Shown: positions 1 to 64,000 of the stretch, in pieces | Layout: the number at the start of each line of letters is the position of its first letter | Numbering within the stretch: the first letter of the stretch is position 1 | Virus record (IMG/VR): IMGVR_UViG_3300042542_003367 | Location: 1 to 64,000 of that record | Length of the DNA: 64,000 bases | Reading direction: 5' to 3' (one strand) | Source: a virus | Notes under the pieces: generated by a model | The model's input: only the letters and a program-made list of their open reading frames with translations | What the model was told of the DNA's origin: nothing | Database searches by the model: none | Made by a program: the position numbers and the translations under genes

Positions 1-1
1 C

Positions 2-82
2 GATATACATATCCTCTTCCGGCGAGTACATGTGACCATTCTGGGCAAAGACATATACGAGTTTTTGCGCAAGGAGTTATAA
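2..82 (+). CDS. 3' end of an upstream gene (partial)
   Basis: An open frame enters from the left edge and stops with TAA just before the next start. It would encode about 26 C-terminal residues ending in FLRKEL. Its last codons contain the AAGGAG that serves as ribosome binding site for the following gene, as expected in a packed rightward operon. The reverse strand is also open over this short span, so the call is tentative and no function can be given. Confidence 0.3.
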   Translation, partial: DIHILFRRVHVTILGKDIYEFLRKEL

Positions 83-83
83 T

Positions 84-389
84 ATGTCAGCAATCAAAAG
101 AACTACATGCGGCGATACCACCACCGTTGTTTACAAGACGAAGCCAGCGTGGTATCTGGCAGGGCAGAAGTTTATAATCGGTTCCGTGGCAGTGATTATT
201 TCTGCCGCCATCGGCTACGTCGTTACTCATGTTACCAGTTGGGTTCCGGCGCAGTATCAGGAGTTAGTGACGACAGTGTTAATCCCGCTCCTGCTGTACG
301 TGAAGAAATATATCTCTGTAACACAGGAACAGAGCCAGACTGTAGAGTCTGACCCTGTTGAATGTAATAGTCCTGATAAGCAGGATTAA
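84..389 (+). CDS. holin-like small membrane protein
   Basis: A 101-residue protein with a basic N-terminus, a hydrophobic segment at about residues 29-52 and a second at about 60-75, then a polar acidic tail. The size and two membrane segments fit a phage holin or other lysis-cassette membrane protein, which would permeabilise the inner membrane late in infection. AAGGAG lies 7 bases before the ATG. It is read rightward like the virion genes, which suggests that it closes the late operon of a circularly permuted genome. No endolysin is in the window to confirm a lysis cassette, so holin is an inference from topology and position. Confidence 0.5.
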   Translation: MSAIKRTTCGDTTTVVYKTKPAWYLAGQKFIIGSVAVIISAAIGYVVTHVTSWVPAQYQELVTTVLIPLLLYVKKYISVTQEQSQTVESDPVECNSPDKQD

Positions 390-907
390 ATAAACTTTTT
401 CAGTTTTAGTTGATTGAGTGTCTCGCATTGCGCAAGGCACTCTTCTTTTTTGTCGTATAGTTCATCTATCTCCGGTATCTCAACACTCTGTTGCTGTGCG
501 TAAACCCATTTATTATCTTTCGTGTACACACATGTGGTCATACAGGGTATAAACGCGCCATCGACTTCCACAGGTAGCCAGCGGTAGAGAATGGACTCCT
601 CTTCTTCCATAGGCTGACCTGACCACTTTAATAACTCGGTGATTAAGAAACGATAGCGTCCGTTTACCTTGCGGCAGGGGATAGAGTTATTTTTACACAT
701 GCGGCGTAACGACTGTGGATGAATGTTGAATATTTCACATACATCGTGTATACCAATCATACACAGACTGCCGCCGTTTAGTTCCGCGACTCTGGCGATG
801 CGTTTGGGTATGGAGTCGAAATCATCGGCTCCTTCCCAGAAGGGATTGTCGCGTTGTTGAAAATGTTTATTGCGTTCCAGTACTTTGCGTACTTTGGTCT
901 TTAACAT
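386..907 (-). CDS. helix-turn-helix (MerR/excisionase-like) DNA-binding protein
   Basis: A 173-residue protein. Residues about 50-95 form a helix-turn-helix of the excisionase/MerR type: IGIHDVCEIFNIHPQSLRR, then a short turn, then GRYRFLITELLKW, where a domain of this kind reads a short DNA site and often ends in a beta wing. The rest is unrecognised; a run of acidic and Lys residues ends the protein. It converges on the holin-like gene, overlapping it by 4 bases, and is the last gene of the leftward block. AAGGGG sits before the ATG, after a perfect hairpin. It could be a transcription regulator or an Xis-like factor, but no integrase is visible, so regulator is preferred. Confidence 0.6.
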   Translation of the reverse strand: MLKTKVRKVLERNKHFQQRDNPFWEGADDFDSIPKRIARVAELNGGSLCMIGIHDVCEIFNIHPQSLRRMCKNNSIPCRKVNGRYRFLITELLKWSGQPMEEEESILYRWLPVEVDGAFIPCMTTCVYTKDNKWVYAQQQSVEIPEIDELYDKKEECLAQCETLNQLKLKKFI

Positions 908-928
908 AATTGAAGCCCCTTATGGGTA

Positions 929-953
929 GCCACGCCCTGAGTTAAGGCGTGGC
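929..953 (-). other. intergenic hairpin upstream of the HTH gene
   Basis: Perfect 8-bp stem GCCACGCC / GGCGTGGC with a 9-base loop, lying in the 62-bp gap between two leftward genes. No U-run follows in the leftward direction, and the ribosome binding site AAGGGG of the next gene comes about 10 bases later. It may protect or regulate translation of the HTH gene rather than terminate. Confidence 0.55.
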
Positions 954-969
954 GGTCAGATATTTGCGA

Positions 970-1980
970 TTACAGCTTATCTATGAGAGCGATGAACGCT
1001 TCAATAGTACGTTGCTTGTGTGACAGTTCTTCTTTGAGTCCTTTGACTTCTATTTCGTCAGCTTCCTTCGTCCCGTATGTATCACGCAGGTCGGTGAATG
1101 ATTTGTACATGAATTTGATACCATCAGCTAAACTCTGTGCGTGTACACCGACAATTTCCATTTCTGCCCATGCTTCTTTGTTTTGATGGTAGTGCGCTTT
1201 GAGCCATTCTATACCTTCAAGAATGTTATTATCCATTATACTGGTATCAGTTTTAAATCCTACTCTGGAAAGAGCGACGGCGCACTGAACGTTATTCTGC
1301 ACATGCTTTATGCAGGTCTGTTCCAAGTTGCTGATTTTATCCAGTGCTGTGTCGCCGCTGATAGCGATTCGTGCTAACGCGTATTCGATGTTGCTGAGTG
1401 TGTCGCGTTGCTTAACCAGATTTTTGATAATAGACATAATATCCGTGTTCACCGGATACGCTAAACCGTCGCTCATTATCATGTTTTTGATTTCGGCTTC
1501 CCGTTTCTGATAATACTCTATTTCGTTTCTATAGCCGTACATCTCATTTCTCTGGTGCGTTATAGTTTGTTCTAATAGAATTATATCTTCCGCAGTGTAA
1601 TGGCTATAATCCTTTTTAGGAATATACTCTTCACCTTGTGCGATTGCCGCTGACATTTCTTCTACATCTTCTGGCACGTCAACAGCAATTTCAATATCAC
1701 TGCAATATTCCTTCATGATGTAAGTCGCTTTCGCCTGATGTCCTTCAGAGACAACGTTGGAAATGCAAATATCTGTTTCTTTCACCTTGCTTAATGAATT
1801 GAGATAATCTTTTCCCTTCTCCAGACTTTGAGGAGAAACGAACTCGTCGGAGAATATAGTGTCGCAGATATGCCAGTCGCCGTCTATTACAGTATCTTTG
1901 TAGGATACAATAGCACAGCCAGCCGCCCGGGGAGTTGTGTGAATTGCGCCGCCCGGTGTTCTATAATAATTCTGTCCCAT
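970..1980 (-). CDS. unknown protein with coiled-coil segments
   Basis: 336 residues, not recognised. The N-terminal third looks globular. Residues about 130-175 and the C-terminal 30 residues are rich in charged heptad-like helices (for example ITHQRNEMYGYRNEIEYYQK), suggesting coiled coils and oligomerisation. GAGAGG lies about 10 bases before the ATG. It is preceded by a small zinc-ribbon gene with a 5-base gap and probably belongs to the same leftward transcript. No enzyme motif is visible. Confidence 0.75.
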   Translation of the reverse strand: MGQNYYRTPGGAIHTTPRAAGCAIVSYKDTVIDGDWHICDTIFSDEFVSPQSLEKGKDYLNSLSKVKETDICISNVVSEGHQAKATYIMKEYCSDIEIAVDVPEDVEEMSAAIAQGEEYIPKKDYSHYTAEDIILLEQTITHQRNEMYGYRNEIEYYQKREAEIKNMIMSDGLAYPVNTDIMSIIKNLVKQRDTLSNIEYALARIAISGDTALDKISNLEQTCIKHVQNNVQCAVALSRVGFKTDTSIMDNNILEGIEWLKAHYHQNKEAWAEMEIVGVHAQSLADGIKFMYKSFTDLRDTYGTKEADEIEVKGLKEELSHKQRTIEAFIALIDKL

Positions 1981-1985
1981 AGTAA

Positions 1986-2168
1986 TTAACCTCTCTTCTT
2001 TTTATTCTTGTTCGATTGATGTATGCACCCGTCATTCGGATGCACCTGCTGGCGATGATATAGTGACTTTTTGCAATGGCAGTACTTGATTTTCTTCGTT
2101 TGAGTATCGTTGATATTCGGTATCCAGTACGCGCAGTGCATACACTGTTGATTACGATTAAATGTCAT
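1986..2168 (-). CDS. small Cys/His-rich zinc-binding protein
   Basis: 60 residues with the pattern CMHC, then CHC, then a late HPNDGC, enough ligands for one zinc site. The C-terminus is a Lys-rich tail. GAGGAA precedes the ATG. The protein is one of many tiny zinc-ribbon proteins of this phage; such proteins often bind nucleic acid or host enzymes, but the target cannot be told from sequence. Confidence 0.7.
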   Translation of the reverse strand: MTFNRNQQCMHCAYWIPNINDTQTKKIKYCHCKKSLYHRQQVHPNDGCIHQSNKNKKKRG

Positions 2169-2177
2169 GTGGGTTCC

Positions 2178-2717
2178 TCAATACTCTTCCACTTCCTGCT
2201 GATTATCAGCGGGTTGCCAGTTGCGGCTCTCAGCTTCTTTTAACGCTGAATAAAAGTCCTTACCAGACGCACAGAGACAGTTATCCACCCAGTTATAGAC
2301 GTATACGCCTTTTCCGTCTTTGCGTCTGGATACACCGTAGCCAGAGGGCATTAACGCCATGCGCTTGTAGGTTTCCACAGACATCTGCGCAATTATTTCG
2401 GCTATTTTTGTTAAGTCCAGCAAGTGGTAATAACATTTTTCAAAGCCTTCGGCGACATTACAGATACCCACAGCCGCTACTTGTCCAGCGCGGTTCTCCG
2501 GCAGTTGTGTGGCGCATATCTCCGCAAGGTGTGCCAGTATGAACTCCGCATTTTTCGACAGTTCGTTCAACTCTTCCGCTGTGGTGACACCGACGTTAGG
2601 TATAACAGCGAAGTCGTGCCACTGGTTGTCATCTTTATGCAGGTGCATAACTACCACGTCACCCACATTATAATCTGACGGGCGGACGGGTATCGGTGGT
2701 AATACGTTAATTGACAT
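2178..2717 (-). CDS. unknown phage protein
   Basis: 179 residues from the ATG at 2717, chosen because GGGAG lies 8 bases upstream and the ATG overlaps the TAA of the previous gene by one base; the longer reading would use that ribosome binding site as coding sequence. The first 45 residues are beta-rich with a DYNVGDVVVMHL motif, followed by a mostly helical middle. No known domain is recognised. It sits with nucleotide-metabolism genes. Confidence 0.75.
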   Translation of the reverse strand: MSINVLPPIPVRPSDYNVGDVVVMHLHKDDNQWHDFAVIPNVGVTTAEELNELSKNAEFILAHLAEICATQLPENRAGQVAAVGICNVAEGFEKCYYHLLDLTKIAEIIAQMSVETYKRMALMPSGYGVSRRKDGKGVYVYNWVDNCLCASGKDFYSALKEAESRNWQPADNQQEVEEY

Positions 2718-3187
2718 TATTCTTCTCCCAGACACATGATGCTCATAACACAGTATGAAGCTAAGTCAAGCATAGTGTCAGCCATAGACTCAAAGTTCGG
2801 CGACTTGTTGGACTGACACAACGACTGATAACGGTGATACTTGTCAGCGATGCGGCAGTAACATGCCGCGATGCCTACTTTCTCGAATGTACGAGCGAAC
2901 GAGTTGCCGTAATCAGCGTTCTTCAACTCGTACAATTCACTGATTTTCTTCGCCAGTTCATGCACAGTGCAAGGAATGAAGGGATACTTCCCTGTCATTG
3001 CCGCCAGTGTCTCCATGCTGGCAGAAGCAAGAGTAGATAATGCCCGCATACGCGTATAATCATCCTGCTCTGTGGTCAATGCTTCTTCCACTTCAACGAA
3101 CGCGGCGGCGATGGTATAAATAGTGTTCATGTCAGCCGCCATAGTCGCGATGGCTTCAAAATTAGTTGGTACTTTCTTGCGCTTCAT
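2717..3187 (-). CDS. NMAD1 / DUF1599-like nucleotide-associated protein
   Basis: 156 residues. The second half carries the signature of the nucleotide-modification-associated domain 1 (DUF1599) family: NADYGNSFARTFEKVG, then RIADKYHRY, then MADTMLDLASYCVM. This all-alpha fold is related to the MazG/dUTPase nucleotide pyrophosphatases and is found in phages near genes for nucleotide-pool control or modified bases. The first 70 residues are an extra helical region. GGGGGGAG precedes the ATG, inside the end of the upstream MazG-like gene. Family assignment is from motif recall; substrate unknown. Confidence 0.65.
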   Translation of the reverse strand: MKRKKVPTNFEAIATMAADMNTIYTIAAAFVEVEEALTTEQDDYTRMRALSTLASASMETLAAMTGKYPFIPCTVHELAKKISELYELKNADYGNSFARTFEKVGIAACYCRIADKYHRYQSLCQSNKSPNFESMADTMLDLASYCVMSIMCLGEE

Positions 3188-3944
3188 TGTGCGCTCCCCC
3201 CTCTTCTTCTTTCTTTTGTTCTTCTACGTAACAGCCCGGACACAGCCCCAACTCGTCTTTAGTTATATCTGCACCGCAGACGACACAGGTGTATACTTCT
3301 TCTTTGTCCTGTTCCTCTTTTACTTTGCTCATAAAGCAAGAGACACACAAGCCCCAGTCTTTGTAGTATTCTTCGCATATCTCAATACCGCATTCTCCGC
3401 ACTTGTGCGCTTCGGTCTCCAGTACCTCGCGCTCAGCGTTTAAGTCGCGCTGGATAGCATGACGTTCAGTGAACTTTTCTGGATACCGCGCACTCAGCTT
3501 GTTGATATTACGCGTCATCTCTTTCTCGAAAGTGGTGCTGAGGGTTTCACAGGCAATAGCCAGATACCACAGAATGTCGCCGATTTCTTCTTTTAAGTTA
3601 GTGGTATCCAGTTCCTTGCCGTAGAACAGCCACTTCTTCAACGCGTCAGTGAACTCGCCAACCTCAGTAGTTAATCCCATCGCCGCGTGTTGCAGACGTA
3701 TATAAACGGGACGACTCATGCGTTGTGCGATGATGTCGAAGTCCTGTGACTCTGTGCGCAGTGCGAGGTCGATATAGGTCGCCGCAGATGTCGATGACGC
3801 GACTTCTGATGTTCGCTTATAGAATACCTTATGGCAGACAGGGCATTCTATTTTAACTTCATTGTGGGTATCTGTGTTCCCACTGATGTACTGTTCTGTC
3901 AGTTCGACAGTTGTATCGCATTCGATACATTTGATGAGTTTCAT
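3162..3944 (-). CDS. MazG-like NTP pyrophosphohydrolase with zinc ribbons
   Basis: 260 residues from the ATG at 3944, whose ATGA overlaps the stop of the membrane-protein gene. Residues about 85-150 match the MazG-like NTP-PPase core, with GLTTEVGEFTDALKKW and LKEEIGDILWYLA giving the ExxE..ExxD metal-binding pattern that hydrolyses NTPs to NMPs. It is flanked by an N-terminal CxxC..CPVC ribbon and two C-terminal ribbons (CGEC...CVSC and CVVC...CPGC), an unusual decoration. It probably adjusts the nucleotide or alarmone pool during infection. The zinc ribbons suggest docking to another protein or nucleic acid. Confidence 0.75.
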   Translation of the reverse strand: MKLIKCIECDTTVELTEQYISGNTDTHNEVKIECPVCHKVFYKRTSEVASSTSAATYIDLALRTESQDFDIIAQRMSRPVYIRLQHAAMGLTTEVGEFTDALKKWLFYGKELDTTNLKEEIGDILWYLAIACETLSTTFEKEMTRNINKLSARYPEKFTERHAIQRDLNAEREVLETEAHKCGECGIEICEEYYKDWGLCVSCFMSKVKEEQDKEEVYTCVVCGADITKDELGLCPGCYVEEQKKEEEGGAHNEAQESTN

Positions 3945-4186
3945 AGTGGCTTCTTCCACTCCTCGTTATATTCTATCACTGCAAGCATTATTGCCCCCAG
4001 AATGATGACGACAAAGACGGCAATATCAAGGACAACCATTGATAAGCATATTTTTGCTATTAGCCAAATATTTAAAGCTATAATAGCTTTACTTGCCATC
4101 CATGTTAATACCATAATCGAAGCGATGATGTTGACGATTATGGATATTAAAAAGAACTTTTGCGTGAACGTCTTGATGTCTTTCAT
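3941..4186 (-). CDS. small membrane protein with about three TM segments
   Basis: 81 residues, nearly all hydrophobic: segments at about 10-30, 33-48 and 50-70, ending in a charged EYNEEWKKPL tail. It is embedded between nucleotide-metabolism genes with 4-base overlaps. A role at the host membrane, such as superinfection exclusion, is possible but only a guess. Confidence 0.65.
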   Translation of the reverse strand: MKDIKTFTQKFFLISIIVNIIASIMVLTWMASKAIIALNIWLIAKICLSMVVLDIAVFVVIILGAIMLAVIEYNEEWKKPL

Positions 4187-4187
4187 G

Positions 4188-5096
4188 CTACCCTTCCTCT
4201 TCTTCTTCGGATATTATTTTTCCAGCTAACGTGAGCAACATGCTTTTTGATTTATTCATTTTGCAAACATATTGCTGGTAAATTTTATCATCTCGCAACC
4301 GCCGGATATTTTTTGCCACTAATGATGCTAATACATCAGGGGATAACGCGTCTAATTCCCAACTGGAATATCCGAATTGTTCAATATATTTAGTTGCCCG
4401 ACTGTCTGTGAGTTTCGCAGGATTTTCGGGTGGAGAATATTCTTCTACTTGTGACATGTTTAATGCAATACGATGAACATTAACATCACAACGAGAATAC
4501 CTTTCTAATCGTGATTGCACATCGCGTGTCATATCCATACCGGACGGGTCATGGTCTCCAAGGTATATAACATGTAGTTCTTTACCATTGATACACTGTT
4601 TTCTCAACTGTGTGCCAATAGAATACATGAGCGAGTCAGACGCATAACCTTTATTGGCTGTAAAAGAAACATCTTCTTGCAAACAAATTGGTTCCAATAT
4701 TCCTTCCATTGCCTGTTTTTCTACCATAACCATTACATAGTTAGGCTGATTCTCCCACAAATCTATTTTAAATTGGTCGGCGCAAGATTTTAATATTTCT
4801 CCTATAGAACTCCAATGTGAGTTACGTACAGTTTCACGCCCCCTGTCAACAATATGCTCCCAGTCTATACATCCAGCATTTCTTGCTTCTGAGATGATGT
4901 TACCCAACATTTTGTAGTTAGATTCGCTATTGCTCCACTCAAAAGATAGCGGTTGACGTGCTACAAATTGATAGTATAATTGGCGCAAAGATAAATTATA
5001 TCCCTGTAAATAATATTCGCGGCAGATATTGTTAGCCATATAGACTATTTCCTCTTTTTTAGGAGAAAATTGTATATCTATAAATTTCTCGTACAT
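4188..5096 (-). CDS. topoisomerase VI A / Spo11-like protein (Mini-A type)
   Basis: 302 residues. Two hallmarks of the TopoVIA/Spo11 family are visible. One is a winged-helix (5Y-CAP-like) region with LSLRQLYYQF, where Y41 or Y42 would be the DNA-attacking tyrosine. The other is a Toprim domain with glutamate E126 (VEKQAMEGIL) and the acidic motif GDHDPSG (D181, D183), close to the DGDPxG signature of TopoVIA. No TopoVIB-type ATPase gene is nearby. Stand-alone short A subunits in mobile elements have been described as Mini-A. It could cut or relax phage or host DNA, perhaps at replication initiation. GGAGAA precedes the ATG. Confidence 0.72.
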   Translation of the reverse strand: MYEKFIDIQFSPKKEEIVYMANNICREYYLQGYNLSLRQLYYQFVARQPLSFEWSNSESNYKMLGNIISEARNAGCIDWEHIVDRGRETVRNSHWSSIGEILKSCADQFKIDLWENQPNYVMVMVEKQAMEGILEPICLQEDVSFTANKGYASDSLMYSIGTQLRKQCINGKELHVIYLGDHDPSGMDMTRDVQSRLERYSRCDVNVHRIALNMSQVEEYSPPENPAKLTDSRATKYIEQFGYSSWELDALSPDVLASLVAKNIRRLRDDKIYQQYVCKMNKSKSMLLTLAGKIISEEEEEG

Positions 5097-5097
5097 G

Positions 5098-5739
5098 CTA
5101 TTCTCCTTTCTTTAGAATAAAGTCGTTGTTGTCCAGCCAGTGGATAGACGGCGAAAAGACATCGTACTTATTTGTCCAGACAAACCACGCGTACACCATC
5201 ATACCTGTATGGACTTTACCATCTTCGCGCAGTGGCTCACCGAGCAACGGATACCGTGTAAACACGTACACTTCTGATAGCGGGAATTCTCTGTCACACC
5301 ATATTTCATCATATCTCTGCTTACCGTGCAAGTATGACAACGGCAGAAGCATTGCTATTTCAGTTACACCGTTCGTCTCGCTCATTGACTTAGCGCGTTT
5401 GATAAACTCCATCGCCAGCGAATATGGCGGGTTGGTGATGATAGTATTGAACTCCTGCTTTCCAAAATCGTGCGTTAAGAAATCTATCCCCTGCGATAAA
5501 TCAGTGGCGGTAATAACAGAACTCTCTCTATCCCCGTAACCATATTCTTTCAGGACTTTTACTATAGCACCATTACCACAAGCGGGTTCAAGAATATGAC
5601 TACTGTAACCATTGCCATTAAAAAATCCTAACGTGTAAGTATCCAGAAATAATCTGGTCAAGCTATACGGAGTCTCATAGAAGTCCGACTCTTTGCGTTT
5701 ATTGCTGACGTTGTTGGCAGAAAAATTCTTCCCGGTCAT
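5098..5739 (-). CDS. DNA N6-adenine methyltransferase
   Basis: 213 residues. Motif I (EPACGNGAIV, about residues 51-60) binds S-adenosylmethionine and motif IV (TNPPYS, about 102-107) is the catalytic DPPY-type loop of amino-methyltransferases; a target-recognition region is short or absent. It would methylate adenine in a specific sequence. With no endonuclease partner nearby, it is likely an orphan enzyme protecting phage DNA or marking replicated DNA. Its ATG overlaps the stop of the following zinc-ribbon gene by 4 bases. Confidence 0.85.
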   Translation of the reverse strand: MTGKNFSANNVSNKRKESDFYETPYSLTRLFLDTYTLGFFNGNGYSSHILEPACGNGAIVKVLKEYGYGDRESSVITATDLSQGIDFLTHDFGKQEFNTIITNPPYSLAMEFIKRAKSMSETNGVTEIAMLLPLSYLHGKQRYDEIWCDREFPLSEVYVFTRYPLLGEPLREDGKVHTGMMVYAWFVWTNKYDVFSPSIHWLDNNDFILKKGE

Positions 5740-5957
5740 GCTATCACCATCGTCTCACCTTCGTGCAGTGCGTTATCCACTACTGCATCCGCGATGTTTT
5801 TCTGAGTGATTATCGGCACATCTACCACATTGATAGTGTTGCAGTTCAGGCAAGTGATATTACACTTACCATTTTCTGTGATGCTGGTCTCCTGCTCAGG
5901 GTACAGCATACAGTTATCCTTTTTGCAGGATGAGCATTTGAAGTATTTAATTAACAT
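5736..5957 (-). CDS. small zinc-ribbon protein
   Basis: 73 residues from the ATG at 5957, which has AGAGAGG at good spacing; an upstream GTG lacks one. Two CxxC pairs (CSSC at about 8-11 and CLNC about 35-38) form a classical zinc ribbon resembling those of transcription factors and Com-like regulators. The C-terminal half is helical. It is followed immediately by the methyltransferase gene, so it might be a translational or transcriptional partner, but this is not shown. Confidence 0.65.
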   Translation of the reverse strand: MLIKYFKCSSCKKDNCMLYPEQETSITENGKCNITCLNCNTINVVDVPIITQKNIADAVVDNALHEGETMVIA

Positions 5958-6121
5958 AATCCTCTCTCTTTTATCGTTCACCTCTACCTGCCCGCGCACA
6001 GCAGGTTTCGGCTTACAGCGTCAACATTATTCAGTTGTGAACTTTAGCGTTTTTTACTTTTTGTTAGATTTACTATTACCTTGTATCATGTGCGCGATAC
6101 TCAGCGCGGAAGCATGCCCGC

Positions 6122-6173
6122 TTTTACTCCCCGCACCATGTTGTGACAAAACGCCATTTTGTTGGGAGTAAAA
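6122..6173. repeat. nested inverted repeat in a 230-bp gap
   Basis: A perfect 10-base inverted repeat, TTTTACTCCC and GGGAGTAAAA, encloses a second hairpin ACAAAA-CGCCA-TTTTGT at 6146-6162. It lies in the 230-bp space between two leftward zinc-ribbon genes, just after the stop of the first-transcribed one. It could be a processing or termination signal, or a binding site. Confidence 0.5.
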
Positions 6174-6186
6174 CTGTGTCGCATCA

Positions 6187-6438
6187 TCAGGTCAAACCGC
6201 GACGATGCCTGAAATGATTGCGGTACTGGCATCTCTTACATCTCCCCATGTGGGGATACTTTTTAACACGAATGAGATTATCACCCCATACCGCTATAGA
6301 AACATTCTCCGCCTTTTTACAGGCTGGACATTCGACCTTGTATTGTACCATATTGTCTGACCCACAGGATAAACATACTTGTGAAGAATGCTCCTCGCCG
6401 CAATCAAGACACTTATGTACCGATATTTTATTAGCCAT
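6187..6438 (-). CDS. zinc-ribbon protein with three CxxC knuckles
   Basis: 83 residues with CLDC, CLSC, CPAC and CRYC-type pairs (the last as CKRC), enough for two zinc sites, and a basic C-terminus (HFRHRRGL). AAGGGG precedes the ATG. It is the first gene behind a strong promoter at 6458-6486 and therefore probably expressed early. Nucleic-acid binding is plausible from the basic tail. Confidence 0.7.
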   Translation of the reverse strand: MANKISVHKCLDCGEEHSSQVCLSCGSDNMVQYKVECPACKKAENVSIAVWGDNLIRVKKYPHMGRCKRCQYRNHFRHRRGLT

Positions 6439-6457
6439 ATTAACCCCTTACACATCT

Positions 6458-6486
6458 ATTATACCAAAATCAATACACTTTGTCAA
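6458..6486 (-). promoter_or_regulatory. promoter P1 (leftward)
   Basis: TTGACA and TATAAT (read on the minus strand) separated by 17 bp. The element TCAATACA overlaps the -35 and recurs 13 bp away in the same orientation. Drives the zinc-ribbon gene at 6187-6438. Confidence 0.88.
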
Positions 6487-6492
6487 TACATT

Positions 6493-6939
6493 TTACTCTG
6501 TTTCCGGCATTTTTTCTGCCGCGAAAAACATGTCCCAATATTTGATATAATCTTCAACTTTCTTGAAGTATCCGTGTTTGAGGTATGCAGTTGTTTTGTG
6601 GCGATACACCACTTCATAGTTGTGGATATATGCCTGTGGGTCGGTAAATAGTGCAACGACATCTTCAATGCACCGGACGCAACACGCTTCTCCGCCCGCT
6701 TCCTGCCACTTGCGCATGAACGACAACTGGTGTGCTGTGGGTCTACCCGCTATAACGAACGGGGACTTCACTTTGGCTTCGCAGAATACCACACGCCCTT
6801 TATAGATATTCAAGCGGTCGGGGATGCCAGCTTCCTGACCCATCGACGCGACGATTTTAACGCTCTTTGCGTCCTTTCCCCATGACTTGAACAGGTCTTT
6901 TATAGCCTGTGATAGCACTGTTTCGTTTTTATATGGCAT
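6493..6939 (-). CDS. VRR-NUC domain nuclease
   Basis: 148 residues from the ATG at 6939, which overlaps the TAA of the membrane gene by one base and has GGAG upstream; the longer open frame simply runs back through that gene. The VRR-NUC core is clear: GIPDRLNIYKGRVVFCEAKV supplies the PD..ExK catalytic triad (D, E, K), followed by PTAHQLSFMRKWQEAGG with the conserved Q. VRR-NUC enzymes cleave structured or branched DNA and are common phage recombination or replication helpers. Single-domain size is typical (the C-terminal about 45 residues are extra). Confidence 0.85.
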   Translation of the reverse strand: MPYKNETVLSQAIKDLFKSWGKDAKSVKIVASMGQEAGIPDRLNIYKGRVVFCEAKVKSPFVIAGRPTAHQLSFMRKWQEAGGEACCVRCIEDVVALFTDPQAYIHNYEVVYRHKTTAYLKHGYFKKVEDYIKYWDMFFAAEKMPETE

Positions 6940-7178
6940 TATTTTGACTCCGATTTTAGTTCGTCTATCCACATATATATAATCATAATTATTGATATAC
7001 CACCTATGATTAATCCGCCTAACGGCAATGACATAATCATTATTTTCAAGATTATATCCTCTGACTTGCTCAACAAAAGCTGAATACCCAAACATAAGCC
7101 ATACTGCAAAGTTAAAATCATCAGAATGATAATAAACGCAATCACAGATGCAATTATTTTGCGGATTATATTTTTCAT
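6939..7178 (-). CDS. small membrane protein with two or three TM segments
   Basis: 79 residues from the ATG at 7178, whose ATGA overlaps the stop of the YopX-like gene and which has GAGG 8 bases upstream. Hydrophobic segments span about 5-30, 45-65. It ends in DELKSESK. Function unknown; position within the nuclease operon suggests co-expression only. Confidence 0.65.
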   Translation of the reverse strand: MKNIIRKIIASVIAFIIILMILTLQYGLCLGIQLLLSKSEDIILKIMIMSLPLGGLIIGGISIIMIIYMWIDELKSESK

Positions 7179-7597
7179 ACACACAACCTCGGATTATCCC
7201 AACTATTCCCGCGCACGAACATACGATATTCGTCGATAACGTCGTGCGTGAGCATTGTCATGTCGTTCCATTCCAACCCTTTCTCCAGCGACTTGATGAT
7301 GAAACCACCCTCGCGGTAGAGTACATGGAATAACAGGACTTCGTGAAAACGATTGATGGCTTGCAGGACATCTCCTTCAAAGATGCCTTTACCATTTTTG
7401 TCCGTCACGCAAGTATACATGCTGATAGTATCAGCCAGCACTGGCTCTTCTGTCTGTATATAAGGGTCTTTGATGAAGTAGGTCTTAACCAGCATTTCTT
7501 CACCGTCTTCCCTTACTTCAATACGCAACATGGTAACAAGGCTACCTATGACCCATCTACCCGTTGGTGTCTTTGCTCTACAGAATATGTCACGCAT
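7175..7597 (-). CDS. YopX-family protein
   Basis: 140 residues with the YopX hallmark: an N-terminal RDIFCRAKTPTGRWVIGSL, a central CVTDKNGKGIFEGDVLQ (usually TGLxDKNGKxIYEGDI) and a C-terminal beta region. YopX proteins are widespread in phages of Firmicutes and other hosts and form a beta-rich oligomer; the biochemical role is not settled. It lies between a small unknown gene and the membrane gene, with a 4-base overlap to the latter. Confidence 0.85.
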   Translation of the reverse strand: MRDIFCRAKTPTGRWVIGSLVTMLRIEVREDGEEMLVKTYFIKDPYIQTEEPVLADTISMYTCVTDKNGKGIFEGDVLQAINRFHEVLLFHVLYREGGFIIKSLEKGLEWNDMTMLTHDVIDEYRMFVRGNSWDNPRLCV

Positions 7598-7601
7598 TTA
7601 C

Positions 7602-7904
7602 TTATACTCCATATTTTACTTTAGCGTCGGCTATTAGGATATGGAAATAGTTTTTCATCTCTTGCTCACTCGCCCAAACATGAGATAGTTTAAAAGCTAC
7701 CGTTCGAGGTTCCATACCTATTAAACCATCTGGCTTCCTGATTTCTTTGACTATTATGTTATATCTATCCACTGATATAACATCTACGGCACGTACATCG
7801 TATGCTCGTATACCATCGTCGGTTAACTGCGCACAATAAAGTGACACCCCTGTTAACTCTGAATCAAGGACGAGTTTTAAAACTCGCGCAAAGTGTTCGT
7901 TCAT
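7602..7904 (-). CDS. unknown 100-residue protein
   Basis: Not recognised. Alternating beta and helical segments with no Cys or catalytic pattern. Its ATG overlaps the stop of the preceding gene (ATGA) and it follows GGGAG. Translationally coupled within the same leftward run. Confidence 0.65.
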   Translation of the reverse strand: MNEHFARVLKLVLDSELTGVSLYCAQLTDDGIRAYDVRAVDVISVDRYNIIVKEIRKPDGLIGMEPRTVAFKLSHVWASEQEMKNYFHILIADAKVKYGV

Positions 7905-8377
7905 TTTTGTACTCCCTTTTTTAAAATTTCAATAGCTTCTTGTAACAAAGCTACATCTTTCATCATTTGTGTTACTTGTTTTTTATAGAACTGTGCTTGA
8001 TTGTCACTCAATAGCAGAACTCTTGATGAGCGACATTTTCGTTGTTCTATATCTATATTTAATTCACCCTGTATCTCTTCTGCCTTTTTATGATAACGTT
8101 CAGATAATTCTTGAAGAGATTTTATTAGTGTAGGAGACACTACTACGCAAAACAATTGCGTATTACGATATTGCACGTTACTTTGTGACCCGGGCGGCGG
8201 ATAAGAGTCGCGTTCTTTAATATTACATTCATGGCACATGTTATCTGTAAACACCCTTCCGCGACGTAAATATACAGGGTCATCGCTATCTTTCCAAGGT
8301 CGGCTTACACCGCATCTTTGGCATACCCACATCTTAGGTTCTTTTTGACGTTTTTTAAACCAGTCTGACCAACTCAT
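7901..8377 (-). CDS. zinc-finger and coiled-coil protein
   Basis: 158 residues from the ATG at 8377, preceded by AGGAG. Residues about 18-60 hold CQRC and CHEC pairs (one zinc site). From about 85 to the end the protein is helical and charged with heptad-like spacing, so it probably dimerises through a coiled coil. The same ribbon-plus-coil plan appears in the neighbouring gene at 8629-9072. Confidence 0.65.
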   Translation of the reverse strand: MSWSDWFKKRQKEPKMWVCQRCGVSRPWKDSDDPVYLRRGRVFTDNMCHECNIKERDSYPPPGSQSNVQYRNTQLFCVVVSPTLIKSLQELSERYHKKAEEIQGELNIDIEQRKCRSSRVLLLSDNQAQFYKKQVTQMMKDVALLQEAIEILKKGVQK

Positions 8378-8387
8378 GATTTTTCTC

Positions 8388-8642
8388 CTATAACTCAATA
8401 AAATAATACACACCATCTATATCACAAGCTAAACCAGTTTTCCCTTCTGTATTCGTGATATATCTGAGCGTATTTACAGGTACTTTGATTAAGGTATTCA
8501 CAGTATTTATACGTACTGTATTATCACAGTTTATGTTTATGACTTTATTACCCTCTCCTTCTTTGTACCAGCTTGAAGCTAACTCACTTACCTTGCTCCA
8601 GCGATGAAGAGAAAGATATAGTACTAAATCAATGTCTGTCAT
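8388..8642 (-). CDS. unknown 84-residue protein
   Basis: Start at 8642 has AGGAG at ideal spacing. Predicted one N-terminal helix followed by beta strands; no motif recognised. It overlaps the end of the upstream coiled-coil gene by 14 bases, suggesting coupling. Confidence 0.6.
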   Translation of the reverse strand: MTDIDLVLYLSLHRWSKVSELASSWYKEGEGNKVININCDNTVRINTVNTLIKVPVNTLRYITNTEGKTGLACDIDGVYYFIEL

Positions 8643-9072
8643 TATCTTTCTCCTGCAACAACGGAAGAACATCACCTATCAATTCGTTTATCTCCTGCTG
8701 TAAGATATGATAAGTACGCGATACCTCTTCTTTTGCCTGACGTAAACTCTTTAGCCTTTTATTGATACCCTGCATAGTGTCGGGTACTTCATTAATAGTT
8801 GTTTCTTCGCGCTCTGCCTTTTGCTTTTCAAATTCCTTTAATCTCTGGCTATTCATTTTTAGTGACGCTCGTGCTTTAGTTATATTCGCTTGGCATTCGT
8901 GGATAGCACCCTGAATAAAGCAGTCAGGACATAACCATCCACTGCAATCTTTTTCTTTTGCTGGTATATGTACCCATTTCCACCCAAACCCTCTGGCTTC
9001 CTCATAAATATGTTCTATTTCCACACGCAGTTCCATTCTGGTCTGGCATTCTCTGCATTCAATCGTAGACAT
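8629..9072 (-). CDS. zinc-binding coiled-coil protein (paralogue of 24859-25062 and 27638-28213)
   Basis: 147 residues. An N-terminal CRECQ knuckle and a CPDC knuckle at about residue 48 flank a GFGWKWVHIP motif; a long coiled coil follows. The same order, CxxC-type ligands, GW(K/R)(W/Y)VH and (C)xxC, recurs in the protein at 27638-28213 and in shorter form at 24859-25062, so these appear to be paralogues. Role unknown; the zinc module may bind a nucleic acid or a host protein. Confidence 0.7.
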   Translation of the reverse strand: MSTIECRECQTRMELRVEIEHIYEEARGFGWKWVHIPAKEKDCSGWLCPDCFIQGAIHECQANITKARASLKMNSQRLKEFEKQKAEREETTINEVPDTMQGINKRLKSLRQAKEEVSRTYHILQQEINELIGDVLPLLQEKDNDRH

Positions 9073-9074
9073 AA

Positions 9075-9353
9075 TTATAACCCTCTCTTCGCCATAAATA
9101 TGGCAATAATAATTCTGCGCATATTTGCGCGTTTAATCTCGCGGCGGATTTTAGCTTCCCACTTGCGCAGTGCGTCTGGATTTCCTACTGTAGCATTAAT
9201 ACTACATCGAAAGTCTAAAGTCGGTGGAGTATTCCATGCACTTGCTATGTCTCCTATTTTATAATTAACAGACATATCTCTCATCCCCACTGGAGTATGT
9301 TCATCTCCGGCGAAAAACAAGAAGTTATTTATATCGAAATCTTTCGGTTCCAT
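9075..9353 (-). CDS. unknown 92-residue protein
   Basis: First gene downstream of promoter P2. The N-terminus is acidic and beta-like, the C-terminal half is very basic (KWEAKIRREIKRANMRR), followed by a short hydrophobic stretch, so nucleic-acid or membrane contact is possible. GAGGGAAC precedes the ATG. Not recognised. Confidence 0.6.
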   Translation of the reverse strand: MEPKDFDINNFLFFAGDEHTPVGMRDMSVNYKIGDIASAWNTPPTLDFRCSINATVGNPDALRKWEAKIRREIKRANMRRIIIAIFMAKRGL

Positions 9354-9374
9354 AGTTCCCTCTCTTACTCATCT

Positions 9375-9403
9375 ATTATACCAAATTGTATTGAACTTGT
9401 CAA
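9375..9403 (-). promoter_or_regulatory. promoter P2 (leftward)
   Basis: TTGACA and TATAAT with 17-bp spacing on the minus strand. The -35 element is one arm of the inverted repeat TGTATTGA-ACTTG-TCAATACA (plus-strand reading). Drives the run from 9353 leftward. Confidence 0.9.
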
Positions 9404-9417
9404 TACAGTTTAATACT

Positions 9418-9855
9418 TTATTTTGATTGTTTCTCCTTCACCACAACGCGCACAGCCACAGAGACATCAAAATTAGCTTTCCCTTTCTGAACAGTAGCGT
9501 GTGGTTCCGCTATCAGATACATCTCCTGACCTTTGATAGCGTCGAACTCCTGCATAAGCTGATTGATTAAAGCCTGTATCCGGCTGGCGTGGATAATCTC
9601 TTCTTTCGACATTTTGTGCTGTACCACGTCGTTATCAGCGGCTACTTCTGATACTAATAGTGTTATTGTATGTGCTTTAGGTTTACCACAAAGAGCCACA
9701 GCTTCTTTTAATTTATCAACAGACAGTACAGCTTCATGTACAGCAGGAATAGCTGTGCCTTTGTGGTTGCCATACAAATCTTTTAACATATCGTCCTGAC
9801 GCTGGCGCAAACCTTCTGACATTCTGCGGTTAATTTCATCGAACATGGTACTCAT
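9418..9855 (-). CDS. unknown 145-residue protein
   Basis: Start at 9855 has GGGAG upstream and follows the stop of the helicase gene by two bases. The protein is helical in the middle (residues 75-100) with a C-terminal beta region ending in Lys-rich VVVKEKQSK. Its tight coupling to the SF1 helicase gene suggests a replication or recombination accessory role, but no family is recognised. Confidence 0.65.
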   Translation of the reverse strand: MSTMFDEINRRMSEGLRQRQDDMLKDLYGNHKGTAIPAVHEAVLSVDKLKEAVALCGKPKAHTITLLVSEVAADNDVVQHKMSKEEIIHASRIQALINQLMQEFDAIKGQEMYLIAEPHATVQKGKANFDVSVAVRVVVKEKQSK

Positions 9856-9857
9856 AT

Positions 9858-12389
9858 TTACATCTCCCAATCTATCGCCATAGCTGACGCTGGCGACGCA
9901 AGTATTAACGTTTCCGAAGCACGTGTGGCTCCCACGTAGAACACGCGGCGAATGCTGTCACGCTCTTCTTCTGTCCCGTTCCATTCGTTCATGCCTTTTT
10001 TAGATAAATCAGGCATCACAATAACTACCTCAGCTTCTCCACCCTTAACACTATGTATAGTGCCAACGGTTAGTTTCGGCTTCGCATTTAGTGTGTCCTT
10101 GCCATAGAGTTGTGCTATGCGCAAGGGATAGTTCGCACTTTCCTGATATTCATTTTTGAGTTGATTGTACCACCAGTCTATATCAGGCTCAGTTGTCACA
10201 AGACGAATGACTTCATCTTCTTCAAATATCTCCATCAGTGCTTCCGCAGATGATATACGATAAGCGAATTCTGACTGCCCCCACATCTCCAGCACTTTAC
10301 TCGCGCCACGCTTAATCAGACCGTCTTTGATTTTCATCGCCGAAGCCCACAGCGCAATGTCCTGCGTATTCCACGGTGTGCTGTTAATCCCGTCTTTTAA
10401 AGAGTATTTCAGATACGCCATAATCCTTGCTATCATCTTCGCTTTTTTCTGCAAAGGGTTCCAGTCGCCGCGCTTCGGTCTGTACGTGTTGGAGAACGGC
10501 ACACCGTTGTCCATTAATGACTTGATAGTAGGAGACAGCATATAACTGCATGATGCGAGTATCATGACTGTTTTACCATCGCGCAAAAACTTATCGGCTA
10601 CCTCGCAGACATATTCAGGGTTTTTATAATGGAACGCGGACGGCATATAACCTACCAGACCATCTTCGTCCTTACCTACAAATTCCTTCGGCTGGCGCAC
10701 GTTGACACGTTCTATCCACTTCTTGGTGAACTTCAATATTTTGCGCGGCAGTCTGCGTGATAATGGCAGTACTTTTATGTGCTTTGGGTCTATGGCAGGG
10801 AATAAAAATGCTTCCGGTGACGCACCAGCGAAACGGTAAATGCAGTTGTGCGTCACTATTCCGTCTGCTATATATGAGTGGGTTTTCTCAACATTTAAAC
10901 CCACAACATCTCCTTTATAGTATTCACGGGAGACCTGTATCGGCTCCCATATAACCTTTCTATCTTGTGTAGGAATAGGTACACTCATAACTTCTGGCAA
11001 TAAATTACAAGCAATCACTTTCATGTTTCTTGCGCCATAAACATTTAACGTACCCTTTTTAAAAATAGGGAACTCAGGGTATCTACCGCAAGCCGCCAAG
11101 CATTTATATGCCCGTGCTTTTTGTTCTACTGGATTTAACCTTCCCCATAAATATTTTATAGATTCTGGATTAACATATCCAGCAATTCCTGCATTGGTAG
11201 GCTCAAAACATAAAGTAGGTATTCCGTATTGTGCAGAATAGTAATTTTCTAACACAGAAGCATGTTGTCGGGTATCTGTTACTTCTAATACCCATGCTTC
11301 ATCTGTATTTTCTTGTCTGCACCTCACAGGTAAATGCAAACACCCATCTGCCCGCATTAATTTACACCACCCTATTTTCCATCTATCTGCCTGTCGCATC
11401 AGGTATACAACACACTGTTCACTATGATGAGCATTGTTATTCATTCTTACTACCCACGGGTGATTATGAGTAGTAACTGTGGATAAATTTCCTACAGTTA
11501 CTCTTACTGCGCTACCATCGTATGGAGTCCGTGCAATCTCTGTTACCACTTGATTACATTGTATTTTACTATGCGTAAAATTGTAACCTCTGATTTTATC
11601 TCCAATTTCTAAATCTTCGATATTTTTAACTGAATTATCCGACATTGTGATTTTTGTCCCCAAGACCCCTGCTTGGTCATCGTCCCCGGCTTTTAATACA
11701 TACCGCATATTTTTCATCCATTTATTAATTAAAGACAACTGCAAACGGCTACAATCCTGCACTTCGTCATATATCCCTATCTCCGGTCTATCAGGCGCAT
11801 AGTCAACGTCGCGCAGACACCTGTAGATTAAGTCGTTATAGTCAAGGCATCCGGTTTCATATTTCCATGTTTTCCATTCTTCCGCGAAGTCAGCCACATC
11901 ATCAGGATAGCTTTCTTTCGGCTCCATGCGTGAACGCAGGACGTTTAGCTGGCTTAATAACTTCGCACCTTCGAGGTCGTCAGAAGAAGGCATCTCGTCA
12001 AGGTCGTCCACACTGGCGGCAGAAGAGCCTGTTATCCGCCATTGTGGGTGACTGTCGTTCCAACTGCCGATAACCTTGTTAGTCTCAGCTATTTTAATGC
12101 CACCGCCTAACGCCTTATAACAGATACTGTGGAGAGTACCGATATTCGGATACACAGTATCTTCGTAATCGTCCTCACCATACAGTGCCGCATTCTCTTT
12201 ATCAATACGCGCTACCAGTTCCTTCGCCGCGCCCTTGGTAAAAGATGATATTAACACGTTCTGCAATATACCCTGCTGGATAAATTTTCGGATATATGTC
12301 ATCAATGTATATGTCTTACCAGTACCCGGGCTACCGAAGAGTCTGTGTTCTGTGCCGTGTTGAACATTGTCATCTATGAAGTTGTCCAT
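9858..12389 (-). CDS. UvrD/PcrA-like SF1 DNA helicase, interrupted by an intein
   Basis: 843 residues as translated; the spliced product would be about 567. Helicase motifs are in order: Walker A GSPGTGKTYT (residues 19-28), motif II YDEVQD (207-212), motif III GDDDQ joined to CIYRFAGA across the intein, motif V GTIHSVKGGEAEVV, motif VI RVFYVGATRASETL. The enzyme would unwind DNA 3' to 5' in phage replication or repair. The intein (A240-N515) sits exactly inside motif III, between Q239 and C516, so the helicase is inactive until splicing. AAGGGG precedes the ATG; the primase gene ends 9 bases upstream, so the two are co-transcribed. Confidence 0.92.
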   Translation of the reverse strand: MDNFIDDNVQHGTEHRLFGSPGTGKTYTLMTYIRKFIQQGILQNVLISSFTKGAAKELVARIDKENAALYGEDDYEDTVYPNIGTLHSICYKALGGGIKIAETNKVIGSWNDSHPQWRITGSSAASVDDLDEMPSSDDLEGAKLLSQLNVLRSRMEPKESYPDDVADFAEEWKTWKYETGCLDYNDLIYRCLRDVDYAPDRPEIGIYDEVQDCSRLQLSLINKWMKNMRYVLKAGDDDQAGVLGTKITMSDNSVKNIEDLEIGDKIRGYNFTHSKIQCNQVVTEIARTPYDGSAVRVTVGNLSTVTTHNHPWVVRMNNNAHHSEQCVVYLMRQADRWKIGWCKLMRADGCLHLPVRCRQENTDEAWVLEVTDTRQHASVLENYYSAQYGIPTLCFEPTNAGIAGYVNPESIKYLWGRLNPVEQKARAYKCLAACGRYPEFPIFKKGTLNVYGARNMKVIACNLLPEVMSVPIPTQDRKVIWEPIQVSREYYKGDVVGLNVEKTHSYIADGIVTHNCIYRFAGASPEAFLFPAIDPKHIKVLPLSRRLPRKILKFTKKWIERVNVRQPKEFVGKDEDGLVGYMPSAFHYKNPEYVCEVADKFLRDGKTVMILASCSYMLSPTIKSLMDNGVPFSNTYRPKRGDWNPLQKKAKMIARIMAYLKYSLKDGINSTPWNTQDIALWASAMKIKDGLIKRGASKVLEMWGQSEFAYRISSAEALMEIFEEDEVIRLVTTEPDIDWWYNQLKNEYQESANYPLRIAQLYGKDTLNAKPKLTVGTIHSVKGGEAEVVIVMPDLSKKGMNEWNGTEEERDSIRRVFYVGATRASETLILASPASAMAIDWEM
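10845..11672 (-). other. intein in helicase motif III (276 residues)
   Basis: Begins at A240 (AGVLGTKITM) and ends at H514-N515, with C516 as +1 residue. Block A is VLGTKI..., block B is TTHNHPW (T307, H310), block F is VVGLNV with a later KTHSYIADG, block G is VTHN. The first residue is Ala, not Cys or Ser, so the classical first acyl shift is impossible. No LAGLIDADG motif is seen. The insert contains CVVYLMRQADRWKIG and a later SAQYGIP segment, a module I recall from other phage inteins and possibly a degenerate GIY-YIG-like fold. It appears to be a splicing-only intein. Confidence 0.9.
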
Positions 12390-12398
12390 ACTACCCCT

Positions 12399-14102
12399 TT
12401 ACGGAATATGAATTATATTCTCGTTAATGCGCCAATAGCTTTTACGTCCCTTGCCGTTGCCATCGAATTGCCAATTTAACTCGTATGGTTCAGCACCCGC
12501 AGACCGCAAACCTATATATAATTTTCGTTCCGTGAATATCACGTCTTTCTGATGTTTTGCCCACATCTTATATTCGGAACTCATAAAGTAAACAAACCCG
12601 TCCTCTTTCGTAAACGGCTTCCGACTTCTAATGCTGGCATAATTATATTCGCCAATACGCTTCTCAGCGATATACTCACGCAATAAGACTGTGTGCATAC
12701 CCGCTTCCGTTGCTTCCTTGCCCATCTCTACGTCCTGAGCAATATGAAGCATCGCCTGTGCCAGACCTTCCCATTTTTTACCCTGCTTCGGCGGCAATAT
12801 ACGAGTAGCTTCCGCTATCTGCAACCGGAATTTCTGCTCTGATGTCAAACAACTGATGTCGCCAATCGTGATGTCTTTCGGCAGATTAAGACACCGCACC
12901 GTGTAAATATATGGCTCTGCTTTCAGGCAGTAAATACCCTGTATAGGGAACTTCGATAATTGCAATGTCTCTGTCAGGTTGCGTAAAATATCTTTATCAC
13001 TGAACTCGTCAGGGTCTCCCTCAGCAGTGGTCACATTGACCACGACGTTATCTATATAATCATGCGCCGATGCCGACACAAGGTTCTGATGAGCCTTCGA
13101 TATGGTTGTCTGGTAATAACCCCTATGCTTAACGTCCTCGCCGTGGTCAGTGCGAAAACGCAGTAACAACAGGAATATTTCTTCGTCTGTCAGCCCTAAC
13201 TTTACAGCATAGTTCGCAATAGTCATATCCCATGCCGACATACTATTGTCAGGCTGTGTGCCGTCCGCCCTTAATGTTTTCGCTGGCATTGACCACGCGT
13301 TGCGGATACGAGGGTCAGCTTCAAAAATAGCGTCTCTGCGCTCTGTGGTCATCTCTTCCATACTGTTCGGCAGATTAAGTTTCGCCAGCGTACCTGTGCC
13401 ATTCGGCTTCTTCTTTTTGGACTCTGAAATATGATGATAGTCCAGAATACTGTTTATTTTCGATGCCTGATAACGTATTAACGGCGCGTCGTACTTCGTT
13501 ATAGAAACTTCCCGCGCTGGCTGGTACTTATGGTTTAAAGTCCCCGGGACTCTTAAAATCCTCGCGAGGTCAGCGGTAGAGTCAATCGTATATCCGCCAT
13601 ACTCGTGGAATATCTTGCGAATTAATGACTGCCATCGGAACACCATGTTCTGTGCTTCAAAGTGCATATTCTCTTCTTCACATTTGAACATCTTGTCGAA
13701 TAGCCAGTACGCATGGACACCACCACCCGTTTCCACCACCATTGTGGGATACAGCGGGAGTAATTTCAGCAAGTTATAAACCTGCTCCATTGTTTCAGGG
13801 TATCTCTTTTTAGAGTCATGCGCACCTGCGACGACATCTATATCAGCCCACACCCCCGGGATTGTTACTATTTCATCTATTTCAGCCCGCTTGTTAACGG
13901 AGCGTTTGTTTCCATTTTTATGATAAGGGGCTAAACCAAGCCCGAAATACATCTCCCGTCCTTTACTGCTACCGTGTAAAGCGGCATCTACAGCTTCTTG
14001 TTGCGACGCGCACCAGTGTGAAGTGCGCAAGTTATCCCATATCAGGATTGTGTTGTTGTTGATTTCTGGATAGAGCGCGTAGAAAAAGTCAAGAGTATTC
14101 AT
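12399..14102 (-). CDS. archaeo-eukaryotic-type primase (AEP superfamily)
   Basis: 567 residues. Features of phage/plasmid AEP-type (RepB/PriS-like) primases: VWADIDVVAG around residue 90 provides the catalytic DxD, GGGVHAYWLF around 132 the conserved His, and DSTADLARILRVPGTLNHK around 180 the third motif with the basic loop. The C-terminal third (from about 390) looks like a helical winged-helix region. It would synthesise primers and perhaps initiate replication. No fused helicase domain is present; the SF1 helicase follows directly. Start has GGGGGACTT upstream. AEP assignment is by motif order, not by database search. Confidence 0.75.
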   Translation of the reverse strand: MNTLDFFYALYPEINNNTILIWDNLRTSHWCASQQEAVDAALHGSSKGREMYFGLGLAPYHKNGNKRSVNKRAEIDEIVTIPGVWADIDVVAGAHDSKKRYPETMEQVYNLLKLLPLYPTMVVETGGGVHAYWLFDKMFKCEEENMHFEAQNMVFRWQSLIRKIFHEYGGYTIDSTADLARILRVPGTLNHKYQPAREVSITKYDAPLIRYQASKINSILDYHHISESKKKKPNGTGTLAKLNLPNSMEEMTTERRDAIFEADPRIRNAWSMPAKTLRADGTQPDNSMSAWDMTIANYAVKLGLTDEEIFLLLLRFRTDHGEDVKHRGYYQTTISKAHQNLVSASAHDYIDNVVVNVTTAEGDPDEFSDKDILRNLTETLQLSKFPIQGIYCLKAEPYIYTVRCLNLPKDITIGDISCLTSEQKFRLQIAEATRILPPKQGKKWEGLAQAMLHIAQDVEMGKEATEAGMHTVLLREYIAEKRIGEYNYASIRSRKPFTKEDGFVYFMSSEYKMWAKHQKDVIFTERKLYIGLRSAGAEPYELNWQFDGNGKGRKSYWRINENIIHIP

Positions 14103-14171
14103 AAGTCCCCCGTATCGTTTTGCGTGACATTAACTGTAGCAGATACGTGCTAAAAAGTAAAGACAATAAAT

Positions 14172-14201
14172 GTAGTGTCTGCCTGTGCAGACAGACACTA
14201 C
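14172..14201 (-). terminator. strong hairpin between SSB-like and primase genes
   Basis: A 10-bp perfect stem GTAGTGTCTG / CAGACACTAC with a further CTG/CAG pairing inside. On the leftward transcript it follows the stop of the 14225-15145 gene and is followed by ATTTATTGTCTTTAC, only moderately U-rich. It may attenuate transcription so that the abundant SSB-like protein is made in excess over the primase. A weak promoter (TTTACT, 17 bp, TACAGT) could lie just downstream. Confidence 0.55.
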
Positions 14202-14224
14202 TGATAGATTTAACCGGAATTAAC

Positions 14225-15145
14225 TTACATGTTTAACACAGGAATGTCATCGTTGTCGATGTCATTCATGGCTTTATCCAGTTCCGCGTCGGAAGGTACG
14301 TTGTCATCTTTCGGTGCTGTGATTTCAGCTTCGATAACTTCATCTTCCACCGCCGGAGCCTTCGGTACTTCACCAACGAATGTGGGTTTATCTGACGACA
14401 TATTTACTGATACTGTGTCAGCGGACATGTCAATTTCAGTCGCTTTCAGGTGTGGCATCCACTCGTCGCCAATGGCGCGGAGCCGTTTAGCTTCTGTTGG
14501 CGGCAGGTCGGCAACCTTACTGAACTGGCACACAGCATACTTTACTTTTTTGGTGTTCTCTTCCTGACGCAGAGTGACAGCGGTAACTACGCCGGACAAC
14601 CGCTTGCCAGCTTGCAACAGTAATTTTGCGTAATCCATGAACGGCTTTTCCGACATAGCGGATGCGAACATAACCATCGGCAAAATTCCCTGTTCAGTCA
14701 TGAAGAAAATCAATTTGTGCGGACGGCACTTGCGTGAACCATTGACACCGGAGCCGAACTGATTGAAAGCACAGGCATCGCATTTAAAACCACATGCCTT
14801 TGCGTACTTACCTTGCGGGTTTGGTGTTTTGCCGTCATCTGACCAGCAATCAGGACGATTGGTTTCTGCCTGACCGAACTCAACATCATAGCACTGCTTG
14901 ATGTCGCGGTGGAAGATAACTACGCCTTCAAAGGACTTCGTTTCCACTTCACCCTCTGCCGCAGGGTATACCCACGTGGTGGAGCCAGCGGCTGGCATTT
15001 TAATAGCCGTCAGGTCGGATACACGAAGGACGTTATCACCAATGTTCTCATTGATAATCTCGCGGATTTCTTCGTCCGGCAGGGATAAAACCATCCAGTT
15101 TTCAGGATTGATTTTCGCGATTTGATTGTTGTTTGTGTTGCTCAT
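14225..15145 (-). CDS. candidate ssDNA-binding protein
   Basis: 306 residues. The centre has DCWSDDGKTPNPQG and four clustered Cys (CGFKCDACAF, then CRP), a pattern I recall in a widespread phage family annotated as ssDNA-binding or hypothetical. The last 60 residues are strongly acidic and disordered, ending DIDNDDIPVLNM, as in SSB tails that recruit partners. Location next to primase and helicase and a dedicated strong promoter (P3) with a downstream hairpin fit an abundant replication protein. Function is inferred. Confidence 0.55.
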   Translation of the reverse strand: MSNTNNNQIAKINPENWMVLSLPDEEIREIINENIGDNVLRVSDLTAIKMPAAGSTTWVYPAAEGEVETKSFEGVVIFHRDIKQCYDVEFGQAETNRPDCWSDDGKTPNPQGKYAKACGFKCDACAFNQFGSGVNGSRKCRPHKLIFFMTEQGILPMVMFASAMSEKPFMDYAKLLLQAGKRLSGVVTAVTLRQEENTKKVKYAVCQFSKVADLPPTEAKRLRAIGDEWMPHLKATEIDMSADTVSVNMSSDKPTFVGEVPKAPAVEDEVIEAEITAPKDDNVPSDAELDKAMNDIDNDDIPVLNM

Positions 15146-15176
15146 AGCAACCCCCTTTTATTTGTTTGCGGTATTT

Positions 15177-15205
15177 ATTATACCATATTCAATACAATTT
15201 GTCAA
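15177..15205 (-). promoter_or_regulatory. promoter P3 (leftward)
   Basis: TTGACA and TATAAT at 17 bp on the minus strand. The -35 lies in the last codons of the upstream gene, so the promoter reinforces expression of 14225-15145. Half-sites TCAATACA and TCAACCCT are in direct orientation. Confidence 0.85.
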
Positions 15206-16197
15206 CCCTTTCTGGCAGTAATTGTTGGTTTCAATAAAACTGTCAGATATGGTTTAAGATGTGCGGGCAACAGATTACGCATCTGTGCTTCTGAAATCAT
15301 TTCTGGGTCAGATATTAAGGAGTTGTACTCATGTTCTATCTGGTCAGTTAATAATCCTAATGATGCCACCTCGTCGAGATATTCATTAACGAATGGCGCG
15401 GGATTATTCTTAATAGTCGCTACCGTTTCTTTAATCCGGCTTTTCATGCTGGCTGGAAAGATATACTCGCGTATCTGTTCTTTCCATGCCCGGGCATCCT
15501 CACCTGTCAGGCGGTCAAGTTCAGTTATTTCTTCACCTGCTTCCGCTTTTATAGCTTCTATCTCCGCCAGTCGCCGGATAGTGTCGAAGGCTTCAACCTG
15601 CTGTGCGACGAGGATGTTACCTACCCATGTCTGTGTACGTGACATGGAGATGTTCGCGGGTATCTGGTCTTTCGGCATCAGGCGATTATCAGTGAGATAA
15701 CCGTCAAGGAATATTTTCATTTCCGCGATGTCCTGTGGAGTCACTTTGATAGTTATCTTTGCGATGTCCACATCATATCGTTCATCTGCCAGTAGTTCCT
15801 GCTCGTGTTCGTCTGCCAGCTTTTTAAGTTCTTCACCCTGCTTTACCCATGCCCGGACGTAGTAATCCATCACGGCGAAGAACTTCGCTTTTTTGATAAT
15901 GCTATCTTCTTCCGGCTTTACTATAGGGAATACATCACTGTTTGGCGATAAAGGTGATACCCCGTATTGGTGCAATGGTTGCACTTCATTCGGGTCGCCG
16001 TTCATAATTACTTCGTGCTGTTCTCTTGTTATCTCTTCCATAGCCATAGCTATAGAGTCTAACCTGTCATTATCAGCCCCGCGCATAGAATTTAATGCCT
16101 GAGTTAATTCAACGCGAGATACCTCTATAGGCTGTGGCATATCAGCCAGTACTGGCTGTACGTCATCATCATCAAAATCAGGTGCTTTAAGTGTCAT
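15202..16197 (-). CDS. unknown helical protein
   Basis: 331 residues, predicted almost entirely helical after an acidic N-terminus (PDFDDDDVQPV). No catalytic pattern recognised. It lies between replication genes and its stop region carries promoter P3. GGAGAAGAAG precedes the ATG. It might be a replication accessory or recombination protein, but this rests on position only. Confidence 0.75.
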   Translation of the reverse strand: MTLKAPDFDDDDVQPVLADMPQPIEVSRVELTQALNSMRGADNDRLDSIAMAMEEITREQHEVIMNGDPNEVQPLHQYGVSPLSPNSDVFPIVKPEEDSIIKKAKFFAVMDYYVRAWVKQGEELKKLADEHEQELLADERYDVDIAKITIKVTPQDIAEMKIFLDGYLTDNRLMPKDQIPANISMSRTQTWVGNILVAQQVEAFDTIRRLAEIEAIKAEAGEEITELDRLTGEDARAWKEQIREYIFPASMKSRIKETVATIKNNPAPFVNEYLDEVASLGLLTDQIEHEYNSLISDPEMISEAQMRNLLPAHLKPYLTVLLKPTITARKG

Positions 16198-16375
16198 GAT
16201 TTCTTCTTCTCCTCTGGTTTAATTTCCGCTTCTCGCGGAAAGTGGTGTCAGTTTTCTTTTCTTGAAAACGTGCCTTCTCTGCATTTATATGGCAGATACG
16301 ACATCTAAAATAACCGTTCGACCGTTGCTCCCAGTCGTCTTGCAAACAACGTTTGCACTGTTTATTGCGTATCAT
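16187..16375 (-). CDS. small basic zinc-finger protein
   Basis: 62 residues from the ATG at 16375. CKRC and CRICH pairs form one zinc site; the C-terminal half is very basic (REKRKLNQRRRRNHD). It resembles truncated HNH-like or phage zinc-finger proteins but lacks a visible HNH catalytic histidine set. Likely DNA or RNA binding. Overlaps both neighbours by about 11-14 bases. Confidence 0.6.
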   Translation of the reverse strand: MIRNKQCKRCLQDDWEQRSNGYFRCRICHINAEKARFQEKKTDTTFREKRKLNQRRRRNHDT

Positions 16376-16595
16376 CTTTCTCTGGCTCCCAACCATCAGA
16401 AGCTACTATGCCGATAGTGTTTTTATGACGCTCTTTACACAATAAATTCTTGCGCACAAACATGTGTATCCAGCCGCTACCTGTACGATGAGTATGCGCA
16501 TAATAGTAATTACTCTTGTCGATAACAGTATACGCTTTCACTACTTCTGGATGATTGTTTGGCAGTACTATAACTGCTACATCTGTATCACACAT
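16362..16595 (-). CDS. unknown 77-residue protein
   Basis: Start at 16595 chosen because AGAGAGGA is 6 bases upstream. Beta-rich sequence with HTHRTGSGWIHMF; no family recognised. First gene behind promoter P4. Confidence 0.6.
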   Translation of the reverse strand: MCDTDVAVIVLPNNHPEVVKAYTVIDKSNYYYAHTHRTGSGWIHMFVRKNLLCKERHKNTIGIVASDGWEPEKDDTQ

Positions 16596-16618
16596 TACCA
16601 TTCCTCTCTTACACATCT

Positions 16619-16647
16619 ATTATACCAAATTGTATTGAACTTGTCAA
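16619..16647 (-). promoter_or_regulatory. promoter P4 (leftward)
   Basis: TTGACA and TATAAT with 17 bp, nearly identical to P2 including the inverted repeat TGTATTGA-ACTTG-TCAATACA. Drives 16595 leftward. Confidence 0.9.
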
Positions 16648-16666
16648 TACAATTTGGTAATTATTT

Positions 16667-18289
16667 TTAAGAACGTCGGCGCAACTCGTTAAGTACGTCC
16701 TCAGTGATATTATCCTTCTTCTGCAATGCCTGAAAAATAATCTCGTCAATCGTGCCAGCGCACTGCAAATAGTAAAACGTCACGTCTCTGGTTTGACCGT
16801 GCCTGTGGCTCCGGCTGATTAACTGCTTATACGTTCCGCCCTCGTACCCCAGTGAGTAAATAATGTTATACCGCGCTCTGGTAAATTCAACGCCCTCAGC
16901 ACCGCATTTCGGGTGTACTATCAGCACGTTCGTTTTACCAGCTTGCCACTCTTCCAATTCCTTGCGCACACCGGATAATTCAGATACTGTCCTGCCCACA
17001 TCTGATGAGAGACATATACCGCGTATCGTATCTATATCATGACGGAACCGCGCAAAGATAACGACAGGCTCGTCTCTGTCCATATCAGACAGCAGTTCTA
17101 TCAGTGCTTTCTCTTTCGCGTGTGATACTATCTCCATATCACCGTCGTCATTCGGCACACTGCCGGACACGAACTGCGACAGTCTCAGCGACTTAACCAG
17201 CGCATTCTGCACACTCAGTTCACCGCTATTCAGTTGCACCCACATCTGCTCTTTCAGGAGTTTATACTTCTTCATAGCTTCCGGCTCTAAGTCTATCTTT
17301 AAGAACGTATGAGTCGCTTCCGGTATCTTAACCACATCACGACCGTAACGGATACCATGCTGATATAGCAAATAGTTCATCTCATCCTGATTAACGAAGT
17401 CCACTATCTGCTTCCCTTCAAATCCACCTGTGATACAAAACCGCGTCTTAAATCGGTGAAAGGAAGCCCCGAACACCATCGGATTATAAAATCTGAATTG
17501 ACTCCATAAGTCCACCGGACTGTGGGGCATGACCGTTCCTGTCAACATGAGAAACATCGCTTTGCCGCGATAATGGTCTCCGATTTTCCACATACCTTTC
17601 GCGGCTTCTCCATTCGTGCTTTTTATCCGGTGGCTCTCATCCAGCACGATGTGGGAAAATCCGGCGACTAAGAATAGTTTTAAGATAGCTTCGCGCCAGA
17701 CACTGTCATAATTCATAATGACTACAGGGATTAACTGCACCGCCTTTGCGTACTCTATCTGCTGTGCGATATACTCTGCTGTCTTTGCGGAGTTCCACGA
17801 CTGCTTATATTGATATATCAAGTGGAAATTACTATCGCAGTCCACCGCGTGTTTATGGAACTCAGTATCCCACACCCGCATGATGTTTTTAGGACAGGCG
17901 ATTAAAACACACTGACACTTCGGGTCGTTCTGCAATATGTCAATGGTTGTTTTCGTCTTACCTGTACCCATGCCAAGCAAAGCGAAGCCCCCGCCATTAG
18001 ACCGCAGGAACGCGATAGTACGTTGCTGATGTTCCCACGGCTTAAATATATGCTTCGGCACATCCGGTATCTTTTCCAGAGGTCGCGCCTTAAAATTGTT
18101 CCCCGTCAAAGTATCCTGTGTGACGGAGATGCCGGATAACGGCAACCATGTTTTACCGTTCAGGCAAATAGCCAGTGCGGTCTTTGCCGTCACATACGCC
18201 TTAAACACTTTCGGCACACTGTGCTTTTCACAATACCATTCTTCTTTAACGGTGACGATGACGCGCTCACCGAGAATAATGTTTATCAT
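16667..18289 (-). CDS. SNF2-like SF2 helicase/ATPase
   Basis: 540 residues. Walker A LLGMGTGKTKTTIDIL around residue 103, motif II DESH around 218, motif III LTGT, and in the second RecA lobe ECP-type HPKCGAEGVEFTRARYNII and a motif VI SRSHRHGQTRDV, typical of SNF2/RapA-family translocases. Such phage enzymes act in replication-fork restart, recombination or transcription remodelling. The N-terminal about 70 residues are a beta-rich module. The start overlaps the upstream HD-domain gene by ATGA. Confidence 0.88.
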   Translation of the reverse strand: MINIILGERVIVTVKEEWYCEKHSVPKVFKAYVTAKTALAICLNGKTWLPLSGISVTQDTLTGNNFKARPLEKIPDVPKHIFKPWEHQQRTIAFLRSNGGGFALLGMGTGKTKTTIDILQNDPKCQCVLIACPKNIMRVWDTEFHKHAVDCDSNFHLIYQYKQSWNSAKTAEYIAQQIEYAKAVQLIPVVIMNYDSVWREAILKLFLVAGFSHIVLDESHRIKSTNGEAAKGMWKIGDHYRGKAMFLMLTGTVMPHSPVDLWSQFRFYNPMVFGASFHRFKTRFCITGGFEGKQIVDFVNQDEMNYLLYQHGIRYGRDVVKIPEATHTFLKIDLEPEAMKKYKLLKEQMWVQLNSGELSVQNALVKSLRLSQFVSGSVPNDDGDMEIVSHAKEKALIELLSDMDRDEPVVIFARFRHDIDTIRGICLSSDVGRTVSELSGVRKELEEWQAGKTNVLIVHPKCGAEGVEFTRARYNIIYSLGYEGGTYKQLISRSHRHGQTRDVTFYYLQCAGTIDEIIFQALQKKDNITEDVLNELRRRS

Positions 18290-19182
18290 TTACCACTCTC
18301 AATCGCTGACACCGCTCTACTGTCTATCATGTCAGCCAGATGCAATATCCAGTCCTCTGTGGACTTCGGCTGTATGTCAACCCCACCGCCAGCGAATGTG
18401 CCATGATGACTGAGCAAGGTGTAAATCATGGTCTGCTCTTCTTCATAAGACAGCACATTACCCATCTCTTCATTCGCTTTGTGCAACTCCATCAATATAC
18501 CATATCTGTGGTCGCACAGCGTCTCGCTGTTATAGTCAATCGCCGTAGTCCACACGTAGTCCTTAATTTTCATAAGGTCGTGAAGCAAGGCGCAACAGAT
18601 TAAACGGCTTTCATTGACGACTCCGACCAGTGCCGGATAGTTTCTCAGGATACTTTTCACTGACTTCACTACACCGATTGTATGCAGTAAAAGCCCGCCC
18701 AGTTTGTTGCCATGATGCTTCTTCGCGGCGGGACAGACAACGAACTGCTTCCATGTTTCTTCATCCAGCATCAACTTACCGCATATTTCGCGATATGGCG
18801 ACTCCAGCATATCTATCTCTTTCGCTATAAAAGTGATGTCGTCGTCACTGATGATGTATGCTGGCATGAAATTCTTGTCCCCGACATAACCTGATGCGTC
18901 AGACGCTATTATCGTCGCGCTCTGCATCTTTATCTGGTTGTTGCCGTTGTAAGGCTTATCCACTGCACCTGTGATGTTGAATATCTGCCCGGGCTTCATA
19001 CCGTCGCGGAATGCTTCAAAACTATCCCACAGTTTTATGTCGATATTACCGGACATGTCCTGTACTGTGATAGACAAATAATCTTTCCCTGCCTTTGTCT
19101 GCTTCACATCCACTGACGCAATCATGACATCCATGTCATACTTCGCGCCATAAGGTAATTGCTGTATATCTGCTATATTCAT
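18286..19182 (-). CDS. OB-fold plus HD-domain protein (YhaM-like)
   Basis: 298 residues from the ATG at 19182 (GGGAGC upstream, ATGA overlap). Residues about 15-90 form an OB fold (DYLSITVQDMSGNIDIKLWD), which binds nucleic acid. Residues about 140-290 carry an HD phosphohydrolase: GGLLLHTIGVVK (H), CALLHDLMKIKDY (HD) and LSHHG. The OB-HD order is that of YhaM/CBF1 3'-5' exoribonucleases, here somewhat shortened. It may degrade RNA or ssDNA. It lies between the SF2 helicase and SbcC-like ATPase. Confidence 0.82.
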   Translation of the reverse strand: MNIADIQQLPYGAKYDMDVMIASVDVKQTKAGKDYLSITVQDMSGNIDIKLWDSFEAFRDGMKPGQIFNITGAVDKPYNGNNQIKMQSATIIASDASGYVGDKNFMPAYIISDDDITFIAKEIDMLESPYREICGKLMLDEETWKQFVVCPAAKKHHGNKLGGLLLHTIGVVKSVKSILRNYPALVGVVNESRLICCALLHDLMKIKDYVWTTAIDYNSETLCDHRYGILMELHKANEEMGNVLSYEEEQTMIYTLLSHHGTFAGGGVDIQPKSTEDWILHLADMIDSRAVSAIESGK

Positions 19183-19373
19183 TTCTGCTCCCGTCTTTTT
19201 AATGTCATTTCTACCACTTCGATTTTCCGGCATAAGTGCCAGTACACACTGTTGTTACCGCCAGCGAACGCCAGAAAATCGGCACACTGCTGTTTCATAT
19301 ATACTAAATCGTCAGCGGTAAAATCATCACTGTCGGTATAATAAAACAGTTTAACACCTCGTTCAGATAGCAT
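19179..19373 (-). CDS. small unknown protein
   Basis: 64 residues from the ATG at 19373, which has GGAG upstream and lies inside the end of the ATPase gene in another frame. Acidic N-terminal half (YTDSDDFTADDL) and a basic end (KIEVVEMTLKRREQK). The longer reading frame upstream is a shadow of the ATPase. Possibly a partner of the ATPase or of the HD protein. Confidence 0.55.
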   Translation of the reverse strand: MLSERGVKLFYYTDSDDFTADDLVYMKQQCADFLAFAGGNNSVYWHLCRKIEVVEMTLKRREQK

Positions 19374-20700
19374 CCTGCTTCTCCATATATTCTTCCTTGC
19401 TTCCTTCGTATACCTTGCCATCTTCCATAATAACTGTGGTAAATTTATCAACACCGACGCGCTCTTCAAAGACCTGTGCGTCGTACTGCTCTACGATGTC
19501 TTTAATCGCCAGCATACTCTTCTTATCAAGGAACGCACCGTCACGGATGAGAATAACGCGCAGTGCCGGATTCTGTGCGAAGCCGATAGCTACCGCTATT
19601 TTTAACTGCAATGCAGATGATAATTCGGTGAATGGTATACCACCGACTTCCAGACAATCGCCGGACTCTGAAAATGTTACACCATCGACAGGGAACTTCG
19701 CATTGGCTATCTGCTCTTTCTTTGTGCGGTCGATTTCTGCGAGTCGCTGTGTCATCTTTTCGTGTTCCGCGAACATCACCTTGTATTCCGCTATTTTTTC
19801 AGACCGGAACGCGTTCTCGCGCACCTTAACATTCAGTTCCGCTATATCCTGCATACGCTGGCGCAGTGCGGATGTGTCAAGGTCAACAAGAACATCAACG
19901 GTTGCCTGACGAGCCTGTATATCTTTAGCAATATCCTCGCGTTCCTGCATCTGCTGGCTCAACATATCTTCCGCATTCTTTAGCTGTTCTTTCAGTACTC
20001 TGATACGTTCTGCCGTGTTAGTAATGCTATTGTTTACATGTACATGCTTCTGCTGTACATTAGCTAACTGTGTGCGTTGCAGTTCGTTATCTCTGTTCAC
20101 CGCATTCAGCTTCTCCATCTCATCCATAATTTCATCTGTGGTCATCTCCGTTGCCGGAATGCCCTGATGTTTCGGCATCGCTTCAATCTGCGCTCTCAGC
20201 TTATTCGCGGATACTGTCAGCGGTGTCCGGTTATCGTACAGACGCTTATATTCAGTGTCCAGTGCTTCAAAGTCAAGACCTAATAAAGCACGGAATAACT
20301 CCACCTGCTCTTTCGGTTTCATGCGAATGAACTTAACAGGGTCGAACGCGAGGTCGCCGATAATGGTCGGCAGGAATTCTGACGGCAATATAGGATTACC
20401 CATACCGTCATGGATTTTCAGTTCTGTCTTTACCGCGCCCTTTTTGTCTGTGCGGATAGTGCGGGTAATGACATGACCGGATGACAGCTTAACTGTTGTG
20501 GAGCCTTTCTCTGCTTTACCATGCAATGGCTTAACTGGCAGGTTACGGGCATCAGACAGCGTACATTCAACGGCTTTTAAGAAACTGGATTTACCAGCAC
20601 CGTTCTCACCGCCCAACACTACCACACCATCATCGCCGACTTCAACGGTCGCTTCGGACACCCGCAAAAAGTTGCTGATGTCTACCTGTGTGATTTTCAT
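19363..20700 (-). CDS. SbcC/RecF-like ABC ATPase
   Basis: 445 residues. Walker A GGENGAGKSS around residue 31, a central coiled coil (about 150-300), then a second nucleotide-binding half with LSSALQLKIAVAIGF (signature-like region) and Walker B VILIRDGAFLDKKS. The layout is that of short phage RecF/SbcC-like DNA repair ATPases, which normally pair with an Mre11/SbcD-type nuclease; none is evident here, so the partner may be the HD or VRR-NUC protein or lie outside. GAGAGGAAATT precedes the ATG. Confidence 0.85.
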   Translation of the reverse strand: MKITQVDISNFLRVSEATVEVGDDGVVVLGGENGAGKSSFLKAVECTLSDARNLPVKPLHGKAEKGSTTVKLSSGHVITRTIRTDKKGAVKTELKIHDGMGNPILPSEFLPTIIGDLAFDPVKFIRMKPKEQVELFRALLGLDFEALDTEYKRLYDNRTPLTVSANKLRAQIEAMPKHQGIPATEMTTDEIMDEMEKLNAVNRDNELQRTQLANVQQKHVHVNNSITNTAERIRVLKEQLKNAEDMLSQQMQEREDIAKDIQARQATVDVLVDLDTSALRQRMQDIAELNVKVRENAFRSEKIAEYKVMFAEHEKMTQRLAEIDRTKKEQIANAKFPVDGVTFSESGDCLEVGGIPFTELSSALQLKIAVAIGFAQNPALRVILIRDGAFLDKKSMLAIKDIVEQYDAQVFEERVGVDKFTTVIMEDGKVYEGSKEEYMEKQDAI

Positions 20701-21170
20701 AATTTCCTCTCTTTTTGTTCTCTGACATATAAAACTTTCTCGTGGTCTGGTATTGTATAATCAGTAACGAGAACATTAAAAATCTTACCTCTCATCTGTT
20801 CTTTATCAGTGAAAAATCTGATTTCTGAACCATTCTGTAGCCGGATATAATTATACTTGCTTATCGACATTGTTATCGTATAAGGTATATGCCCTAATAA
20901 CTCTTTAAAAGCACGTTCTTTGTGGAATACGTCTGATATTAACCATCCAGCACAGATATTATCATGATACCTGATAGCCCTGTGTAACAGATACAAATCA
21001 CTGGCTAACTTTCCTTCATAATAAAAGTCTTTAAATATACATAACTGTTTGGACATCTCTGCTTTTTCATGTTCTAATATTTCGTTATCAGCAGTCCGCA
21101 GATTATACAATTTCTGCCAATCTTTACGTGGCTTCGCTAATTCTTCTTCATAACCACTGTCAATATTCAT
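20697..21170 (-). CDS. unknown protein with a terminase-like ATPase remnant
   Basis: 157 residues. The N-terminal half is helical. The second half contains IRLQNGSEIRFFTDKEQMRG followed by NVLVTDY, which resembles the region before and at Walker B of terminase large subunits and phage DNA-packaging-type ATPases (NGS.I.f ... RG ... vDE). No Walker A is present, so it cannot be an ATPase alone. Overlaps the SbcC-like gene by ATGA. The similarity is my own reading and may be fortuitous. Confidence 0.6.
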   Translation of the reverse strand: MNIDSGYEEELAKPRKDWQKLYNLRTADNEILEHEKAEMSKQLCIFKDFYYEGKLASDLYLLHRAIRYHDNICAGWLISDVFHKERAFKELLGHIPYTITMSISKYNYIRLQNGSEIRFFTDKEQMRGKIFNVLVTDYTIPDHEKVLYVREQKERKL

Positions 21171-21629
21171 TTAAAATACCTCTCTTTCGATACGTCCCAT
21201 TGCGTCCCTGCTTGTCCAGCTTCCTCTATGGTCGCATAGTTCCCCTGCTTCGTTGCCATCGCGCAGTCCATAAGGATACACAACATCCTCGCCACCACAG
21301 TACGGGCAGTCGACTAACTTAAACACCGTCACTGTAGTATTATCGTTCTCCAGTTCACAAGGCAGTTCCACATCCCAGATACGGCTGTCGCCTTCTGGGT
21401 ACCATTGTTCTGTTCCGTTGCCTATCTGGTATCCCCACAGTTCACCAGCACCTTCTGGAATAATTATGGAGACAGGGTCGTCTATATCGCATGGCTCATA
21501 ACGGACAGTTATCGTCGCTTCGTCCTGTGAGTCCTGCGTCAGATACTCTTCGATATGCGACATTAAAGTTTCAATGTTTTCAGGGGAGTATACCTTCCCC
21601 AGAAATTCATAACCGTAGATTGTTTTCAT
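21171..21629 (-). CDS. unknown protein with a zinc knuckle
   Basis: 152 residues from the ATG at 21629, preceded by AAAGGTGG. The central part is beta-rich with VRYEPCDIDDPVSI; near the C-terminus CPYCGGEDVV and a later CDHRG give four possible zinc ligands. First gene after the structured leader at 21663-22023, so the RNA element may control it. Confidence 0.65.
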   Translation of the reverse strand: MKTIYGYEFLGKVYSPENIETLMSHIEEYLTQDSQDEATITVRYEPCDIDDPVSIIIPEGAGELWGYQIGNGTEQWYPEGDSRIWDVELPCELENDNTTVTVFKLVDCPYCGGEDVVYPYGLRDGNEAGELCDHRGSWTSRDAMGRIEREVF

Positions 21630-21662
21630 CTTACCACCTTTCACCGTTTAGTGTTTAATAAA

Positions 21663-21731
21663 GAGAGGGTTAAAGGAATCGAACCTTTCATAAAGGTCAT
21701 GAGTCTTATATGGTCACCGCGACTTCCCTCT
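21663..21731 (-). tRNA. tRNA-like gene or element (CAU in the anticodon loop), degenerate
   Basis: On the minus strand a 69-base segment folds like a tRNA. A 6-bp acceptor pairs AGAGGG with CCCTCT, a short D-like arm is GTC-GCGGT-GAC, an anticodon-like arm pairs CATA(T)AAG with CTTTATG around a loop containing CAT (21699-21701), and a perfect T arm AAAGG-TTCGATT-CCTTT carries the classical TTCGA. The acceptor has one A-A mismatch, the D arm is short and the anticodon stem has a bulge, so it may be a degenerate tRNA or a tRNA mimic in the leader of the following gene. CCA is not encoded. Confidence 0.5.
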
Positions 21732-22023
21732 TTTGGTACTTTATTCTACTATAGGCTGTACCCGCCCGTCAGGTTTACTGCTACGTTTCCTGTGCCGCTG
21801 ACCTTAGAAATATTATGTATTACCCCTCATGTCGTGTAAGCAACAACGAGGTTACAGCTTTTTCTTATTCAGCGTTTTCACTGGGACAGCTAATCGCCCA
21901 GCAAGGAACTCGGTATACACATCCCAGTGTAAAATCTTTTAGTTAGCAACTACCTCACAACTTTAGATTTACCATGTGACGGATAGGTTATCACCGCGTT
22001 TCCTGCTTACTGTATCACTACAG
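21732..22023 (-). ncRNA. structured non-coding leader
   Basis: About 290 bases between promoter P5 and the tRNA-like element with no plausible gene on either strand. The transcript would begin with the hairpin CTGTA-GTGA-TACAG (22010-22023). A long paired element at 21875-21934 joins TTTT-CACTGGGA with TCCCAGTG-T-AAAA (12 bp with one bulged base) around a 35-base loop. A further weak pair GGTAC/GTACC lies next to the tRNA-like part. Could be a phage regulatory RNA, a protein-binding leader or an undescribed structured RNA. Confidence 0.5.
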
Positions 22024-22029
22024 GACTAT

Positions 22030-22058
22030 ATTATACTAAATTAAATACACTTTGTCAA
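22030..22058 (-). promoter_or_regulatory. promoter P5 (leftward)
   Basis: TTGACA and TATAAT with 17 bp on the minus strand. Half-sites TAAATACA and TCAATACA are in direct orientation. The predicted start point is at the 5' hairpin of the structured leader. Confidence 0.88.
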
Positions 22059-22077
22059 TACATTTTAAGGATTATTT

Positions 22078-22335
22078 TTAATTATCTGCTAAATCTTCAC
22101 TCAACAACTCTCGCACATATTGCTTCTTTATCCATAAATAATAAAACAACTGCACAAGGCATACTGTGGCGTATGCACCAATGGCGATATATAAAATAGG
22201 TGGCAACCTCTCTTCCAATATAACGTGCGGGATATGCGACATAATGAGAATAGCCAACATAAATTTATACTCATTTATCAACGCTGTACGTGCATCCCAA
22301 AATTTCTTCTCTAACTTTTGCAATTTCTCGTTCAC
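22078..22335 (-). CDS. small membrane protein with two TM segments
   Basis: 85 residues: a charged N-terminal helix, then hydrophobic segments at about 24-38 and 45-66 and a charged tail (VRELLSEDLADN). Function unknown. Its start overlaps the stop of the preceding gene by 4 bases. Confidence 0.65.
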   Translation of the reverse strand: MNEKLQKLEKKFWDARTALINEYKFMLAILIMSHIPHVILEERLPPILYIAIGAYATVCLVQLFYYLWIKKQYVRELLSEDLADN

Positions 22336-22964
22336 ACTTTCTCTCCCTTACATAAAATCTCGAAGCGGTCGCCCACTATTAAAACAGTCCCGTCCGTAAA
22401 CATGAATGCCTGTTGAATGTTGCCACCTACTCTGCTAATCAACGAGCAATCCTCAGCACCAACGATAAAATCTGGATGTTCACCGCCGTAGCAATCTGCT
22501 GTCTTGTGGAAACGCGCATAGTCAATGTATAAGACATTATTCAAACACGCTACCCGCACCAGATTGTCCGTCCTTGTGTAGCGGTCAAAAGTGTACTCAG
22601 CTACTATATCCGAACATTGCTCATAATCGCGCCAGCCCACATGTTGGGGAGTCCATTCACAGAATGGCATCTTACTCAGTGCCTGTGTCGGTGTGTACGC
22701 CTTAAATAGGGTATTGTCTTGCTCTATATGCAAGCTAACCGTACCGCACCCGACCAGACTTTTTAACCATCGGCGCAGGAACTTGACGTGCATATAAGTA
22801 TGCAATAAAGCTAATCTCTCGCGCCCGTTGGACTTCAACATCGGCAGTTTGTACATGCGATTATCGTTGAATACTACGAGGTCATTGTCAATGACACCCA
22901 TGTAAAAGTCATCATCTAAAAAGCATACCGCCTGATAAAATTTCTTTTTATTAACTGTTATCAT
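22332..22964 (-). CDS. unknown 210-residue protein
   Basis: Beta-rich sequence with repeated short strands (NDLVVFNDNRMYKLPML near the start, GTVLIVGDRFEILC at the end). The style recalls a beta-clamp-like or processivity-factor fold but no diagnostic motif is found. AAAGG precedes the ATG. It belongs to the P6 transcript with the small membrane proteins. Confidence 0.7.
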   Translation of the reverse strand: MITVNKKKFYQAVCFLDDDFYMGVIDNDLVVFNDNRMYKLPMLKSNGRERLALLHTYMHVKFLRRWLKSLVGCGTVSLHIEQDNTLFKAYTPTQALSKMPFCEWTPQHVGWRDYEQCSDIVAEYTFDRYTRTDNLVRVACLNNVLYIDYARFHKTADCYGGEHPDFIVGAEDCSLISRVGGNIQQAFMFTDGTVLIVGDRFEILCKGEKV

Positions 22965-23133
22965 TTTCTACCTTTCTTTGTTTGTATTTTGAAAAATATT
23001 TCGGATAGGTATTTTCCATGTGTTTTTTCTCTCGCAACATGAAACCGTCATCCGTAGGATTATTTTTAACATTATCATATTGCCTGAGTATATATTCATA
23101 TTCTTCTTTCCATTGACGATATGTGTATTTCAT
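22951..23133 (-). CDS. small basic helical protein
   Basis: 60 residues, Tyr/Lys-rich (MKYTYRQWKEEYEYILRQ). ATG at 23133 follows GGGAG. Overlaps the next start by 14 bases. Not recognised. Confidence 0.6.
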   Translation of the reverse strand: MKYTYRQWKEEYEYILRQYDNVKNNPTDDGFMLREKKHMENTYPKYFSKYKQRKVENDNS

Positions 23134-23138
23134 CAATA

Positions 23139-23282
23139 TTATCTCCCATTTCTTTCATTAAGCACCCATGCTACTAATAACACGCTGTCGCATAGAAACA
23201 CGTACTCCAGACATATTCTTCCCATCATGCCCCATGCGGACACCATAATATACATCAAAATTATTACCCACTTAATTGACAT
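23139..23282 (-). CDS. tiny membrane protein
   Basis: 47 residues from the ATG at 23282, preceded by AGGAG inside the end of the upstream gene. Two hydrophobic segments (residues 3-20 and 24-40). Translationally coupled to the 23272-23580 gene; function unknown. Confidence 0.55.
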   Translation of the reverse strand: MSIKWVIILMYIMVSAWGMMGRICLEYVFLCDSVLLVAWVLNERNGR

Positions 23283-23580
23283 CTTTCCGGCTCCTGTCAC
23301 GCAGTATCTGTGCGTCGATTGATTTCTTATCTGACCATTCATGCTCACACACTTCACACGGCAGTCCATCCACCGGACGACATCGCACTATATATAACCT
23401 GCCTATTTTCTCTCTCACAGCGTGACGCTTCGCCTTCCATAAGCATACCGGACACATATACCCTGCCCCGTGAACATACCAGCGCATGGATTTAATGACA
23501 CCGATAACTACGAACACGGCGATAATAACCAGTATAATGATGATGTCTCTGTTACTTAAAATAGCGTTATCTGGATTCAT
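23272..23580 (-). CDS. membrane-anchored zinc-ribbon protein
   Basis: 102 residues from the ATG at 23580 (GAGGAG upstream). One TM helix at about residues 11-30 (IIIILVIIAVFVVIGVI), then a cytoplasmic-type domain with CPVC and CEVC pairs forming a zinc site. Probably anchors a small zinc domain to the inner membrane; target unknown. Confidence 0.65.
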   Translation of the reverse strand: MNPDNAILSNRDIIIILVIIAVFVVIGVIKSMRWYVHGAGYMCPVCLWKAKRHAVREKIGRLYIVRCRPVDGLPCEVCEHEWSDKKSIDAQILRDRSRKDVN

Positions 23581-23581
23581 A

Positions 23582-23872
23582 TTAAATCTCCTCTCTGGTA
23601 GCACTGGCGAAAAATTCGTTCCACATATCACGCAACTTGAATATCTCTACTTGCGTTCTCAACTTCTCTTCAACATACGCATAACAACCATTCTGTTGCA
23701 TGTTTAATAAATCGGCGAAGTCAACCTCTCTGAAACACAAATAGTTAATAATCGTACCTACCTGTGCGCTCTCTGACCATATCATTTCTTTTTGAATAGT
23801 CGAAGTAACAAGTTTAATCAGTCTATTCTTAAAATCGGAAGAAGTATTAACTCGTCTGACCACTTTAGGCAT
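23582..23872 (-). CDS. unknown 96-residue helical protein
   Basis: ATG at 23872 with GGAGAAAGG upstream. Helical throughout; basic N-terminus (PKVVRRVN). First gene behind P6. The leader contains a GGGGGA / TCCCCC pairing. Not recognised. Confidence 0.6.
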   Translation of the reverse strand: MPKVVRRVNTSSDFKNRLIKLVTSTIQKEMIWSESAQVGTIINYLCFREVDFADLLNMQQNGCYAYVEEKLRTQVEIFKLRDMWNEFFASATREEI

Positions 23873-23949
23873 CACCTTTCTCCTTCAAGAGTAAATTAGC
23901 GGGGGATTTTCGGAATTATTGCACCGTGGACTCCCCCTTTGACCTATAT

Positions 23950-23978
23950 ATTATACCATATTGTATTTAATCTGTCAA
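23950..23978 (-). promoter_or_regulatory. promoter P6 (leftward)
   Basis: TTGACA and TATAAT with 17 bp. The -35 lies within the last codons of the clamp-like gene. Half-site in the spacer (TGTATTTA) is in inverted orientation relative to the -35 copy. Confidence 0.85.
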
Positions 23979-24869
23979 GTGTACCTGCGTTCCCAAACTG
24001 AACCCGTACACCATCGTCATGGCATAACTCATCGCCGTCTCACCCTTTAGCAGTAACGGATAATTATTCACCTGCGCAGGGTCTCCATTATAATAAATAT
24101 CAATTTTCTCGTTCCCGTTTCTCCATAAAAACGTCAGCACCCGACACATCAACTCCGGCGACATCGCCACAAACGCAAAATCGTCCAGATACGTGGTTAC
24201 ACTGCACTTACAGGTAATCCGCTCAGAAACCTGACGCGCTCCCTCATATATTTTCAACATCTCCACTGTGTCAATACCTTTCACGCACTTGTCACCCTTC
24301 CGGTTTAAGTGCTTCGATATATCTATATAATCCCCCATATCCGCGCCGTCCTGACGATATACGTGTCCTGCCTTATCTTTCATGCTGTCATCCAGTACTA
24401 TCGACATCTGGATACCGTCTGTGGCTATCAGCTTGTCACCATCAGGGTGAACGTACACGCCCTTCAATGATTGACGACCTGCATAGTCCTTGTCCGCCGT
24501 CATATCCCATAACGTCTGGACTCTGTTCGGCTCACCGCGCTTGACCTTTACTGTGGATACTGGCTGGAAATAAAGATTATGCGCGTATGGCATGGTCAAC
24601 GGCAACTCCAGAGATGTACCAAGTCCGATTATCGCATTGAGAAATTCCTCTTTCAACTCCAGAGTACAATTCTCTCCGGTCAAATCGCGGATGAAATAAT
24701 CGAAAGATACTAACTCTTCTTTCAACCCCTGCCCCTTCGTCCGCAGGAAGTGATGATACAACTGCACTAACCTGCCCGCATAAATCACCGGATTATAGTA
24801 CTGTGTACCCATGTGCCGATTAAGGTCAACTAACTCGTTATACGTTGCATTGATAGCGTCAACTCGCAT
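23967..24869 (-). CDS. second sliding-clamp-like protein
   Basis: 300 residues. Residues about 130-165 read LKGVYVHPDGDKLIATDGIQMSIV, very like the second DnaN domain (LKGVYIDPDG.LVATDGHRL), and the end MVYGFSLGTQVHL could be a clamp C-terminus. It is shorter and more divergent than the clamp at 25897-27222. It could be a specialised clamp, a clamp-loader decoy or a clamp-derived inhibitor of the host clamp. AAAGGAG precedes the ATG. Confidence 0.55.
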   Translation of the reverse strand: MRVDAINATYNELVDLNRHMGTQYYNPVIYAGRLVQLYHHFLRTKGQGLKEELVSFDYFIRDLTGENCTLELKEEFLNAIIGLGTSLELPLTMPYAHNLYFQPVSTVKVKRGEPNRVQTLWDMTADKDYAGRQSLKGVYVHPDGDKLIATDGIQMSIVLDDSMKDKAGHVYRQDGADMGDYIDISKHLNRKGDKCVKGIDTVEMLKIYEGARQVSERITCKCSVTTYLDDFAFVAMSPELMCRVLTFLWRNGNEKIDIYYNGDPAQVNNYPLLLKGETAMSYAMTMVYGFSLGTQVHLTD

Positions 24870-25062
24870 CGCCGTTCTCCTTTTTAATGCAGTCAGGACA
24901 CAACTGTGTCTTTACGTAATTTTTCTGCTTCTCGCGCCAGCCCTTAGACTTGAACCACCATGACGGTATAAACGCGCCACCATTGCGGAAGTTGACTACA
25001 GCCTGAACGTCAGCAAGGCACTTGCACCCGTCACACTGGATGACATACATCTGTCTTAACAT
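24859..25062 (-). CDS. short zinc-binding protein (GW..CPDC family of this phage)
   Basis: 67 residues from the ATG at 25062 (AAGGTG upstream). CDGC knuckle at about residue 9 and CPDC at about 55 bracket SWWFKSKGWREK, the same plan as in 8629-9072 and 27638-28213 but without the coiled coil. Overlaps the start of the clamp-like gene by 11 bases. Confidence 0.65.
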   Translation of the reverse strand: MLRQMYVIQCDGCKCLADVQAVVNFRNGGAFIPSWWFKSKGWREKQKNYVKTQLCPDCIKKENGDAS

Positions 25063-25406
25063 ATTATCACCTTCACATCGTCCGGCGACCATGCCCGGGC
25101 TTCGGCACGGGTAATGTTACCCAGAAAAAGATACCGCTCACCATAAGGGGCAAACCCGTAATATCGGTAATCAGCGTTCACTTTCGTATCTTTGATAGTA
25201 TCCTCTTCATCCACCGTAGCGTAGTTAATGAAGGACTGTGCGCCTGTGTCTATCCGGTCAAACTCTGTGGCGTAGTGATTGTAAATATCCTCATCAATCT
25301 CAAACGCCCGACCCTGCGTATAGTCCATGTCGCCCACATGCTTCTTTATCTGGATAGCGTCGTTTAAGCACAACGCGCTGGCTTTCCAATCGTGCATCGT
25401 GAACAT
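25056..25406 (-). CDS. unknown 116-residue protein
   Basis: GAGG precedes the ATG at 25406. Contains RYYGFAPYGERYLFLGNITR and an acidic middle. Not recognised; located among clamp-associated genes. Confidence 0.65.
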   Translation of the reverse strand: MFTMHDWKASALCLNDAIQIKKHVGDMDYTQGRAFEIDEDIYNHYATEFDRIDTGAQSFINYATVDEEDTIKDTKVNADYRYYGFAPYGERYLFLGNITRAEARAWSPDDVKVIIC

Positions 25407-25407
25407 A

Positions 25408-25617
25408 TCAACCTCGCTTCGCGGGAATATTCATTGGCTTAATTTCAGCTATCGAACACTCCATACACCGGATGAACATACCATCGTCAGTCTCGTCCAA
25501 ACGCTGGTCAAATTCAAGACACTTTTCAGAGTCGCTACTCAATCCGGGGCAGTTCGGTGCGCATAAACCACCTATCACTCTGGCTTTCTTCTTTATTTGT
25601 AGTGTTACTTCTGGCAT
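25408..25617 (-). CDS. small zinc-binding protein
   Basis: 69 residues from the ATG at 25617 (GAGG upstream). Cys at CAPNCPG, then KCLEF and RCMECS give a possible zinc site. Neighbour of the clamp genes; function unknown. Confidence 0.6.
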   Translation of the reverse strand: MPEVTLQIKKKARVIGGLCAPNCPGLSSDSEKCLEFDQRLDETDDGMFIRCMECSIAEIKPMNIPAKRG

Positions 25618-25621
25618 AATA

Positions 25622-25837
25622 TTAATCCTCACTCATCAGACAATAATCTTTGTCCACATACAGCTTGCGGAACGGCACTACCGATACCCGCTTCCAACCG
25701 TCTTTGCCGCGAACCTCGTGGCGCAGGGATGATGTATTAAACGCGTACCGTGATTTCTGGTCAACGGAATACCACCTGCCCCGCTTTAAAAAATATCCAT
25801 TGTCTTTCAACCACTTCTCAATCTCTAACAAAGTCAT
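25622..25837 (-). CDS. unknown 71-residue basic protein
   Basis: ATG at 25837 with GGAAGG upstream, just after a hairpin. WLKDNGYFLKRGRWYSVD and RKLYVDKDY are its recognisable stretches. Basic and beta-rich; might bind nucleic acid. Confidence 0.55.
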   Translation of the reverse strand: MTLLEIEKWLKDNGYFLKRGRWYSVDQKSRYAFNTSSLRHEVRGKDGWKRVSVVPFRKLYVDKDYCLMSED

Positions 25838-25853
25838 CGGACACACACCTTCC

Positions 25854-25877
25854 GCCGGAGAGCCGTAACTCTCCGGC
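25854..25877 (-). other. hairpin between clamp gene and next RBS
   Basis: Perfect 9-bp stem GCCGGAGAG / CTCTCCGGC with a 6-base loop, directly abutting the ribosome binding site GGAAGG of the next leftward gene. Same placement as the leader hairpins behind promoters; could stabilise the clamp mRNA or tune the next gene. Confidence 0.65.
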
Positions 25878-25896
25878 AAACATAATATCCCGCAGA

Positions 25897-27222
25897 TTAA
25901 ATCTGCATCGGCATGATTACATGCTTCTCATCTCCATCCTCAATTAAGATAGGATTCAGACCATCGCAGTCCGCAAACCGGAGTATAACTTTCTCACTGT
26001 CAACCATGCTCAACGCGTCCAATAAGAACGTATTGTTAATGCCATACCGGAACGGCACTATCTCGTTGTTTTCCAGTTCCGGCACTCTGCTCATGTGTGC
26101 CTTCCCTGTTTCAGTGTTAATATTGCGATACCACGCAAAATCAAACTGGAAAAATTCAGGTGACATTTTCATCTTAACTGAGCCGTCCGCAGTGCCGATA
26201 TACTGCTCTTCATCATTCGCGAACATCACCATTTTAGAGATGTCAGTGATTTTCAGCACCTTGGTCAACCGCGTCACCATGTCAATGAATATACCACGGT
26301 CAGCCTTCATCATATTGTCCCTTTCTGTGGGGATAACACGGCGGAATGGCGGGTAGTTCGCATCAATCTGCTTCATGGAGATAACAATGTTATCGTAAGC
26401 AAACATCACATCGTTCCGGTCGTTTTTAAACACGCGCACCATGCTTTTACCAAGTTTTAACCGCTTGATAACAATCGCGGGGATAAGCAGATTTTCGGTA
26501 ACATTCACGTCCTCGAATTGCTCTTCTTCACGCAGGACAATTTCCCTTCCATTGCCATCACACATTATCTCATCCAACTCGTTCCGCTGGAATATCTTTT
26601 TCATGCCCACTTTCTTACTTACTGCATTAACTCGCGGGGGCAACTGCTCCCACTGTATCGGCACGGCTATGAGTCTGTGCGTGTCGGTTGCAACGGCGGT
26701 TAACGTTCCGGCGGTCTGGTCGGCTTCAAAGAATACGCCTGTCAGCGCAATGCGTCCTTCATCACTGGATACGTATTTCAGCAGTTTTTTAAACGCACGA
26801 GTCAAGCAACAGGCACTCACATTGCCAAGGTCTTGCGCAGTGGTGTCACGTTCCGGCACGGTAGGAAAGTCAAACGCATCGTTCACCATATCCTTGTTAA
26901 GTGTCAGTCTGGTTTCTGCGTCGAACATAACAACGCTATCCACACCTTGCTCAAGAGTAATAGTATCACTCTTAAATATTCCCAGAATGGACTCCAGATA
27001 CGCGACATTAATCGCTGTGAATACTGTGCCATCGGAGAAGCCGGACAGGTGAGCAGTGACTGCCATTTCAAGGTCTGTACAGACCATTTTGAAGGTGCTG
27101 TCATCGGTTGTCTCGATTTTCACTGCTGATAATATCGGCAGTTTAGTCTGTTTGCTGATAGCGGTCTTTACGACGGCTAAGTTAGTCAGCATGTTTGTTT
27201 TTCCGAAAATTAACTTGTTCAT
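25897..27222 (-). CDS. dnaN: DNA polymerase sliding clamp (beta subunit, DnaN-like)
   Basis: 441 residues, longer than the usual about 370. The N-terminal domain is typical (NLAVVKTAISKQTKLPILSA), the second has ALTGVFFEADQTAGTL and TDTHRLIAVP, the third FLLDALSMVDSEKVILRF, ending with VIMPMQI. It would form a ring that tethers a polymerase to DNA and recruits other enzymes. No DNA polymerase gene is in the window. GAGAGGAAACC precedes the ATG. Placed between the clamp-associated small genes and an acidic protein. Confidence 0.92.
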   Translation of the reverse strand: MNKLIFGKTNMLTNLAVVKTAISKQTKLPILSAVKIETTDDSTFKMVCTDLEMAVTAHLSGFSDGTVFTAINVAYLESILGIFKSDTITLEQGVDSVVMFDAETRLTLNKDMVNDAFDFPTVPERDTTAQDLGNVSACCLTRAFKKLLKYVSSDEGRIALTGVFFEADQTAGTLTAVATDTHRLIAVPIQWEQLPPRVNAVSKKVGMKKIFQRNELDEIMCDGNGREIVLREEEQFEDVNVTENLLIPAIVIKRLKLGKSMVRVFKNDRNDVMFAYDNIVISMKQIDANYPPFRRVIPTERDNMMKADRGIFIDMVTRLTKVLKITDISKMVMFANDEEQYIGTADGSVKMKMSPEFFQFDFAWYRNINTETGKAHMSRVPELENNEIVPFRYGINNTFLLDALSMVDSEKVILRFADCDGLNPILIEDGDEKHVIMPMQI

Positions 27223-27243
27223 GGTTTCCTCTCTCTTTATTTA

Positions 27244-27552
27244 TTATCGCGCCTGTGCGATAAAGCGGTCAGTCCCGGGGATTTCTATAACAGTGGTATA
27301 ATCTTTTACATCGTCCAGACTATCCCATTCGCGGAACGAGTGCTGGTCGGCAAATTGCTCGAAACTTTCCCATTCGTAAAAGTCACAGGCAATAGCCACA
27401 ACGTCCAGTTCGGACTCAATATCGCATCCTGCGTCACACTCTTCAAGGAACGCAAACAACGCTTGCAGACCTTCGTAAGAAAAATGTTCGCGGTATGACT
27501 CTGACCTTCTGAACGAGTCAATAAAAAGATTCTCTGTGACTGTTATTTTCAT
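27244..27552 (-). CDS. acidic conserved phage protein
   Basis: 102 residues, strongly acidic (about a quarter D or E). FSYEGLQALFAFLEECD followed by ELDVVAIACDFYEWESF matches a small conserved phage family I recall as uncharacterised or antirestriction-like. Acidic proteins of this size often mimic DNA, but that is inference. Expressed from P7 through a leader hairpin. Confidence 0.65.
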   Translation of the reverse strand: MKITVTENLFIDSFRRSESYREHFSYEGLQALFAFLEECDAGCDIESELDVVAIACDFYEWESFEQFADQHSFREWDSLDDVKDYTTVIEIPGTDRFIAQAR

Positions 27553-27565
27553 TCTGTACCCCTTC

Positions 27566-27578
27566 CTGCTATAAGCAG
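27566..27578 (-). promoter_or_regulatory. leader hairpin 1
   Basis: CTGCT-TAT-AGCAG on the minus strand, directly before GAAGGGG, the ribosome binding site of 27244-27552. Part of a family of sequence-different, pairing-conserved leader hairpins. Confidence 0.7.
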
Positions 27579-27602
27579 TGTCTCTCTCTTGATTACGTAT
27601 AT

Positions 27603-27631
27603 ATTATACCATAATCAATACAGTTTGTCAA
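27603..27631 (-). promoter_or_regulatory. promoter P7 (leftward)
   Basis: TTGACA and TATAAT with 17 bp. Two TCAATACA half-sites in direct orientation. Drives 27552 leftward into the clamp operon. Confidence 0.9.
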
Positions 27632-27637
27632 TACAAT

Positions 27638-28213
27638 TTAAAGATTTTCTAAATCTTTTTCTAAATTAATTATAGTTGCATTAGAGTCCTCGACACGGCG
27701 CAAGTAAGTGCGTATCCGGTCTTGGTGCATTTTTATAGTGGCTTTTATGGCGCACCTTTTGCACAGAAAATTATTCCCGTGAACGTATCGCCATCCCATG
27801 CTCTCCAGTGTACCCTGTATCTGCTCGAATTCCAGACAGCTTTGATTATCCGGCACTGGTATAGACACTTCGGCGTAGCACTCATCTCCGGCGCATTTAA
27901 TGGTCTCACTGGTCTTGCGTGTGCCGAGATTCATAAACGTCTCCACATACAGGTAAAAGTCATTGTTCGGCATCACAACATGATATACACGCCCGTCAAT
28001 CGGCAGTCCTGACTTGCGGATGATACTTGCATTTTCCACCGGAGTTATTACTGCCTTTTCAGCTTCTGACAGATAGTACTGTTGTAAAAAATCGGGAATA
28101 TGGTCAAATTCTCCAATCTCCTCGATAACTGAATATCTGGTATCGTCATCAACGAAATCTGTCACCACGTCATTTATGCGCACACCGATAGCACGAAATT
28201 TATTGTCTGCCAT
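27638..28213 (-). CDS. zinc-binding coiled-coil protein (paralogue of 8629-9072)
   Basis: 191 residues. N-terminal half helical and acidic; from about residue 100 the zinc module CAGDEC, GWRYVHG and CKRC, then a short coiled coil. Shares the order of ligands and the GW-VH motif with two other proteins of this phage. Function unknown. Confidence 0.7.
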   Translation of the reverse strand: MADNKFRAIGVRINDVVTDFVDDDTRYSVIEEIGEFDHIPDFLQQYYLSEAEKAVITPVENASIIRKSGLPIDGRVYHVVMPNNDFYLYVETFMNLGTRKTSETIKCAGDECYAEVSIPVPDNQSCLEFEQIQGTLESMGWRYVHGNNFLCKRCAIKATIKMHQDRIRTYLRRVEDSNATIINLEKDLENL

Positions 28214-28217
28214 AATA

Positions 28218-28421
28218 TTACCCGCCTTTTTGTTCGTTCACAATCTGGTCTAATTGACCTGATAACTCAACCACTGAGTCCACACAATTCCCTAATTCGG
28301 AACTTGTACAATGGTCAAATTGACCATCCACATTCTCCACTTTTATGTCAATTAGCGCGTGACGTAATATGTTTACCGCTAATTTCAATTCATCAATAAT
28401 TTTACCCTGCTTTACTGTCAT
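28218..28421 (-). CDS. small helical acidic protein
   Basis: 67 residues, helical, with AAGGGGG before the ATG. Sequence CVDSVVELSGQLDQIVNEQKGG suggests a coiled coil. Not recognised. Confidence 0.6.
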   Translation of the reverse strand: MTVKQGKIIDELKLAVNILRHALIDIKVENVDGQFDHCTSSELGNCVDSVVELSGQLDQIVNEQKGG

Positions 28422-28431
28422 GGTTGCCCCC

Positions 28432-29388
28432 TTACTTTAAAGTAATATACATCCGGTTGTTATCGAACTTTGACCACATGCACTTCACATCGCGGTAACT
28501 GTTAGATACCGACATCGTTGATTGTTTCTGAGCGTGTGCAACTTTCTTAACGGTAAATTCTTGCCCGCCGTAACTCTTAATCACTGTGCCACGCTTTTTC
28601 AGGTCGTCCACGGTTGCAAGGCGATAACCTTCCGGCATTGCACTCGCTATCTGCTGTATCCATGCTTCTTTTTCAGCTTGCTTAATACGCTTTTTCGCAT
28701 TCTCTTCTTCTGCGCGTTGCGCCCAGTATGCTTTGCTCTCTTCATCCTTAACGCGCTCTGCTTCCGCTTGTACCGCTTGTGCTTCCACAATCTGGTCAGC
28801 AGTCAGTCCGGTCAAAGTCTGAATAAACTGGTCAACATCACACTCCATGATATAAGACAGGTCAATGATAATATACCATGTGGGTAATCCCCACATCTTT
28901 AGCGGTTGACCAACGGCAATGTTACCATGACAGAATTCCATCGCGGGCTTACCAAAGTTGAAATAAATTTCCTCAGCGTCCTTCATATCCTTACAACTGG
29001 TGAATACGTGGAAGCCGTTGCTATCCATTTGTGTGCGCCAGATATTATCGAATGAGCGGAGACTGTGTGCTATTGCCCGCTTTTTACCTATGTCAATAGC
29101 GTTATACTTCACGCCCAGACTCTTATTACCATTCTGAATGAGATTTTTATACACAACTCCACTACCTGTGTAATTCCACACGCCGTGAACGGTAATTTGT
29201 GTCTTATAAGTTAATATCGAAAAGCCCTGATTTTCCAGTGCCAACATTGCTTCAATAGACAGTCCACCTTCCAGACTGTCAACTATATCCTGTGGAATAA
29301 CCTTGCCCGGACATAAATTATTGCCCTTGCGGGTGTTGGTGAACGTGTCACTGGTATGCAGTACTTTGTCTATTTTCTGGTAATTCAT
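28432..29388 (-). CDS. unknown 318-residue protein with a helical arm
   Basis: N-terminal 190 residues globular with beta segments; residues about 205-260 form a long charged helix rich in E, A and K; the C-terminus is again beta-like. No family recognised. First gene of the P8 transcript, with a leader hairpin and AAAGGGG, so it is probably well expressed early. Confidence 0.75.
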   Translation of the reverse strand: MNYQKIDKVLHTSDTFTNTRKGNNLCPGKVIPQDIVDSLEGGLSIEAMLALENQGFSILTYKTQITVHGVWNYTGSGVVYKNLIQNGNKSLGVKYNAIDIGKKRAIAHSLRSFDNIWRTQMDSNGFHVFTSCKDMKDAEEIYFNFGKPAMEFCHGNIAVGQPLKMWGLPTWYIIIDLSYIMECDVDQFIQTLTGLTADQIVEAQAVQAEAERVKDEESKAYWAQRAEEENAKKRIKQAEKEAWIQQIASAMPEGYRLATVDDLKKRGTVIKSYGGQEFTVKKVAHAQKQSTMSVSNSYRDVKCMWSKFDNNRMYITLK

Positions 29389-29403
29389 GGTTTGCGCCCC
29401 TTT

Positions 29404-29416
29404 CTGCCGTCGGCAG
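29404..29416 (-). promoter_or_regulatory. leader hairpin 2
   Basis: CTGCC-GAC-GGCAG directly before AAAGGGG of 28432-29388. Confidence 0.7.
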
Positions 29417-29438
29417 TACGTTTCTTAATTACGAGTAT

Positions 29439-29467
29439 ATTATAGCATATTGTATTGATGTTGTCAA
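29439..29467 (-). promoter_or_regulatory. promoter P8 (leftward)
   Basis: TTGACA and TATAAT with 17 bp; half-sites TGTATTGA and TCAATACC inverted. Promoter and leader are closely similar to P9, suggesting duplication of a control cassette. Confidence 0.9.
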
Positions 29468-29551
29468 TACCCCTGAGCAACTATTTGAAAAATTGATTTA
29501 AAAGCCCGTCACGGCACAGAATGACTACCAGACAGGGAAATGGTCAAATAT

Positions 29552-29584
29552 GTGCCAGATACGCGAAATTCGGCGGTCTGGCAC
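29552..29584 (-). terminator. terminator-like hairpin after the 30-kb pair
   Basis: Perfect 8-bp stem GTGCCAGA / TCTGGCAC with a 17-base loop, 17 bases after the stop of 29601-29912 and before P8. No strong U-run follows, so termination may be weak or Rho-assisted. Confidence 0.5.
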
Positions 29585-29600
29585 GAAAAACGGCGGGTAA

Positions 29601-29912
29601 TTACAGGTTGTGTAATTGCTTTAGTCTGTGGTACTCTGCGTCTGCGTCCAGACAAGGCAATTTACGGAATAATTCACTCAGGCGGTAAACTTCCTGCTCT
29701 ACCGTTGCATTGAGTCGCATAGGTTCATCAGTCACTAACCAATAATCAGGATTACACGGCGGTTTACTGACAATTATGATACCTGTATCGCGCCCTTCCT
29801 TAAATGGCAGGTAATATACATAATACCGGATACTCGTATCTTGACACTGAATGTTAAACCAATGTTTAACTTCCAACTCTATCCGGTTGCACACATCTGA
29901 CCATGTTTTCAT
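29601..29912 (-). CDS. unknown 103-residue protein
   Basis: ATGA overlap with the upstream gene. Beta-rich (DTSIRYYVYYLPFKEGRDT) then a helical C-terminus. No motif recognised. Confidence 0.65.
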   Translation of the reverse strand: MKTWSDVCNRIELEVKHWFNIQCQDTSIRYYVYYLPFKEGRDTGIIIVSKPPCNPDYWLVTDEPMRLNATVEQEVYRLSELFRKLPCLDADAEYHRLKQLHNL

Positions 29913-30328
29913 ATTCTCCCCCTTGCTTCCATTTGTTCGCGTATAATCTGCTTTAAGTGAAGCACGATTGACGCATATTTCCAGTCATGCACACCGCCAA
30001 TTAAAGGTAATACACACCCCAGACAGGCTTCACGGCATTTATCCCATGAAATGTTAACCAACTCACTTTTCATAAATTCATCAATAATGTCGTCCTGAGC
30101 GGATGATGAATAAGCCCCCCACACCTTTTGCGCATATTGACGCGCACCCTCAGCAGGTAATAACGGCACAGACTCCGGCGAATTGCCTAACAGTTCCTGC
30201 GCCTGTTTCAACGCAACGGCATAATCCTGCAAGGTTAATAAAGCCCGCGCCCGGGTAACATTATCGGCAGAATATAAAGCCGGATTTATAACCGCTAAAA
30301 GTTCGTTTGCTAAATTGGTAATATACAT
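29909..30328 (-). CDS. unknown 139-residue helical protein
   Basis: Mostly helical (LLAVINPALYSADNVTRARA...), with a C-terminal basic helix. Coupled to 29601-29912 by a 4-base overlap. Not recognised. Confidence 0.65.
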   Translation of the reverse strand: MYITNLANELLAVINPALYSADNVTRARALLTLQDYAVALKQAQELLGNSPESVPLLPAEGARQYAQKVWGAYSSSAQDDIIDEFMKSELVNISWDKCREACLGCVLPLIGGVHDWKYASIVLHLKQIIREQMEARGRI

Positions 30329-30388
30329 AATATCCCCACACCCTGTATTATTATTGACCGCAGGGTGACGGCAGAAAGAAAGATAATA

Positions 30389-30619
30389 TTAGTTAACGCT
30401 GATATACTTTAAACGCTTGAAATTTCTGTAGTCACCTTTGCAGATGTAAAAGCCCACAACGTATTTGCCCCGCATTATCTGAGATACGCGCTGTCTGGCA
30501 ATATCTACCATATTAGAAAATCGTAACCGCCCGTCCAGTGGCATACAACCGTCACTACCGCACATCGGCGCAGGTTCACCACTTAAACCGTTTACGTAAT
30601 ACTCAGCGAAATACTTCAT
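30389..30619 (-). CDS. unknown 76-residue protein
   Basis: Contains PAPMCGSDGCMPLDGR and a basic C-terminal half (RQRVSQIMRGKYVVGF). Expressed from P9 with leader hairpin 3 and AAAGGGG. Not recognised. Confidence 0.65.
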   Translation of the reverse strand: MKYFAEYYVNGLSGEPAPMCGSDGCMPLDGRLRFSNMVDIARQRVSQIMRGKYVVGFYICKGDYRNFKRLKYISVN

Positions 30620-30632
30620 AATTTACCCCTTT

Positions 30633-30645
30633 CTGCCGTCGGCAG
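30633..30645 (-). promoter_or_regulatory. leader hairpin 3
   Basis: CTGCC-GAC-GGCAG, identical stem to leader hairpin 2, directly before AAAGGGG of 30389-30619. Confidence 0.7.
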
Positions 30646-30667
30646 TTCGTTTCTTATTTACAAGCAT

Positions 30668-30696
30668 ATTATACCATAATATCAGGTTATTGTCAA
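30668..30696 (-). promoter_or_regulatory. promoter P9 (leftward)
   Basis: TTGACA and TATAAT with 17 bp. Only the -35 half-site TCAATACA is intact; the spacer copy is degenerate. Confidence 0.85.
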
Positions 30697-31019
30697 TACA
30701 GTTTGCGCCAATTTAAGGATAATCTCCGATAAATATCACGGCGCAGTTTATCCAGTTCCGTGTGCAATTCAATGGTAATATTCGGATTAGATATATATAT
30801 CTGTGCTTCTGCGTCTAATCTCAGCAACTCAAGCCCCAGACTCCGCTGATTTTCCACACACTCCAGACTATAGCAGTCATTTTTCGCTTCCTCTGGTGTA
30901 ATATTCATTGTTTCCATACATAATTGCAGGTTGATATTGGTATTATATTCAACCGCTAAATTATCCCATGACTCTATAGCGTTTTGACCACACCCTAACA
31001 ATTCGGTTACTGTTAACAT
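30693..31019 (-). CDS. unknown 108-residue helical protein
   Basis: Helical, with acidic middle (TPEEAKNDCYSLECVENQ) and a basic end (RRDIYRRLSLNWRKLY). GGGGG precedes the ATG. Its last codons overlap the -35 of P9. Confidence 0.65.
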   Translation of the reverse strand: MLTVTELLGCGQNAIESWDNLAVEYNTNINLQLCMETMNITPEEAKNDCYSLECVENQRSLGLELLRLDAEAQIYISNPNITIELHTELDKLRRDIYRRLSLNWRKLY

Positions 31020-31034
31020 AATATACCCCCTGAT

Positions 31035-31376
31035 TTAATAAACTTGCGCGGTACTGAGCATTGTATCAATGCGTTGCATTATCCGGCGGTTGTCTGCGTG
31101 TTTTAATTCAGCATGACAAGAGACACACCGTTTCTCATTCAACGCATTAGCACACCCCGCGCAGATATTGCCCGCTATCCGCAAATTCTCTTCACCAATT
31201 AATTGATACAAATACCGCAAACGGTTGGTAATATCAGTTAATTGCTTCACACAGTACCCGTGAAATTCTTTATCTTCACCGCGCAATTTATTTTGTTCAA
31301 CCTGCGACGTTTGGTACTGAAAATCATTCATCAAACTTTCTATTTCACTCTTGATATTTTGTAATTCGGTTTGCAT
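31035..31376 (-). CDS. coiled-coil and zinc-knuckle protein
   Basis: 113 residues: an N-terminal coiled coil (ELQNIKSEIESLMNDF...) and a C-terminal CAGC...CVSCHAELKH zinc knuckle. Resembles DksA/TraR-like small proteins in having a coil plus a four-Cys site, but lacks the acidic DxxDxA tip, so that identity is not claimed. Confidence 0.65.
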   Translation of the reverse strand: MQTELQNIKSEIESLMNDFQYQTSQVEQNKLRGEDKEFHGYCVKQLTDITNRLRYLYQLIGEENLRIAGNICAGCANALNEKRCVSCHAELKHADNRRIMQRIDTMLSTAQVY

Positions 31377-31390
31377 AATATACCCCCGCT

Positions 31391-31612
31391 TTATTGCATT
31401 AACAATATTTTCTCAACTAAGTACCGCGCCCCGTGAGTCTGTGTGCGCAGGTATTTCAATTCACGCTGATTAACAAAATCAGTATCCATGAGAGCAACCG
31501 GATTTTTTAAGCCGGATTTTACTTTGTTCATGCCGTGAGATTTACGGCGCAGATTATTTGCAACCTGCTTTTTATCACTTTTTAAACTGTCTTTATATAT
31601 TCTTAATGCCAT
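31391..31612 (-). CDS. small basic protein
   Basis: 73 residues from the ATG at 31612 (AAGGGG upstream). About a quarter of residues are K or R in the first half (KDSLKSDKKQVANNLRRK). Likely binds nucleic acid. Not recognised. Confidence 0.6.
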   Translation of the reverse strand: MALRIYKDSLKSDKKQVANNLRRKSHGMNKVKSGLKNPVALMDTDFVNQRELKYLRTQTHGARYLVEKILLMQ

Positions 31613-31663
31613 AATATATACACCCCTTAAACTTAATATACCCACACGTTCGATTATTCGGTA

Positions 31664-31882
31664 TTAATACCCCGCGTCACCAAGCCCGCAATTATCCGCA
31701 AACATTTGCCCGCGTAAATCCTTTGCGGTCTGTGACGTTTCACAATACGCCTTTTTATCCGCAGGGTAATATGCTATAGACTCGCCTTTTTTAATCGGTT
31801 TGCCCGTTTCTGCGCACACACTGTCAAATTTCGCAGTGGTAAAATATGGTACTGAATTATAATATCGTTTGTAATATCCCAT
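31664..31882 (-). CDS. small phage zinc-binding protein
   Basis: 72 residues. AKFDSVCAETGKPIKKGESI and a later AYC match a small phage family with a treble-clef-like CxxxGxxIxxGxx...C core. Role unknown. Confidence 0.65.
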   Translation of the reverse strand: MGYYKRYYNSVPYFTTAKFDSVCAETGKPIKKGESIAYYPADKKAYCETSQTAKDLRGQMFADNCGLGDAGY

Positions 31883-31903
31883 GATACACCCCTTTACTGG
31901 TGA

Positions 31904-32044
31904 TTAATATACCCGGCGCAATGGTTTAATTTCCACTGCATAACCATTATTTACAAATATGACGTGAATTTGATATTTATGCTTATTCGCGTTTATCCAT
32001 TCGTCACGCTCTATATAAGAGTCGAAAAATTTTGTTTCCCACAT
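31904..32044 (-). CDS. tiny 46-residue protein
   Basis: ATG at 32044 with AGGGGGG upstream, starting 2 bases after the stop of 32047-32247; ends with TAA at 31904. Sequence begins MWETKFFDSYIERDEW and ends IKPLRRVY, an alpha-beta pattern typical of real small proteins. The tight spacing and ribosome binding site support it. Not recognised. Confidence 0.65.
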   Translation of the reverse strand: MWETKFFDSYIERDEWINANKHKYQIHVIFVNNGYAVEIKPLRRVY

Positions 32045-32046
32045 GA

Positions 32047-32247
32047 TTACGCGCCCCCCTCTATTTTATATTGTACATAGTGTAAAACAGGGTATCCGCA
32101 ACGCTTGCCCTCATTAAACCATTTCATAATTTCTGCGCAACGTTCCTTATCAGTGATTTTAATAGTTCCGCCTTGTACCCATAATTCCAGTGTGCCGTCT
32201 GTATTGACTGCTATATTTTTTAAAACATAACCTTTTAAAATACCCAT
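32047..32247 (-). CDS. unknown 66-residue protein
   Basis: ATG at 32247 with GGGGG upstream. Beta strands followed by a helix (DKERCAEIMKWFNEGKRCG). Not recognised. Confidence 0.6.
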   Translation of the reverse strand: MGILKGYVLKNIAVNTDGTLELWVQGGTIKITDKERCAEIMKWFNEGKRCGYPVLHYVQYKIEGGA

Positions 32248-32314
32248 AATGAATACCCCCGCTTGATTAGTCACCCGCGGGGATTTTACACCCCGCAGAA
32301 TTAATATCCGGCTT

Positions 32315-32560
32315 TTAGTTCGCTGAGTTAATCAACTTCACTAAATCATCCTGTGAAACTTTCTGTGCGTCACCATACCCGGCTAAATTAATATGTTGAC
32401 TGGTAGTGCGGGAAAATTTCTCACTGGTTTGATACTTGTGGATACCGTCACGTAAAATCGTCACCGCTACAGGTGTGGAATAAGAGAATAAAATTCTCGC
32501 ATTGCCCACAGTTACGATATTGCAGTTGGTTGCAATGTTGTCTAATTGAACGTTTGGCAT
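32315..32560 (-). CDS. unknown 81-residue protein
   Basis: Beta-rich (ARILFSYSTPVAVTIL) with a helical end (DDLVKLINSAN). Driven by P10 through leader hairpin 4. Not recognised. Confidence 0.65.
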   Translation of the reverse strand: MPNVQLDNIATNCNIVTVGNARILFSYSTPVAVTILRDGIHKYQTSEKFSRTTSQHINLAGYGDAQKVSQDDLVKLINSAN

Positions 32561-32575
32561 TCTTTGTACCCCTTT

Positions 32576-32589
32576 CTACCCGCAGGTAG
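32576..32589 (-). promoter_or_regulatory. leader hairpin 4
   Basis: CTACC-TGCG-GGTAG on the minus strand directly before AAAGGGG of 32315-32560. Compared with hairpins 2 and 3 both arms are changed and pairing is kept. Confidence 0.7.
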
Positions 32590-32612
32590 TAACCTTTCTT
32601 TATTACGCATAT

Positions 32613-32641
32613 ATTATATCATATTGTATTGACCTTGTCAA
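32613..32641 (-). promoter_or_regulatory. promoter P10 (leftward)
   Basis: TTGACA and TATAAT with 17 bp; half-sites TGTATTGA and TCAATACC inverted. Confidence 0.9.
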
Positions 32642-32666
32642 TACCTTTTACAAACTATTTTTAAAA

Positions 32667-32909
32667 CTAAATCACCACTGCGAAACTATCACCTTGATAC
32701 TGCACTATTTTACAGGATTGAAACCAACGCCCAGAATCTGGATATAAAATACCAATTATATCACTCACGTCATTATCACCAATTAAACCAGATATAAGAG
32801 TATCAACATCACAGTCAACTGTATCCGGTATAAAATCCTGTATTTTACGCGGTATTACTAAATACTCATCATTGCAACTGTTAATCAATAATAAATTGCG
32901 GTCATTCAT
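32667..32909 (-). CDS. unknown acidic 80-residue protein
   Basis: Acidic (PDTVDCDVDTLISGLIGDND), predicted alpha-beta. It is the outermost leftward gene, behind P11 and leader hairpin 5, so likely among the first expressed. Acidic early proteins may act as DNA mimics or inhibitors, but nothing specific is recognised. Confidence 0.65.
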   Translation of the reverse strand: MNDRNLLLINSCNDEYLVIPRKIQDFIPDTVDCDVDTLISGLIGDNDVSDIIGILYPDSGRWFQSCKIVQYQGDSFAVVI

Positions 32910-32923
32910 TATACCCCCCCTTT

Positions 32924-32939
32924 CAGTCTGTGCAGACTG
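32924..32939 (-). promoter_or_regulatory. leader hairpin 5
   Basis: CAGTCT-GCAC-AGACTG (6 bp) directly before AAAGGGGGGG of 32667-32909. Confidence 0.7.
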
Positions 32940-32978
32940 TAAAAACCATTTAAAATGTGTAAACCTTATTACCCCTAT

Positions 32979-33007
32979 ATAATACCATAATCAATACAGT
33001 TTGTCAA
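32979..33007 (-). promoter_or_regulatory. promoter P11 (leftward)
   Basis: TTGACA with TATTAT at 17 bp. Half-sites TCAATACA and TCAATAGC in direct orientation. Outermost leftward promoter. Confidence 0.8.
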
Positions 33008-33119
33008 TAGCACAATATACCCACACGGCAGAAGTATTATATATAAGATTAAAAGAATACTATACTAAACTGCTAAAAATTAGTTAAACCAGATTAATAC
33101 ATATTTAATTAATACTTAA

Positions 33120-33189
33120 CGTTTAGTTTAATTAATGAAATGATGAAAAATTAACTAAATTTTAACTAATTTTATTAATCGTTTAGTTT
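33120..33189. repeat. CGTTTAGTTT direct repeat, 60-bp period
   Basis: CGTTTAGTTT occurs at 33120-33129 and again at 33180-33189, exactly 60 bp apart, each followed by a TTAATG-like sequence. Between them are TTAACTAAA and TTTAACTAA. Looks like a small iteron or repressor array. Confidence 0.55.
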
Positions 33190-33716
33190 TTTAATGGTAA
33201 AAAAAATCATGCCGATTTTTAGAGAGTCTACCCTAAACATTAGAATTGACGATTTATAGATACCAGATACAACCAAAATACGCCGGATTTTAACCGAAAT
33301 TGACCAAAAACACACAGACACACCAATACCCACACACAAACAAATAACAGACAACGGGGCATGAGTTACAATACACCCCAGAAATACACCAAAAACCGCG
33401 ATTTTTTATCGATATAGTTTTATCGATTAAAATAGTTTTGTGATACAAACGTTGCAATATTGATACTGTGGGCTGTGGGGCTGTGATTCTACTCTCAATG
33501 GCGTATAGTAAAAACAGTATTAAGTTGTTAAAAGTTTCTACCTGTCTAATATAAACATTATTGAAAAAGGGTGAAAAGCAGGGAAAATGGTGACGATTAG
33601 GGGCTATTTTATTAGAATTTTGAGTACAACAATTTACAATACATTGCAACTGTGGGGCTTTGGTTACTATATATTACTTTGAAATACTGGAATTTACTGT
33701 CTAACGTTCACCTCTT

Positions 33717-33870
33717 CTACATTTGAGCTTAAAAAGATTTTTTTTTTGAATATTTTTTTATATTTTGATGATTCCATGATTCACTGATACTACCCAAATA
33801 ATAATAATCATAATATTTTATTAGAATCGTCTTTTTTTTCAAAATAAAAGTTTTTTAATCTCAAATGTAG
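33717..33870. repeat. 18-of-19-bp inverted repeat with competing inner hairpin
   Basis: Left arm 33717-33735 (CTACATTTGAG, C, TTAAAAA) and right arm 33852-33870 (TTTTTAA, T, CTCAAATGTAG) pair except at one position. A second pair, ATCGTCT at 33826-33832 and AGACGAT at 33869-33875, overlaps the right arm, so the two folds exclude each other. Confidence 0.75.
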
Positions 33871-34421
33871 ACGATATGAATCTCCCGCTTTATTTTCCAG
33901 TAAATCCACATGCAATGTGGCACAGTATTGTAAATAGTTGTAAATTTGTCCTATATAACCAGACTAAAACATGTGGAAATTTCCGCTTAAATTGACACAT
34001 ATTCAATTCTCCAACAATAGTGCAAATATTAGACACACTATAAATTCTCAATTTTGCCTAAAGTTCTATTGTTTTTATTAGACACTTTATAATAAAATGG
34101 GTAGACGACCAAAATGGCACAATAATACTATAAAACAGGCTATTTTTAGCACATTTAGCCACATTTTGGCAGTAATATGCTATTAATGTATATATAAGTA
34201 ATATTGTTACACAATGCAATTTTGCTATTTTTCGCTCAGACCCACAGATTTTACGTTTTTTGTATCGTTCCAACAGTAATAAAAAATGACTGTTTTGAAG
34301 GGTATTTTACGATTTTATCGTAATATTCAGTGCTTTTTTATAGTAATATTGCCGTTTTTCATAGTTTTATAGTTTATTTATTAGATAGTGAAATTGGGCT
34401 TTTAGTCTGTGTGATAGTGTA

Positions 34422-34451
34422 TTGACAGATATTGGTGATATGTTGTATAAT
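34422..34451 (+). promoter_or_regulatory. rightward promoter for 34493-35059
   Basis: TTGACA and TATAAT with 18 bp, with TG just before the -10. The -35 is embedded in TGTATTGACA, the same extended element as in the leftward promoters. Rules out the upstream ATG at 34454 as start. Confidence 0.88.
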
Positions 34452-34467
34452 GGATGCAGAAATTAAA

Positions 34468-34479
34468 CGGCATAAGCCG
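34468..34479 (+). promoter_or_regulatory. leader hairpin 6 (rightward)
   Basis: CGGC-ATAA-GCCG directly before GGAAGGGG of 34493-35059. Confidence 0.65.
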
Positions 34480-34492
34480 GAAGGGGTACACT

Positions 34493-35059
34493 ATGAACGA
34501 ATTACAATTTACCATCAAGCGCGGAGATGTTGAGAAGCGTATCAACGCAAAGTCAGTAAGTGGTAGTTATAATCCGGGCGAACTCTTTATTGAGTTATCA
34601 CCCGCACAAGTGAACAATATCAACAAACATTTTAAAATTGACAGTGACACACTGGTGATTACCTGCCACAATGATATATGTTTTATAAAGGAAATATCTA
34701 CCCGTCGAAATGGTAATTTAAGTATGGTAATACAGGTTAAACCTGCAACCGCGCACGAAAGATGGCAAGCACAACAAAAGGCAAAAGAATTAAGATTAAA
34801 GAGAGCAGAAGCAAGCATACAGGCGCGCGCAGAAGCTGAAGCACAGACACAGAGAGACACAGAAGCACAGGCGCAGGAAATTACACTGCAATTCCAAGCC
34901 GTAACTAAAATGGGTAGTATGGTCAATGCGTCTTTTAAAATTGATATTAATTGCAGTATGGCACAAGTGGAAAATCTGCTGAGAGACTCGGGATACATCC
35001 AATATCGCGTAATAGGTATGGATAAAATGATTAAATTAACAGGTAACATAGACAAGTAA
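34493..35059 (+). CDS. unknown protein with Ala/Glu-rich helical linker
   Basis: 188 residues from the ATG at 34493, with GGAAGGGG upstream and downstream of the predicted transcription start. Residues 1-80 are beta-rich (NELQFTIKRGDVEKRI), residues about 90-130 a long helix rich in A, E, Q and R, and the last 55 a second small domain. Not recognised. With its own strong promoter next to the candidate origin, it may be an early regulator; this is inference. Confidence 0.7.
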   Translation: MNELQFTIKRGDVEKRINAKSVSGSYNPGELFIELSPAQVNNINKHFKIDSDTLVITCHNDICFIKEISTRRNGNLSMVIQVKPATAHERWQAQQKAKELRLKRAEASIQARAEAEAQTQRDTEAQAQEITLQFQAVTKMGSMVNASFKIDINCSMAQVENLLRDSGYIQYRVIGMDKMIKLTGNIDK

Positions 35060-35131
35060 TATATACGCCGTGACGCACAGACTACCCGCAAACAAGCGCA
35101 GGGCGCATGGCAGGGCGCGGGGTCTGTGCGG

Positions 35132-35160
35132 TTGGTGATATAGGCGAGTTGTGATATAAT
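35132..35160 (+). promoter_or_regulatory. rightward promoter for 35199-35714
   Basis: TTGGTG and TATAAT with 17 bp. The -35 is weak. Confidence 0.65.
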
Positions 35161-35167
35161 GATGACA

Positions 35168-35181
35168 CGGGAAAATACCCG
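35168..35181 (+). promoter_or_regulatory. leader hairpin 7 (rightward)
   Basis: CGGG-AAAATA-CCCG directly before AAAGGAG of 35199-35714. Confidence 0.65.
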
Positions 35182-35198
35182 AAAGGAGAAAAAAGACA

Positions 35199-35714
35199 AT
35201 GAAACACTTACACACCCAACGCGCAATAGCTTCACAGGCTATAGCTAATCAAATGATGATGGATACTGCGCGCACAGGCGGAAGCAGTCGACATGGAGAC
35301 GGAACCACACCGCAGACCGGATACGCTATAGCAGTAGAAACCTGCAAGGCAATCACAGACACGGCAGACCTGCAAGCTGTTATATTATCCGGTTATGACA
35401 GACCCGGCATCCAATCAAAGCAGGAATTTTTCGGTGTATGGATTGACCCCGTAACCGGTGAAACGTTGGCGGAAATATCCGAAGCTATCCCCGAAGCCGT
35501 AACCGCTTTACGCACTGCGCGCGCCCGCTCACAGTATAGCGTTTGGTCATTCGCCGACAACCGCGAGTATACACTTGCTCAGCTTGCAGAAATCGTTATC
35601 AAAGAAGCACAGACCCGCGAGGAAGAAAACACGCGCGCCGGATTAATGACAGACGCGCCACACCTGCGCGCGCCGTTGGATATTTGGGATAGATTAAGAA
35701 GCGAATTAAACTAA
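35199..35714 (+). CDS. unknown 171-residue protein
   Basis: Not recognised. The N-terminus is His/Ala-rich (KHLHTQRAIASQAIANQ), the middle contains GYDRPGIQSKQEFFGVWIDP, and the end is helical and charged. Strong AAAGGAG. A clear terminator follows, so it forms a single-gene transcript, separate from the late operon. Confidence 0.7.
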   Translation: MKHLHTQRAIASQAIANQMMMDTARTGGSSRHGDGTTPQTGYAIAVETCKAITDTADLQAVILSGYDRPGIQSKQEFFGVWIDPVTGETLAEISEAIPEAVTALRTARARSQYSVWSFADNREYTLAQLAEIVIKEAQTREEENTRAGLMTDAPHLRAPLDIWDRLRSELN

Positions 35715-35729
35715 ACGCACAGACGCACA

Positions 35730-35753
35730 GACCCGGCAGACCTTTGCCGGGTC
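35730..35753 (+). terminator. terminator after 35199-35714
   Basis: Perfect 9-bp GC-rich stem GACCCGGCA / TGCCGGGTC with a 6-base loop, followed by AATTCTGCTTT. Good stem, modest U content. Confidence 0.7.
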
Positions 35754-36200
35754 AATTCTGCTTTACCAGTAATCCCGAAACTTTATGCCATTTTCTGAAT
35801 TTCTGGCGGCTTTTGCTGGCGCAAAAGATTTATTAGGGATAGCGGAATACCTGCCGATTTATACTTTTACTTATTCTGCGGAAACCACTGCCAACGCGCT
35901 GGACAGCCAGAATACCCACAGCCACACAGCGTCATTGTTTATCCCAAACTACAAACCAAAGTCTCCTTTTTATCACATCGCCGCACAGTTTTCTTGTTTG
36001 TATACAATTTGCGTATTTTCCCCACAGTATATAGAAGTGGCAAAGCCCCACAGCCTCAAGGTAAGAGAGGTAACCTTTAGTTGTGGGACTTTGTTGGTAT
36101 AGATTGTATCATTTTTGTGTAGTGTGTTGCAATTTGCGGTATATGTATTGTAATTTTCGTTATAAAGGTGTATATTGTTTTTAGCAGGTGGTGTTTTTAC
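35754..36200. other. non-coding gap before the terminase genes
   Basis: About 450 bp. An open frame at 35785-36102 has no ribosome binding site and is not called. The main features are the hairpin at 36041-36093 and an AT-rich stretch before the small terminase gene; weak promoter-like sequences (TTGCAA then TGTAAT around 36127-36154) could drive the late operon, but none is convincing. Confidence 0.5.
36041..36093 (+). terminator. large hairpin upstream of the late operon
   Basis: CAAAGCCCCACAG (36041-36053) and TTGTGGGACTTTG (36081-36093) pair over 11 of 13 positions; AAGGT/ACCTT pairs inside. Downstream sequence includes TTTTT at about 36111. It may terminate early transcripts or act as an antitermination or processing site. 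The left arm is an inverted copy of the sequence at 33650-33662. Confidence 0.55.
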
Positions 36201-36848
36201 ATGTCGATAGAATTTGATGAGAGGGGCAATATAATCCGTAAGATAGGCGGCGATGTTGAGTCGAGCGATGGTGTTCGTATCAATCGTTTTGGCTTGCCTG
36301 ATGATGTTTTGGATTTATTTGACAGCTTGCCTTTCGATTTAGAGATACCTCGTGACTTTTTGTTTGGTAGTAAGTTAAAGAAAGTTATTACTAAGGTGGA
36401 CATAGAGAAGATTTATAGAAGGTTGAGGATTGGTGGTCACTTGTCTATTATATTGAAGTTATTAAGGATACCGGAAGATGTATTTGTGGAGTTGCTGGCT
36501 TATGGTCGTGTAAAGGATTGTGTGTGGACGGTTGTGGATTTGATAGTGACGTATGGTTTTGACGAGCCTATTACGAGTTGTTTGGAAGTTATCCACGAGA
36601 GTATACGGGACGGCAGGAACTTGAACAGTGTGGCGTGGATGTTGCGGGACTATTATGGTGTTGCTAATGGTGGAGACCGTGCGCCGGAGAATGTGACGGT
36701 GGTGAAGAAGGACAAGGACGAGAGTGGTTATATGGACGATTTGACACGTCGTGCGTTGAATATTAAGACATCTGGCGGCAACAAAGCGTTAGAAAGTCGT
36801 GTTGATGCGATTGTGGATGAGAAGATGAACAGCGGGGGTATTCAGTGA
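36201..36848 (+). CDS. terS: putative terminase small subunit
   Basis: 215 residues from the ATG at 36201 (AGCAGGTGG upstream). It directly precedes the large terminase, overlapping it by one base, the classic TerS position. The central part has helix-turn-helix-like helices (KVDIEKIYRRLRIGGHLSIILKLL cut short here) that could bind the packaging site. No strong family motif; the call rests on position and size. Confidence 0.65.
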   Translation: MSIEFDERGNIIRKIGGDVESSDGVRINRFGLPDDVLDLFDSLPFDLEIPRDFLFGSKLKKVITKVDIEKIYRRLRIGGHLSIILKLLRIPEDVFVELLAYGRVKDCVWTVVDLIVTYGFDEPITSCLEVIHESIRDGRNLNSVAWMLRDYYGVANGGDRAPENVTVVKKDKDESGYMDDLTRRALNIKTSGGNKALESRVDAIVDEKMNSGGIQ

Positions 36849-38218
36849 TGGTATCTGGTGCTGTATTAGATAGTCGTGGTGTTGGCGGTGGGTCTGGCGG
36901 TCAGATGCTGGAGTTGCGTGATATATACCGTGGTATGACTGAGGATGAGCGTAAGTTATTTTTGAGTACTATGAGCAGTATTGAGTTGGAGACGTTTGTA
37001 TATAACTGGGACGTGTGGGCGCGTGTGGGTCAGCGTTGGTGCGATATATTTCCTGATGACAGTAAGCCGATGACGTTGGTTTTGGCTGGCAGAGGGTGGG
37101 GCAAGAGTAGAGTTGGCGCAGAGATGGTCAAGGAAGCGGTTAAAAGGGGTGCGAAGCGGTTGTTATTTTTGGGTGCGACGAATATGGACGTGGTGAATAC
37201 GATGATAGAGGGTGAGAGTGGTTTATTGAGTGTTTATCCGCATGGGAAGCAACCTGTTTATAAGGCTAACAAGAATCTTGTGGAGTTTCCGAATGGTGCG
37301 GTGGCTACGACAGCGAGTAGTGAGAGTCCTGAGCGCGTCCGTGGTGGTAACAACCATTTTATATGGGGTGACGAGTTGTGTGCGTGGAAGAATAACACAG
37401 CGGAAGAGATGTACAATCAGGCGATGTTGAGTTTGCGCAAGGGTATGACGCGGGGGATAATGACTACGACACCGAAGCCCACAGACTTATTGAAAGAGTT
37501 GTTGCGCGACCCGTTGTACCATGTGGTGCGTGGTAGGACTTATGATAACTTGGAGAACTTATCTGATATATTCATACAGCAGACCATTAAGAAGTACGAG
37601 GGGACTCGGCTTGGATTGCAGGAGTTGGAAGCGCAGGTGTTGGACGATGAGACGGGTGCGTTGTTTAAAACAGAGCATATTGGTTACAGTGGTGCGAGTA
37701 TTTACGACATGATGGACTTGGTGGTGGCTGTAGACCCTGCTTGTGGTGAAGGTGTTAATAATGATGACACTGGTATTATAGTGGCGGGTCGTTGCAAGGA
37801 GAATATGTTCCACGTGTTTGCTGATAAGACGGGGAAGTACAGTCCTGCTGGTTGGGCGGCGGCTGTGGGTGATGCTTATAACAGATATGAGTGCAATGGT
37901 GTTGCCGCTGAGGTTAATCAGGGTGGTGACATGGTTGTTTATACGTTAAAGGTGCATAATATAGCGTTGCCAGTGCGTGTAGTGAGGGCGATGCGGGCGA
38001 AAGAGTTGCGCGCACAGCCTGTTATGTTGTATTATGAGCAGGGCAAAGGATTACATAAACCGGGGTTAGTTGAGTTAGAGAAAGAGATGACGACATGGAT
38101 ACCGGGGAGTAAGAAAAGCCCGAATAGACTTGATGCGCTCGTGTGGGCGTTCTACGCGTTGTTCGAGAAGCCGTCATTGGGTCTGACGGTTGGGAGAGTA
38201 AACGATTATGGGAATTAA
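36848..38218 (+). CDS. terL: terminase large subunit
   Basis: 456 residues. ATPase: Walker A LAGRGWGKSRVGAEM around residue 75, Walker B HFIWGDELCAW around 165, coupling TTTPKPT. Nuclease: VVAVDPACGEGVNNDDTG around 290, a later acidic patch near VAAEVNQGG and a final NRLDALVWAFYAL. This is the motor that packages DNA into proheads and cuts concatemers. The ATG at 36848 overlaps the stop of the small subunit. Confidence 0.95.
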   Translation: MVSGAVLDSRGVGGGSGGQMLELRDIYRGMTEDERKLFLSTMSSIELETFVYNWDVWARVGQRWCDIFPDDSKPMTLVLAGRGWGKSRVGAEMVKEAVKRGAKRLLFLGATNMDVVNTMIEGESGLLSVYPHGKQPVYKANKNLVEFPNGAVATTASSESPERVRGGNNHFIWGDELCAWKNNTAEEMYNQAMLSLRKGMTRGIMTTTPKPTDLLKELLRDPLYHVVRGRTYDNLENLSDIFIQQTIKKYEGTRLGLQELEAQVLDDETGALFKTEHIGYSGASIYDMMDLVVAVDPACGEGVNNDDTGIIVAGRCKENMFHVFADKTGKYSPAGWAAAVGDAYNRYECNGVAAEVNQGGDMVVYTLKVHNIALPVRVVRAMRAKELRAQPVMLYYEQGKGLHKPGLVELEKEMTTWIPGSKKSPNRLDALVWAFYALFEKPSLGLTVGRVNDYGN

Positions 38219-39584
38219 ATCCATGTTTAGCAGTGTATTATCTGCTTTAACGAACACAAACGGTCAGGTAAGCGACATTCCTATATCAAGTGATATGGGT
38301 ATGAACGCTACTCGTGAATTTTCAATGAGCGGTCATCAGGTTGCGCCGAAGAATTGGAGTATTACGAACGCAATATTAGAGGGTTTTTCTGCCAGTGACG
38401 TAGTATATTCGTGCTGTCGGGTGTGGGGAGACTCTTTGGCACAGGTTCCTTTAATCGTTGAAGAGTTCGATGAGAAAGAGAAGCATTGGGCTTATAATCC
38501 GGTGCATCCTCTAAATGACATATTGCAACGACCGAATCCATATATAGGTAGTTCAGAGTTGTTGGAAACGGGTTCTCACCACATTAATCTGGGTGGGAAT
38601 CTTTTAACATGGGTTAACCGGACATTGTCTGGTGAGCCGGGTGAGTTATGGGCGTTAAATCCTTCTGAAATATTCGTGCTTCCTGACGCAAAGGGATACA
38701 TTAAGGGATATGAGTATCGTCCGAATGGTGGTATGACACCGCCGATATTCTTATCTCCGAACAGCGTCATTCACGTGCGATTAGTAGACCCTGCTAATCC
38801 GTGGTGGGGCATGGCTCCATTGAAAGCGGCATCTATGACTGCTGATACAGACCGTGCGGCGATACAGTGGAATTATGAAGCGATGAAGAATCGTGCAGTG
38901 CCTGATTTCTTAGTATCTCCTGACGAGAACATGACGATGGAACAGCACGAGCAGTTCGTTACCGCAATGCGGAGAAGTTTGCAGGGCGCAATGAACGCTC
39001 GTAATCCGATGGTGTTGAGTGGTAAAGCCGCAGTACATAAATTAGGGTTTAACAGCGCAGAAATGGACTTTTTAGACACGCGGCGATTTAACCGCGAGAG
39101 TATTTGTGCTGTATTCAGGACTCCGGTTCCGTTGATTATCTTCGACCAGCAGGGTGGCTCGTTGAGTAACAACGTCAGCCCTGTTTATCGTTTCTTCTGG
39201 GAGCAGAATATGGTTCCAATGGTCAATAAGATACTGGAGAGTTATAATCAGGTACTTATCCCTTATTATGACAAGACAAAAGGTAAAAAGCTGAGGATTG
39301 TGGCTGATTATGAGCAGATACCTGCGATGGCGACGACATTATTGGACAAAGCAAAGACCGCATTAGTGCTGAGTCAAATAGGCATTCCGTTTAAACATAT
39401 CAATAAAAGGCTTAAAATGGGGTTCCCGTTGGATATGGAGATGGAGCAAATTAATGTAAATCGCGGCACAGCTATTGACAGAACTCATTTAGATGAGGAT
39501 AATACTCCCAGTGGTACTACAAACGGTAGTAGCGGGAGTTTACCACAGGCGGCTACAAGGGGTAAGAAAGATGGGCAAAGATAA
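38208..39584 (+). CDS. portal protein (HK97-type)
   Basis: 458 residues. Typical HK97 portal features: an N-terminal SDVVYSCCRVWGDSLAQVPL region, HPLNDILQRPNP, PNSVIHVRLVDP, and the FDQQGGSLSNNVSPVYRFFWEQNMVPM motif of the wing/stem. It forms the dodecameric ring through which DNA enters, and binds terminase. Overlaps terL by 11 bases, as expected in this module. Confidence 0.95.
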   Translation: MGIKSMFSSVLSALTNTNGQVSDIPISSDMGMNATREFSMSGHQVAPKNWSITNAILEGFSASDVVYSCCRVWGDSLAQVPLIVEEFDEKEKHWAYNPVHPLNDILQRPNPYIGSSELLETGSHHINLGGNLLTWVNRTLSGEPGELWALNPSEIFVLPDAKGYIKGYEYRPNGGMTPPIFLSPNSVIHVRLVDPANPWWGMAPLKAASMTADTDRAAIQWNYEAMKNRAVPDFLVSPDENMTMEQHEQFVTAMRRSLQGAMNARNPMVLSGKAAVHKLGFNSAEMDFLDTRRFNRESICAVFRTPVPLIIFDQQGGSLSNNVSPVYRFFWEQNMVPMVNKILESYNQVLIPYYDKTKGKKLRIVADYEQIPAMATTLLDKAKTALVLSQIGIPFKHINKRLKMGFPLDMEMEQINVNRGTAIDRTHLDEDNTPSGTTNGSSGSLPQAATRGKKDGQR

Positions 39585-40413
39585 ATTGGAATTTAAAAGT
39601 TTTCGATGTAACTTTGAACTCAAAGCAGTTGGTGACGATGAAAACGTCTTTGAGGGTTACGCGTCCGTGTTCGGCAACGTAGACAGTTACGGTGACGTGG
39701 TCTTGCCCGGGGCTTTCAAACGCACACTCCAGAATCGCAAGAGCGCGAGGAATAAGTCCTTCCCTGTCTTGTGGCAACACAGTTCTTACGAGCCGTTTGG
39801 CTACACATTGGATATTGAAGAGGACAGCCACGGTTTAAAAGTTCGTGGTAAATTGATAGCTGAGTCCGGCGAAGCGAAACAGCGTCTTGCATTAGTTAAG
39901 GCAGGAGTTGTGGATGGCATGTCGTTTGGATACAGTGTAGTTGATGCTGAAAAAACAGATAACGAAGATGGATTTGCTGATATGAAAGGATGTCGCAGGA
40001 AGTTGAAGGAACTGAAATTGTATGAAGTAACTTTGACTAACATTCCCGCGAATGAGGAAGCTGGCGTATTAAGCGTAAAGAGTGCGGAAGAAATTATGGA
40101 TGTGGTATCGCGATTATCTGCATTAGTGGAAGGCATGGCGAAGAAAGTAGATGAATTACAGGAAAAGCTGGATGGCGACGAGGATGATAACAACGGCAAC
40201 AATGGTAATCCAGAAGATTTAGAAGGTAAGGCTGATGGCGATACTGGCGGCAACCCACCAGATGCTCCCCCTGTTGAAAGCAACGGAGAAGGTGGTTCTG
40301 TTAACAGTGATGAAGAAGCCTTGCTTGCGGCGTTATTGGAAAAGACGACTTCCATTAATGACGAGTTGGACGCTCTGGAATTACTAAATGCAATAAACAA
40401 TGGGGGGCTATAA
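39571..40413 (+). CDS. prohead maturation protease (HK97 / U35 family)
   Basis: 280 residues from the ATG at 39571, with AAGGGG upstream, inside the end of the portal gene. Core: GYASVFGNVDSYGDVVLPGA, LWQHSSYEPFG (catalytic His), GVVDGMSFGY (catalytic Ser) and LYEVTLTNIPAN. It cleaves scaffold and capsid N-termini during head maturation. From about residue 200 it has a Gly/Asn/Asp-rich low-complexity tail that might act as scaffold extension. Overlap of one base with the capsid gene. Confidence 0.93.
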   Translation: MGKDKLEFKSFRCNFELKAVGDDENVFEGYASVFGNVDSYGDVVLPGAFKRTLQNRKSARNKSFPVLWQHSSYEPFGYTLDIEEDSHGLKVRGKLIAESGEAKQRLALVKAGVVDGMSFGYSVVDAEKTDNEDGFADMKGCRRKLKELKLYEVTLTNIPANEEAGVLSVKSAEEIMDVVSRLSALVEGMAKKVDELQEKLDGDEDDNNGNNGNPEDLEGKADGDTGGNPPDAPPVESNGEGGSVNSDEEALLAALLEKTTSINDELDALELLNAINNGGL

Positions 40414-41651
40414 TGTCAGAAGTATTGAAACAATTAGAAGCCGCTTTGCTGGCTAACAAGGAAAAGACTGATAAAGTTCTCACCGAAAGTGCTAATCGCG
40501 CTGAAAAGAGCGATGCTGAAATGGCTGAAATCAAAGCCGAGATTAAGGCACTACAGGAAGAGAACTCCAAGCTGACGGCGAAACTCGGTGAAACAGATAC
40601 TGCTCGTAAAGAGTATGAACTGAAAATGAACCGGATTGAAGCCAGTTCTGCGAAACGGGAAGAAATGCAGACCAAGTCACTCGGTGAAAAGTGGGTTGAG
40701 TCCGATATGTGGGCAGAAGTTAAGGCCAAGGGCGGCACAGTCGTTCGCACAGACGACCTCATGTTAGGCGACCTGTACGAATTGAAAACACTGTCCAATC
40801 CGGCGACTCCAGACCCGACAATTCCTTTCTACAACCCGTACAATCGCGGCTTCATCATGCCGCAGATGCGCGACCTTATCATGCGCGACCTGTTGAATGT
40901 AGTTCCGACCACATCCAACAACATCGAATATGAAGAAGAGTCCGTGTTCACCAACAACGCGGCTGTAGTTGCGGAATCCGGTTTGAAACCGCAGAGCAAC
41001 ATTTCATTCACCAGCAAGAATGCGACCATTCGCACTATTGCGCACTGGATACCTTTCACCAACCAGTTCTTGGATGACAATCCTCGTATGATGAGTTATG
41101 TAAATAACCGCATGATGCGCGGACTGCAAGAAAAAGAAGAATACGAGATGATGTACGGTACTGATACCGACACTTCACTTCGTGGTATCTTCGGCGCACC
41201 GGGTGTTCAGACCTACGCATGGTCGGAAGGCGATGCTGGCGACACACGTATGGACGCAGTTTTGATGGCGATGTTGAAAGTAACCAACGCTCTGTATAAA
41301 GCAGATGGTTTGGTTATCAACCCGAACGACTACGCCAAAATCAAAAAGGCGAAAAACGACAACGGCGATTACCTGTATCCTTCATTGGTTACTGGCGAAA
41401 ATCCGCGCATCTGGGGTCTTACTCCGGTTGAGTCTCTGTCAATTAACGAAGGCGAGTTCCTTGTGGGCAACTTCGGTATGGCGGCTGAACTATATAATAG
41501 AATGAGTGCCAGTATGCGTATAACGGATGGTTACATGGACTTCGTAGTTCGCAACAAGAAACTGCTTCTGGTTGAAAACAGAATACAACTAGTATTACTG
41601 CGACCGAGTGCATTCGTTACCGCTGAATGGGATGAAGCACCGGGTTCGTAA
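40413..41651 (+). CDS. major capsid protein (HK97 gp5-type)
   Basis: 412 residues. Residues 1-90 form a coiled-coil delta (scaffold) domain, rich in A, E and K. The remainder has the HK97 capsid pattern: NPATPDPTIPFYNPYNRG, IAHWIPFTNQFLDDNPRM, LVINPNDYAKIKKAKNDNG, VGNFGMAAELYNR and a final FVTAEWDEAPGS. The cleavage point lies after the delta domain. A perfect intrinsic terminator follows. Confidence 0.95.
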   Translation: MSEVLKQLEAALLANKEKTDKVLTESANRAEKSDAEMAEIKAEIKALQEENSKLTAKLGETDTARKEYELKMNRIEASSAKREEMQTKSLGEKWVESDMWAEVKAKGGTVVRTDDLMLGDLYELKTLSNPATPDPTIPFYNPYNRGFIMPQMRDLIMRDLLNVVPTTSNNIEYEEESVFTNNAAVVAESGLKPQSNISFTSKNATIRTIAHWIPFTNQFLDDNPRMMSYVNNRMMRGLQEKEEYEMMYGTDTDTSLRGIFGAPGVQTYAWSEGDAGDTRMDAVLMAMLKVTNALYKADGLVINPNDYAKIKKAKNDNGDYLYPSLVTGENPRIWGLTPVESLSINEGEFLVGNFGMAAELYNRMSASMRITDGYMDFVVRNKKLLLVENRIQLVLLRPSAFVTAEWDEAPGS

Positions 41652-41676
41652 CCTGAATTGAGAGTAAAATCTCTAT

Positions 41677-41714
41677 AATCCCCGTAGGTTGAAGTTCTAC
41701 GGGGATTTTTTTTT
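41677..41714 (+). terminator. intrinsic terminator after the capsid gene
   Basis: 11-bp perfect stem AATCCCCGTAG / CTACGGGGATT with a 9-base loop and a run of more than seven T. One of the best terminators in the window; it caps the highly expressed capsid transcript. Confidence 0.92.
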
Positions 41715-41755
41715 GTAACAATTTTACAATATTGTTGAAATATATGTCACAGATG

Positions 41756-41768
41756 TTGACTTTGTCAA
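41756..41768. promoter_or_regulatory. palindrome upstream of the glycosyltransferase gene
   Basis: TTGAC-TTT-GTCAA, a 5-bp palindrome related to the leftward-promoter half-site (GTCAATA follows). Possible operator. Confidence 0.4.
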
Positions 41769-41800
41769 TAAAAAAAAAGTGAAATATTTTCCACTTAATA

Positions 41801-41829
41801 TTGTATTTATAGGTTAAAAACTATATAAT
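41801..41829 (+). promoter_or_regulatory. promoter of the glycosyltransferase gene (leaderless)
   Basis: TTGTAT and TATAAT at 17 bp. The -10 ends 6 bases before the ATG at 41836, so transcription would start at the start codon, and no ribosome binding site is present. Confidence 0.7.
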
Positions 41830-41835
41830 ATATTC

Positions 41836-43935
41836 ATGAGCAAGATTTCCTTTTGTATACCTTGGTATGATGGTGGATGTGCCAGACGCACAGAAATATT
41901 CAACTTATTAGTAGATTATTATACTAATATAGTATCTCCTGTGTTTGATGGCGAAGTGGTAGTGGCTGGAGAGGATTGTGTTAACAATCGTTCTGCCGCA
42001 AGGAATGCTTGTTGTAAAAAAGCAACAGGTGATATTTTATTTTTTGTAGATGCTGATTGTCACCTATCAATAGATAGTATACGTGTCGCAATAGAAATGA
42101 TTGCTGATAAGAGTGTAGGGATGGTACAATATCAGCGTGTTAATTGGATAAGAGAAATATTAACACAAGAAATATTACGAGATAAAGATTTGTCTAAAAT
42201 ATGTTTGCAACCTGACCACGGTGATGTATTATGGGGATTAGTATATGTTGTCAGGCGTGATGACTATCTAAATATTAATGGTTTTAATGAGCAATTCTAT
42301 ATGTGGGCGGAAGAAGACCCCGCGTTTCAGATAGCTATAGAAACATTAGTCGGTCGCATAGCCAGAGTTCCTAATAAATTTTATGCTTCACATTTAGAAC
42401 ACCCTCGTGGTCAGGAACACAGTATTCATTCGGAATCATTTAAGCGTAACAGGTCTTTATGTAATAGGTACAGGGCTAATAAAGGCAACGTGCAAGCTAT
42501 TCGCCAGCTACAGGGTCTCCCCGTAGAAATAATCTTAGATGGTTTGGTAGATGTGTATGCCACAGAGGAGCATTTCGCCGAACACATGGCTCCAGTGTTT
42601 TGCGAGTTGCACCGTCGCGGGTTCGCAGGTCATTTCTATTTAACATCCGAAGCGTTAAAGGGAGTGCAGGGAGTATTAAAACAGAATAGCTTTCCCATGC
42701 ACAGCATTCATATAGTCGATACACTTGCTTCCGCCGTATATGAGATGTCTCGCCGTCGGGGGGCTATTTTATGTTCAGGCGCGGGGGACATGCGCGATAT
42801 AGAGAAGTGTGGTCGTCCTGTTATATTAATGGAACATGGCGCGGGGCAGAGTTACTCCACAGACCATGCGAGTTATATCGGTGGGAAGTGGCGCGAGAAA
42901 TGCGCTTTGATTATCGTTCCGCGTGACGAGTGCAAAGAGAAGTCATTGCAGAAATACCCATATATCAACACAGTTGCCGCAGGTTGCCCGAAATTGGACT
43001 GGTATACAGGTAAAGAGGGCAAAGGTAAAGTTTGTATCTCTTTCCACTGGGACAGTAAATTCGCTCCAGAGTCCGTGTGGGCTTTCCCTGAATATAAAAA
43101 TGTGCTTGGTAAGTTGAAGAAGTTTTTAACAGAGCGCGGAGTTGAATTGATAGGACACTGTCATCCCCGGGCGCGTCAGCAGGTTTATCCTGTGTACCGG
43201 AACTTGGGAATACGGATAGTAGAGAAATTTTACGACGTGTGCGATGAAGCAGACGTTTATATCTGCGACAATAGTTCCACCATATTCGAGAGCGCGGCGA
43301 TAGGGAAGAAAGTTATATTGCTGAACAGCAAGAAATATAGGAAGGACGTAGAGCATGGTTTGCGTTTCTGGTCTAAAGCAGGTGTGGGCGTTCAGGTAGA
43401 CACTGCCGATACACTTATTGACATAGTCGGTCAAGTGTTGGATAATAAGGTGGCAATAGACAGTAGTATCATAACCACAGTCTATAATAATATAGGCAAC
43501 GCGAGTAAAGTAGTCGTTGACGCGATACTATCTACGCCAGCCTGTTGGGGGGTATCTGAGGTGAATGATGGTAAAATAACAGTAGTGGCTAACGTGCAGT
43601 TCTGCCACACAGGAGTCTTACTCAACGTCGGCGATGAGATACGTGTCACTGAAAAAGAAGCCATGCGTTTGGGAAGGACTTATAAGAGAGGTGTTCCGAT
43701 GGCATCTGTTAAACCACAGAAACAGGCGGTAGTAATAGCGGGTAATCTGGAGATGACCGCTCCGGTGGAAGCGTCTGCCGAAATTATCGTTTCATCTGCT
43801 CCTGCCGAAGCAGATGATGCACCTACCGAAGCTGTAGAGGAGAAAGTTGACGATGTTGATAACATTGATAGCGATAATGCTGGAGATGATGCTCCTGCCG
43901 CGCCGAAGAAAAGTTCTCCGAGGAAAAAGAAATGA
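41836..43935 (+). CDS. glycosyltransferase fusion: GT2 + CDP-glycerol-transferase-like + head-region domain
   Basis: 699 residues. Domain 1 (about 1-215) is a GT-A family 2 glycosyltransferase: CIPWYDGG, VAGEDCVNNRSAARNACC, the DxD FVDADCH (D72, D74) and YMWAEEDPAFQ. Domain 2 (about 225-575) resembles CDP-glycerol glycerophosphotransferases (GT-B): VILMEHGAGQS, CHPRAR and YICDNSSTIFESAAIGK. Residues about 576-625 resemble the small protein at 44335-44520 (VGDEIRVTEKEA against VGDVIEMPDYMA). The tail is acidic then Lys-rich, as there. Placed between capsid and connector genes with its own promoter, it probably glycosylates a virion protein. The first 650 bp are AT-richer than the rest. Confidence 0.85.
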   Translation: MSKISFCIPWYDGGCARRTEIFNLLVDYYTNIVSPVFDGEVVVAGEDCVNNRSAARNACCKKATGDILFFVDADCHLSIDSIRVAIEMIADKSVGMVQYQRVNWIREILTQEILRDKDLSKICLQPDHGDVLWGLVYVVRRDDYLNINGFNEQFYMWAEEDPAFQIAIETLVGRIARVPNKFYASHLEHPRGQEHSIHSESFKRNRSLCNRYRANKGNVQAIRQLQGLPVEIILDGLVDVYATEEHFAEHMAPVFCELHRRGFAGHFYLTSEALKGVQGVLKQNSFPMHSIHIVDTLASAVYEMSRRRGAILCSGAGDMRDIEKCGRPVILMEHGAGQSYSTDHASYIGGKWREKCALIIVPRDECKEKSLQKYPYINTVAAGCPKLDWYTGKEGKGKVCISFHWDSKFAPESVWAFPEYKNVLGKLKKFLTERGVELIGHCHPRARQQVYPVYRNLGIRIVEKFYDVCDEADVYICDNSSTIFESAAIGKKVILLNSKKYRKDVEHGLRFWSKAGVGVQVDTADTLIDIVGQVLDNKVAIDSSIITTVYNNIGNASKVVVDAILSTPACWGVSEVNDGKITVVANVQFCHTGVLLNVGDEIRVTEKEAMRLGRTYKRGVPMASVKPQKQAVVIAGNLEMTAPVEASAEIIVSSAPAEADDAPTEAVEEKVDDVDNIDSDNAGDDAPAAPKKSSPRKKK

Positions 43936-44333
43936 GTAACTATGTGCAGTACTACAGTACAGTAACAGTTGATGATGCTAAATCAGCCATACGCATTGAC
44001 CCTGATGACGAGAGCCATGATACTATTATCGGGTTTTATTTGTCAGCGGCGAAGAGCATGGCTGATAATTACTGTCAACAGCCGTCCTTCGCTCCGGCGG
44101 AGTCTGGAGATACTGTCACGATACCTGCTCCCGTGGAAGCGTGGGTTATTCAGACGACCGTGAGATTGTTTGAACAGCGTCAAACCGGAGTTAAGTCAGT
44201 AGATACGAAAGAGACTGAAAAGGTTGAATGGAACGCTATTGACTTCGGGTTACTGCAACCATATCGCAACTTCTGGGCTGTAGCGGGTATTCCGCCAGCA
44301 CCGGATGTTGATAACAACATATTGAGGGTATAG
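43932..44333 (+). CDS. head-tail connector (HK97 gp6-like)
   Basis: 133 residues. VTVDDAKSAIRIDPDDESHDTIIGFYLSAAKSMADNYC cut to its parts matches the gp6-like connector family: VDDAKSAIRID, then FYLSAAKSMADNYC, then a helical centre. It docks beneath the portal. ATGA overlap with the glycosyltransferase gene. Confidence 0.85.
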   Translation: MSNYVQYYSTVTVDDAKSAIRIDPDDESHDTIIGFYLSAAKSMADNYCQQPSFAPAESGDTVTIPAPVEAWVIQTTVRLFEQRQTGVKSVDTKETEKVEWNAIDFGLLQPYRNFWAVAGIPPAPDVDNNILRV

Positions 44334-44334
44334 T

Positions 44335-44520
44335 ATGAAAGTAAAAATTTTGAAACCAGTGCTTGGTTTTTCTACTGCCAAAGTCGGGGACGTTATAGAG
44401 ATGCCTGATTATATGGCGCATAAGTATTTGCAGTTAGGTCTGATACAAGACCCGAATGCTCCTGCGAAAAAGAAAAGCAAGCGCGGTAAAAATGGTAAAT
44501 TTGTAAAGGCGACAGAATGA
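44335..44520 (+). CDS. small head-region protein
   Basis: 61 residues: KVKILKPVLGF, KVGDVIEMPDYMAHKYLQLG, then a Lys-rich tail (KKKSKRGKNGKF). Proteins of this type are common between capsid and connector genes of HK97-like phages and are generally uncharacterised. The same module appears at the C-terminus of the glycosyltransferase fusion. Confidence 0.75.
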   Translation: MKVKILKPVLGFSTAKVGDVIEMPDYMAHKYLQLGLIQDPNAPAKKKSKRGKNGKFVKATE

Positions 44521-44840
44521 AATTACCACATTCCGTAAAGATACAATATAATAACGGTGGTGATGATGGTCAGGGCGGCGTAAGTGTAGAGTGGGAAGAT
44601 TTAAGCGAGAACTCGCTCCCCGCTCACGTTATACCGCTGGCAGGTCGTCGCCGTTTTTTTGCTCAGGCTATTCAGTCCGTCATAACGCATAAAGTAGTGA
44701 TGCGATTTCGCTCAGACGTTAAGCCGGAGATGAGTGTTGTATATAAAGGGAAGAGATATATCATTTACAGCATTGTGGATGTTTCTACAGGTGCGAGTGA
44801 CCAGCAGTATATGTCATTGGATTGCGAAGAGGTGGTATAA
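44517..44840 (+). CDS. head closure protein (head-tail joining family)
   Basis: 107 residues. The small beta-barrel family of head-tail adaptors (SPP1 gp16 / phage H-T join): basic RRRFFAQ, then HKVVMRFRSDVKPEMSVVYKG and RYIIYSIVDV. It plugs the head channel and docks the tail. Overlaps both neighbours by one to four bases. Confidence 0.85.
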   Translation: MKLPHSVKIQYNNGGDDGQGGVSVEWEDLSENSLPAHVIPLAGRRRFFAQAIQSVITHKVVMRFRSDVKPEMSVVYKGKRYIIYSIVDVSTGASDQQYMSLDCEEVV

Positions 44841-46246
44841 TGCCGCCGATAAATCCAGCAGACTTAATAGTATTAGAATTTCTTAAATATGATTTAAGTC
44901 CTCTCACAGAGCGTGAGATTTCTGCCATGATTAAAACGGGTAGTAAACCCACGCGGGTGCAGAGGTCAGAAAGATTTTTAGAGAAAGTAGACTGGAAATT
45001 TAAGGGTGCTGTATTATTATCTCCGCAGGGTAAAAAGTTCGTCGATTTGCAGAAGCAGGTCATGCGCATAGAAGAGAACGGTATTAAGTATAGAAACGCT
45101 CCGGCGAAATACGTTTTTAATAAAAGGGGCGACGTGTTCCTAAAAATTAACTTGCCGTCAGTAGATGACAAGCAGTTAGAAAGCTGGATTAAGACAGGTC
45201 TGGTTAATATAGGTAAATACCCTTCTGCAATCAGTAAATCTATAGATATAGCTTCTTTAAAGAGTCATCCACAGCACGATGAGATGCAGGACTATGTGCG
45301 TAAGTTAGATATACGTATCAGGGACGCTAAAAAGCATTTAACGCGTGAACAGACGCGCAAGACCTTCTCCCGCGCCACTAATTACTCAACCTTCGCACAG
45401 TCCATAATAGCGTTGCGCAAATATGCGCGAGAGGAATTAGGTCTGCCGTTAAAATATGTCAAGGATTATATAGAGCCGATATTCATGGAAGAGTTAGAAC
45501 GGGCGGGTGTGCGTATGCTGGCGGAAGCGCGTCGATTAGTTCCGGCTCCGGCAACAGTACCTCGTGTAACCGTTCCGTCGCTGGCAGGTCGTGACTTCTC
45601 ATATAAATATAACAGAGAAAATAAAGTCTGGGAGCCGACTCGTCCGGTGCAGATGCGCAAGAAAGCGTCGCGGTATTTAACAGCCGCCTTAGGATTTGAA
45701 CGTGTGGAGAGACTGTCGAAATATGGATTTATAGACGTGTCGTTGCCTACAGAGCGTCAAATTAAACGTGCTGGCGGTAAACGTGCATTCGCCGCACAGG
45801 GACGGCAGGAAGCGAAGCGTACAACATCTTTACACATGTCAGGAAAACGTCTACATGAGAGTCATAAAACAGATATGGATGGCAGGTCTACAGGTAAGCT
45901 GAGAAGCAGTTTATTTTTCAGAGTTACGAAAGAATATGACATTGTCATGGGTGCGAACAATACAGAGTACTGGACAGACGTTGAATTCGGTACAGGCAAG
46001 CGGGGGAAAGATTATAATCATCCGCCAAAGATAGGTCGCGGAAAGTATTGTTATGTGGGTAAAGGTGTGACACGAGAAAGCACTGCTCGTGATGGTTATA
46101 ATATGAGAAAGCCCGGGATGCGGGCGCAACCATATATCTATCCATCTTATATGAAAGAAGTTAAGCCTTTTTTTAGTAGAGTGCGTCGTATTATTGACAA
46201 AATGGCAGAAACTTATCATAATGGTGGTCAAGGGAAGTTGTTATGA
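44840..46246 (+). CDS. HK97 gp10-like neck/tail completion protein with long N-terminal extension
   Basis: 468 residues from the ATG at 44840 (GAGGTGG upstream). The C-terminal 150 residues contain STGKLRSSLFFRVT, TEYWTDVEFGTG and MRAQPYIYPSY, the HK97 gp10 signature. The N-terminal about 300 residues are basic and helical and are an unusual extension for this family (normally about 150 residues in all). Occupies the expected position between head closure and tail terminator. Confidence 0.78.
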   Translation: MPPINPADLIVLEFLKYDLSPLTEREISAMIKTGSKPTRVQRSERFLEKVDWKFKGAVLLSPQGKKFVDLQKQVMRIEENGIKYRNAPAKYVFNKRGDVFLKINLPSVDDKQLESWIKTGLVNIGKYPSAISKSIDIASLKSHPQHDEMQDYVRKLDIRIRDAKKHLTREQTRKTFSRATNYSTFAQSIIALRKYAREELGLPLKYVKDYIEPIFMEELERAGVRMLAEARRLVPAPATVPRVTVPSLAGRDFSYKYNRENKVWEPTRPVQMRKKASRYLTAALGFERVERLSKYGFIDVSLPTERQIKRAGGKRAFAAQGRQEAKRTTSLHMSGKRLHESHKTDMDGRSTGKLRSSLFFRVTKEYDIVMGANNTEYWTDVEFGTGKRGKDYNHPPKIGRGKYCYVGKGVTRESTARDGYNMRKPGMRAQPYIYPSYMKEVKPFFSRVRRIIDKMAETYHNGGQGKLL

Positions 46247-46638
46247 GTATTCCGCAATCCCTGCCGCTCAATGAGTTGCAGGTGTATGTGTACAATACTA
46301 TAAAGTCTATCACTGGAGCGTCGGTTTACGACCATGTTCCTGACGATGCCGCTTATCCGTATTATGCCATCGGCGATTGTACTGTCGATGATAAGTCGTC
46401 AAAAACGCATAAAGCGGTTGAGGTGACTCATCAGATAATGATGTTTTCATCCTCGTTAGGACAGAAAGAAGTGTTTACAATGGCTAACAACGTTTTAGAG
46501 AAGTTCGTTGACTCTCTTCGTATAGAACTTAACGGGTTTCAAATAATAGACGTTCAGTTGGCTCCTTGTACTTTTTCAAAGACCGATGAAATCAGAATAG
46601 GCGAAATCAACTTGCGGTTCCATATAGTTCAATACTAA
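46243..46638 (+). CDS. tail terminator (DUF3168-like)
   Basis: 131 residues. NELQVYVYNTIKSI, VYDHVPDDAAYPYYAIGD and VEVTHQIMMFSSSLGQKEV are the landmarks of DUF3168 tail-completion proteins, which cap the tail tube and join it to the head. ATGA overlap with the preceding gene. Confidence 0.9.
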   Translation: MSIPQSLPLNELQVYVYNTIKSITGASVYDHVPDDAAYPYYAIGDCTVDDKSSKTHKAVEVTHQIMMFSSSLGQKEVFTMANNVLEKFVDSLRIELNGFQIIDVQLAPCTFSKTDEIRIGEINLRFHIVQY

Positions 46639-46656
46639 TGGAAAGGAGAAATTTCA

Positions 46657-47340
46657 ATGGGTGCTTTAATAGGTAAAGACTTACTCGTAACCATCGGTGG
46701 TGTTCCCATTGCTGGTCAGCGTGAATGCTCACTGTCTTTTGACCGTGACAATATCGACATCACCTGCAAAACTGACTGGGCGGCTGACGCTGGCGAAGTA
46801 GGATTAGGTCTGCGACGTTCAGTAACAGGCTTCGGCAACTGGCGTGTAACCGCTGGCGGTGTTATCTTTGCGGGAGACAGTGCAATCGGTCAGTTGCAGA
46901 CAGCCATGCTGAATGCCGCGACCGTAACTGTGCAGTTTAACCTCGGCGCAGGGCAGACTTATTCCGGTGAAGTTCATATTACCCGTTTAGAACAGTCCGG
47001 TTCATTGGGTGATGTTGCGACTTACTCCTGCGATTTTCAGGGTGCAGGTTCACTTAATGAAGATGAGCCAGCGGTCTATCAGCCCGCAACTTTTGTTACT
47101 GAAAACTTCGTGTATGTTTCCGGCACTGCTGGTGCTGGTGAATATACCGATGACGGTGCAATCGCTCTGGCTGACACTCCGATTGCTGGTTCAGTTACTG
47201 TTCTGGCAGACAACTACACCATTAACGCTGGTTCCGGCGATGATGAATACACCATTCTTGGTGATGCCATCACCCTCGGCGCGACCATCGTTGCGGCTCA
47301 CGCATGGGTACGTGTATCCTACAGCGTAGAACCTGCTTAA
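46657..47340 (+). CDS. major tail (tube) protein
   Basis: 227 residues. The N-terminal 140 residues match the TP901-1-type major tail protein (GKDLLVTIGGVPIAGQRECS, FGNWRVTAGG). The C-terminal about 80 residues are an extra Ala/Gly/Asp-rich beta domain (YVSGTAGAGEYTDDG) that could decorate the tube. Strong AAAGGAG; followed by a terminator, consistent with high expression. Confidence 0.9.
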   Translation: MGALIGKDLLVTIGGVPIAGQRECSLSFDRDNIDITCKTDWAADAGEVGLGLRRSVTGFGNWRVTAGGVIFAGDSAIGQLQTAMLNAATVTVQFNLGAGQTYSGEVHITRLEQSGSLGDVATYSCDFQGAGSLNEDEPAVYQPATFVTENFVYVSGTAGAGEYTDDGAIALADTPIAGSVTVLADNYTINAGSGDDEYTILGDAITLGATIVAAHAWVRVSYSVEPA

Positions 47341-47358
47341 TCTGGTAGCGTTGCATCC

Positions 47359-47391
47359 GCCCCCTGCTCCGGCGGGGGGCATCGTTTTTAA
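47359..47391 (+). terminator. terminator after the tail tube gene
   Basis: GCCCCC / GGGGGC stem with TGCTCCGGCG inside, followed by ATCGTTTTTA. Confidence 0.85.
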
Positions 47392-47409
47392 AGAGAGAGG
47401 ACATGTTTT

Positions 47410-47916
47410 ATGGCGACTATTTATCCGAATGCTATTGTAGCGATTGAATTAAATTTTATTAAATTAAATGAGAACGACGACCCCGTTTTTATCCCTCGCA
47501 AGTTACAGTTAAGATTTACTGATGGCGCGTGGTATATGCACCAGATGAAAATGCAGGAGATATTGAAAGAACTCAATCCTGAACTGGACTTAGCCAGCGA
47601 GGATGCGAAAGACCGCATGATAATGCCAGCCATTGAGGAGACTCTGGCTATAGGTATATGGGCGGGTATTCAGTGGATAGAGAAACAGCGTGATATTACC
47701 ATTGAAGATATTATTAACTGCTTTGACAGCGAGATGTTTGAGAATGGTGAAATCAGTGAGTATATGGATGCGGTGACGAAAGCTATGGGATTATCTAATG
47801 AGGATGGTACTCCATTATCGCCGGAAGAAGCGCAAAAAAAAATAGCGAAAATTCTAATGCGGGTAATGATGCAACGTGGAATGACGCAGAAAACTTACTT
47901 ATCGCTGATGACTTAG
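47410..47916 (+). CDS. tail assembly chaperone (gpG-like)
   Basis: 168 residues. Helical, acidic; the lambda gpG equivalent by position between tail tube and tape measure. A nine-A run at 47834-47842, followed by TAG in the -1 reading, allows the fused product described in the next entry. GAGAGGA precedes the ATG. Confidence 0.85.
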   Translation: MATIYPNAIVAIELNFIKLNENDDPVFIPRKLQLRFTDGAWYMHQMKMQEILKELNPELDLASEDAKDRMIMPAIEETLAIGIWAGIQWIEKQRDITIEDIINCFDSEMFENGEISEYMDAVTKAMGLSNEDGTPLSPEEAQKKIAKILMRVMMQRGMTQKTYLSLMT

Positions 47917-48212
47917 GTATATCCGAAGAAGAATATTGGTGGGGTCTTACTCCGGCGCAATTTTTGCGGCGGATTAAGTCTTTTTACAGGGTTCGTAAGA
48001 ATAGGATGAAGGACATGGCTTGGTTTGTAGCGGCGATTATGAATAGTAACGGCAGTGATGTTAAGACACTGGATGAGATATTGCCCCCGGGACTGCGGGA
48101 GACGGATATGAAGGACGATATTAACAAGATAAAAGAAGAGGTAGAGTACACTCAAAATTTATTAAAAAATGCGAAAATAGCGAAACCTATTGCAAACAAG
48201 GTCGTAAAGTAA
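47834..48212 (+). CDS. tail assembly chaperone, frameshifted part (gpGT-like)
   Basis: Ribosomes slipping -1 on A AAA AAA (47835-47841) leave the first frame and continue as AAT AGC GAA..., giving NSENSNAGNDATWNDAENLL and on through EEEYWWGLTPAQFLRRI to KPIANKVVK at 48212. The fusion would be about 267 residues. The WWGLTP...FYRV region is typical of GT-type T domains. The internal ATG at 47964 has no good ribosome binding site, so the frameshift is the likely route. Confidence 0.88.
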
Positions 48213-48238
48213 GATAATAAGGTCAGCGAGGGTATAAG

Positions 48239-51200
48239 ATGAATAATAACGAAGATAGAACTGCGGCAGATGTCACGGCTGGCTTTAATGCTATGGCTGG
48301 TGGTTTTGCGATAGCATCGAATATTCGTGACCAAGAGATGGTTGCAAAACAGGGATATGTTTCGTTTCAAAAGTCTATATCTGCTAACGCTTTTAAGAAG
48401 AAACACCCTGATTGGAAAGAAGTTAAAACAGGGAATGAATTTCGATTTTATCCGCCTAATTCTGCGCCAACTCAGCGTCCCCCTTACTCTCATCAATGGC
48501 AGGGCAAGGATGTTGACAAACAGCAACTGGATATAATTAATCGCCGTTCGTTGCAGTTGCATGCAGGGAAGTCTAATGTTGACCCATCTGACACGAATAC
48601 TCATGCAAGATATGACAGTTTATTAAATCGTTTAGACATGCGTGGTGCGGCTATTGAGGTGCGTAGTGGAAATGTAATAGAGCGTCCTGAATTTGAGGGT
48701 TCTACTTTATCAGGTTTTACCGAAAGTAATCGCCAGCAGTTCCCGAAGCCAGCAATTAACGAAAATCTAAAAGGTTTTTTTAGTCCTATTAAATCATCTT
48801 TTGATAGACGTAAGAAATTGCCCTTGCCGAAGGTGCTTGACCCTTCTCGTATATCATGGCAAACGGGTGTGACGCAGAATGATTCAAATAATGTCGATAG
48901 GAGTGTTTTAAGAAACACAGATAGTGAACATAATCAAAAACGCCGCAGAAATCTTCAAGAACGACGAGAACGTGTACAGGCGCGTTGGAATGAACGTAAA
49001 GAAAGAATAAAAAATACACCATCTGTTGATAATGATACTCCGACACCTGTAACAAAAGTACCAAAGCAACGCACACCCAAAAAGCCGAAAAATGACGATA
49101 CTGTCCACATGCGCGTAAAAGAAGGTGGCGGATTATCACTGGCAGTTCAGGGAGTCGTCTTGTGTGGTGCGCCTAATAAACCTCGTTCGGTGAAATATGG
49201 TTATATAGAGAATGTTACTTGTCCGAAGTGCAAGAGTATTTACGAAAAGGAAAATGCTCCTGCTAATAACTTATTTACGAGTAGTACTCCTGCGCTGGAA
49301 AATCCGAATGAGAACGTTCCGGTATTAAATAATCAGACACCTGTTATACCACCAACCAGCAGTAATGTGGGTGGTTCAGGTTCCAGCGGCGGCTCCGGTG
49401 GTAGCACTGGTGGTTCAGGCGGTTCTACAGGTTCCAGCGGCGGCTCCGGCGGTGGTAGCAGAAAATCTAAAAAGCCGAAAATTATCCATTGTATTAATGA
49501 CGAACGCGGTGTGCGGTGGTGCGGTCAGCCTATAGGTGCTGATGATGTGACAGAGATAGCGAAAGCCACCTGTTTGAATTGTCAACGCGCATACGCTAAA
49601 CACGCGTCGCCATCTCCACGCAAGAGTAGTTCAGGTGCGCCAGAGGGCGAAGAGCGGATGTCTTATGAAGAAGCCGTATCATACCTGCACAATTCTGCGG
49701 CGGATGTCACGTTAAGCAATAAGGGTGTCAACCCACCTAACGTGGCTAACGTAGGCAAAAATAAGAAGTATGCAGGTCATCGTGGTCTGCCTGACGCACT
49801 GACAGCCGAAGCGTCGTTGACATCGTTCGTTGAAGGTGATTTAGAAAAGATAACAAGGCGCACATATACTGCTGATAAGACAGATATGAAAAAGACTCGT
49901 GCGTCAGCGTTGAACGTCGCCCGCGACCTGCCAGCGTTAAAGGCGCAAGCCGCTAAGGGCAAAGTTCTCATTGGCAATCTTAAAAAAGAAATGCTGTCTG
50001 CTGATGATGAAACAAAGCGGGCGTTAGAAGCCGTTGTCACTAAGAAGCAGGAAGAACTGGAGTTAGTAAACAACGAAATTATACGTTTAACTGCGGCAGA
50101 GAAGGATATAAAAAACGTTTACAAGTCTGTGGGTACTTCACAGTATCAGAAGCGTATTAATCAAATATCGAATGCAAAGTATGCGGCAGACCCACAGAAG
50201 AAGATGGACGCGCTCGTTAAAGAACGCGATGCGTTGCAGAAAAAGATGCGCACAATGGACGTGTCCGACCCTGCATATCAGTCTGTCCAGAAAGGTGTGG
50301 GCTTATATAACACGCAAATAAAAGAAGCTGAACGTCAGGTGATGATAAAGAAGGCATCTACCGATGTGTCTGCTTTGCATAAAGATATTTCTTACTCTGC
50401 TATAACACAAGATAGCAAGTTAGATTTGACACAAAAACGTATCAAAGAATTTCAGGATTTAAAAGATACAGCACCGAAGGGTGATAAGATGATTGCTTAT
50501 TACACGAAGGTGTTGCAACTGCTGAAAGAAGAAGAAAAGCAGTTACAGAAAAATATTAAGTTGGATGAGCAACAGGCGCGAGTTACTATAAAGCAAGTGG
50601 CAACTCAAACTCGTCAGGAGACTATCCCTGAATTAATGCGCAAAGCTAAAGGGGATGCGTTAAAAGAAATCAGTTTGTTGCAAATGGAAATAGCTAAAGA
50701 ACAAGCTATCGTTGATAATAAAGATTCTACCTCACGGATGAAGGCTATCGCGGAAGCGAAGGTAAAAGAGTATAAAAACGCTCTTGCCAAGTTAGGCGAC
50801 CAGACGGTATTACGGGAAGTCAGTAGACTACAGGGTATAGCGTCCGGCGATGGCAAACAACATCGCTTAGGTAGTTTGGAAGCTAACCAACAGGCGCAGG
50901 CGACATATTTAGCTTTAATATCTGAGTCAGCGAAATTAAAAGATAGAACAGATTTAGACCCGAAACAGAAAGCGTCTATATCTCACGCTTTGCGAGGATT
51001 AGAAGTAGGTGCGTTCTCCGTTATGCGCGGTACATCTGCTGAATATCTTAATCAGGCGAAGATTAATATGGAGACAGCTAAGGCGAGTAGCCTTGGCGAG
51101 ATGAAAAAGTTCTTAATGACCTTACGACAGGATATGTCTGTTACCCGTGGTCAAATACAGAGTATGCTCGGCAAGCCGGGGGAAAATTTATTACGGTCTC

Positions 51201-54200
51201 AATTAGCGCAACAGCGTCAGATGGAACGCGAAGCGCGGGATTCAATACGTGAAAATATTTATCGTAGAGTATCCGGCAGAGATAAGGCAGATTTTGATGT
51301 TCCGTCTATGGGACGTGCAAAAGCTAATCTTTATGCTGAGAATATATCTGAATTCGCTAAAATAGCGGGTCAGGATATACAGGATAGATTCGGCAAGACG
51401 TTAGGTATCGTTAATGGTATATCGAATGGACTGCTGATGGCGGCGGGCGCGACAGCAATGCTTGCAAGTGAAGCTGTTAAAGCGTCGGCAAAGTTTGAAG
51501 CTACCAGAGTAACAATGGGTGCGATATTGAAAGATACTGGCGCGGCTAACCAATTAGTCAGCGACATTATGGCGTACTCATTGGAAACCCCCTTCCAGTT
51601 TGACCAGTTAGCGGACATGTCGCGGCAGTTATTAGCATTCGGTTATACAGCGAAAGAAACCATGCCGATGTTAAAGTCTATCGTAGATGCGGTTACTGCT
51701 GTCGGTGGAGACCAAGGGAAGCTGAGCCGTATTATACAGGACTTCGGTAAAATGCGTTCGTCCGGCGTTATTAATGCAAGAGAAATGCTCCAGTTAACGC
51801 AAGCAGGTCTGCCAGCGTGGGAGATTCTGGCGAATAATGAAGAAATGGGATATGGCGGAAATCAGAAGAAGTTGCGCGATGATATGCGTAACCGAAAGGT
51901 AGATTCTCGTCAGGCTATCCCTGCTTTAATTCAGGGATTTCAAGAGCGTTATGGCGGTGTAGCGGAAGAGAGAATGCAGACTACACAGGGTAAGATGGAG
52001 AACTTCCAAGAGCGCATAACGTTTGCGTTTGTAAAATTAGGTGAAGCCTTATTACCGTTCGCTAATGGTTTATTAGAAATTGGCACATGGTTGCTTAATC
52101 TTTCTAATTCCCCGGGATTGCGGGCGATAGCAACGATAACAGCTAACTTCCTCTTCTGGGGTGGTGCTGTAGGCGGTATTATAGGTAAATTAACGGCGAT
52201 TGTCCCTGCTTTAGCGGCTATGACTAAAGGTATCAGTGCTGGTATTATAGCAACGGCTGAAATGGCTGGAATGACCATGACTGAGACAGCGGTAATGCAA
52301 GCCAGTATAGCAACTAAAACAGAAGCGGCATTGATAGAGCAGGGCATACGAAATCAAAAAACGTTGTCTATTATTACTAATCAGGCGTTAACCGCTACTC
52401 AGATGGAAGCGGCACTGGTAGAAGCTGGTCTGACAGCAGAAACAGCGAAAGAGACAGTGGCGACAGCGTTAAATACTCGTGCCACGATAGCAAACACATT
52501 GGCGGAAGAGCAGTCTAATATAGCTAAAGAAAAAGCCATATTGATGCAAAAGAGATTGGCGGCGGCTAACGTGTGGATATTAGCTTTGACTGTTATTGTT
52601 ACTGCGCTTGTGCTGGTTTGGGATAAATGGTTAAAGCAGGATACCAGTGCTGAAAAATCACAGAAGATGCAAAAGAACGCGGAAGAAACAGCGAAGTCTT
52701 TTGAGAAACTTAATAATGCTATAGGTAAAACTATTCGTGATATAGATAATTTAGAAAAGGCACAAACGAAAAATGCTGATTCCACAGCGTTGCTTGCCAG
52801 CAGATATAATGATTTGCGGGCGATGTTACGCAGTGCCGGAGCAGAAGCTGATAAATTAGCAGATGCCAAAACACCAGAAGCACTCATTAAATTCGCTCGT
52901 GAATTTATGTCTTTAAATATTGAAAAACAAATAAAGGCATTAGCAGATGCTAAAATGTACGCTGACAGGTCTAAATTAGAAACATCTCTTACTGAGTATA
53001 AAGATAATCCTTCTGATATAGGTCGTAAGATAGTTCAAATATCTAATCGGTCGCTACAACCGTGGTGGACTCGTAAACAGCGTATGGAAGCGGCATCCAA
53101 TGATATAATGGATACACCATTATTTAAGAAAATAGTACAAGACAATATGAAGCAGGGTTTAAGTCGTAAGGAAGCCACGAATGAAGCATTTAAGCCATTC
53201 GCTAAATATATGGCAGAGTATGAAAGTGCCACGGGTACTTATGACGAGGTATTGCAGAAGCGGGCTTTGTTACAAGCAGAAATGTATCGCCAGCAGTTAG
53301 AAGCGGCAAAAGAAATGGGCATGTCTGCCGCTGATATGAGTAGTTTATCTACAGCGCAGTCTACTCTGTGGTCTAACGCTGTCGCTTTTGCACAAACCAG
53401 TGCTGATGCTTCACAAACTAAACCTACGCCATACGAAGCAGGTGCAGTTAAAGACGAGTACATGTCTACACAAGGCACAAAGAGCAACTTCCAAGATATT
53501 CTTGGGAAGGCACAAGAGACGAATAATAAGTTAAAGACCCTGTATGATATTCGTCGTCAGATGAAAGAAGGTACTTATACTCCGCCGAAGCGATTTGACA
53601 AAGATACTGTCGAAGGTCAGATGTGGTCTAACATCGGTGAAGGTGCGGAAGAAGGTACATTCCAGAAAGCTATCGAAACTGAAATATCTAATTTAGAAAC
53701 GAAGAAATCTAATATTGACAAAGCATTAACGGATGCCGCAAACAATATGAATGCCGCATTAGAACGGGATGTAAACGCACAGGTCTCTAATGTTCAGTTA
53801 GTGAATATACCGGAGATAGTGCGCAAGGCAACCACCGAACTGGCGAAGCAGAAACAGGAACTGGTGGCGTTGCAGGGTCAATATAAATTCGATGCACAGG
53901 GTAATAAAATAGTGGACATCGGTTTGGACGCACAGGTCAAAGTAGTCGAAGCGCAGATAAAGAATAATGAACTGCTGATTAATAAAATGAACGAAGCCCG
54001 AAATGCGAAGTTAATGTCGGTCAGCGCGGATAAAGCAGTAGCGTTCTTTATTAACGAGACGGCTCGTGAGACCGAATTCGGCACGAAAGAATTCGATAAA
54101 TACGCTTCTGTAGCTGAAAAGATTAAGTCCCACATGGACGCATTAAAGAATGCAGGGAAGGGAGCGACCGGAGAAATAGCGAAGTTGCGGGAAGAATTCA

Positions 54201-55822
54201 CGAAGTACACTCGCTTATCCGAAGCGTTTCAGGCTGATAAAAATGTTAAGAAAGTCGAGCGCGAAACGACTGCGGCAGTTAAGGCGCAGGGGTATATGTC
54301 TGTTGATAATGCAACAGGTATTTACAACGCGAAGATAGACAAAGTGCAGAAAGACCTGCTGGCGGGGAATATCACTGCTGACGTAGCCAGAGAGCAGATA
54401 AAGGTCTTGAATACTGCCCGCGCAAGAGTAGCGGAAGCTGGTAAACTACAGGAAGATATAATCGCCATGTGGAGAGCCAATGACGACGCTCTTCGTTCTT
54501 ACGCCGCAGAAGATGCCACTGGTATCCATACATCGGCTGTGGATAAAGCACGTGCGCAAGTAGAAGCGTTCAATAAGATACTGCAAAATATGGCGATGCA
54601 GGGCAAGGCTAACACCGCAGAATTTAAACGCATTCGTGCTGAGCGCGATAAAGCACTGGCTACCGTAGTCGGCAGAACGACTGAAAAAGAAAAGATAGAC
54701 TTGCAGTTTGAAGAAAACAAACAGCGTATGACTGACACAGAAAAAGTTGCATCCGCTCAGTTAAGTGTGTGGACAGCTAATCAGTCACCGACCAATACTA
54801 TTGATGACCGTCTGGCGAAAAAGAAAGCGCAGAAAGACTTGGAACTGGCAATGGCAGAAATGTCTAACAACCAGAAAATAATGCAGAAGCGCAAAGAAAT
54901 GCAGAAGCAGATAGAGGACTTACGCAAGGGCGGAGCGGCAGAGGACGATATTAATAGAGTTAAGGAAGCGTTTGATATATGGAAAGCTAAGGAAGATGAG
55001 AAGCTGGCGTATCTGCGTATGACTAAAGAGCGACAGTTCATGGTAGAAGAAGCGTATGCCAATCGCATGAAACGACTGCGCGAGCAGGATTCTATCGACG
55101 CACTGGCGCGTATATTCGGTATGTCAGCGGAACAGACGAAGTGGATGAAACGCGGGCGCGAGTTGGGCGACGTTACTCCACAGGATAGACAGATGGCTCG
55201 TATCTTTGGTAAGAAACCAGAGGGCGAAGGCATGGAGACGTTATTTGGGAAACGACTACCGAACTTGATGCCGATAGCGCAAGCTACGCAGGTGCAGGGC
55301 ATGATGAGTAATTATAGCTTTAAAGGTTATCAACCAGAAGGCTATGACCGCTATAACAGCAATGTGGATGTGTCCGGAGTGTTCAATGGTAAGCAGGTTA
55401 ATAATCCACAAGTTAGTGTACTGATTAAGTCTATAGATTCGCTTACTGATGCGATTACAGGCTCAGTTTCACTTTCACTTCCGGGATTACCGAATAATTT
55501 CGGTGCGCCTGTTACTGAGTTAGTGCCAACTCCGGGTTTGCCACACCCTGATTCTTTAATGGGTCAGGCAGTTAAGATGGCATCCAGTGGTCAGCAGTTG
55601 AACTCTATGTCATCTGTGATTAATGAAGTAATTAGTGGTTCGCCTACCGCTTTAGGAAATAAACAGTCTACCATTGTACGCGGGTTGCCAGCTTCTCCAT
55701 TAACAGGTAAGTCCGGCACACGCGGTGGTCACGATATTAAGTTAGTGTTGTCTGGATTGGGTGAGCGTCTGTTTAAGGTGCTGGAGTCAATCGACAACCC
55801 GGGCGGCACAGGTAGATACTAA
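48239..55822 (+). CDS. tape measure protein with two zinc modules
   Basis: 2527 residues. Residues about 290-331 (H290, C309, C328, C331) and about 417-448 (C418, C428, C445, C448) are two copies of a zinc module CGxP...TCxxC, separated by a Gly/Ser-rich linker at about 378-406. From 500 to 1030 it is coiled coil. Residues about 1080-1240 match the tape-measure N-terminal family (SAKFEATRVTMGAILKDT, LETPFQFDQLADMSRQLLAF, GVINAREMLQLTQAGLPAWE). A hydrophobic stretch follows at about 1280-1340. The rest is again helical. It sets tail length and is ejected into the host. At about 0.15 nm per residue it implies a tail of about 380 nm. Confidence 0.92.
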   Translation: MNNNEDRTAADVTAGFNAMAGGFAIASNIRDQEMVAKQGYVSFQKSISANAFKKKHPDWKEVKTGNEFRFYPPNSAPTQRPPYSHQWQGKDVDKQQLDIINRRSLQLHAGKSNVDPSDTNTHARYDSLLNRLDMRGAAIEVRSGNVIERPEFEGSTLSGFTESNRQQFPKPAINENLKGFFSPIKSSFDRRKKLPLPKVLDPSRISWQTGVTQNDSNNVDRSVLRNTDSEHNQKRRRNLQERRERVQARWNERKERIKNTPSVDNDTPTPVTKVPKQRTPKKPKNDDTVHMRVKEGGGLSLAVQGVVLCGAPNKPRSVKYGYIENVTCPKCKSIYEKENAPANNLFTSSTPALENPNENVPVLNNQTPVIPPTSSNVGGSGSSGGSGGSTGGSGGSTGSSGGSGGGSRKSKKPKIIHCINDERGVRWCGQPIGADDVTEIAKATCLNCQRAYAKHASPSPRKSSSGAPEGEERMSYEEAVSYLHNSAADVTLSNKGVNPPNVANVGKNKKYAGHRGLPDALTAEASLTSFVEGDLEKITRRTYTADKTDMKKTRASALNVARDLPALKAQAAKGKVLIGNLKKEMLSADDETKRALEAVVTKKQEELELVNNEIIRLTAAEKDIKNVYKSVGTSQYQKRINQISNAKYAADPQKKMDALVKERDALQKKMRTMDVSDPAYQSVQKGVGLYNTQIKEAERQVMIKKASTDVSALHKDISYSAITQDSKLDLTQKRIKEFQDLKDTAPKGDKMIAYYTKVLQLLKEEEKQLQKNIKLDEQQARVTIKQVATQTRQETIPELMRKAKGDALKEISLLQMEIAKEQAIVDNKDSTSRMKAIAEAKVKEYKNALAKLGDQTVLREVSRLQGIASGDGKQHRLGSLEANQQAQATYLALISESAKLKDRTDLDPKQKASISHALRGLEVGAFSVMRGTSAEYLNQAKINMETAKASSLGEMKKFLMTLRQDMSVTRGQIQSMLGKPGENLLRSQLAQQRQMEREARDSIRENIYRRVSGRDKADFDVPSMGRAKANLYAENISEFAKIAGQDIQDRFGKTLGIVNGISNGLLMAAGATAMLASEAVKASAKFEATRVTMGAILKDTGAANQLVSDIMAYSLETPFQFDQLADMSRQLLAFGYTAKETMPMLKSIVDAVTAVGGDQGKLSRIIQDFGKMRSSGVINAREMLQLTQAGLPAWEILANNEEMGYGGNQKKLRDDMRNRKVDSRQAIPALIQGFQERYGGVAEERMQTTQGKMENFQERITFAFVKLGEALLPFANGLLEIGTWLLNLSNSPGLRAIATITANFLFWGGAVGGIIGKLTAIVPALAAMTKGISAGIIATAEMAGMTMTETAVMQASIATKTEAALIEQGIRNQKTLSIITNQALTATQMEAALVEAGLTAETAKETVATALNTRATIANTLAEEQSNIAKEKAILMQKRLAAANVWILALTVIVTALVLVWDKWLKQDTSAEKSQKMQKNAEETAKSFEKLNNAIGKTIRDIDNLEKAQTKNADSTALLASRYNDLRAMLRSAGAEADKLADAKTPEALIKFAREFMSLNIEKQIKALADAKMYADRSKLETSLTEYKDNPSDIGRKIVQISNRSLQPWWTRKQRMEAASNDIMDTPLFKKIVQDNMKQGLSRKEATNEAFKPFAKYMAEYESATGTYDEVLQKRALLQAEMYRQQLEAAKEMGMSAADMSSLSTAQSTLWSNAVAFAQTSADASQTKPTPYEAGAVKDEYMSTQGTKSNFQDILGKAQETNNKLKTLYDIRRQMKEGTYTPPKRFDKDTVEGQMWSNIGEGAEEGTFQKAIETEISNLETKKSNIDKALTDAANNMNAALERDVNAQVSNVQLVNIPEIVRKATTELAKQKQELVALQGQYKFDAQGNKIVDIGLDAQVKVVEAQIKNNELLINKMNEARNAKLMSVSADKAVAFFINETARETEFGTKEFDKYASVAEKIKSHMDALKNAGKGATGEIAKLREEFTKYTRLSEAFQADKNVKKVERETTAAVKAQGYMSVDNATGIYNAKIDKVQKDLLAGNITADVAREQIKVLNTARARVAEAGKLQEDIIAMWRANDDALRSYAAEDATGIHTSAVDKARAQVEAFNKILQNMAMQGKANTAEFKRIRAERDKALATVVGRTTEKEKIDLQFEENKQRMTDTEKVASAQLSVWTANQSPTNTIDDRLAKKKAQKDLELAMAEMSNNQKIMQKRKEMQKQIEDLRKGGAAEDDINRVKEAFDIWKAKEDEKLAYLRMTKERQFMVEEAYANRMKRLREQDSIDALARIFGMSAEQTKWMKRGRELGDVTPQDRQMARIFGKKPEGEGMETLFGKRLPNLMPIAQATQVQGMMSNYSFKGYQPEGYDRYNSNVDVSGVFNGKQVNNPQVSVLIKSIDSLTDAITGSVSLSLPGLPNNFGAPVTELVPTPGLPHPDSLMGQAVKMASSGQQLNSMSSVINEVISGSPTALGNKQSTIVRGLPASPLTGKSGTRGGHDIKLVLSGLGERLFKVLESIDNPGGTGRY

Positions 55823-55856
55823 ACTGTATTTACAAGACATAGAGAATATGGTATGG

Positions 55857-55862
55857 TATAAT
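55857..55862 (+). promoter_or_regulatory. extended -10 promoter before 55876
   Basis: TGGTATAAT with no good -35. Close to the ATG (14 bases), leaving room only for the AGAGGTG ribosome binding site. Confidence 0.5.
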
Positions 55863-55875
55863 CAGAGGTGAAGAT

Positions 55876-57201
55876 ATGCGTACCATATTTCTCTTGTTAT
55901 TTTTAATCTTAAATGGGGTAATGGCAATGGCTTTGACACCAGCGATGATATATTATTTTGGCACAGATTTAAAATTTATTGATTATGATGGTAACATTGT
56001 AAAATCAATAACTTTACCTGCATCTGCTGGTACTCCTGAGTATGCTACTCCTAATCGTATAGCATATAATAATACAGTAAAAGAATTGTACATGGCAAAA
56101 GATACCACAGGTATATACGTTATAGATTCTAAAGGGGTGATAAAATCTACTTTAGTATCTACTACTAAAATTAACTGTTTGTCTTATGATGATAAAAATA
56201 ATTATATATGGGCTATTGTGGATAATTATGGTGGCACTAATACAGGGAGATATTTAAGTAAAATAAGTACTACTGGTACTATTATCGGTACGTATGATTT
56301 AGGTAATGAGGGGTATAACGATATTATAGCAGGGCAACAGGGCGGTATTTGGGTCTCAGGATATGTGAATGGTAATTATGAACGTATTTTAAAGATTTCA
56401 CAAAGCGGTACTATTACAGGTCAGAGCGATTTATTAGTAACGGCGAATAAAAATGTAAAATATTTTCGGCGCGGGGCATTAAATGATTTAATTACATTAT
56501 ATGGCATTTCTACTTATGCTAATAATAAATTTAGTATTGTGTATTGGGACGACACTAATTCTGGAAATAGCTTGTCTGCATGGGAACTTGATTATGTATC
56601 TCAGGGAATTCTTTTTTCAGATAGATACACTTTAGACAATACTGAAACTATATTTGTCCCCGGTGGTGCTACTGGCGGTGACGTTTTTTTATACCGTATA
56701 GATATTAATAATGATGCAGTAACATCTCTAAATCTTACCGACCTATATGGCGATAATATAACTCCTCGCGGCATGGCGACAGATAAGGATAATAATATAT
56801 GGTGGACTACATCAGAAGATGGATTAATTAATTACTCTAATGATATTGTGACACAGTTGCATATTATTCCCGATATAGGTTATGGTTTTTTAGTCGATGG
56901 TTACGTAGATATATCATTAACTGTCATGGGTAAATTGACCAATATTTTTAAAACAGAATTTTACGTCAAACACGCTGGCGCAGGTCTATATGAGTGCTAC
57001 GAATATCAGCCAGTATTCCCGCGTAGTGCTGATGGCACGTTAGCAACTGCGGCGGTGAAGGTCGGTGAGTTCACTATAGCAGGTATTACTGCTCCATCGT
57101 CTATAATGTTGCAGAATGATGCGAAGGGGTTCATGACCTGTATTATAGATGAGACCACGAAAAGGTACAGCAAAAACTTCGGAAGGACGTGGACAGCATG
57201 A
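55876..57201 (+). CDS. tail-associated protein with beta-propeller-like repeats and hydrophobic N-terminus
   Basis: 441 residues. Starts with a hydrophobic stretch (TIFLLLFLILNGVMAMAL) like a signal peptide. If translation began at M16 (55921, GGGG upstream) this would largely vanish, but AGAGGTG favours 55876. Residues 30-330 contain repeated DxxGNI / NNYIWAI / GGIWVSG / NNIWWTT units, as in six- or seven-bladed propellers. The last 75 residues look like ordinary phage tail sequence. The first 1.07 kb is AT-richer than the flanks. Possibly a minor tail protein with an acquired binding domain. Confidence 0.7.
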   Translation: MRTIFLLLFLILNGVMAMALTPAMIYYFGTDLKFIDYDGNIVKSITLPASAGTPEYATPNRIAYNNTVKELYMAKDTTGIYVIDSKGVIKSTLVSTTKINCLSYDDKNNYIWAIVDNYGGTNTGRYLSKISTTGTIIGTYDLGNEGYNDIIAGQQGGIWVSGYVNGNYERILKISQSGTITGQSDLLVTANKNVKYFRRGALNDLITLYGISTYANNKFSIVYWDDTNSGNSLSAWELDYVSQGILFSDRYTLDNTETIFVPGGATGGDVFLYRIDINNDAVTSLNLTDLYGDNITPRGMATDKDNNIWWTTSEDGLINYSNDIVTQLHIIPDIGYGFLVDGYVDISLTVMGKLTNIFKTEFYVKHAGAGLYECYEYQPVFPRSADGTLATAAVKVGEFTIAGITAPSSIMLQNDAKGFMTCIIDETTKRYSKNFGRTWTA

Positions 57202-59825
57202 GTATAACGACACCAAAGAACGCGTTCGTAAAATTAACATTATCAACTCTTAACGCTCTATATCAGTTGCGTCACGCTGGCGTAGGTATTTATCAGAGTG
57301 CCGATAAATCAGTGAAGTCTTTCCAGTATTTAAAGAATAGTGTTCTTACCAATGGGATGTATCAGTTGCATTATCATTCCACAGACAAGAGTATTATTCT
57401 TGACCCTGACTACCTGAATAAATCAAAGCGCAAAGACATGTACGGCAGATGGGACTCTACTTATGGTTTATATGACGTTTCCTCTCCTAATCCTGAATGG
57501 TGCGGCTCTTGCTTGTGTAACGGCTTCACAGAGAAAACAGACGGGCTGGAGTGGTACACAGCCACATCGGTAGAAGTTATCGACGCTGACAGTTCGTTCA
57601 TCTACACACAGTTCGTATCCGACGAGTCCTACATCCATTTCAACAATTTAACCGACGGCGACTTCGACCACATCTTTCAACTGACTGTGGGCAAAAACGT
57701 AGACGTTGAGGGCAGTGGATACATGCTGGAATTTTCCGCCGTTGGCAAGCCTACTTTCTATGGTGAATATGACGCTCTGCTTGGCAAACGTCCGGTGTTG
57801 GGATACTATAAAATAACTGAGGAAGAACTGTCGGAGTACCGCAAGGGCGGCGCAAGCCAGTGGGCTATTTACAGTGTGAACGGTGAAGTGGTCATCTTTT
57901 CAACCATACTCAATGAGCGATGGGTAATACCGGGCGTTCGCACTATCCCGCAGGGTAAGATGGAAGTGAGTATCGGCGGTATTAATACAGCTTTTAATAT
58001 GCAGAACATCACGTTCGCCACATCAGGTTATTTCATATCTGACTGGATAAACGTGCTGGACTGTGACTACGAGATACAGACAACAGACCCTGAGCAAACA
58101 GAGAGCGATACCCGCTTCGTTTATTACCCGCAACTTAACCCGAATGGTGAATTTAAATTTAGCGTGTACGACTCAGAATTTCAGGTTGATTCTGACGGGA
58201 ATACATTAAAAAACAGAATAAAGATACGTGTGGATATGACAGGGGACGGTGTAACTACACCATTCCTGCGCGGGTGGCAATTCCTGCAACAGCCAGTATT
58301 CAGAGTCGTTAATGACCCACCGATAACTATACAGGACTATATCGGCTCCGTTGTGCTGGATGATTATGTCGATGGTGCGAATATATCCATGAATAACGAC
58401 ATAGCTACTGACACGGTATCTATATCATTGCAGAATGATAGCAAGCAAGTCACACACGCATTGTACAACGTGTTGTATGAAAAGCAGGAAGGCGATGACC
58501 CTGATTTGCCTGATTTCACGCCTGTATTGTTGCATGGCAACCTGCTGGCAGTATTAACTTATGGATACGAGCAGTATACAGATGATGTGCGGGAAGTATT
58601 GCAGGAGAACGCGTTCATAGGGTACATACCCGCGTCACAAATATCCAGTAACTTAAACAGTGAGAAAATGACGTTCAATATCCGGTCGCTGGCATATCCA
58701 TGTATGCAGAGTAGTTTGTATACTGCTCCATGTTTAACAGGCTTCGCCGTAATAGACGCTATAGCACTGATAGCAGTATGGGGCGGCATACATCCTGACT
58801 TCATACATCTGCATGAGATTAAGCCTACCTACCCTGTGGATAATTTCAGTTATATAATGGACAGTATCGTCGGTATTGAATATACTGCGGGGAACGACAC
58901 ACGGACGCTATTTATCGCGGGTGACGAGTTTAATTTAGACAGCCCGATGTGGTTGTGTAATAACCAGAAAGCATGGGAAGTTATCTCGCGTATATGCGAC
59001 AGATACGGATATTCAGTATGGGTAGATGGCTCCGGCATATTTAATGTTCAGAAAATATCTGAACGTAAGCCGCTGGCGGGGCATGATAACTATTATAATT
59101 ACGACTTGAAATGGGAAGATTATGAGGTAGAGTCCAAGGGTGCTTTACGTTCGCTGGAGATAACTCCTGTTGACAACGATATAACTAACGTCGTCGTCGG
59201 TGAGGGTAAAGACCAGAACGGCAAGACATTGCTGGCTATTTGTGCTTACAAAGATTCCGTAGAGCAAGTCAACTCCCGTCGGTATGTGGGTTACAAAATA
59301 TCGTATCGTTTGCAGGATGATGAGATAATTACTATGGACGATTTAAAGCGGGCGATACGTAATTACGCTGTCATTCATCAGCCCGGTCGTGTTACCATAT
59401 CTGTAGAGGGTTTCTACGGCAATCTATTCGGCTTAGTGCCGGGGGATATTATACAGGTCGCCGCTGATTACCCACAGATAATAGCATGGGATGAAAACGG
59501 TCAGCCTGTGGGAGACCCACAGTACTTCCATTTCTTTAGAATACGGACGATTACATACGACAGCCCGCAGGGAGTACCGCACTGGACATGCAAAGCCGAA
59601 GCTGAATTTGTAGACATAGCTAACCCGTGGGCTTTTAATATGATAGGCGCGAAGGCGGCACTGGGCGGTGTCCGCGCTATAGTTAATGCAATGCGACCGC
59701 TTAAAGCAGGTTTGCAGGATGACTTCGATGGTCAGGTTGAAATAGTTCACCCTGACTGGCAATATTTTACAATCGGGCTATCTTTGTCCGGCGGTGCTGA
59801 CAAAATAAAGCCTGATGGTGTATAA
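57198..59825 (+). CDS. baseplate hub / tail-tip protein
   Basis: 875 residues from the ATG at 57198 (ATGA overlap; GGAAGG upstream). The middle (about 390-470) has PITIQDYIGSVVLDDYV and beta segments; the C-terminal part (about 590-830) has YLRD-type hub features such as GQPVGDPQYFHFFRIRTITY and VEGFYGNLFGLVPGDIIQV, resembling gp27/Gp37-like hub domains of siphovirus tips. Lies right after the tape measure block, the expected place for the distal-tail and tail-tip genes. Confidence 0.72.
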   Translation: MSITTPKNAFVKLTLSTLNALYQLRHAGVGIYQSADKSVKSFQYLKNSVLTNGMYQLHYHSTDKSIILDPDYLNKSKRKDMYGRWDSTYGLYDVSSPNPEWCGSCLCNGFTEKTDGLEWYTATSVEVIDADSSFIYTQFVSDESYIHFNNLTDGDFDHIFQLTVGKNVDVEGSGYMLEFSAVGKPTFYGEYDALLGKRPVLGYYKITEEELSEYRKGGASQWAIYSVNGEVVIFSTILNERWVIPGVRTIPQGKMEVSIGGINTAFNMQNITFATSGYFISDWINVLDCDYEIQTTDPEQTESDTRFVYYPQLNPNGEFKFSVYDSEFQVDSDGNTLKNRIKIRVDMTGDGVTTPFLRGWQFLQQPVFRVVNDPPITIQDYIGSVVLDDYVDGANISMNNDIATDTVSISLQNDSKQVTHALYNVLYEKQEGDDPDLPDFTPVLLHGNLLAVLTYGYEQYTDDVREVLQENAFIGYIPASQISSNLNSEKMTFNIRSLAYPCMQSSLYTAPCLTGFAVIDAIALIAVWGGIHPDFIHLHEIKPTYPVDNFSYIMDSIVGIEYTAGNDTRTLFIAGDEFNLDSPMWLCNNQKAWEVISRICDRYGYSVWVDGSGIFNVQKISERKPLAGHDNYYNYDLKWEDYEVESKGALRSLEITPVDNDITNVVVGEGKDQNGKTLLAICAYKDSVEQVNSRRYVGYKISYRLQDDEIITMDDLKRAIRNYAVIHQPGRVTISVEGFYGNLFGLVPGDIIQVAADYPQIIAWDENGQPVGDPQYFHFFRIRTITYDSPQGVPHWTCKAEAEFVDIANPWAFNMIGAKAALGGVRAIVNAMRPLKAGLQDDFDGQVEIVHPDWQYFTIGLSLSGGADKIKPDGV

Positions 59826-59826
59826 T
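59797..59826 (+). promoter_or_regulatory. promoter before the fibre genes
   Basis: CTGACA and TATAAT with 18 bp, inside the end of the hub gene, driving 59844 onward. TG lies immediately before the -10. Confidence 0.65.
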
Positions 59827-59843
59827 GCAAGTGGAGATATAAT

Positions 59844-60485
59844 ATGGGTACAGTATTAAGTTTATGGGACGGGAATAGCGGGTCATTTTCTAATGCGAAA
59901 TTGACCGATTTACAAGTGCCGTCCACCGGAGAATGGAACGCTAAAATGTTTGATTCTCACCAGAACTTCTGGGAGAGATTCAATATTAACTTCTGTATAT
60001 CGGTATCGGCTCCGACGCTGACGGCTAACGGGTACGACATTCCTGCATATGAAGTTATCGCTGGCGGTTTTCGCGTTAAAGCTACCGTTACAGAGAGTCT
60101 GGCTGTGCCGTTTGCCAGTTTAGAAACGGGTAAGAAATATCTCGCATACGTATCTCCGTCCGGTACTTTAGGTTACGCTGAATTGAGTACCTTACCTAAC
60201 CTGAGCAGTAATCCTGCGCCGCTATTTGTTTTCAATATTGATAACACTGACATAGTGTATGTTAAGTTATTCGTAAAAGAGAACGCTATCGTCAACGGTA
60301 ATCTGGTGACTGCTGGCGGCGGTGCTACATATACAGCGGGAGATGCGATAGACTTAACTGATGATGTAGTCGATGTGTTATATGATAACAGTACGCTTAA
60401 ACTTGATGAGTCTAATACGTTGTATGTTGACTTAGATGTTATATCTGCCGGAATAACTACTTTAGACGGGGGAGCGATAGAATAA
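59844..60485 (+). CDS. tail appendage protein
   Basis: 213 residues, beta-rich and low in Cys, with WDGNSGSFSNAKLTDLQVPS at the start and a repeat-like C-terminus (AGDAIDLTDDVVDVLYDN). Typical of fibre adaptor or baseplate proteins. GGAG precedes the ATG. One-base overlap with the next gene. Confidence 0.7.
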   Translation: MGTVLSLWDGNSGSFSNAKLTDLQVPSTGEWNAKMFDSHQNFWERFNINFCISVSAPTLTANGYDIPAYEVIAGGFRVKATVTESLAVPFASLETGKKYLAYVSPSGTLGYAELSTLPNLSSNPAPLFVFNIDNTDIVYVKLFVKENAIVNGNLVTAGGGATYTAGDAIDLTDDVVDVLYDNSTLKLDESNTLYVDLDVISAGITTLDGGAIE

Positions 60486-60958
60486 TGGCAACTATACAAA
60501 TAAAGCGCGGCACGACCGCTCAGATAGCCGGAATAACTCTCGCCTTGGGTGAGATGGCGATGGCGACAGATACTACTCCCCCTCGGTTATGGATTGGGAC
60601 GGCGGGGGGTAACCAGATAGTTGGTGAAGTTTTAAAAGGCGCGGTATCGTCTAATATTCTGCTTAATTCTACTAACAACACCAGTGTCGTTACTTTTACA
60701 CCGGGGGTTCAGGGTAACTATATGGTGGGGATATATTTCCGAGTAGTTACGGCGCAGACTAATTTAATTCTGAGTATAACATATACAGATGATGGTGGGG
60801 CGCAGACAAACATTGTGCTTAACAATCAGGCGTGTCCGGTGGGGCAATATTCTTGTATTCCGGTTTTTATTAATGCCAAGACAAATGCGATAACTGTGGT
60901 GGCTACTGCGGCGACGGCTAATCAGGTATATGTATCTGCTTCAATCAGGGAGATGTAA
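60485..60958 (+). CDS. fibre/head-fibre-like protein
   Basis: 157 residues. The start IQIKRGTTAQIAGITLALGE and ATDTTPPRLWIGTAGGNQI is the common N-terminal module of phage fibre and tropism-determinant proteins, which attaches a trimeric fibre to the virion. The C-terminal part is a beta domain (GNYMVGIYFRVVTAQTN). Confidence 0.75.
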   Translation: MATIQIKRGTTAQIAGITLALGEMAMATDTTPPRLWIGTAGGNQIVGEVLKGAVSSNILLNSTNNTSVVTFTPGVQGNYMVGIYFRVVTAQTNLILSITYTDDGGAQTNIVLNNQACPVGQYSCIPVFINAKTNAITVVATAATANQVYVSASIREM

Positions 60959-60960
60959 TT

Positions 60961-63426
60961 ATGGCGAAGTTAATAGTAGCGGGCGATGCGGTCGCTGGTG
61001 AGGTTATATCGGGTAAAAGATTCTCGGCGGGTATTAATTATGACGCTGAGGGTAATGTTATACTTCCGGCAGAAGATGATGTAAAAGACGGTGTGGGTTA
61101 CGGCGCGGAAGGCACGGAATTTGAGGGGACTTATGGTGGCGGCACAGCAGATTATCCTGCCGTCGGTAAAGTCGTTGATGGGACTTTATTTGACAATGGT
61201 AATTTAGAAGGTACATTCGTTGTGCCGGACGAGTCCAAGGTTGAGAATGGTGTAAGTTACGGCGCGGATGGTACGGAATTTACAGGTACTTTCAGTGGTA
61301 TACCTGCTAACGTAATCACACAGTTGGACGATATTAATGGCGAAGTTATAGGCACAACTGTTTATGATAAAATGGACGCTATAGAAGCAGAGAAAGCGAA
61401 TATATTAGCGGCTATGAATAGCGCGGGATTTACCGCACATACAGATGATGACCTTGACACATACGCTCCATATATTGCGGTTGATGTTATTGATGCAACT
61501 CGCGGGGCGTTGGATACTATCGCTGGCGGCACTGCTCCTGACCCTGACGATTTACAACACTCAATATGGAATGTAAGCGACAAGATGGACGATGTACGCA
61601 ATGAAGTAGCTAATATGTATGAAGTAGTATCTGTGCCAGATAACTTGACAGGTATAGCTTCTGAAATTGCAACAAGTAACACATCTTTGCTTACAGATTT
61701 AAATAGTAATCTCGGAAGTGTTCAGACTGACATTAATGATGCTATGTCGCAATTAGACGCGGACAGGACGGCTATTCATGACGCTATAGAAGCAAAAGGG
61801 GTGACGGTAGACGCGGAGTTCGACGATTACGCGGCGGCTATAGCGAACATATCCGGCGGTGGCGGTGCAACACCTACTCGCTCCACAGCAATCATACGTC
61901 CAGATAGCGACATGGTTCTCGGCGGTTTATCGCAATCCCCGGGGACGGGTAATCATTATGAGAAAGTCAATGAAGTAAATCCAGACGATAATACTGTGGT
62001 ATATAAATATTATCTGAATAACGATTATTATGATGTATTTGGTTTAGCGAATACAACTATACCGAGCGACAGTCTTATAGAGTCAATCATAGTAACAGTT
62101 CGCGTTGCTCAGGCAACGGGCGGCGATACTCACCGCGCTATTTTAAAGATTGGCGATACACTTTACAATGGTAACGCTGTCGGATTCGCAGGTGATACTA
62201 CTTACCGCTCCTCGTCTTTCAAATGGGCTTTAAATCCGGCGACAGGTGCTTCGTGGACAGTATCAGATATTAATGCACTCGGCGCGGGTATACAATTTAT
62301 TGGCAGTGGCGGCATCCAGTGGTGTTCACAATTATACGTGACTATTACCTATACCGATATAGCCGTGGACGGCGCGAATACCACACAGACCGGAGCGCAA
62401 GCAGTTGTAGCGTATGACGATGGAAGTCTGGCGAAGGGTAACAGCTTCTTCGTTAAGGACAACGGCGATGGCACATTATCCATGCCGAATATCAACCGGA
62501 TGATTGCGAAACCGATGAATATGATTGATGGCGCAGATGCGGCAGTAAATGCGAGTAACACCGTGGTGTCGGCTTTCACATCTAACTATGGTACATTCGC
62601 TTTAGGCACTCTGTTCACCGTTGGTCAGATGGTCGGCGTTGACCCTGAGTTCGGTTCTTATGTCGGAGACTGGGACTATGGTAATACGCCATACTCACAG
62701 GGGGCTTACGCTAAAGACCCGTCAACCGGAGCGGTGTTTATATCTCTTATCGGCAGTAATTATGATACTCCGGCAGTTACGCCGCATGTAGACCCTGCAT
62801 ATCAGTCATGGCAGTTAGTGAAATCACATGCAAATATATACGTTTGCAAGACAGAGCATACATCTGCCGCTGAGCCGACCGCATGGGAATGGACACCGGG
62901 TATAAACTATTCAGTCGGTGACAAACGTACCTATAACGACGGCATGGGCGGGTTATATTGGGAATGTAACACGGCTTACCAGACACCTAACGGGGCATTT
63001 TACGAAGATACTGCATACTGGACAGATATTACTGCCGCGACCATAGCGGCGGCGTTCATCTCTGCTAATTGGCACGAAGTGACGAATATGGCGTGTCCGA
63101 TGGCACTGGGTATACCAATAGCGCGAAAAGTTACTGACCATTGTACTTATGCCGACGGATTATCTTACGCCGGATACTCAGACTGGCGCATGGCGAATAT
63201 ACGCGAACTGATGGAAATGATGCACTTCGGCAATCCGGCAAGCGCGTCGCCGCTATACGGTATACCTGCTCTCGGTACAGGCAGTAAATCTATTCATAGT
63301 TCTACACCTGCGCCGGACGGTATAACAACCAGAAACATGATTACTGATTTCGGTAGCATGTATCCGCTGTATCAGGGATACCGTGAAAACTGGGGATACA
63401 CTATATTTGTGAGGGATATAGAATGA
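60961..63426 (+). CDS. tail fibre protein with GVxYGADGTEFxGT repeats and DUF1566-like tip
   Basis: 821 residues. The N-terminus has three related units (DGVGYGAEGTEFEGTY, DGTLFDNGNLEGTF, NGVSYGADGTEFTGTF), a repeat common in phage fibres. A middle helical-beta shaft follows. The C-terminal 110 residues (YSDWRMANIRELMEMM, PLYGIPALGTG, GYTIFVRDIE) match the DUF1566/Lcl-type domain, a C-type-lectin-like fold used for receptor binding. It probably decides host adsorption. Confidence 0.85.
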   Translation: MAKLIVAGDAVAGEVISGKRFSAGINYDAEGNVILPAEDDVKDGVGYGAEGTEFEGTYGGGTADYPAVGKVVDGTLFDNGNLEGTFVVPDESKVENGVSYGADGTEFTGTFSGIPANVITQLDDINGEVIGTTVYDKMDAIEAEKANILAAMNSAGFTAHTDDDLDTYAPYIAVDVIDATRGALDTIAGGTAPDPDDLQHSIWNVSDKMDDVRNEVANMYEVVSVPDNLTGIASEIATSNTSLLTDLNSNLGSVQTDINDAMSQLDADRTAIHDAIEAKGVTVDAEFDDYAAAIANISGGGGATPTRSTAIIRPDSDMVLGGLSQSPGTGNHYEKVNEVNPDDNTVVYKYYLNNDYYDVFGLANTTIPSDSLIESIIVTVRVAQATGGDTHRAILKIGDTLYNGNAVGFAGDTTYRSSSFKWALNPATGASWTVSDINALGAGIQFIGSGGIQWCSQLYVTITYTDIAVDGANTTQTGAQAVVAYDDGSLAKGNSFFVKDNGDGTLSMPNINRMIAKPMNMIDGADAAVNASNTVVSAFTSNYGTFALGTLFTVGQMVGVDPEFGSYVGDWDYGNTPYSQGAYAKDPSTGAVFISLIGSNYDTPAVTPHVDPAYQSWQLVKSHANIYVCKTEHTSAAEPTAWEWTPGINYSVGDKRTYNDGMGGLYWECNTAYQTPNGAFYEDTAYWTDITAATIAAAFISANWHEVTNMACPMALGIPIARKVTDHCTYADGLSYAGYSDWRMANIRELMEMMHFGNPASASPLYGIPALGTGSKSIHSSTPAPDGITTRNMITDFGSMYPLYQGYRENWGYTIFVRDIE

Positions 63427-63587
63427 CAGACCGTGGTATAATAGAAGGCAGAGAAACGCCGGAAGATGATATTTATATACTCACCCCCCAAGGCGGGGTG
63501 GTATGGGCTGATAACGCAACAGATGCCGAAAAGGCAGAAGAGGAGATACGTCGAAATGGCAATAAACAAAGCAATGACACTGACTGA
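63423..63587 (+). CDS. small 54-residue protein after the fibre
   Basis: ATG at 63423 overlaps the TGA of the fibre gene. Acidic (EGRETPEDDIYILTPQGGVV, then DATEKAEEEI-type helix). Ends in the next gene, overlapping it by 32 bases. Too short for automatic callers but in a coupled position; it may be a fibre assembly chaperone. Confidence 0.6.
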   Translation: MTDRGIIEGRETPEDDIYILTPQGGVVWADNATDAEKAEEEIRRNGNKQSNDTD

Positions 63588-63834
63588 CCCGTTAGGTCAC
63601 GAGATGCCTGTCAATTATCATGTGATATTAAATATCAATAATGACATGCTGAACGAGAAGTCCACAGTTTATATCGGTTCGTATCATAGCAAAGAGCAGT
63701 ATGAACTTAATCACCACTCGTTCGTAAAGCCGCCGATGCACTATACCTTCGACGGCGGTGACATGAATATCGCCGCCGCGCAAGATACTATAATAGATTT
63801 GCCTAATTGGGTGGATTCTACTATTGTAGATTAA
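63556..63834 (+). CDS. unknown 92-residue protein
   Basis: Start at 63556 with GAGGAG 11 bases upstream; the longer open frame runs through the preceding gene. Beta-rich (MPVNYHVILNINNDM, STVYIGSYHSKEQYELNHH). Common small proteins of this style follow fibre genes in siphophages; function unknown. Confidence 0.7.
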   Translation: MAINKAMTLTDPLGHEMPVNYHVILNINNDMLNEKSTVYIGSYHSKEQYELNHHSFVKPPMHYTFDGGDMNIAAAQDTIIDLPNWVDSTIVD

Positions 63835-63853
63835 TGTGTTTTTGTTGTATAAT
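63824..63853 (+). promoter_or_regulatory. promoter near the right edge
   Basis: TTGTAG and TATAAT with 18 bp (TG immediately before the -10), followed by AAAGGGG and the ATG at 63880. Confidence 0.6.
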
Positions 63854-63879
63854 CGTCACTGTAAAGGGGATACGCCATT

Positions 63880-64000
63880 ATGACACAGCAAAATCATGTA
63901 AGACGCAGGAGTTCTGATTTAGAAAGTCCAGAACATATTACCGCCGAATGGGTTTTACTGGCTATTAAAAACGCATTCGGAGAGCGTTCCTGTAGTGACG
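63880..64000 (+). CDS. start of a gene cut by the window end
   Basis: Forty codons are visible, beginning MTQQNHVRRRSSDLESPEHI, with AAAGGGG upstream and a promoter. Basic N-terminus followed by a helix (AEWVLLAIKNAFGER). Too little to identify; it could belong to the lysis or early part of the genome. Confidence 0.7.
   Translation, partial: MTQQNHVRRRSSDLESPEHITAEWVLLAIKNAFGERSCSD

Follow-up and report, generated by a model that had tools for sequence, protein, structure and literature searches.

An 8-bp word in the spacers of leftward phage promoters occupies one register in either orientation

Results

Leftward promoters share an oriented spacer box

We found that ten of the 11 leftward promoters in the window (the whole 64,000-nucleotide stretch analysed, from virus record IMGVR_UViG_3300042542_003367) carry an 8-bp box in the promoter spacer, and that relative to transcription this box points forward in five of them and is reversed in the other five. 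These promoters drive the DNA-replication arm of the phage. Judging from the sequence, we consider it somewhat probable that the word is the site of one DNA-binding protein, probably a repressor, which governs all of the leftward replication arm as a single regulon and for which the orientation of the spacer box is immaterial. As the preliminary description had it, there are 11 leftward promoters. All have the form TTGACA-N17-TATAAT (with TATTAT as the -10 of P11), and in ten of them, P5 being the sole exception, TGn stands upstream of the -10. The promoters are numbered P1 to P11 from low coordinates; box 1 is the box on the -35 and box 2 the one in the spacer, direct in class D and inverted in class I (Table 1).

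Table 1. Leftward promoters, rightward promoter and candidate regulator gene, with the position of the first -35 base on the minus strand for P1 to P11
Feature	Class	Coordinates	Strand	First base of -35	Box 1	Box 2	Remarks
P1	D	6458-6490	-	6486	6483-6490, exact	6470-6477, TGTATTGA	
P2	I	9375-9407	-	9403	9400-9407, exact	9387-9394, TCAATACA	
P3	D	15177-15205	-	15205	none past the -35 (AGGGTTGA)	15189-15196, TGTATTGA	
P4	I	16619-16651	-	16647	16644-16651, exact	16631-16638, TCAATACA	
P5	D	22030-22062	-	22058	22055-22062, exact	22042-22049, TGTATTTA, 1 mismatch	no TGn
P6	I	23950-23978	-	23978	absent (ACACTTGA)	23962-23969, TAAATACA, 1 mismatch	
P7	D	27603-27635	-	27631	27628-27635, exact	27615-27622, TGTATTGA	
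P8	I	29439-29471	-	29467	29464-29471, GGTATTGA, 1 mismatch	29451-29458, TCAATACA	
P9		30668-30700	-	30696	30693-30700, exact	absent	spacer ATAACCTGATATTATGG
P10	I	32613-32645	-	32641	32638-32645, GGTATTGA, 1 mismatch	32625-32632, TCAATACA	
P11	D	32979-33011	-	33007	33004-33011, GCTATTGA, 2 mismatches	32991-32998, TGTATTGA	-10 TATTAT
Rightward promoter		34418-34451	+		34418-34425, on the -35	absent	TGTATTGACA-N18-TATAAT
HTH_17 (excisionase-type winged helix) protein gene		386-907	-				173 aa; final gene downstream of P1

Box 2 reads TGTATTGA in class D and its reverse complement TCAATACA in class I, with one variant copy in each class, and the ten orientations are those assigned earlier. In all ten promoters it starts 3 nt past the -35, at spacer positions 4-11, a single register where 7 offsets are possible; the 13 bp previously given as the distance between the two copies is exactly the register between the two 8-mers. 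When the copies are oriented, every one of the eight positions holds 1.4-2.2 bits, and the conservation of box 2 is about equal to that of the -35 and the -10. In the window we counted 16 exact copies of the 8-mer where 3.9 would be expected, a number that none of 100 shuffles reached, and 15 of these copies lie in the leftward promoters or the rightward promoter, the exception being at 32200. Taking as the test statistic the best recurring spacer 8-mer, on either strand, with one mismatch and at a fixed offset, we observed 10 of 11; the null never exceeded 5 of 11 among 3000 sets matched for composition, 7 among 2000 shuffles within the spacers or 3 among 2000 sets taken at random from the genome. 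None of the ten spacer boxes is a symmetric hybrid (TGTATACA or TCAATTGA), so that the box is an oriented word, and its left and right halves are fully linked (5 D + 5 I; p = 0.004, which, like the other p-values here that assume independence, is optimistic, the promoters being partly paralogous copies).

Upon examining the -35 region, we observe a less uniform picture. The preliminary description placed every -35 within TCAATACA or a variant of it. Six of the 11 promoters do have an exact box 1, and two more have one with a single mismatch, but "all 11" is too strong, with two mismatches at P11 and three or four at P3 and P6, where the match barely exceeds what TTGACA itself contributes. A second copy had likewise been claimed for all 11, which does not hold at P9. 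The conservation described as going beyond sigma-70 needs is borne out by the spacer box but not by the TATTGACA/GTATTGACA extension, which is also found in unrelated phages without box 2; since this extension is partly generic, only the spacer box clearly exceeds those needs. The rightward promoter at 34422 does contain TGTATTGACA, as reported, but with a spacer of 18 bp and no second box. Because P3 and P6 have essentially one box, a single box may make up a whole site rather than one of the "half-sites" of the preliminary description.

Orientation of the spacer box and its possible origins

Cassettes that are related in their flanks, upstream and/or downstream, can carry opposite box orientations (P2/P1, P10/P7 and P10/P5), which favours the repressor reading. 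The leader of P9 is almost identical to that of P8. At P4 the two boxes form a perfect dyad, CCAAATTGTATTGA-CAAGT-TCAATACAATTTGG, with 14-bp arms, which was also detected on the + strand as an inverted repeat of 16 pairs. In a rival reading no regulator is involved: the leftward promoters would be copies of one cassette with which the box spread, replication slippage and hairpin template switching having written the -35 region into the spacers in direct and inverted form. Box 2 does copy box 1 in one direction or the other, the P4 dyad fits such an origin, and the upstream or leader similarity of several cassette pairs reaches or exceeds the 99.9th percentile for random pairs. We regard this reading as unlikely, since most cassette flanks are less well retained than the box, P3 keeps an intact box 2 and P6 an almost intact one despite a degenerate or absent box 1, and ten identical registers in both orientations would call for repeated replacements that held the spacer at exactly 17.

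It is rather improbable that D and I promoters are two regulatory classes differing in timing, cooperativity or regulators. From one promoter to the next, D and I alternate almost throughout (9 runs among 10 promoters; runs test, p = 0.04), recognisable replication or nucleotide enzymes are found in four of the five D units against one of the five I units, and spacer position 2 is A in 5/5 D promoters compared with 1/5 I promoters (p = 0.048), but these two-class tests were picked after looking and assume the borders of the transcription units. At the unit level the enzyme enrichment is not significant (p = 0.21), and indifference to orientation likewise yields a 5:5 split. A narrower version, in which orientation is a regulatory code, with one phage regulator reading direct and inverted pairs differently and nearly alternating replication and accessory units being switched with different strength or timing by promoters that are otherwise almost the same, strikes us as quite unlikely.

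We give little credence to an activator, or an RNA-polymerase-associated phage factor, that binds the box and marks the promoters for use during infection. The fixed position of the box relative to both the -35 and the -10 in both orientations, and its character as one regulon-wide element, would suit such a factor; the promoters, however, are already near-consensus, with an extended -10 in most, one would expect a factor in contact with polymerase to favour one orientation, and P9 is without box 2. Least credible is a symmetric dimer reading the box as a pseudo-palindrome (TSWATWSA) in ribbon-helix-helix (RHH) style with orientation nearly irrelevant, for although TGTATTGA and its reverse complement are identical at T1, A4, T5 and A8, the centre-to-centre distance is the same for direct and inverted boxes, and an identical D arrangement lies upstream of a small RHH-like gene in virus contig L033, the symmetric hybrids are missing as noted above, the genome has no RHH_1 match even at E 10, and the L033 match is one promoter with a sub-threshold assignment (DUF6290 18.5 bits, NikA-like 14.0; cut-offs 27). 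The RHH idea drawn from L033 was set aside; its gene also has no PDB relative, and RHH families were absent from the scanned leftward proteins of this phage.

Gene content and a candidate regulator

A 127-bp end repeat in the record indicates that the genome is probably complete, and it contains no match to PF00589, PF00239, PF01381 or PF13614 (integrase, resolvase, HTH_3 repressor and ParA, respectively). On this gene content, the pairing of an integrase or plasmid partition with a CI-like repressor that marks temperate phage immunity is lacking, and a lysogeny repressor is therefore not expected; without one, we have to suppose early-gene shut-off or repression by a host protein. Within the phage, the sole and weak candidate regulator is the product of 386-907, nominated by a domain match (Pfam PF12728, 37.4 bits, cut-off 27); no other helix-turn-helix protein was recognised. 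Its structure model, of low confidence (pLDDT 52), has a putative winged-helix core at 50-96 and a C-terminal helix. The box-binding protein could also be host-encoded.

Discussion

The preliminary description proposed a regulator that tolerates either orientation of the second site, or else two regulators separating two promoter classes. A regulator that acts in trans and tolerates either orientation of its second site fits well, the spacer box being a conserved, oriented word in fixed register and split 5:5, and two classes or two regulators are less likely. Under the repressor reading, a putative repressor on box 2 would cover the DNA separating the -35 from the -10, at most promoters with the help of another protomer on box 1, and the bound protein would exclude RNA polymerase from otherwise near-consensus promoters. 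The orientation of box 1 would be locked, its TTGA being part of TTGACA, and box 2, unconstrained by the promoter and functional both ways, would allow direct and inverted arrangements to build up equally; the 5:5 split would arise because one box is free to turn and the other is not. Negative control is the simpler expectation because the promoters already match the sigma-70 consensus, mostly with an extended -10. Protein binding, repression and the equivalence of both orientations are what we infer here. The missing box 2 at P9 and the missing box 1 at P3 and P6 count against a repressor.

In its working, the set of boxes seems to resemble the dispersed-operator systems of P1 C1, SPbeta MrpR and L5, with the same element at 10/11 leftward promoters of one phage, and on present evidence it belongs to none of them. 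P1 C1 has 22 dispersed asymmetric 17-bp operators (PMC8546580), and the likeness lies in many asymmetric operators across a phage genome that control lytic and replication genes (PMC8546580); its 17-bp consensus ATTGCTCTAATAAATTT (PMC8546580), however, is unrelated by eye to TGTATTGA, and P1 is a plasmid prophage with a known repressor and antirepressors, none of which we found here. MrpR of SPbeta and its SPBRE element are another precedent for a phage-wide operator (PMC10516654), in which one master repressor of a Gram-positive phage binds an element that recurs in many of the phage's promoter regions (PMC10516654). It differs in its 15-bp motif, its tyrosine-recombinase-fold repressor and its temperate host phage; a diverged MrpR-like protein could escape the PF00589 (Phage_integrase) model, which has no match in this genome. 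The L5-type immunity repressor of mycobacteriophages binds, as a monomer, many short asymmetric sites (operators and stoperators), some of them in early promoters (PMC9283540, PMC6550527). Its sites lie mostly outside promoters and in one orientation, whereas here they are in promoters and box 2 stands both ways. In L5 phages the orientation of sites follows transcription and reversed sites no longer repress (PMC9283540), so orientation tolerance is not a general rule.

Orientation tolerance has a precedent in omega/ParB of pSM19035, whose direct or inverted heptads overlap promoters (PMC9499535). Both systems use short promoter-overlapping boxes in both arrangements, but those of omega are contiguous 7-bp heptads (WATCACW) bound by an RHH protein with a partition function, in contrast to two 8-bp boxes 13 bp apart in a genome where we found no RHH protein. 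Phage 186 Apl binds short repeats and represses early promoters (PMC7498355), and the one HTH protein recognised in this phage likewise belongs to the HTH_17/excisionase type; Apl repeats, however, are direct, 10-11 bp apart and in arrays of five to seven, whereas the boxes here come in pairs with a 13-bp register and in both orientations. Known phage-wide operators are usually of fixed orientation or in arrays. In this phage, related cassettes differ chiefly in the spacer, with the box forward, backward or absent, and the set is a natural experiment on whether operator orientation in a promoter spacer matters. It also suggests a genome-wide repression or shut-off circuit in a phage where no lysogeny module is recognisable.

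No close relatives were found in phages, IMG/VR or the GTDB genome collection: megablast against phages gave none, nor did searches of IMG/VR with the SNF2 helicase, the major capsid and the HTH_17 protein, and the terminase found one distant contig there. The TOPRIM-like protein at 4188-5096 had a best alignment of 57% identity, and the contigs it matched share at most one further gene and have no such promoters. Three other phages have promoter families of a similar kind, L010 (IMG/VR) and the Enterocloster phages CB473P3 and CB457P1, and a comparable spacer box is absent from all three. Single-promoter BLAST against phages and plasmids gave only weak, generic promoter matches. Scanning for the box-in-promoter pattern, we obtained 42 stretches in IMG/VR, the box family occurring in none, and 10 single matches in GTDB genomes.

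A 13-bp extension of the box (YAWANTGTATTGA) was dropped, although A at -4 and -2 fits every promoter-associated exact copy. We claim the 8-bp core alone because the extra positions fall on the CA of TTGACA, on the TG of the extended -10 or in a general A-rich upstream region, which is also present in L010.

Recurrence and specificity of the spacer box

We found that the eleven leftward promoters (P1 to P11, numbered from low coordinates) match TTGACA-N17-TATAAT with a single -10 mismatch, at P11, and that TGn precedes the -10 in every one of them except P5. In ten of the eleven, TGTATTGA or its reverse complement occupies spacer positions 4-11 (box 2; eight exact copies and two with one mismatch), in a 13-bp register with the 8-bp word on the -35 (box 1), which is itself exact at six promoters, carries one mismatch at two, and is either a poor match or missing at P3, P6 and P11. 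The preliminary description had placed a second copy at all eleven promoters, but P9 has none; upon inspection of spacer positions 4-11, its division of the others into direct copies (class D; P1, P3, P5, P7 and P11) and inverted copies (class I; P2, P4, P6, P8 and P10) proved correct.

When recurring spacer 8-mers were scored on either strand, at a fixed offset and with one mismatch allowed, the best was observed in 10/11 promoters, compared with at most 5/11 in 3000 composition-matched random spacer trials. For the same 11-spacer question, the maximum was 7 in within-spacer shuffles and 3 in random genomic 17-mers. Additionally, 15 of the 16 exact occurrences of the 8-mer within the window are promoter-associated. 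Because the similar promoter families of three other phages (the IMG/VR contig L010 and the Enterocloster phages CB473P3 and CB457P1) also contain TATTGACA but lack a comparable spacer box, the box is, judged by sequence comparison, special and the extended -35 partly generic. Searches of phages, IMG/VR and the genome collection found no close relative of this phage. The 81-kb phage L010 has about ten near-identical TTGACA-N17-TGnTATAAT promoters inside 4.3 kb, many of which have in common GTATTGACA together with a start region of the GTCACAAAG type, with the spacer box absent.

Orientation of the spacer box

The direct and inverted versions of the box differ at four of their eight positions. 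Since no box mixes the halves of the two versions, it is read as an asymmetric word, the five direct and five inverted boxes being fully linked (p-value = 0.004; this and the p-values below, where they treat the promoter cassettes as independent, are optimistic because the cassettes are related copies). All ten boxes use a single offset of the seven possible. Furthermore, cassettes with related upstream sequences, leaders or both have their boxes in opposite orientations (P2 inverted and P1 direct, P10 inverted and P7 direct, P10 inverted and P5 direct), and the flip is therefore restricted to the box, with its surroundings retained. A leader is common to P8 and P9, yet the latter is the promoter without box 2, which may have been either lost there or never present. 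P4 also forms a perfect dyad, CCAAATTGTATTGA-CAAGT-TCAATACAATTTGG, whose arms are 14 bp long and which may be a relic of hairpin template switching.

A putative repressor and its candidate gene

In the simplest account, a repressor would sit in the spacer, and box 1, wherever it exists, would be bound by a second protomer. The orientation of box 1 would be set by TTGACA, that of box 2 would be unconstrained by the promoter, and a 5:5 split between direct and inverted boxes would be the expectation under orientation indifference. Beyond the sequence pattern itself, we infer each of these steps, namely the repressor, its occupancy and its indifference to orientation. Alternatively, the direct and inverted promoters could constitute two classes: the orientations nearly alternate along the genome (p-value = 0.04), and 4/5 class D units, versus 1/5 class I units, contain recognised replication or nucleotide enzymes (p-value = 0.21), but both tests were post hoc and provide leads only.

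Principles related to those of the proposed spacer-box repressor are known from P1 C1, whose operators are asymmetric and dispersed (PMC8546580), from MrpR, which binds repeated SPBRE elements (PMC10516654), and from omega, which binds boxes in direct or inverted arrangement (PMC9499535), whereas the L5 repressor sites are a counter-example to orientation tolerance (PMC9283540; PMC6550527). Another virus contig, L033, has a promoter with an identical direct TGTATTGA pair, 13 bp apart, upstream of two genes, one RHH-like (57 aa) and the other for a pRha-like regulator; its likeness to the promoters of the window may be coincidence.

The only helix-turn-helix protein recognised (HTH_17), a weak candidate for the regulator, is encoded by the last gene downstream of P1, and its single-sequence model gives, with low confidence, a C-terminal helix in addition to a winged-helix core. 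Because searches across the whole record for integrase, resolvase, HTH_3 repressor, ParA and RHH_1 gave no match, a lysogeny repressor is less likely than an early-gene shut-off or a host repressor.

Genome organisation and leader hairpins

The IMG/VR virus record spans 65,027 bp, of which the window covers 64 kb. Its last 127 bases repeat its first 127 exactly, and the genome is thus probably complete, though the record is classed as linear. The two divergent arms are separated by an AT-rich stretch of about 1.4 kb that is non-coding by appearance and is a possible replication origin.

Coordinates and gene content of the features described (window positions unless stated)
Feature	Position	Strand or direction	Content
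Terminal repeat	1-127; record 64901-65027		127 bp
HTH_17 gene	386-907	minus
Left arm		leftward	DNA metabolism genes: sliding clamp, primase-like protein, UvrD-like helicase, SNF2 helicase, TOPRIM-like protein, MazG
UvrD-like helicase gene	9858-12389
P4 dyad	16615-16659
P7-P11 leaders	27553-32978	minus
AT-rich stretch	33010-34420
Right arm		rightward	terminase, capsid, tail-type genes, amidase-like gene
L033 promoter	10852-10880 of L033	minus

The leaders of P7, P8, P9, P10 and P11 each place a small hairpin immediately upstream of an AAAGGGG-type ribosome-binding site. The stems differ in sequence (CAGUCU/AGACUG, CUACC/GGUAG, CUGCC/GGCAG twice, and CUGCU/AGCAG), which suggests that structure rather than sequence is conserved; fold z-scores from single-sequence folding are unremarkable. 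Finally, the UvrD-like helicase gene is split at residues 247-515 by an intein-like domain, with a Pfam score below the curated cut-off.
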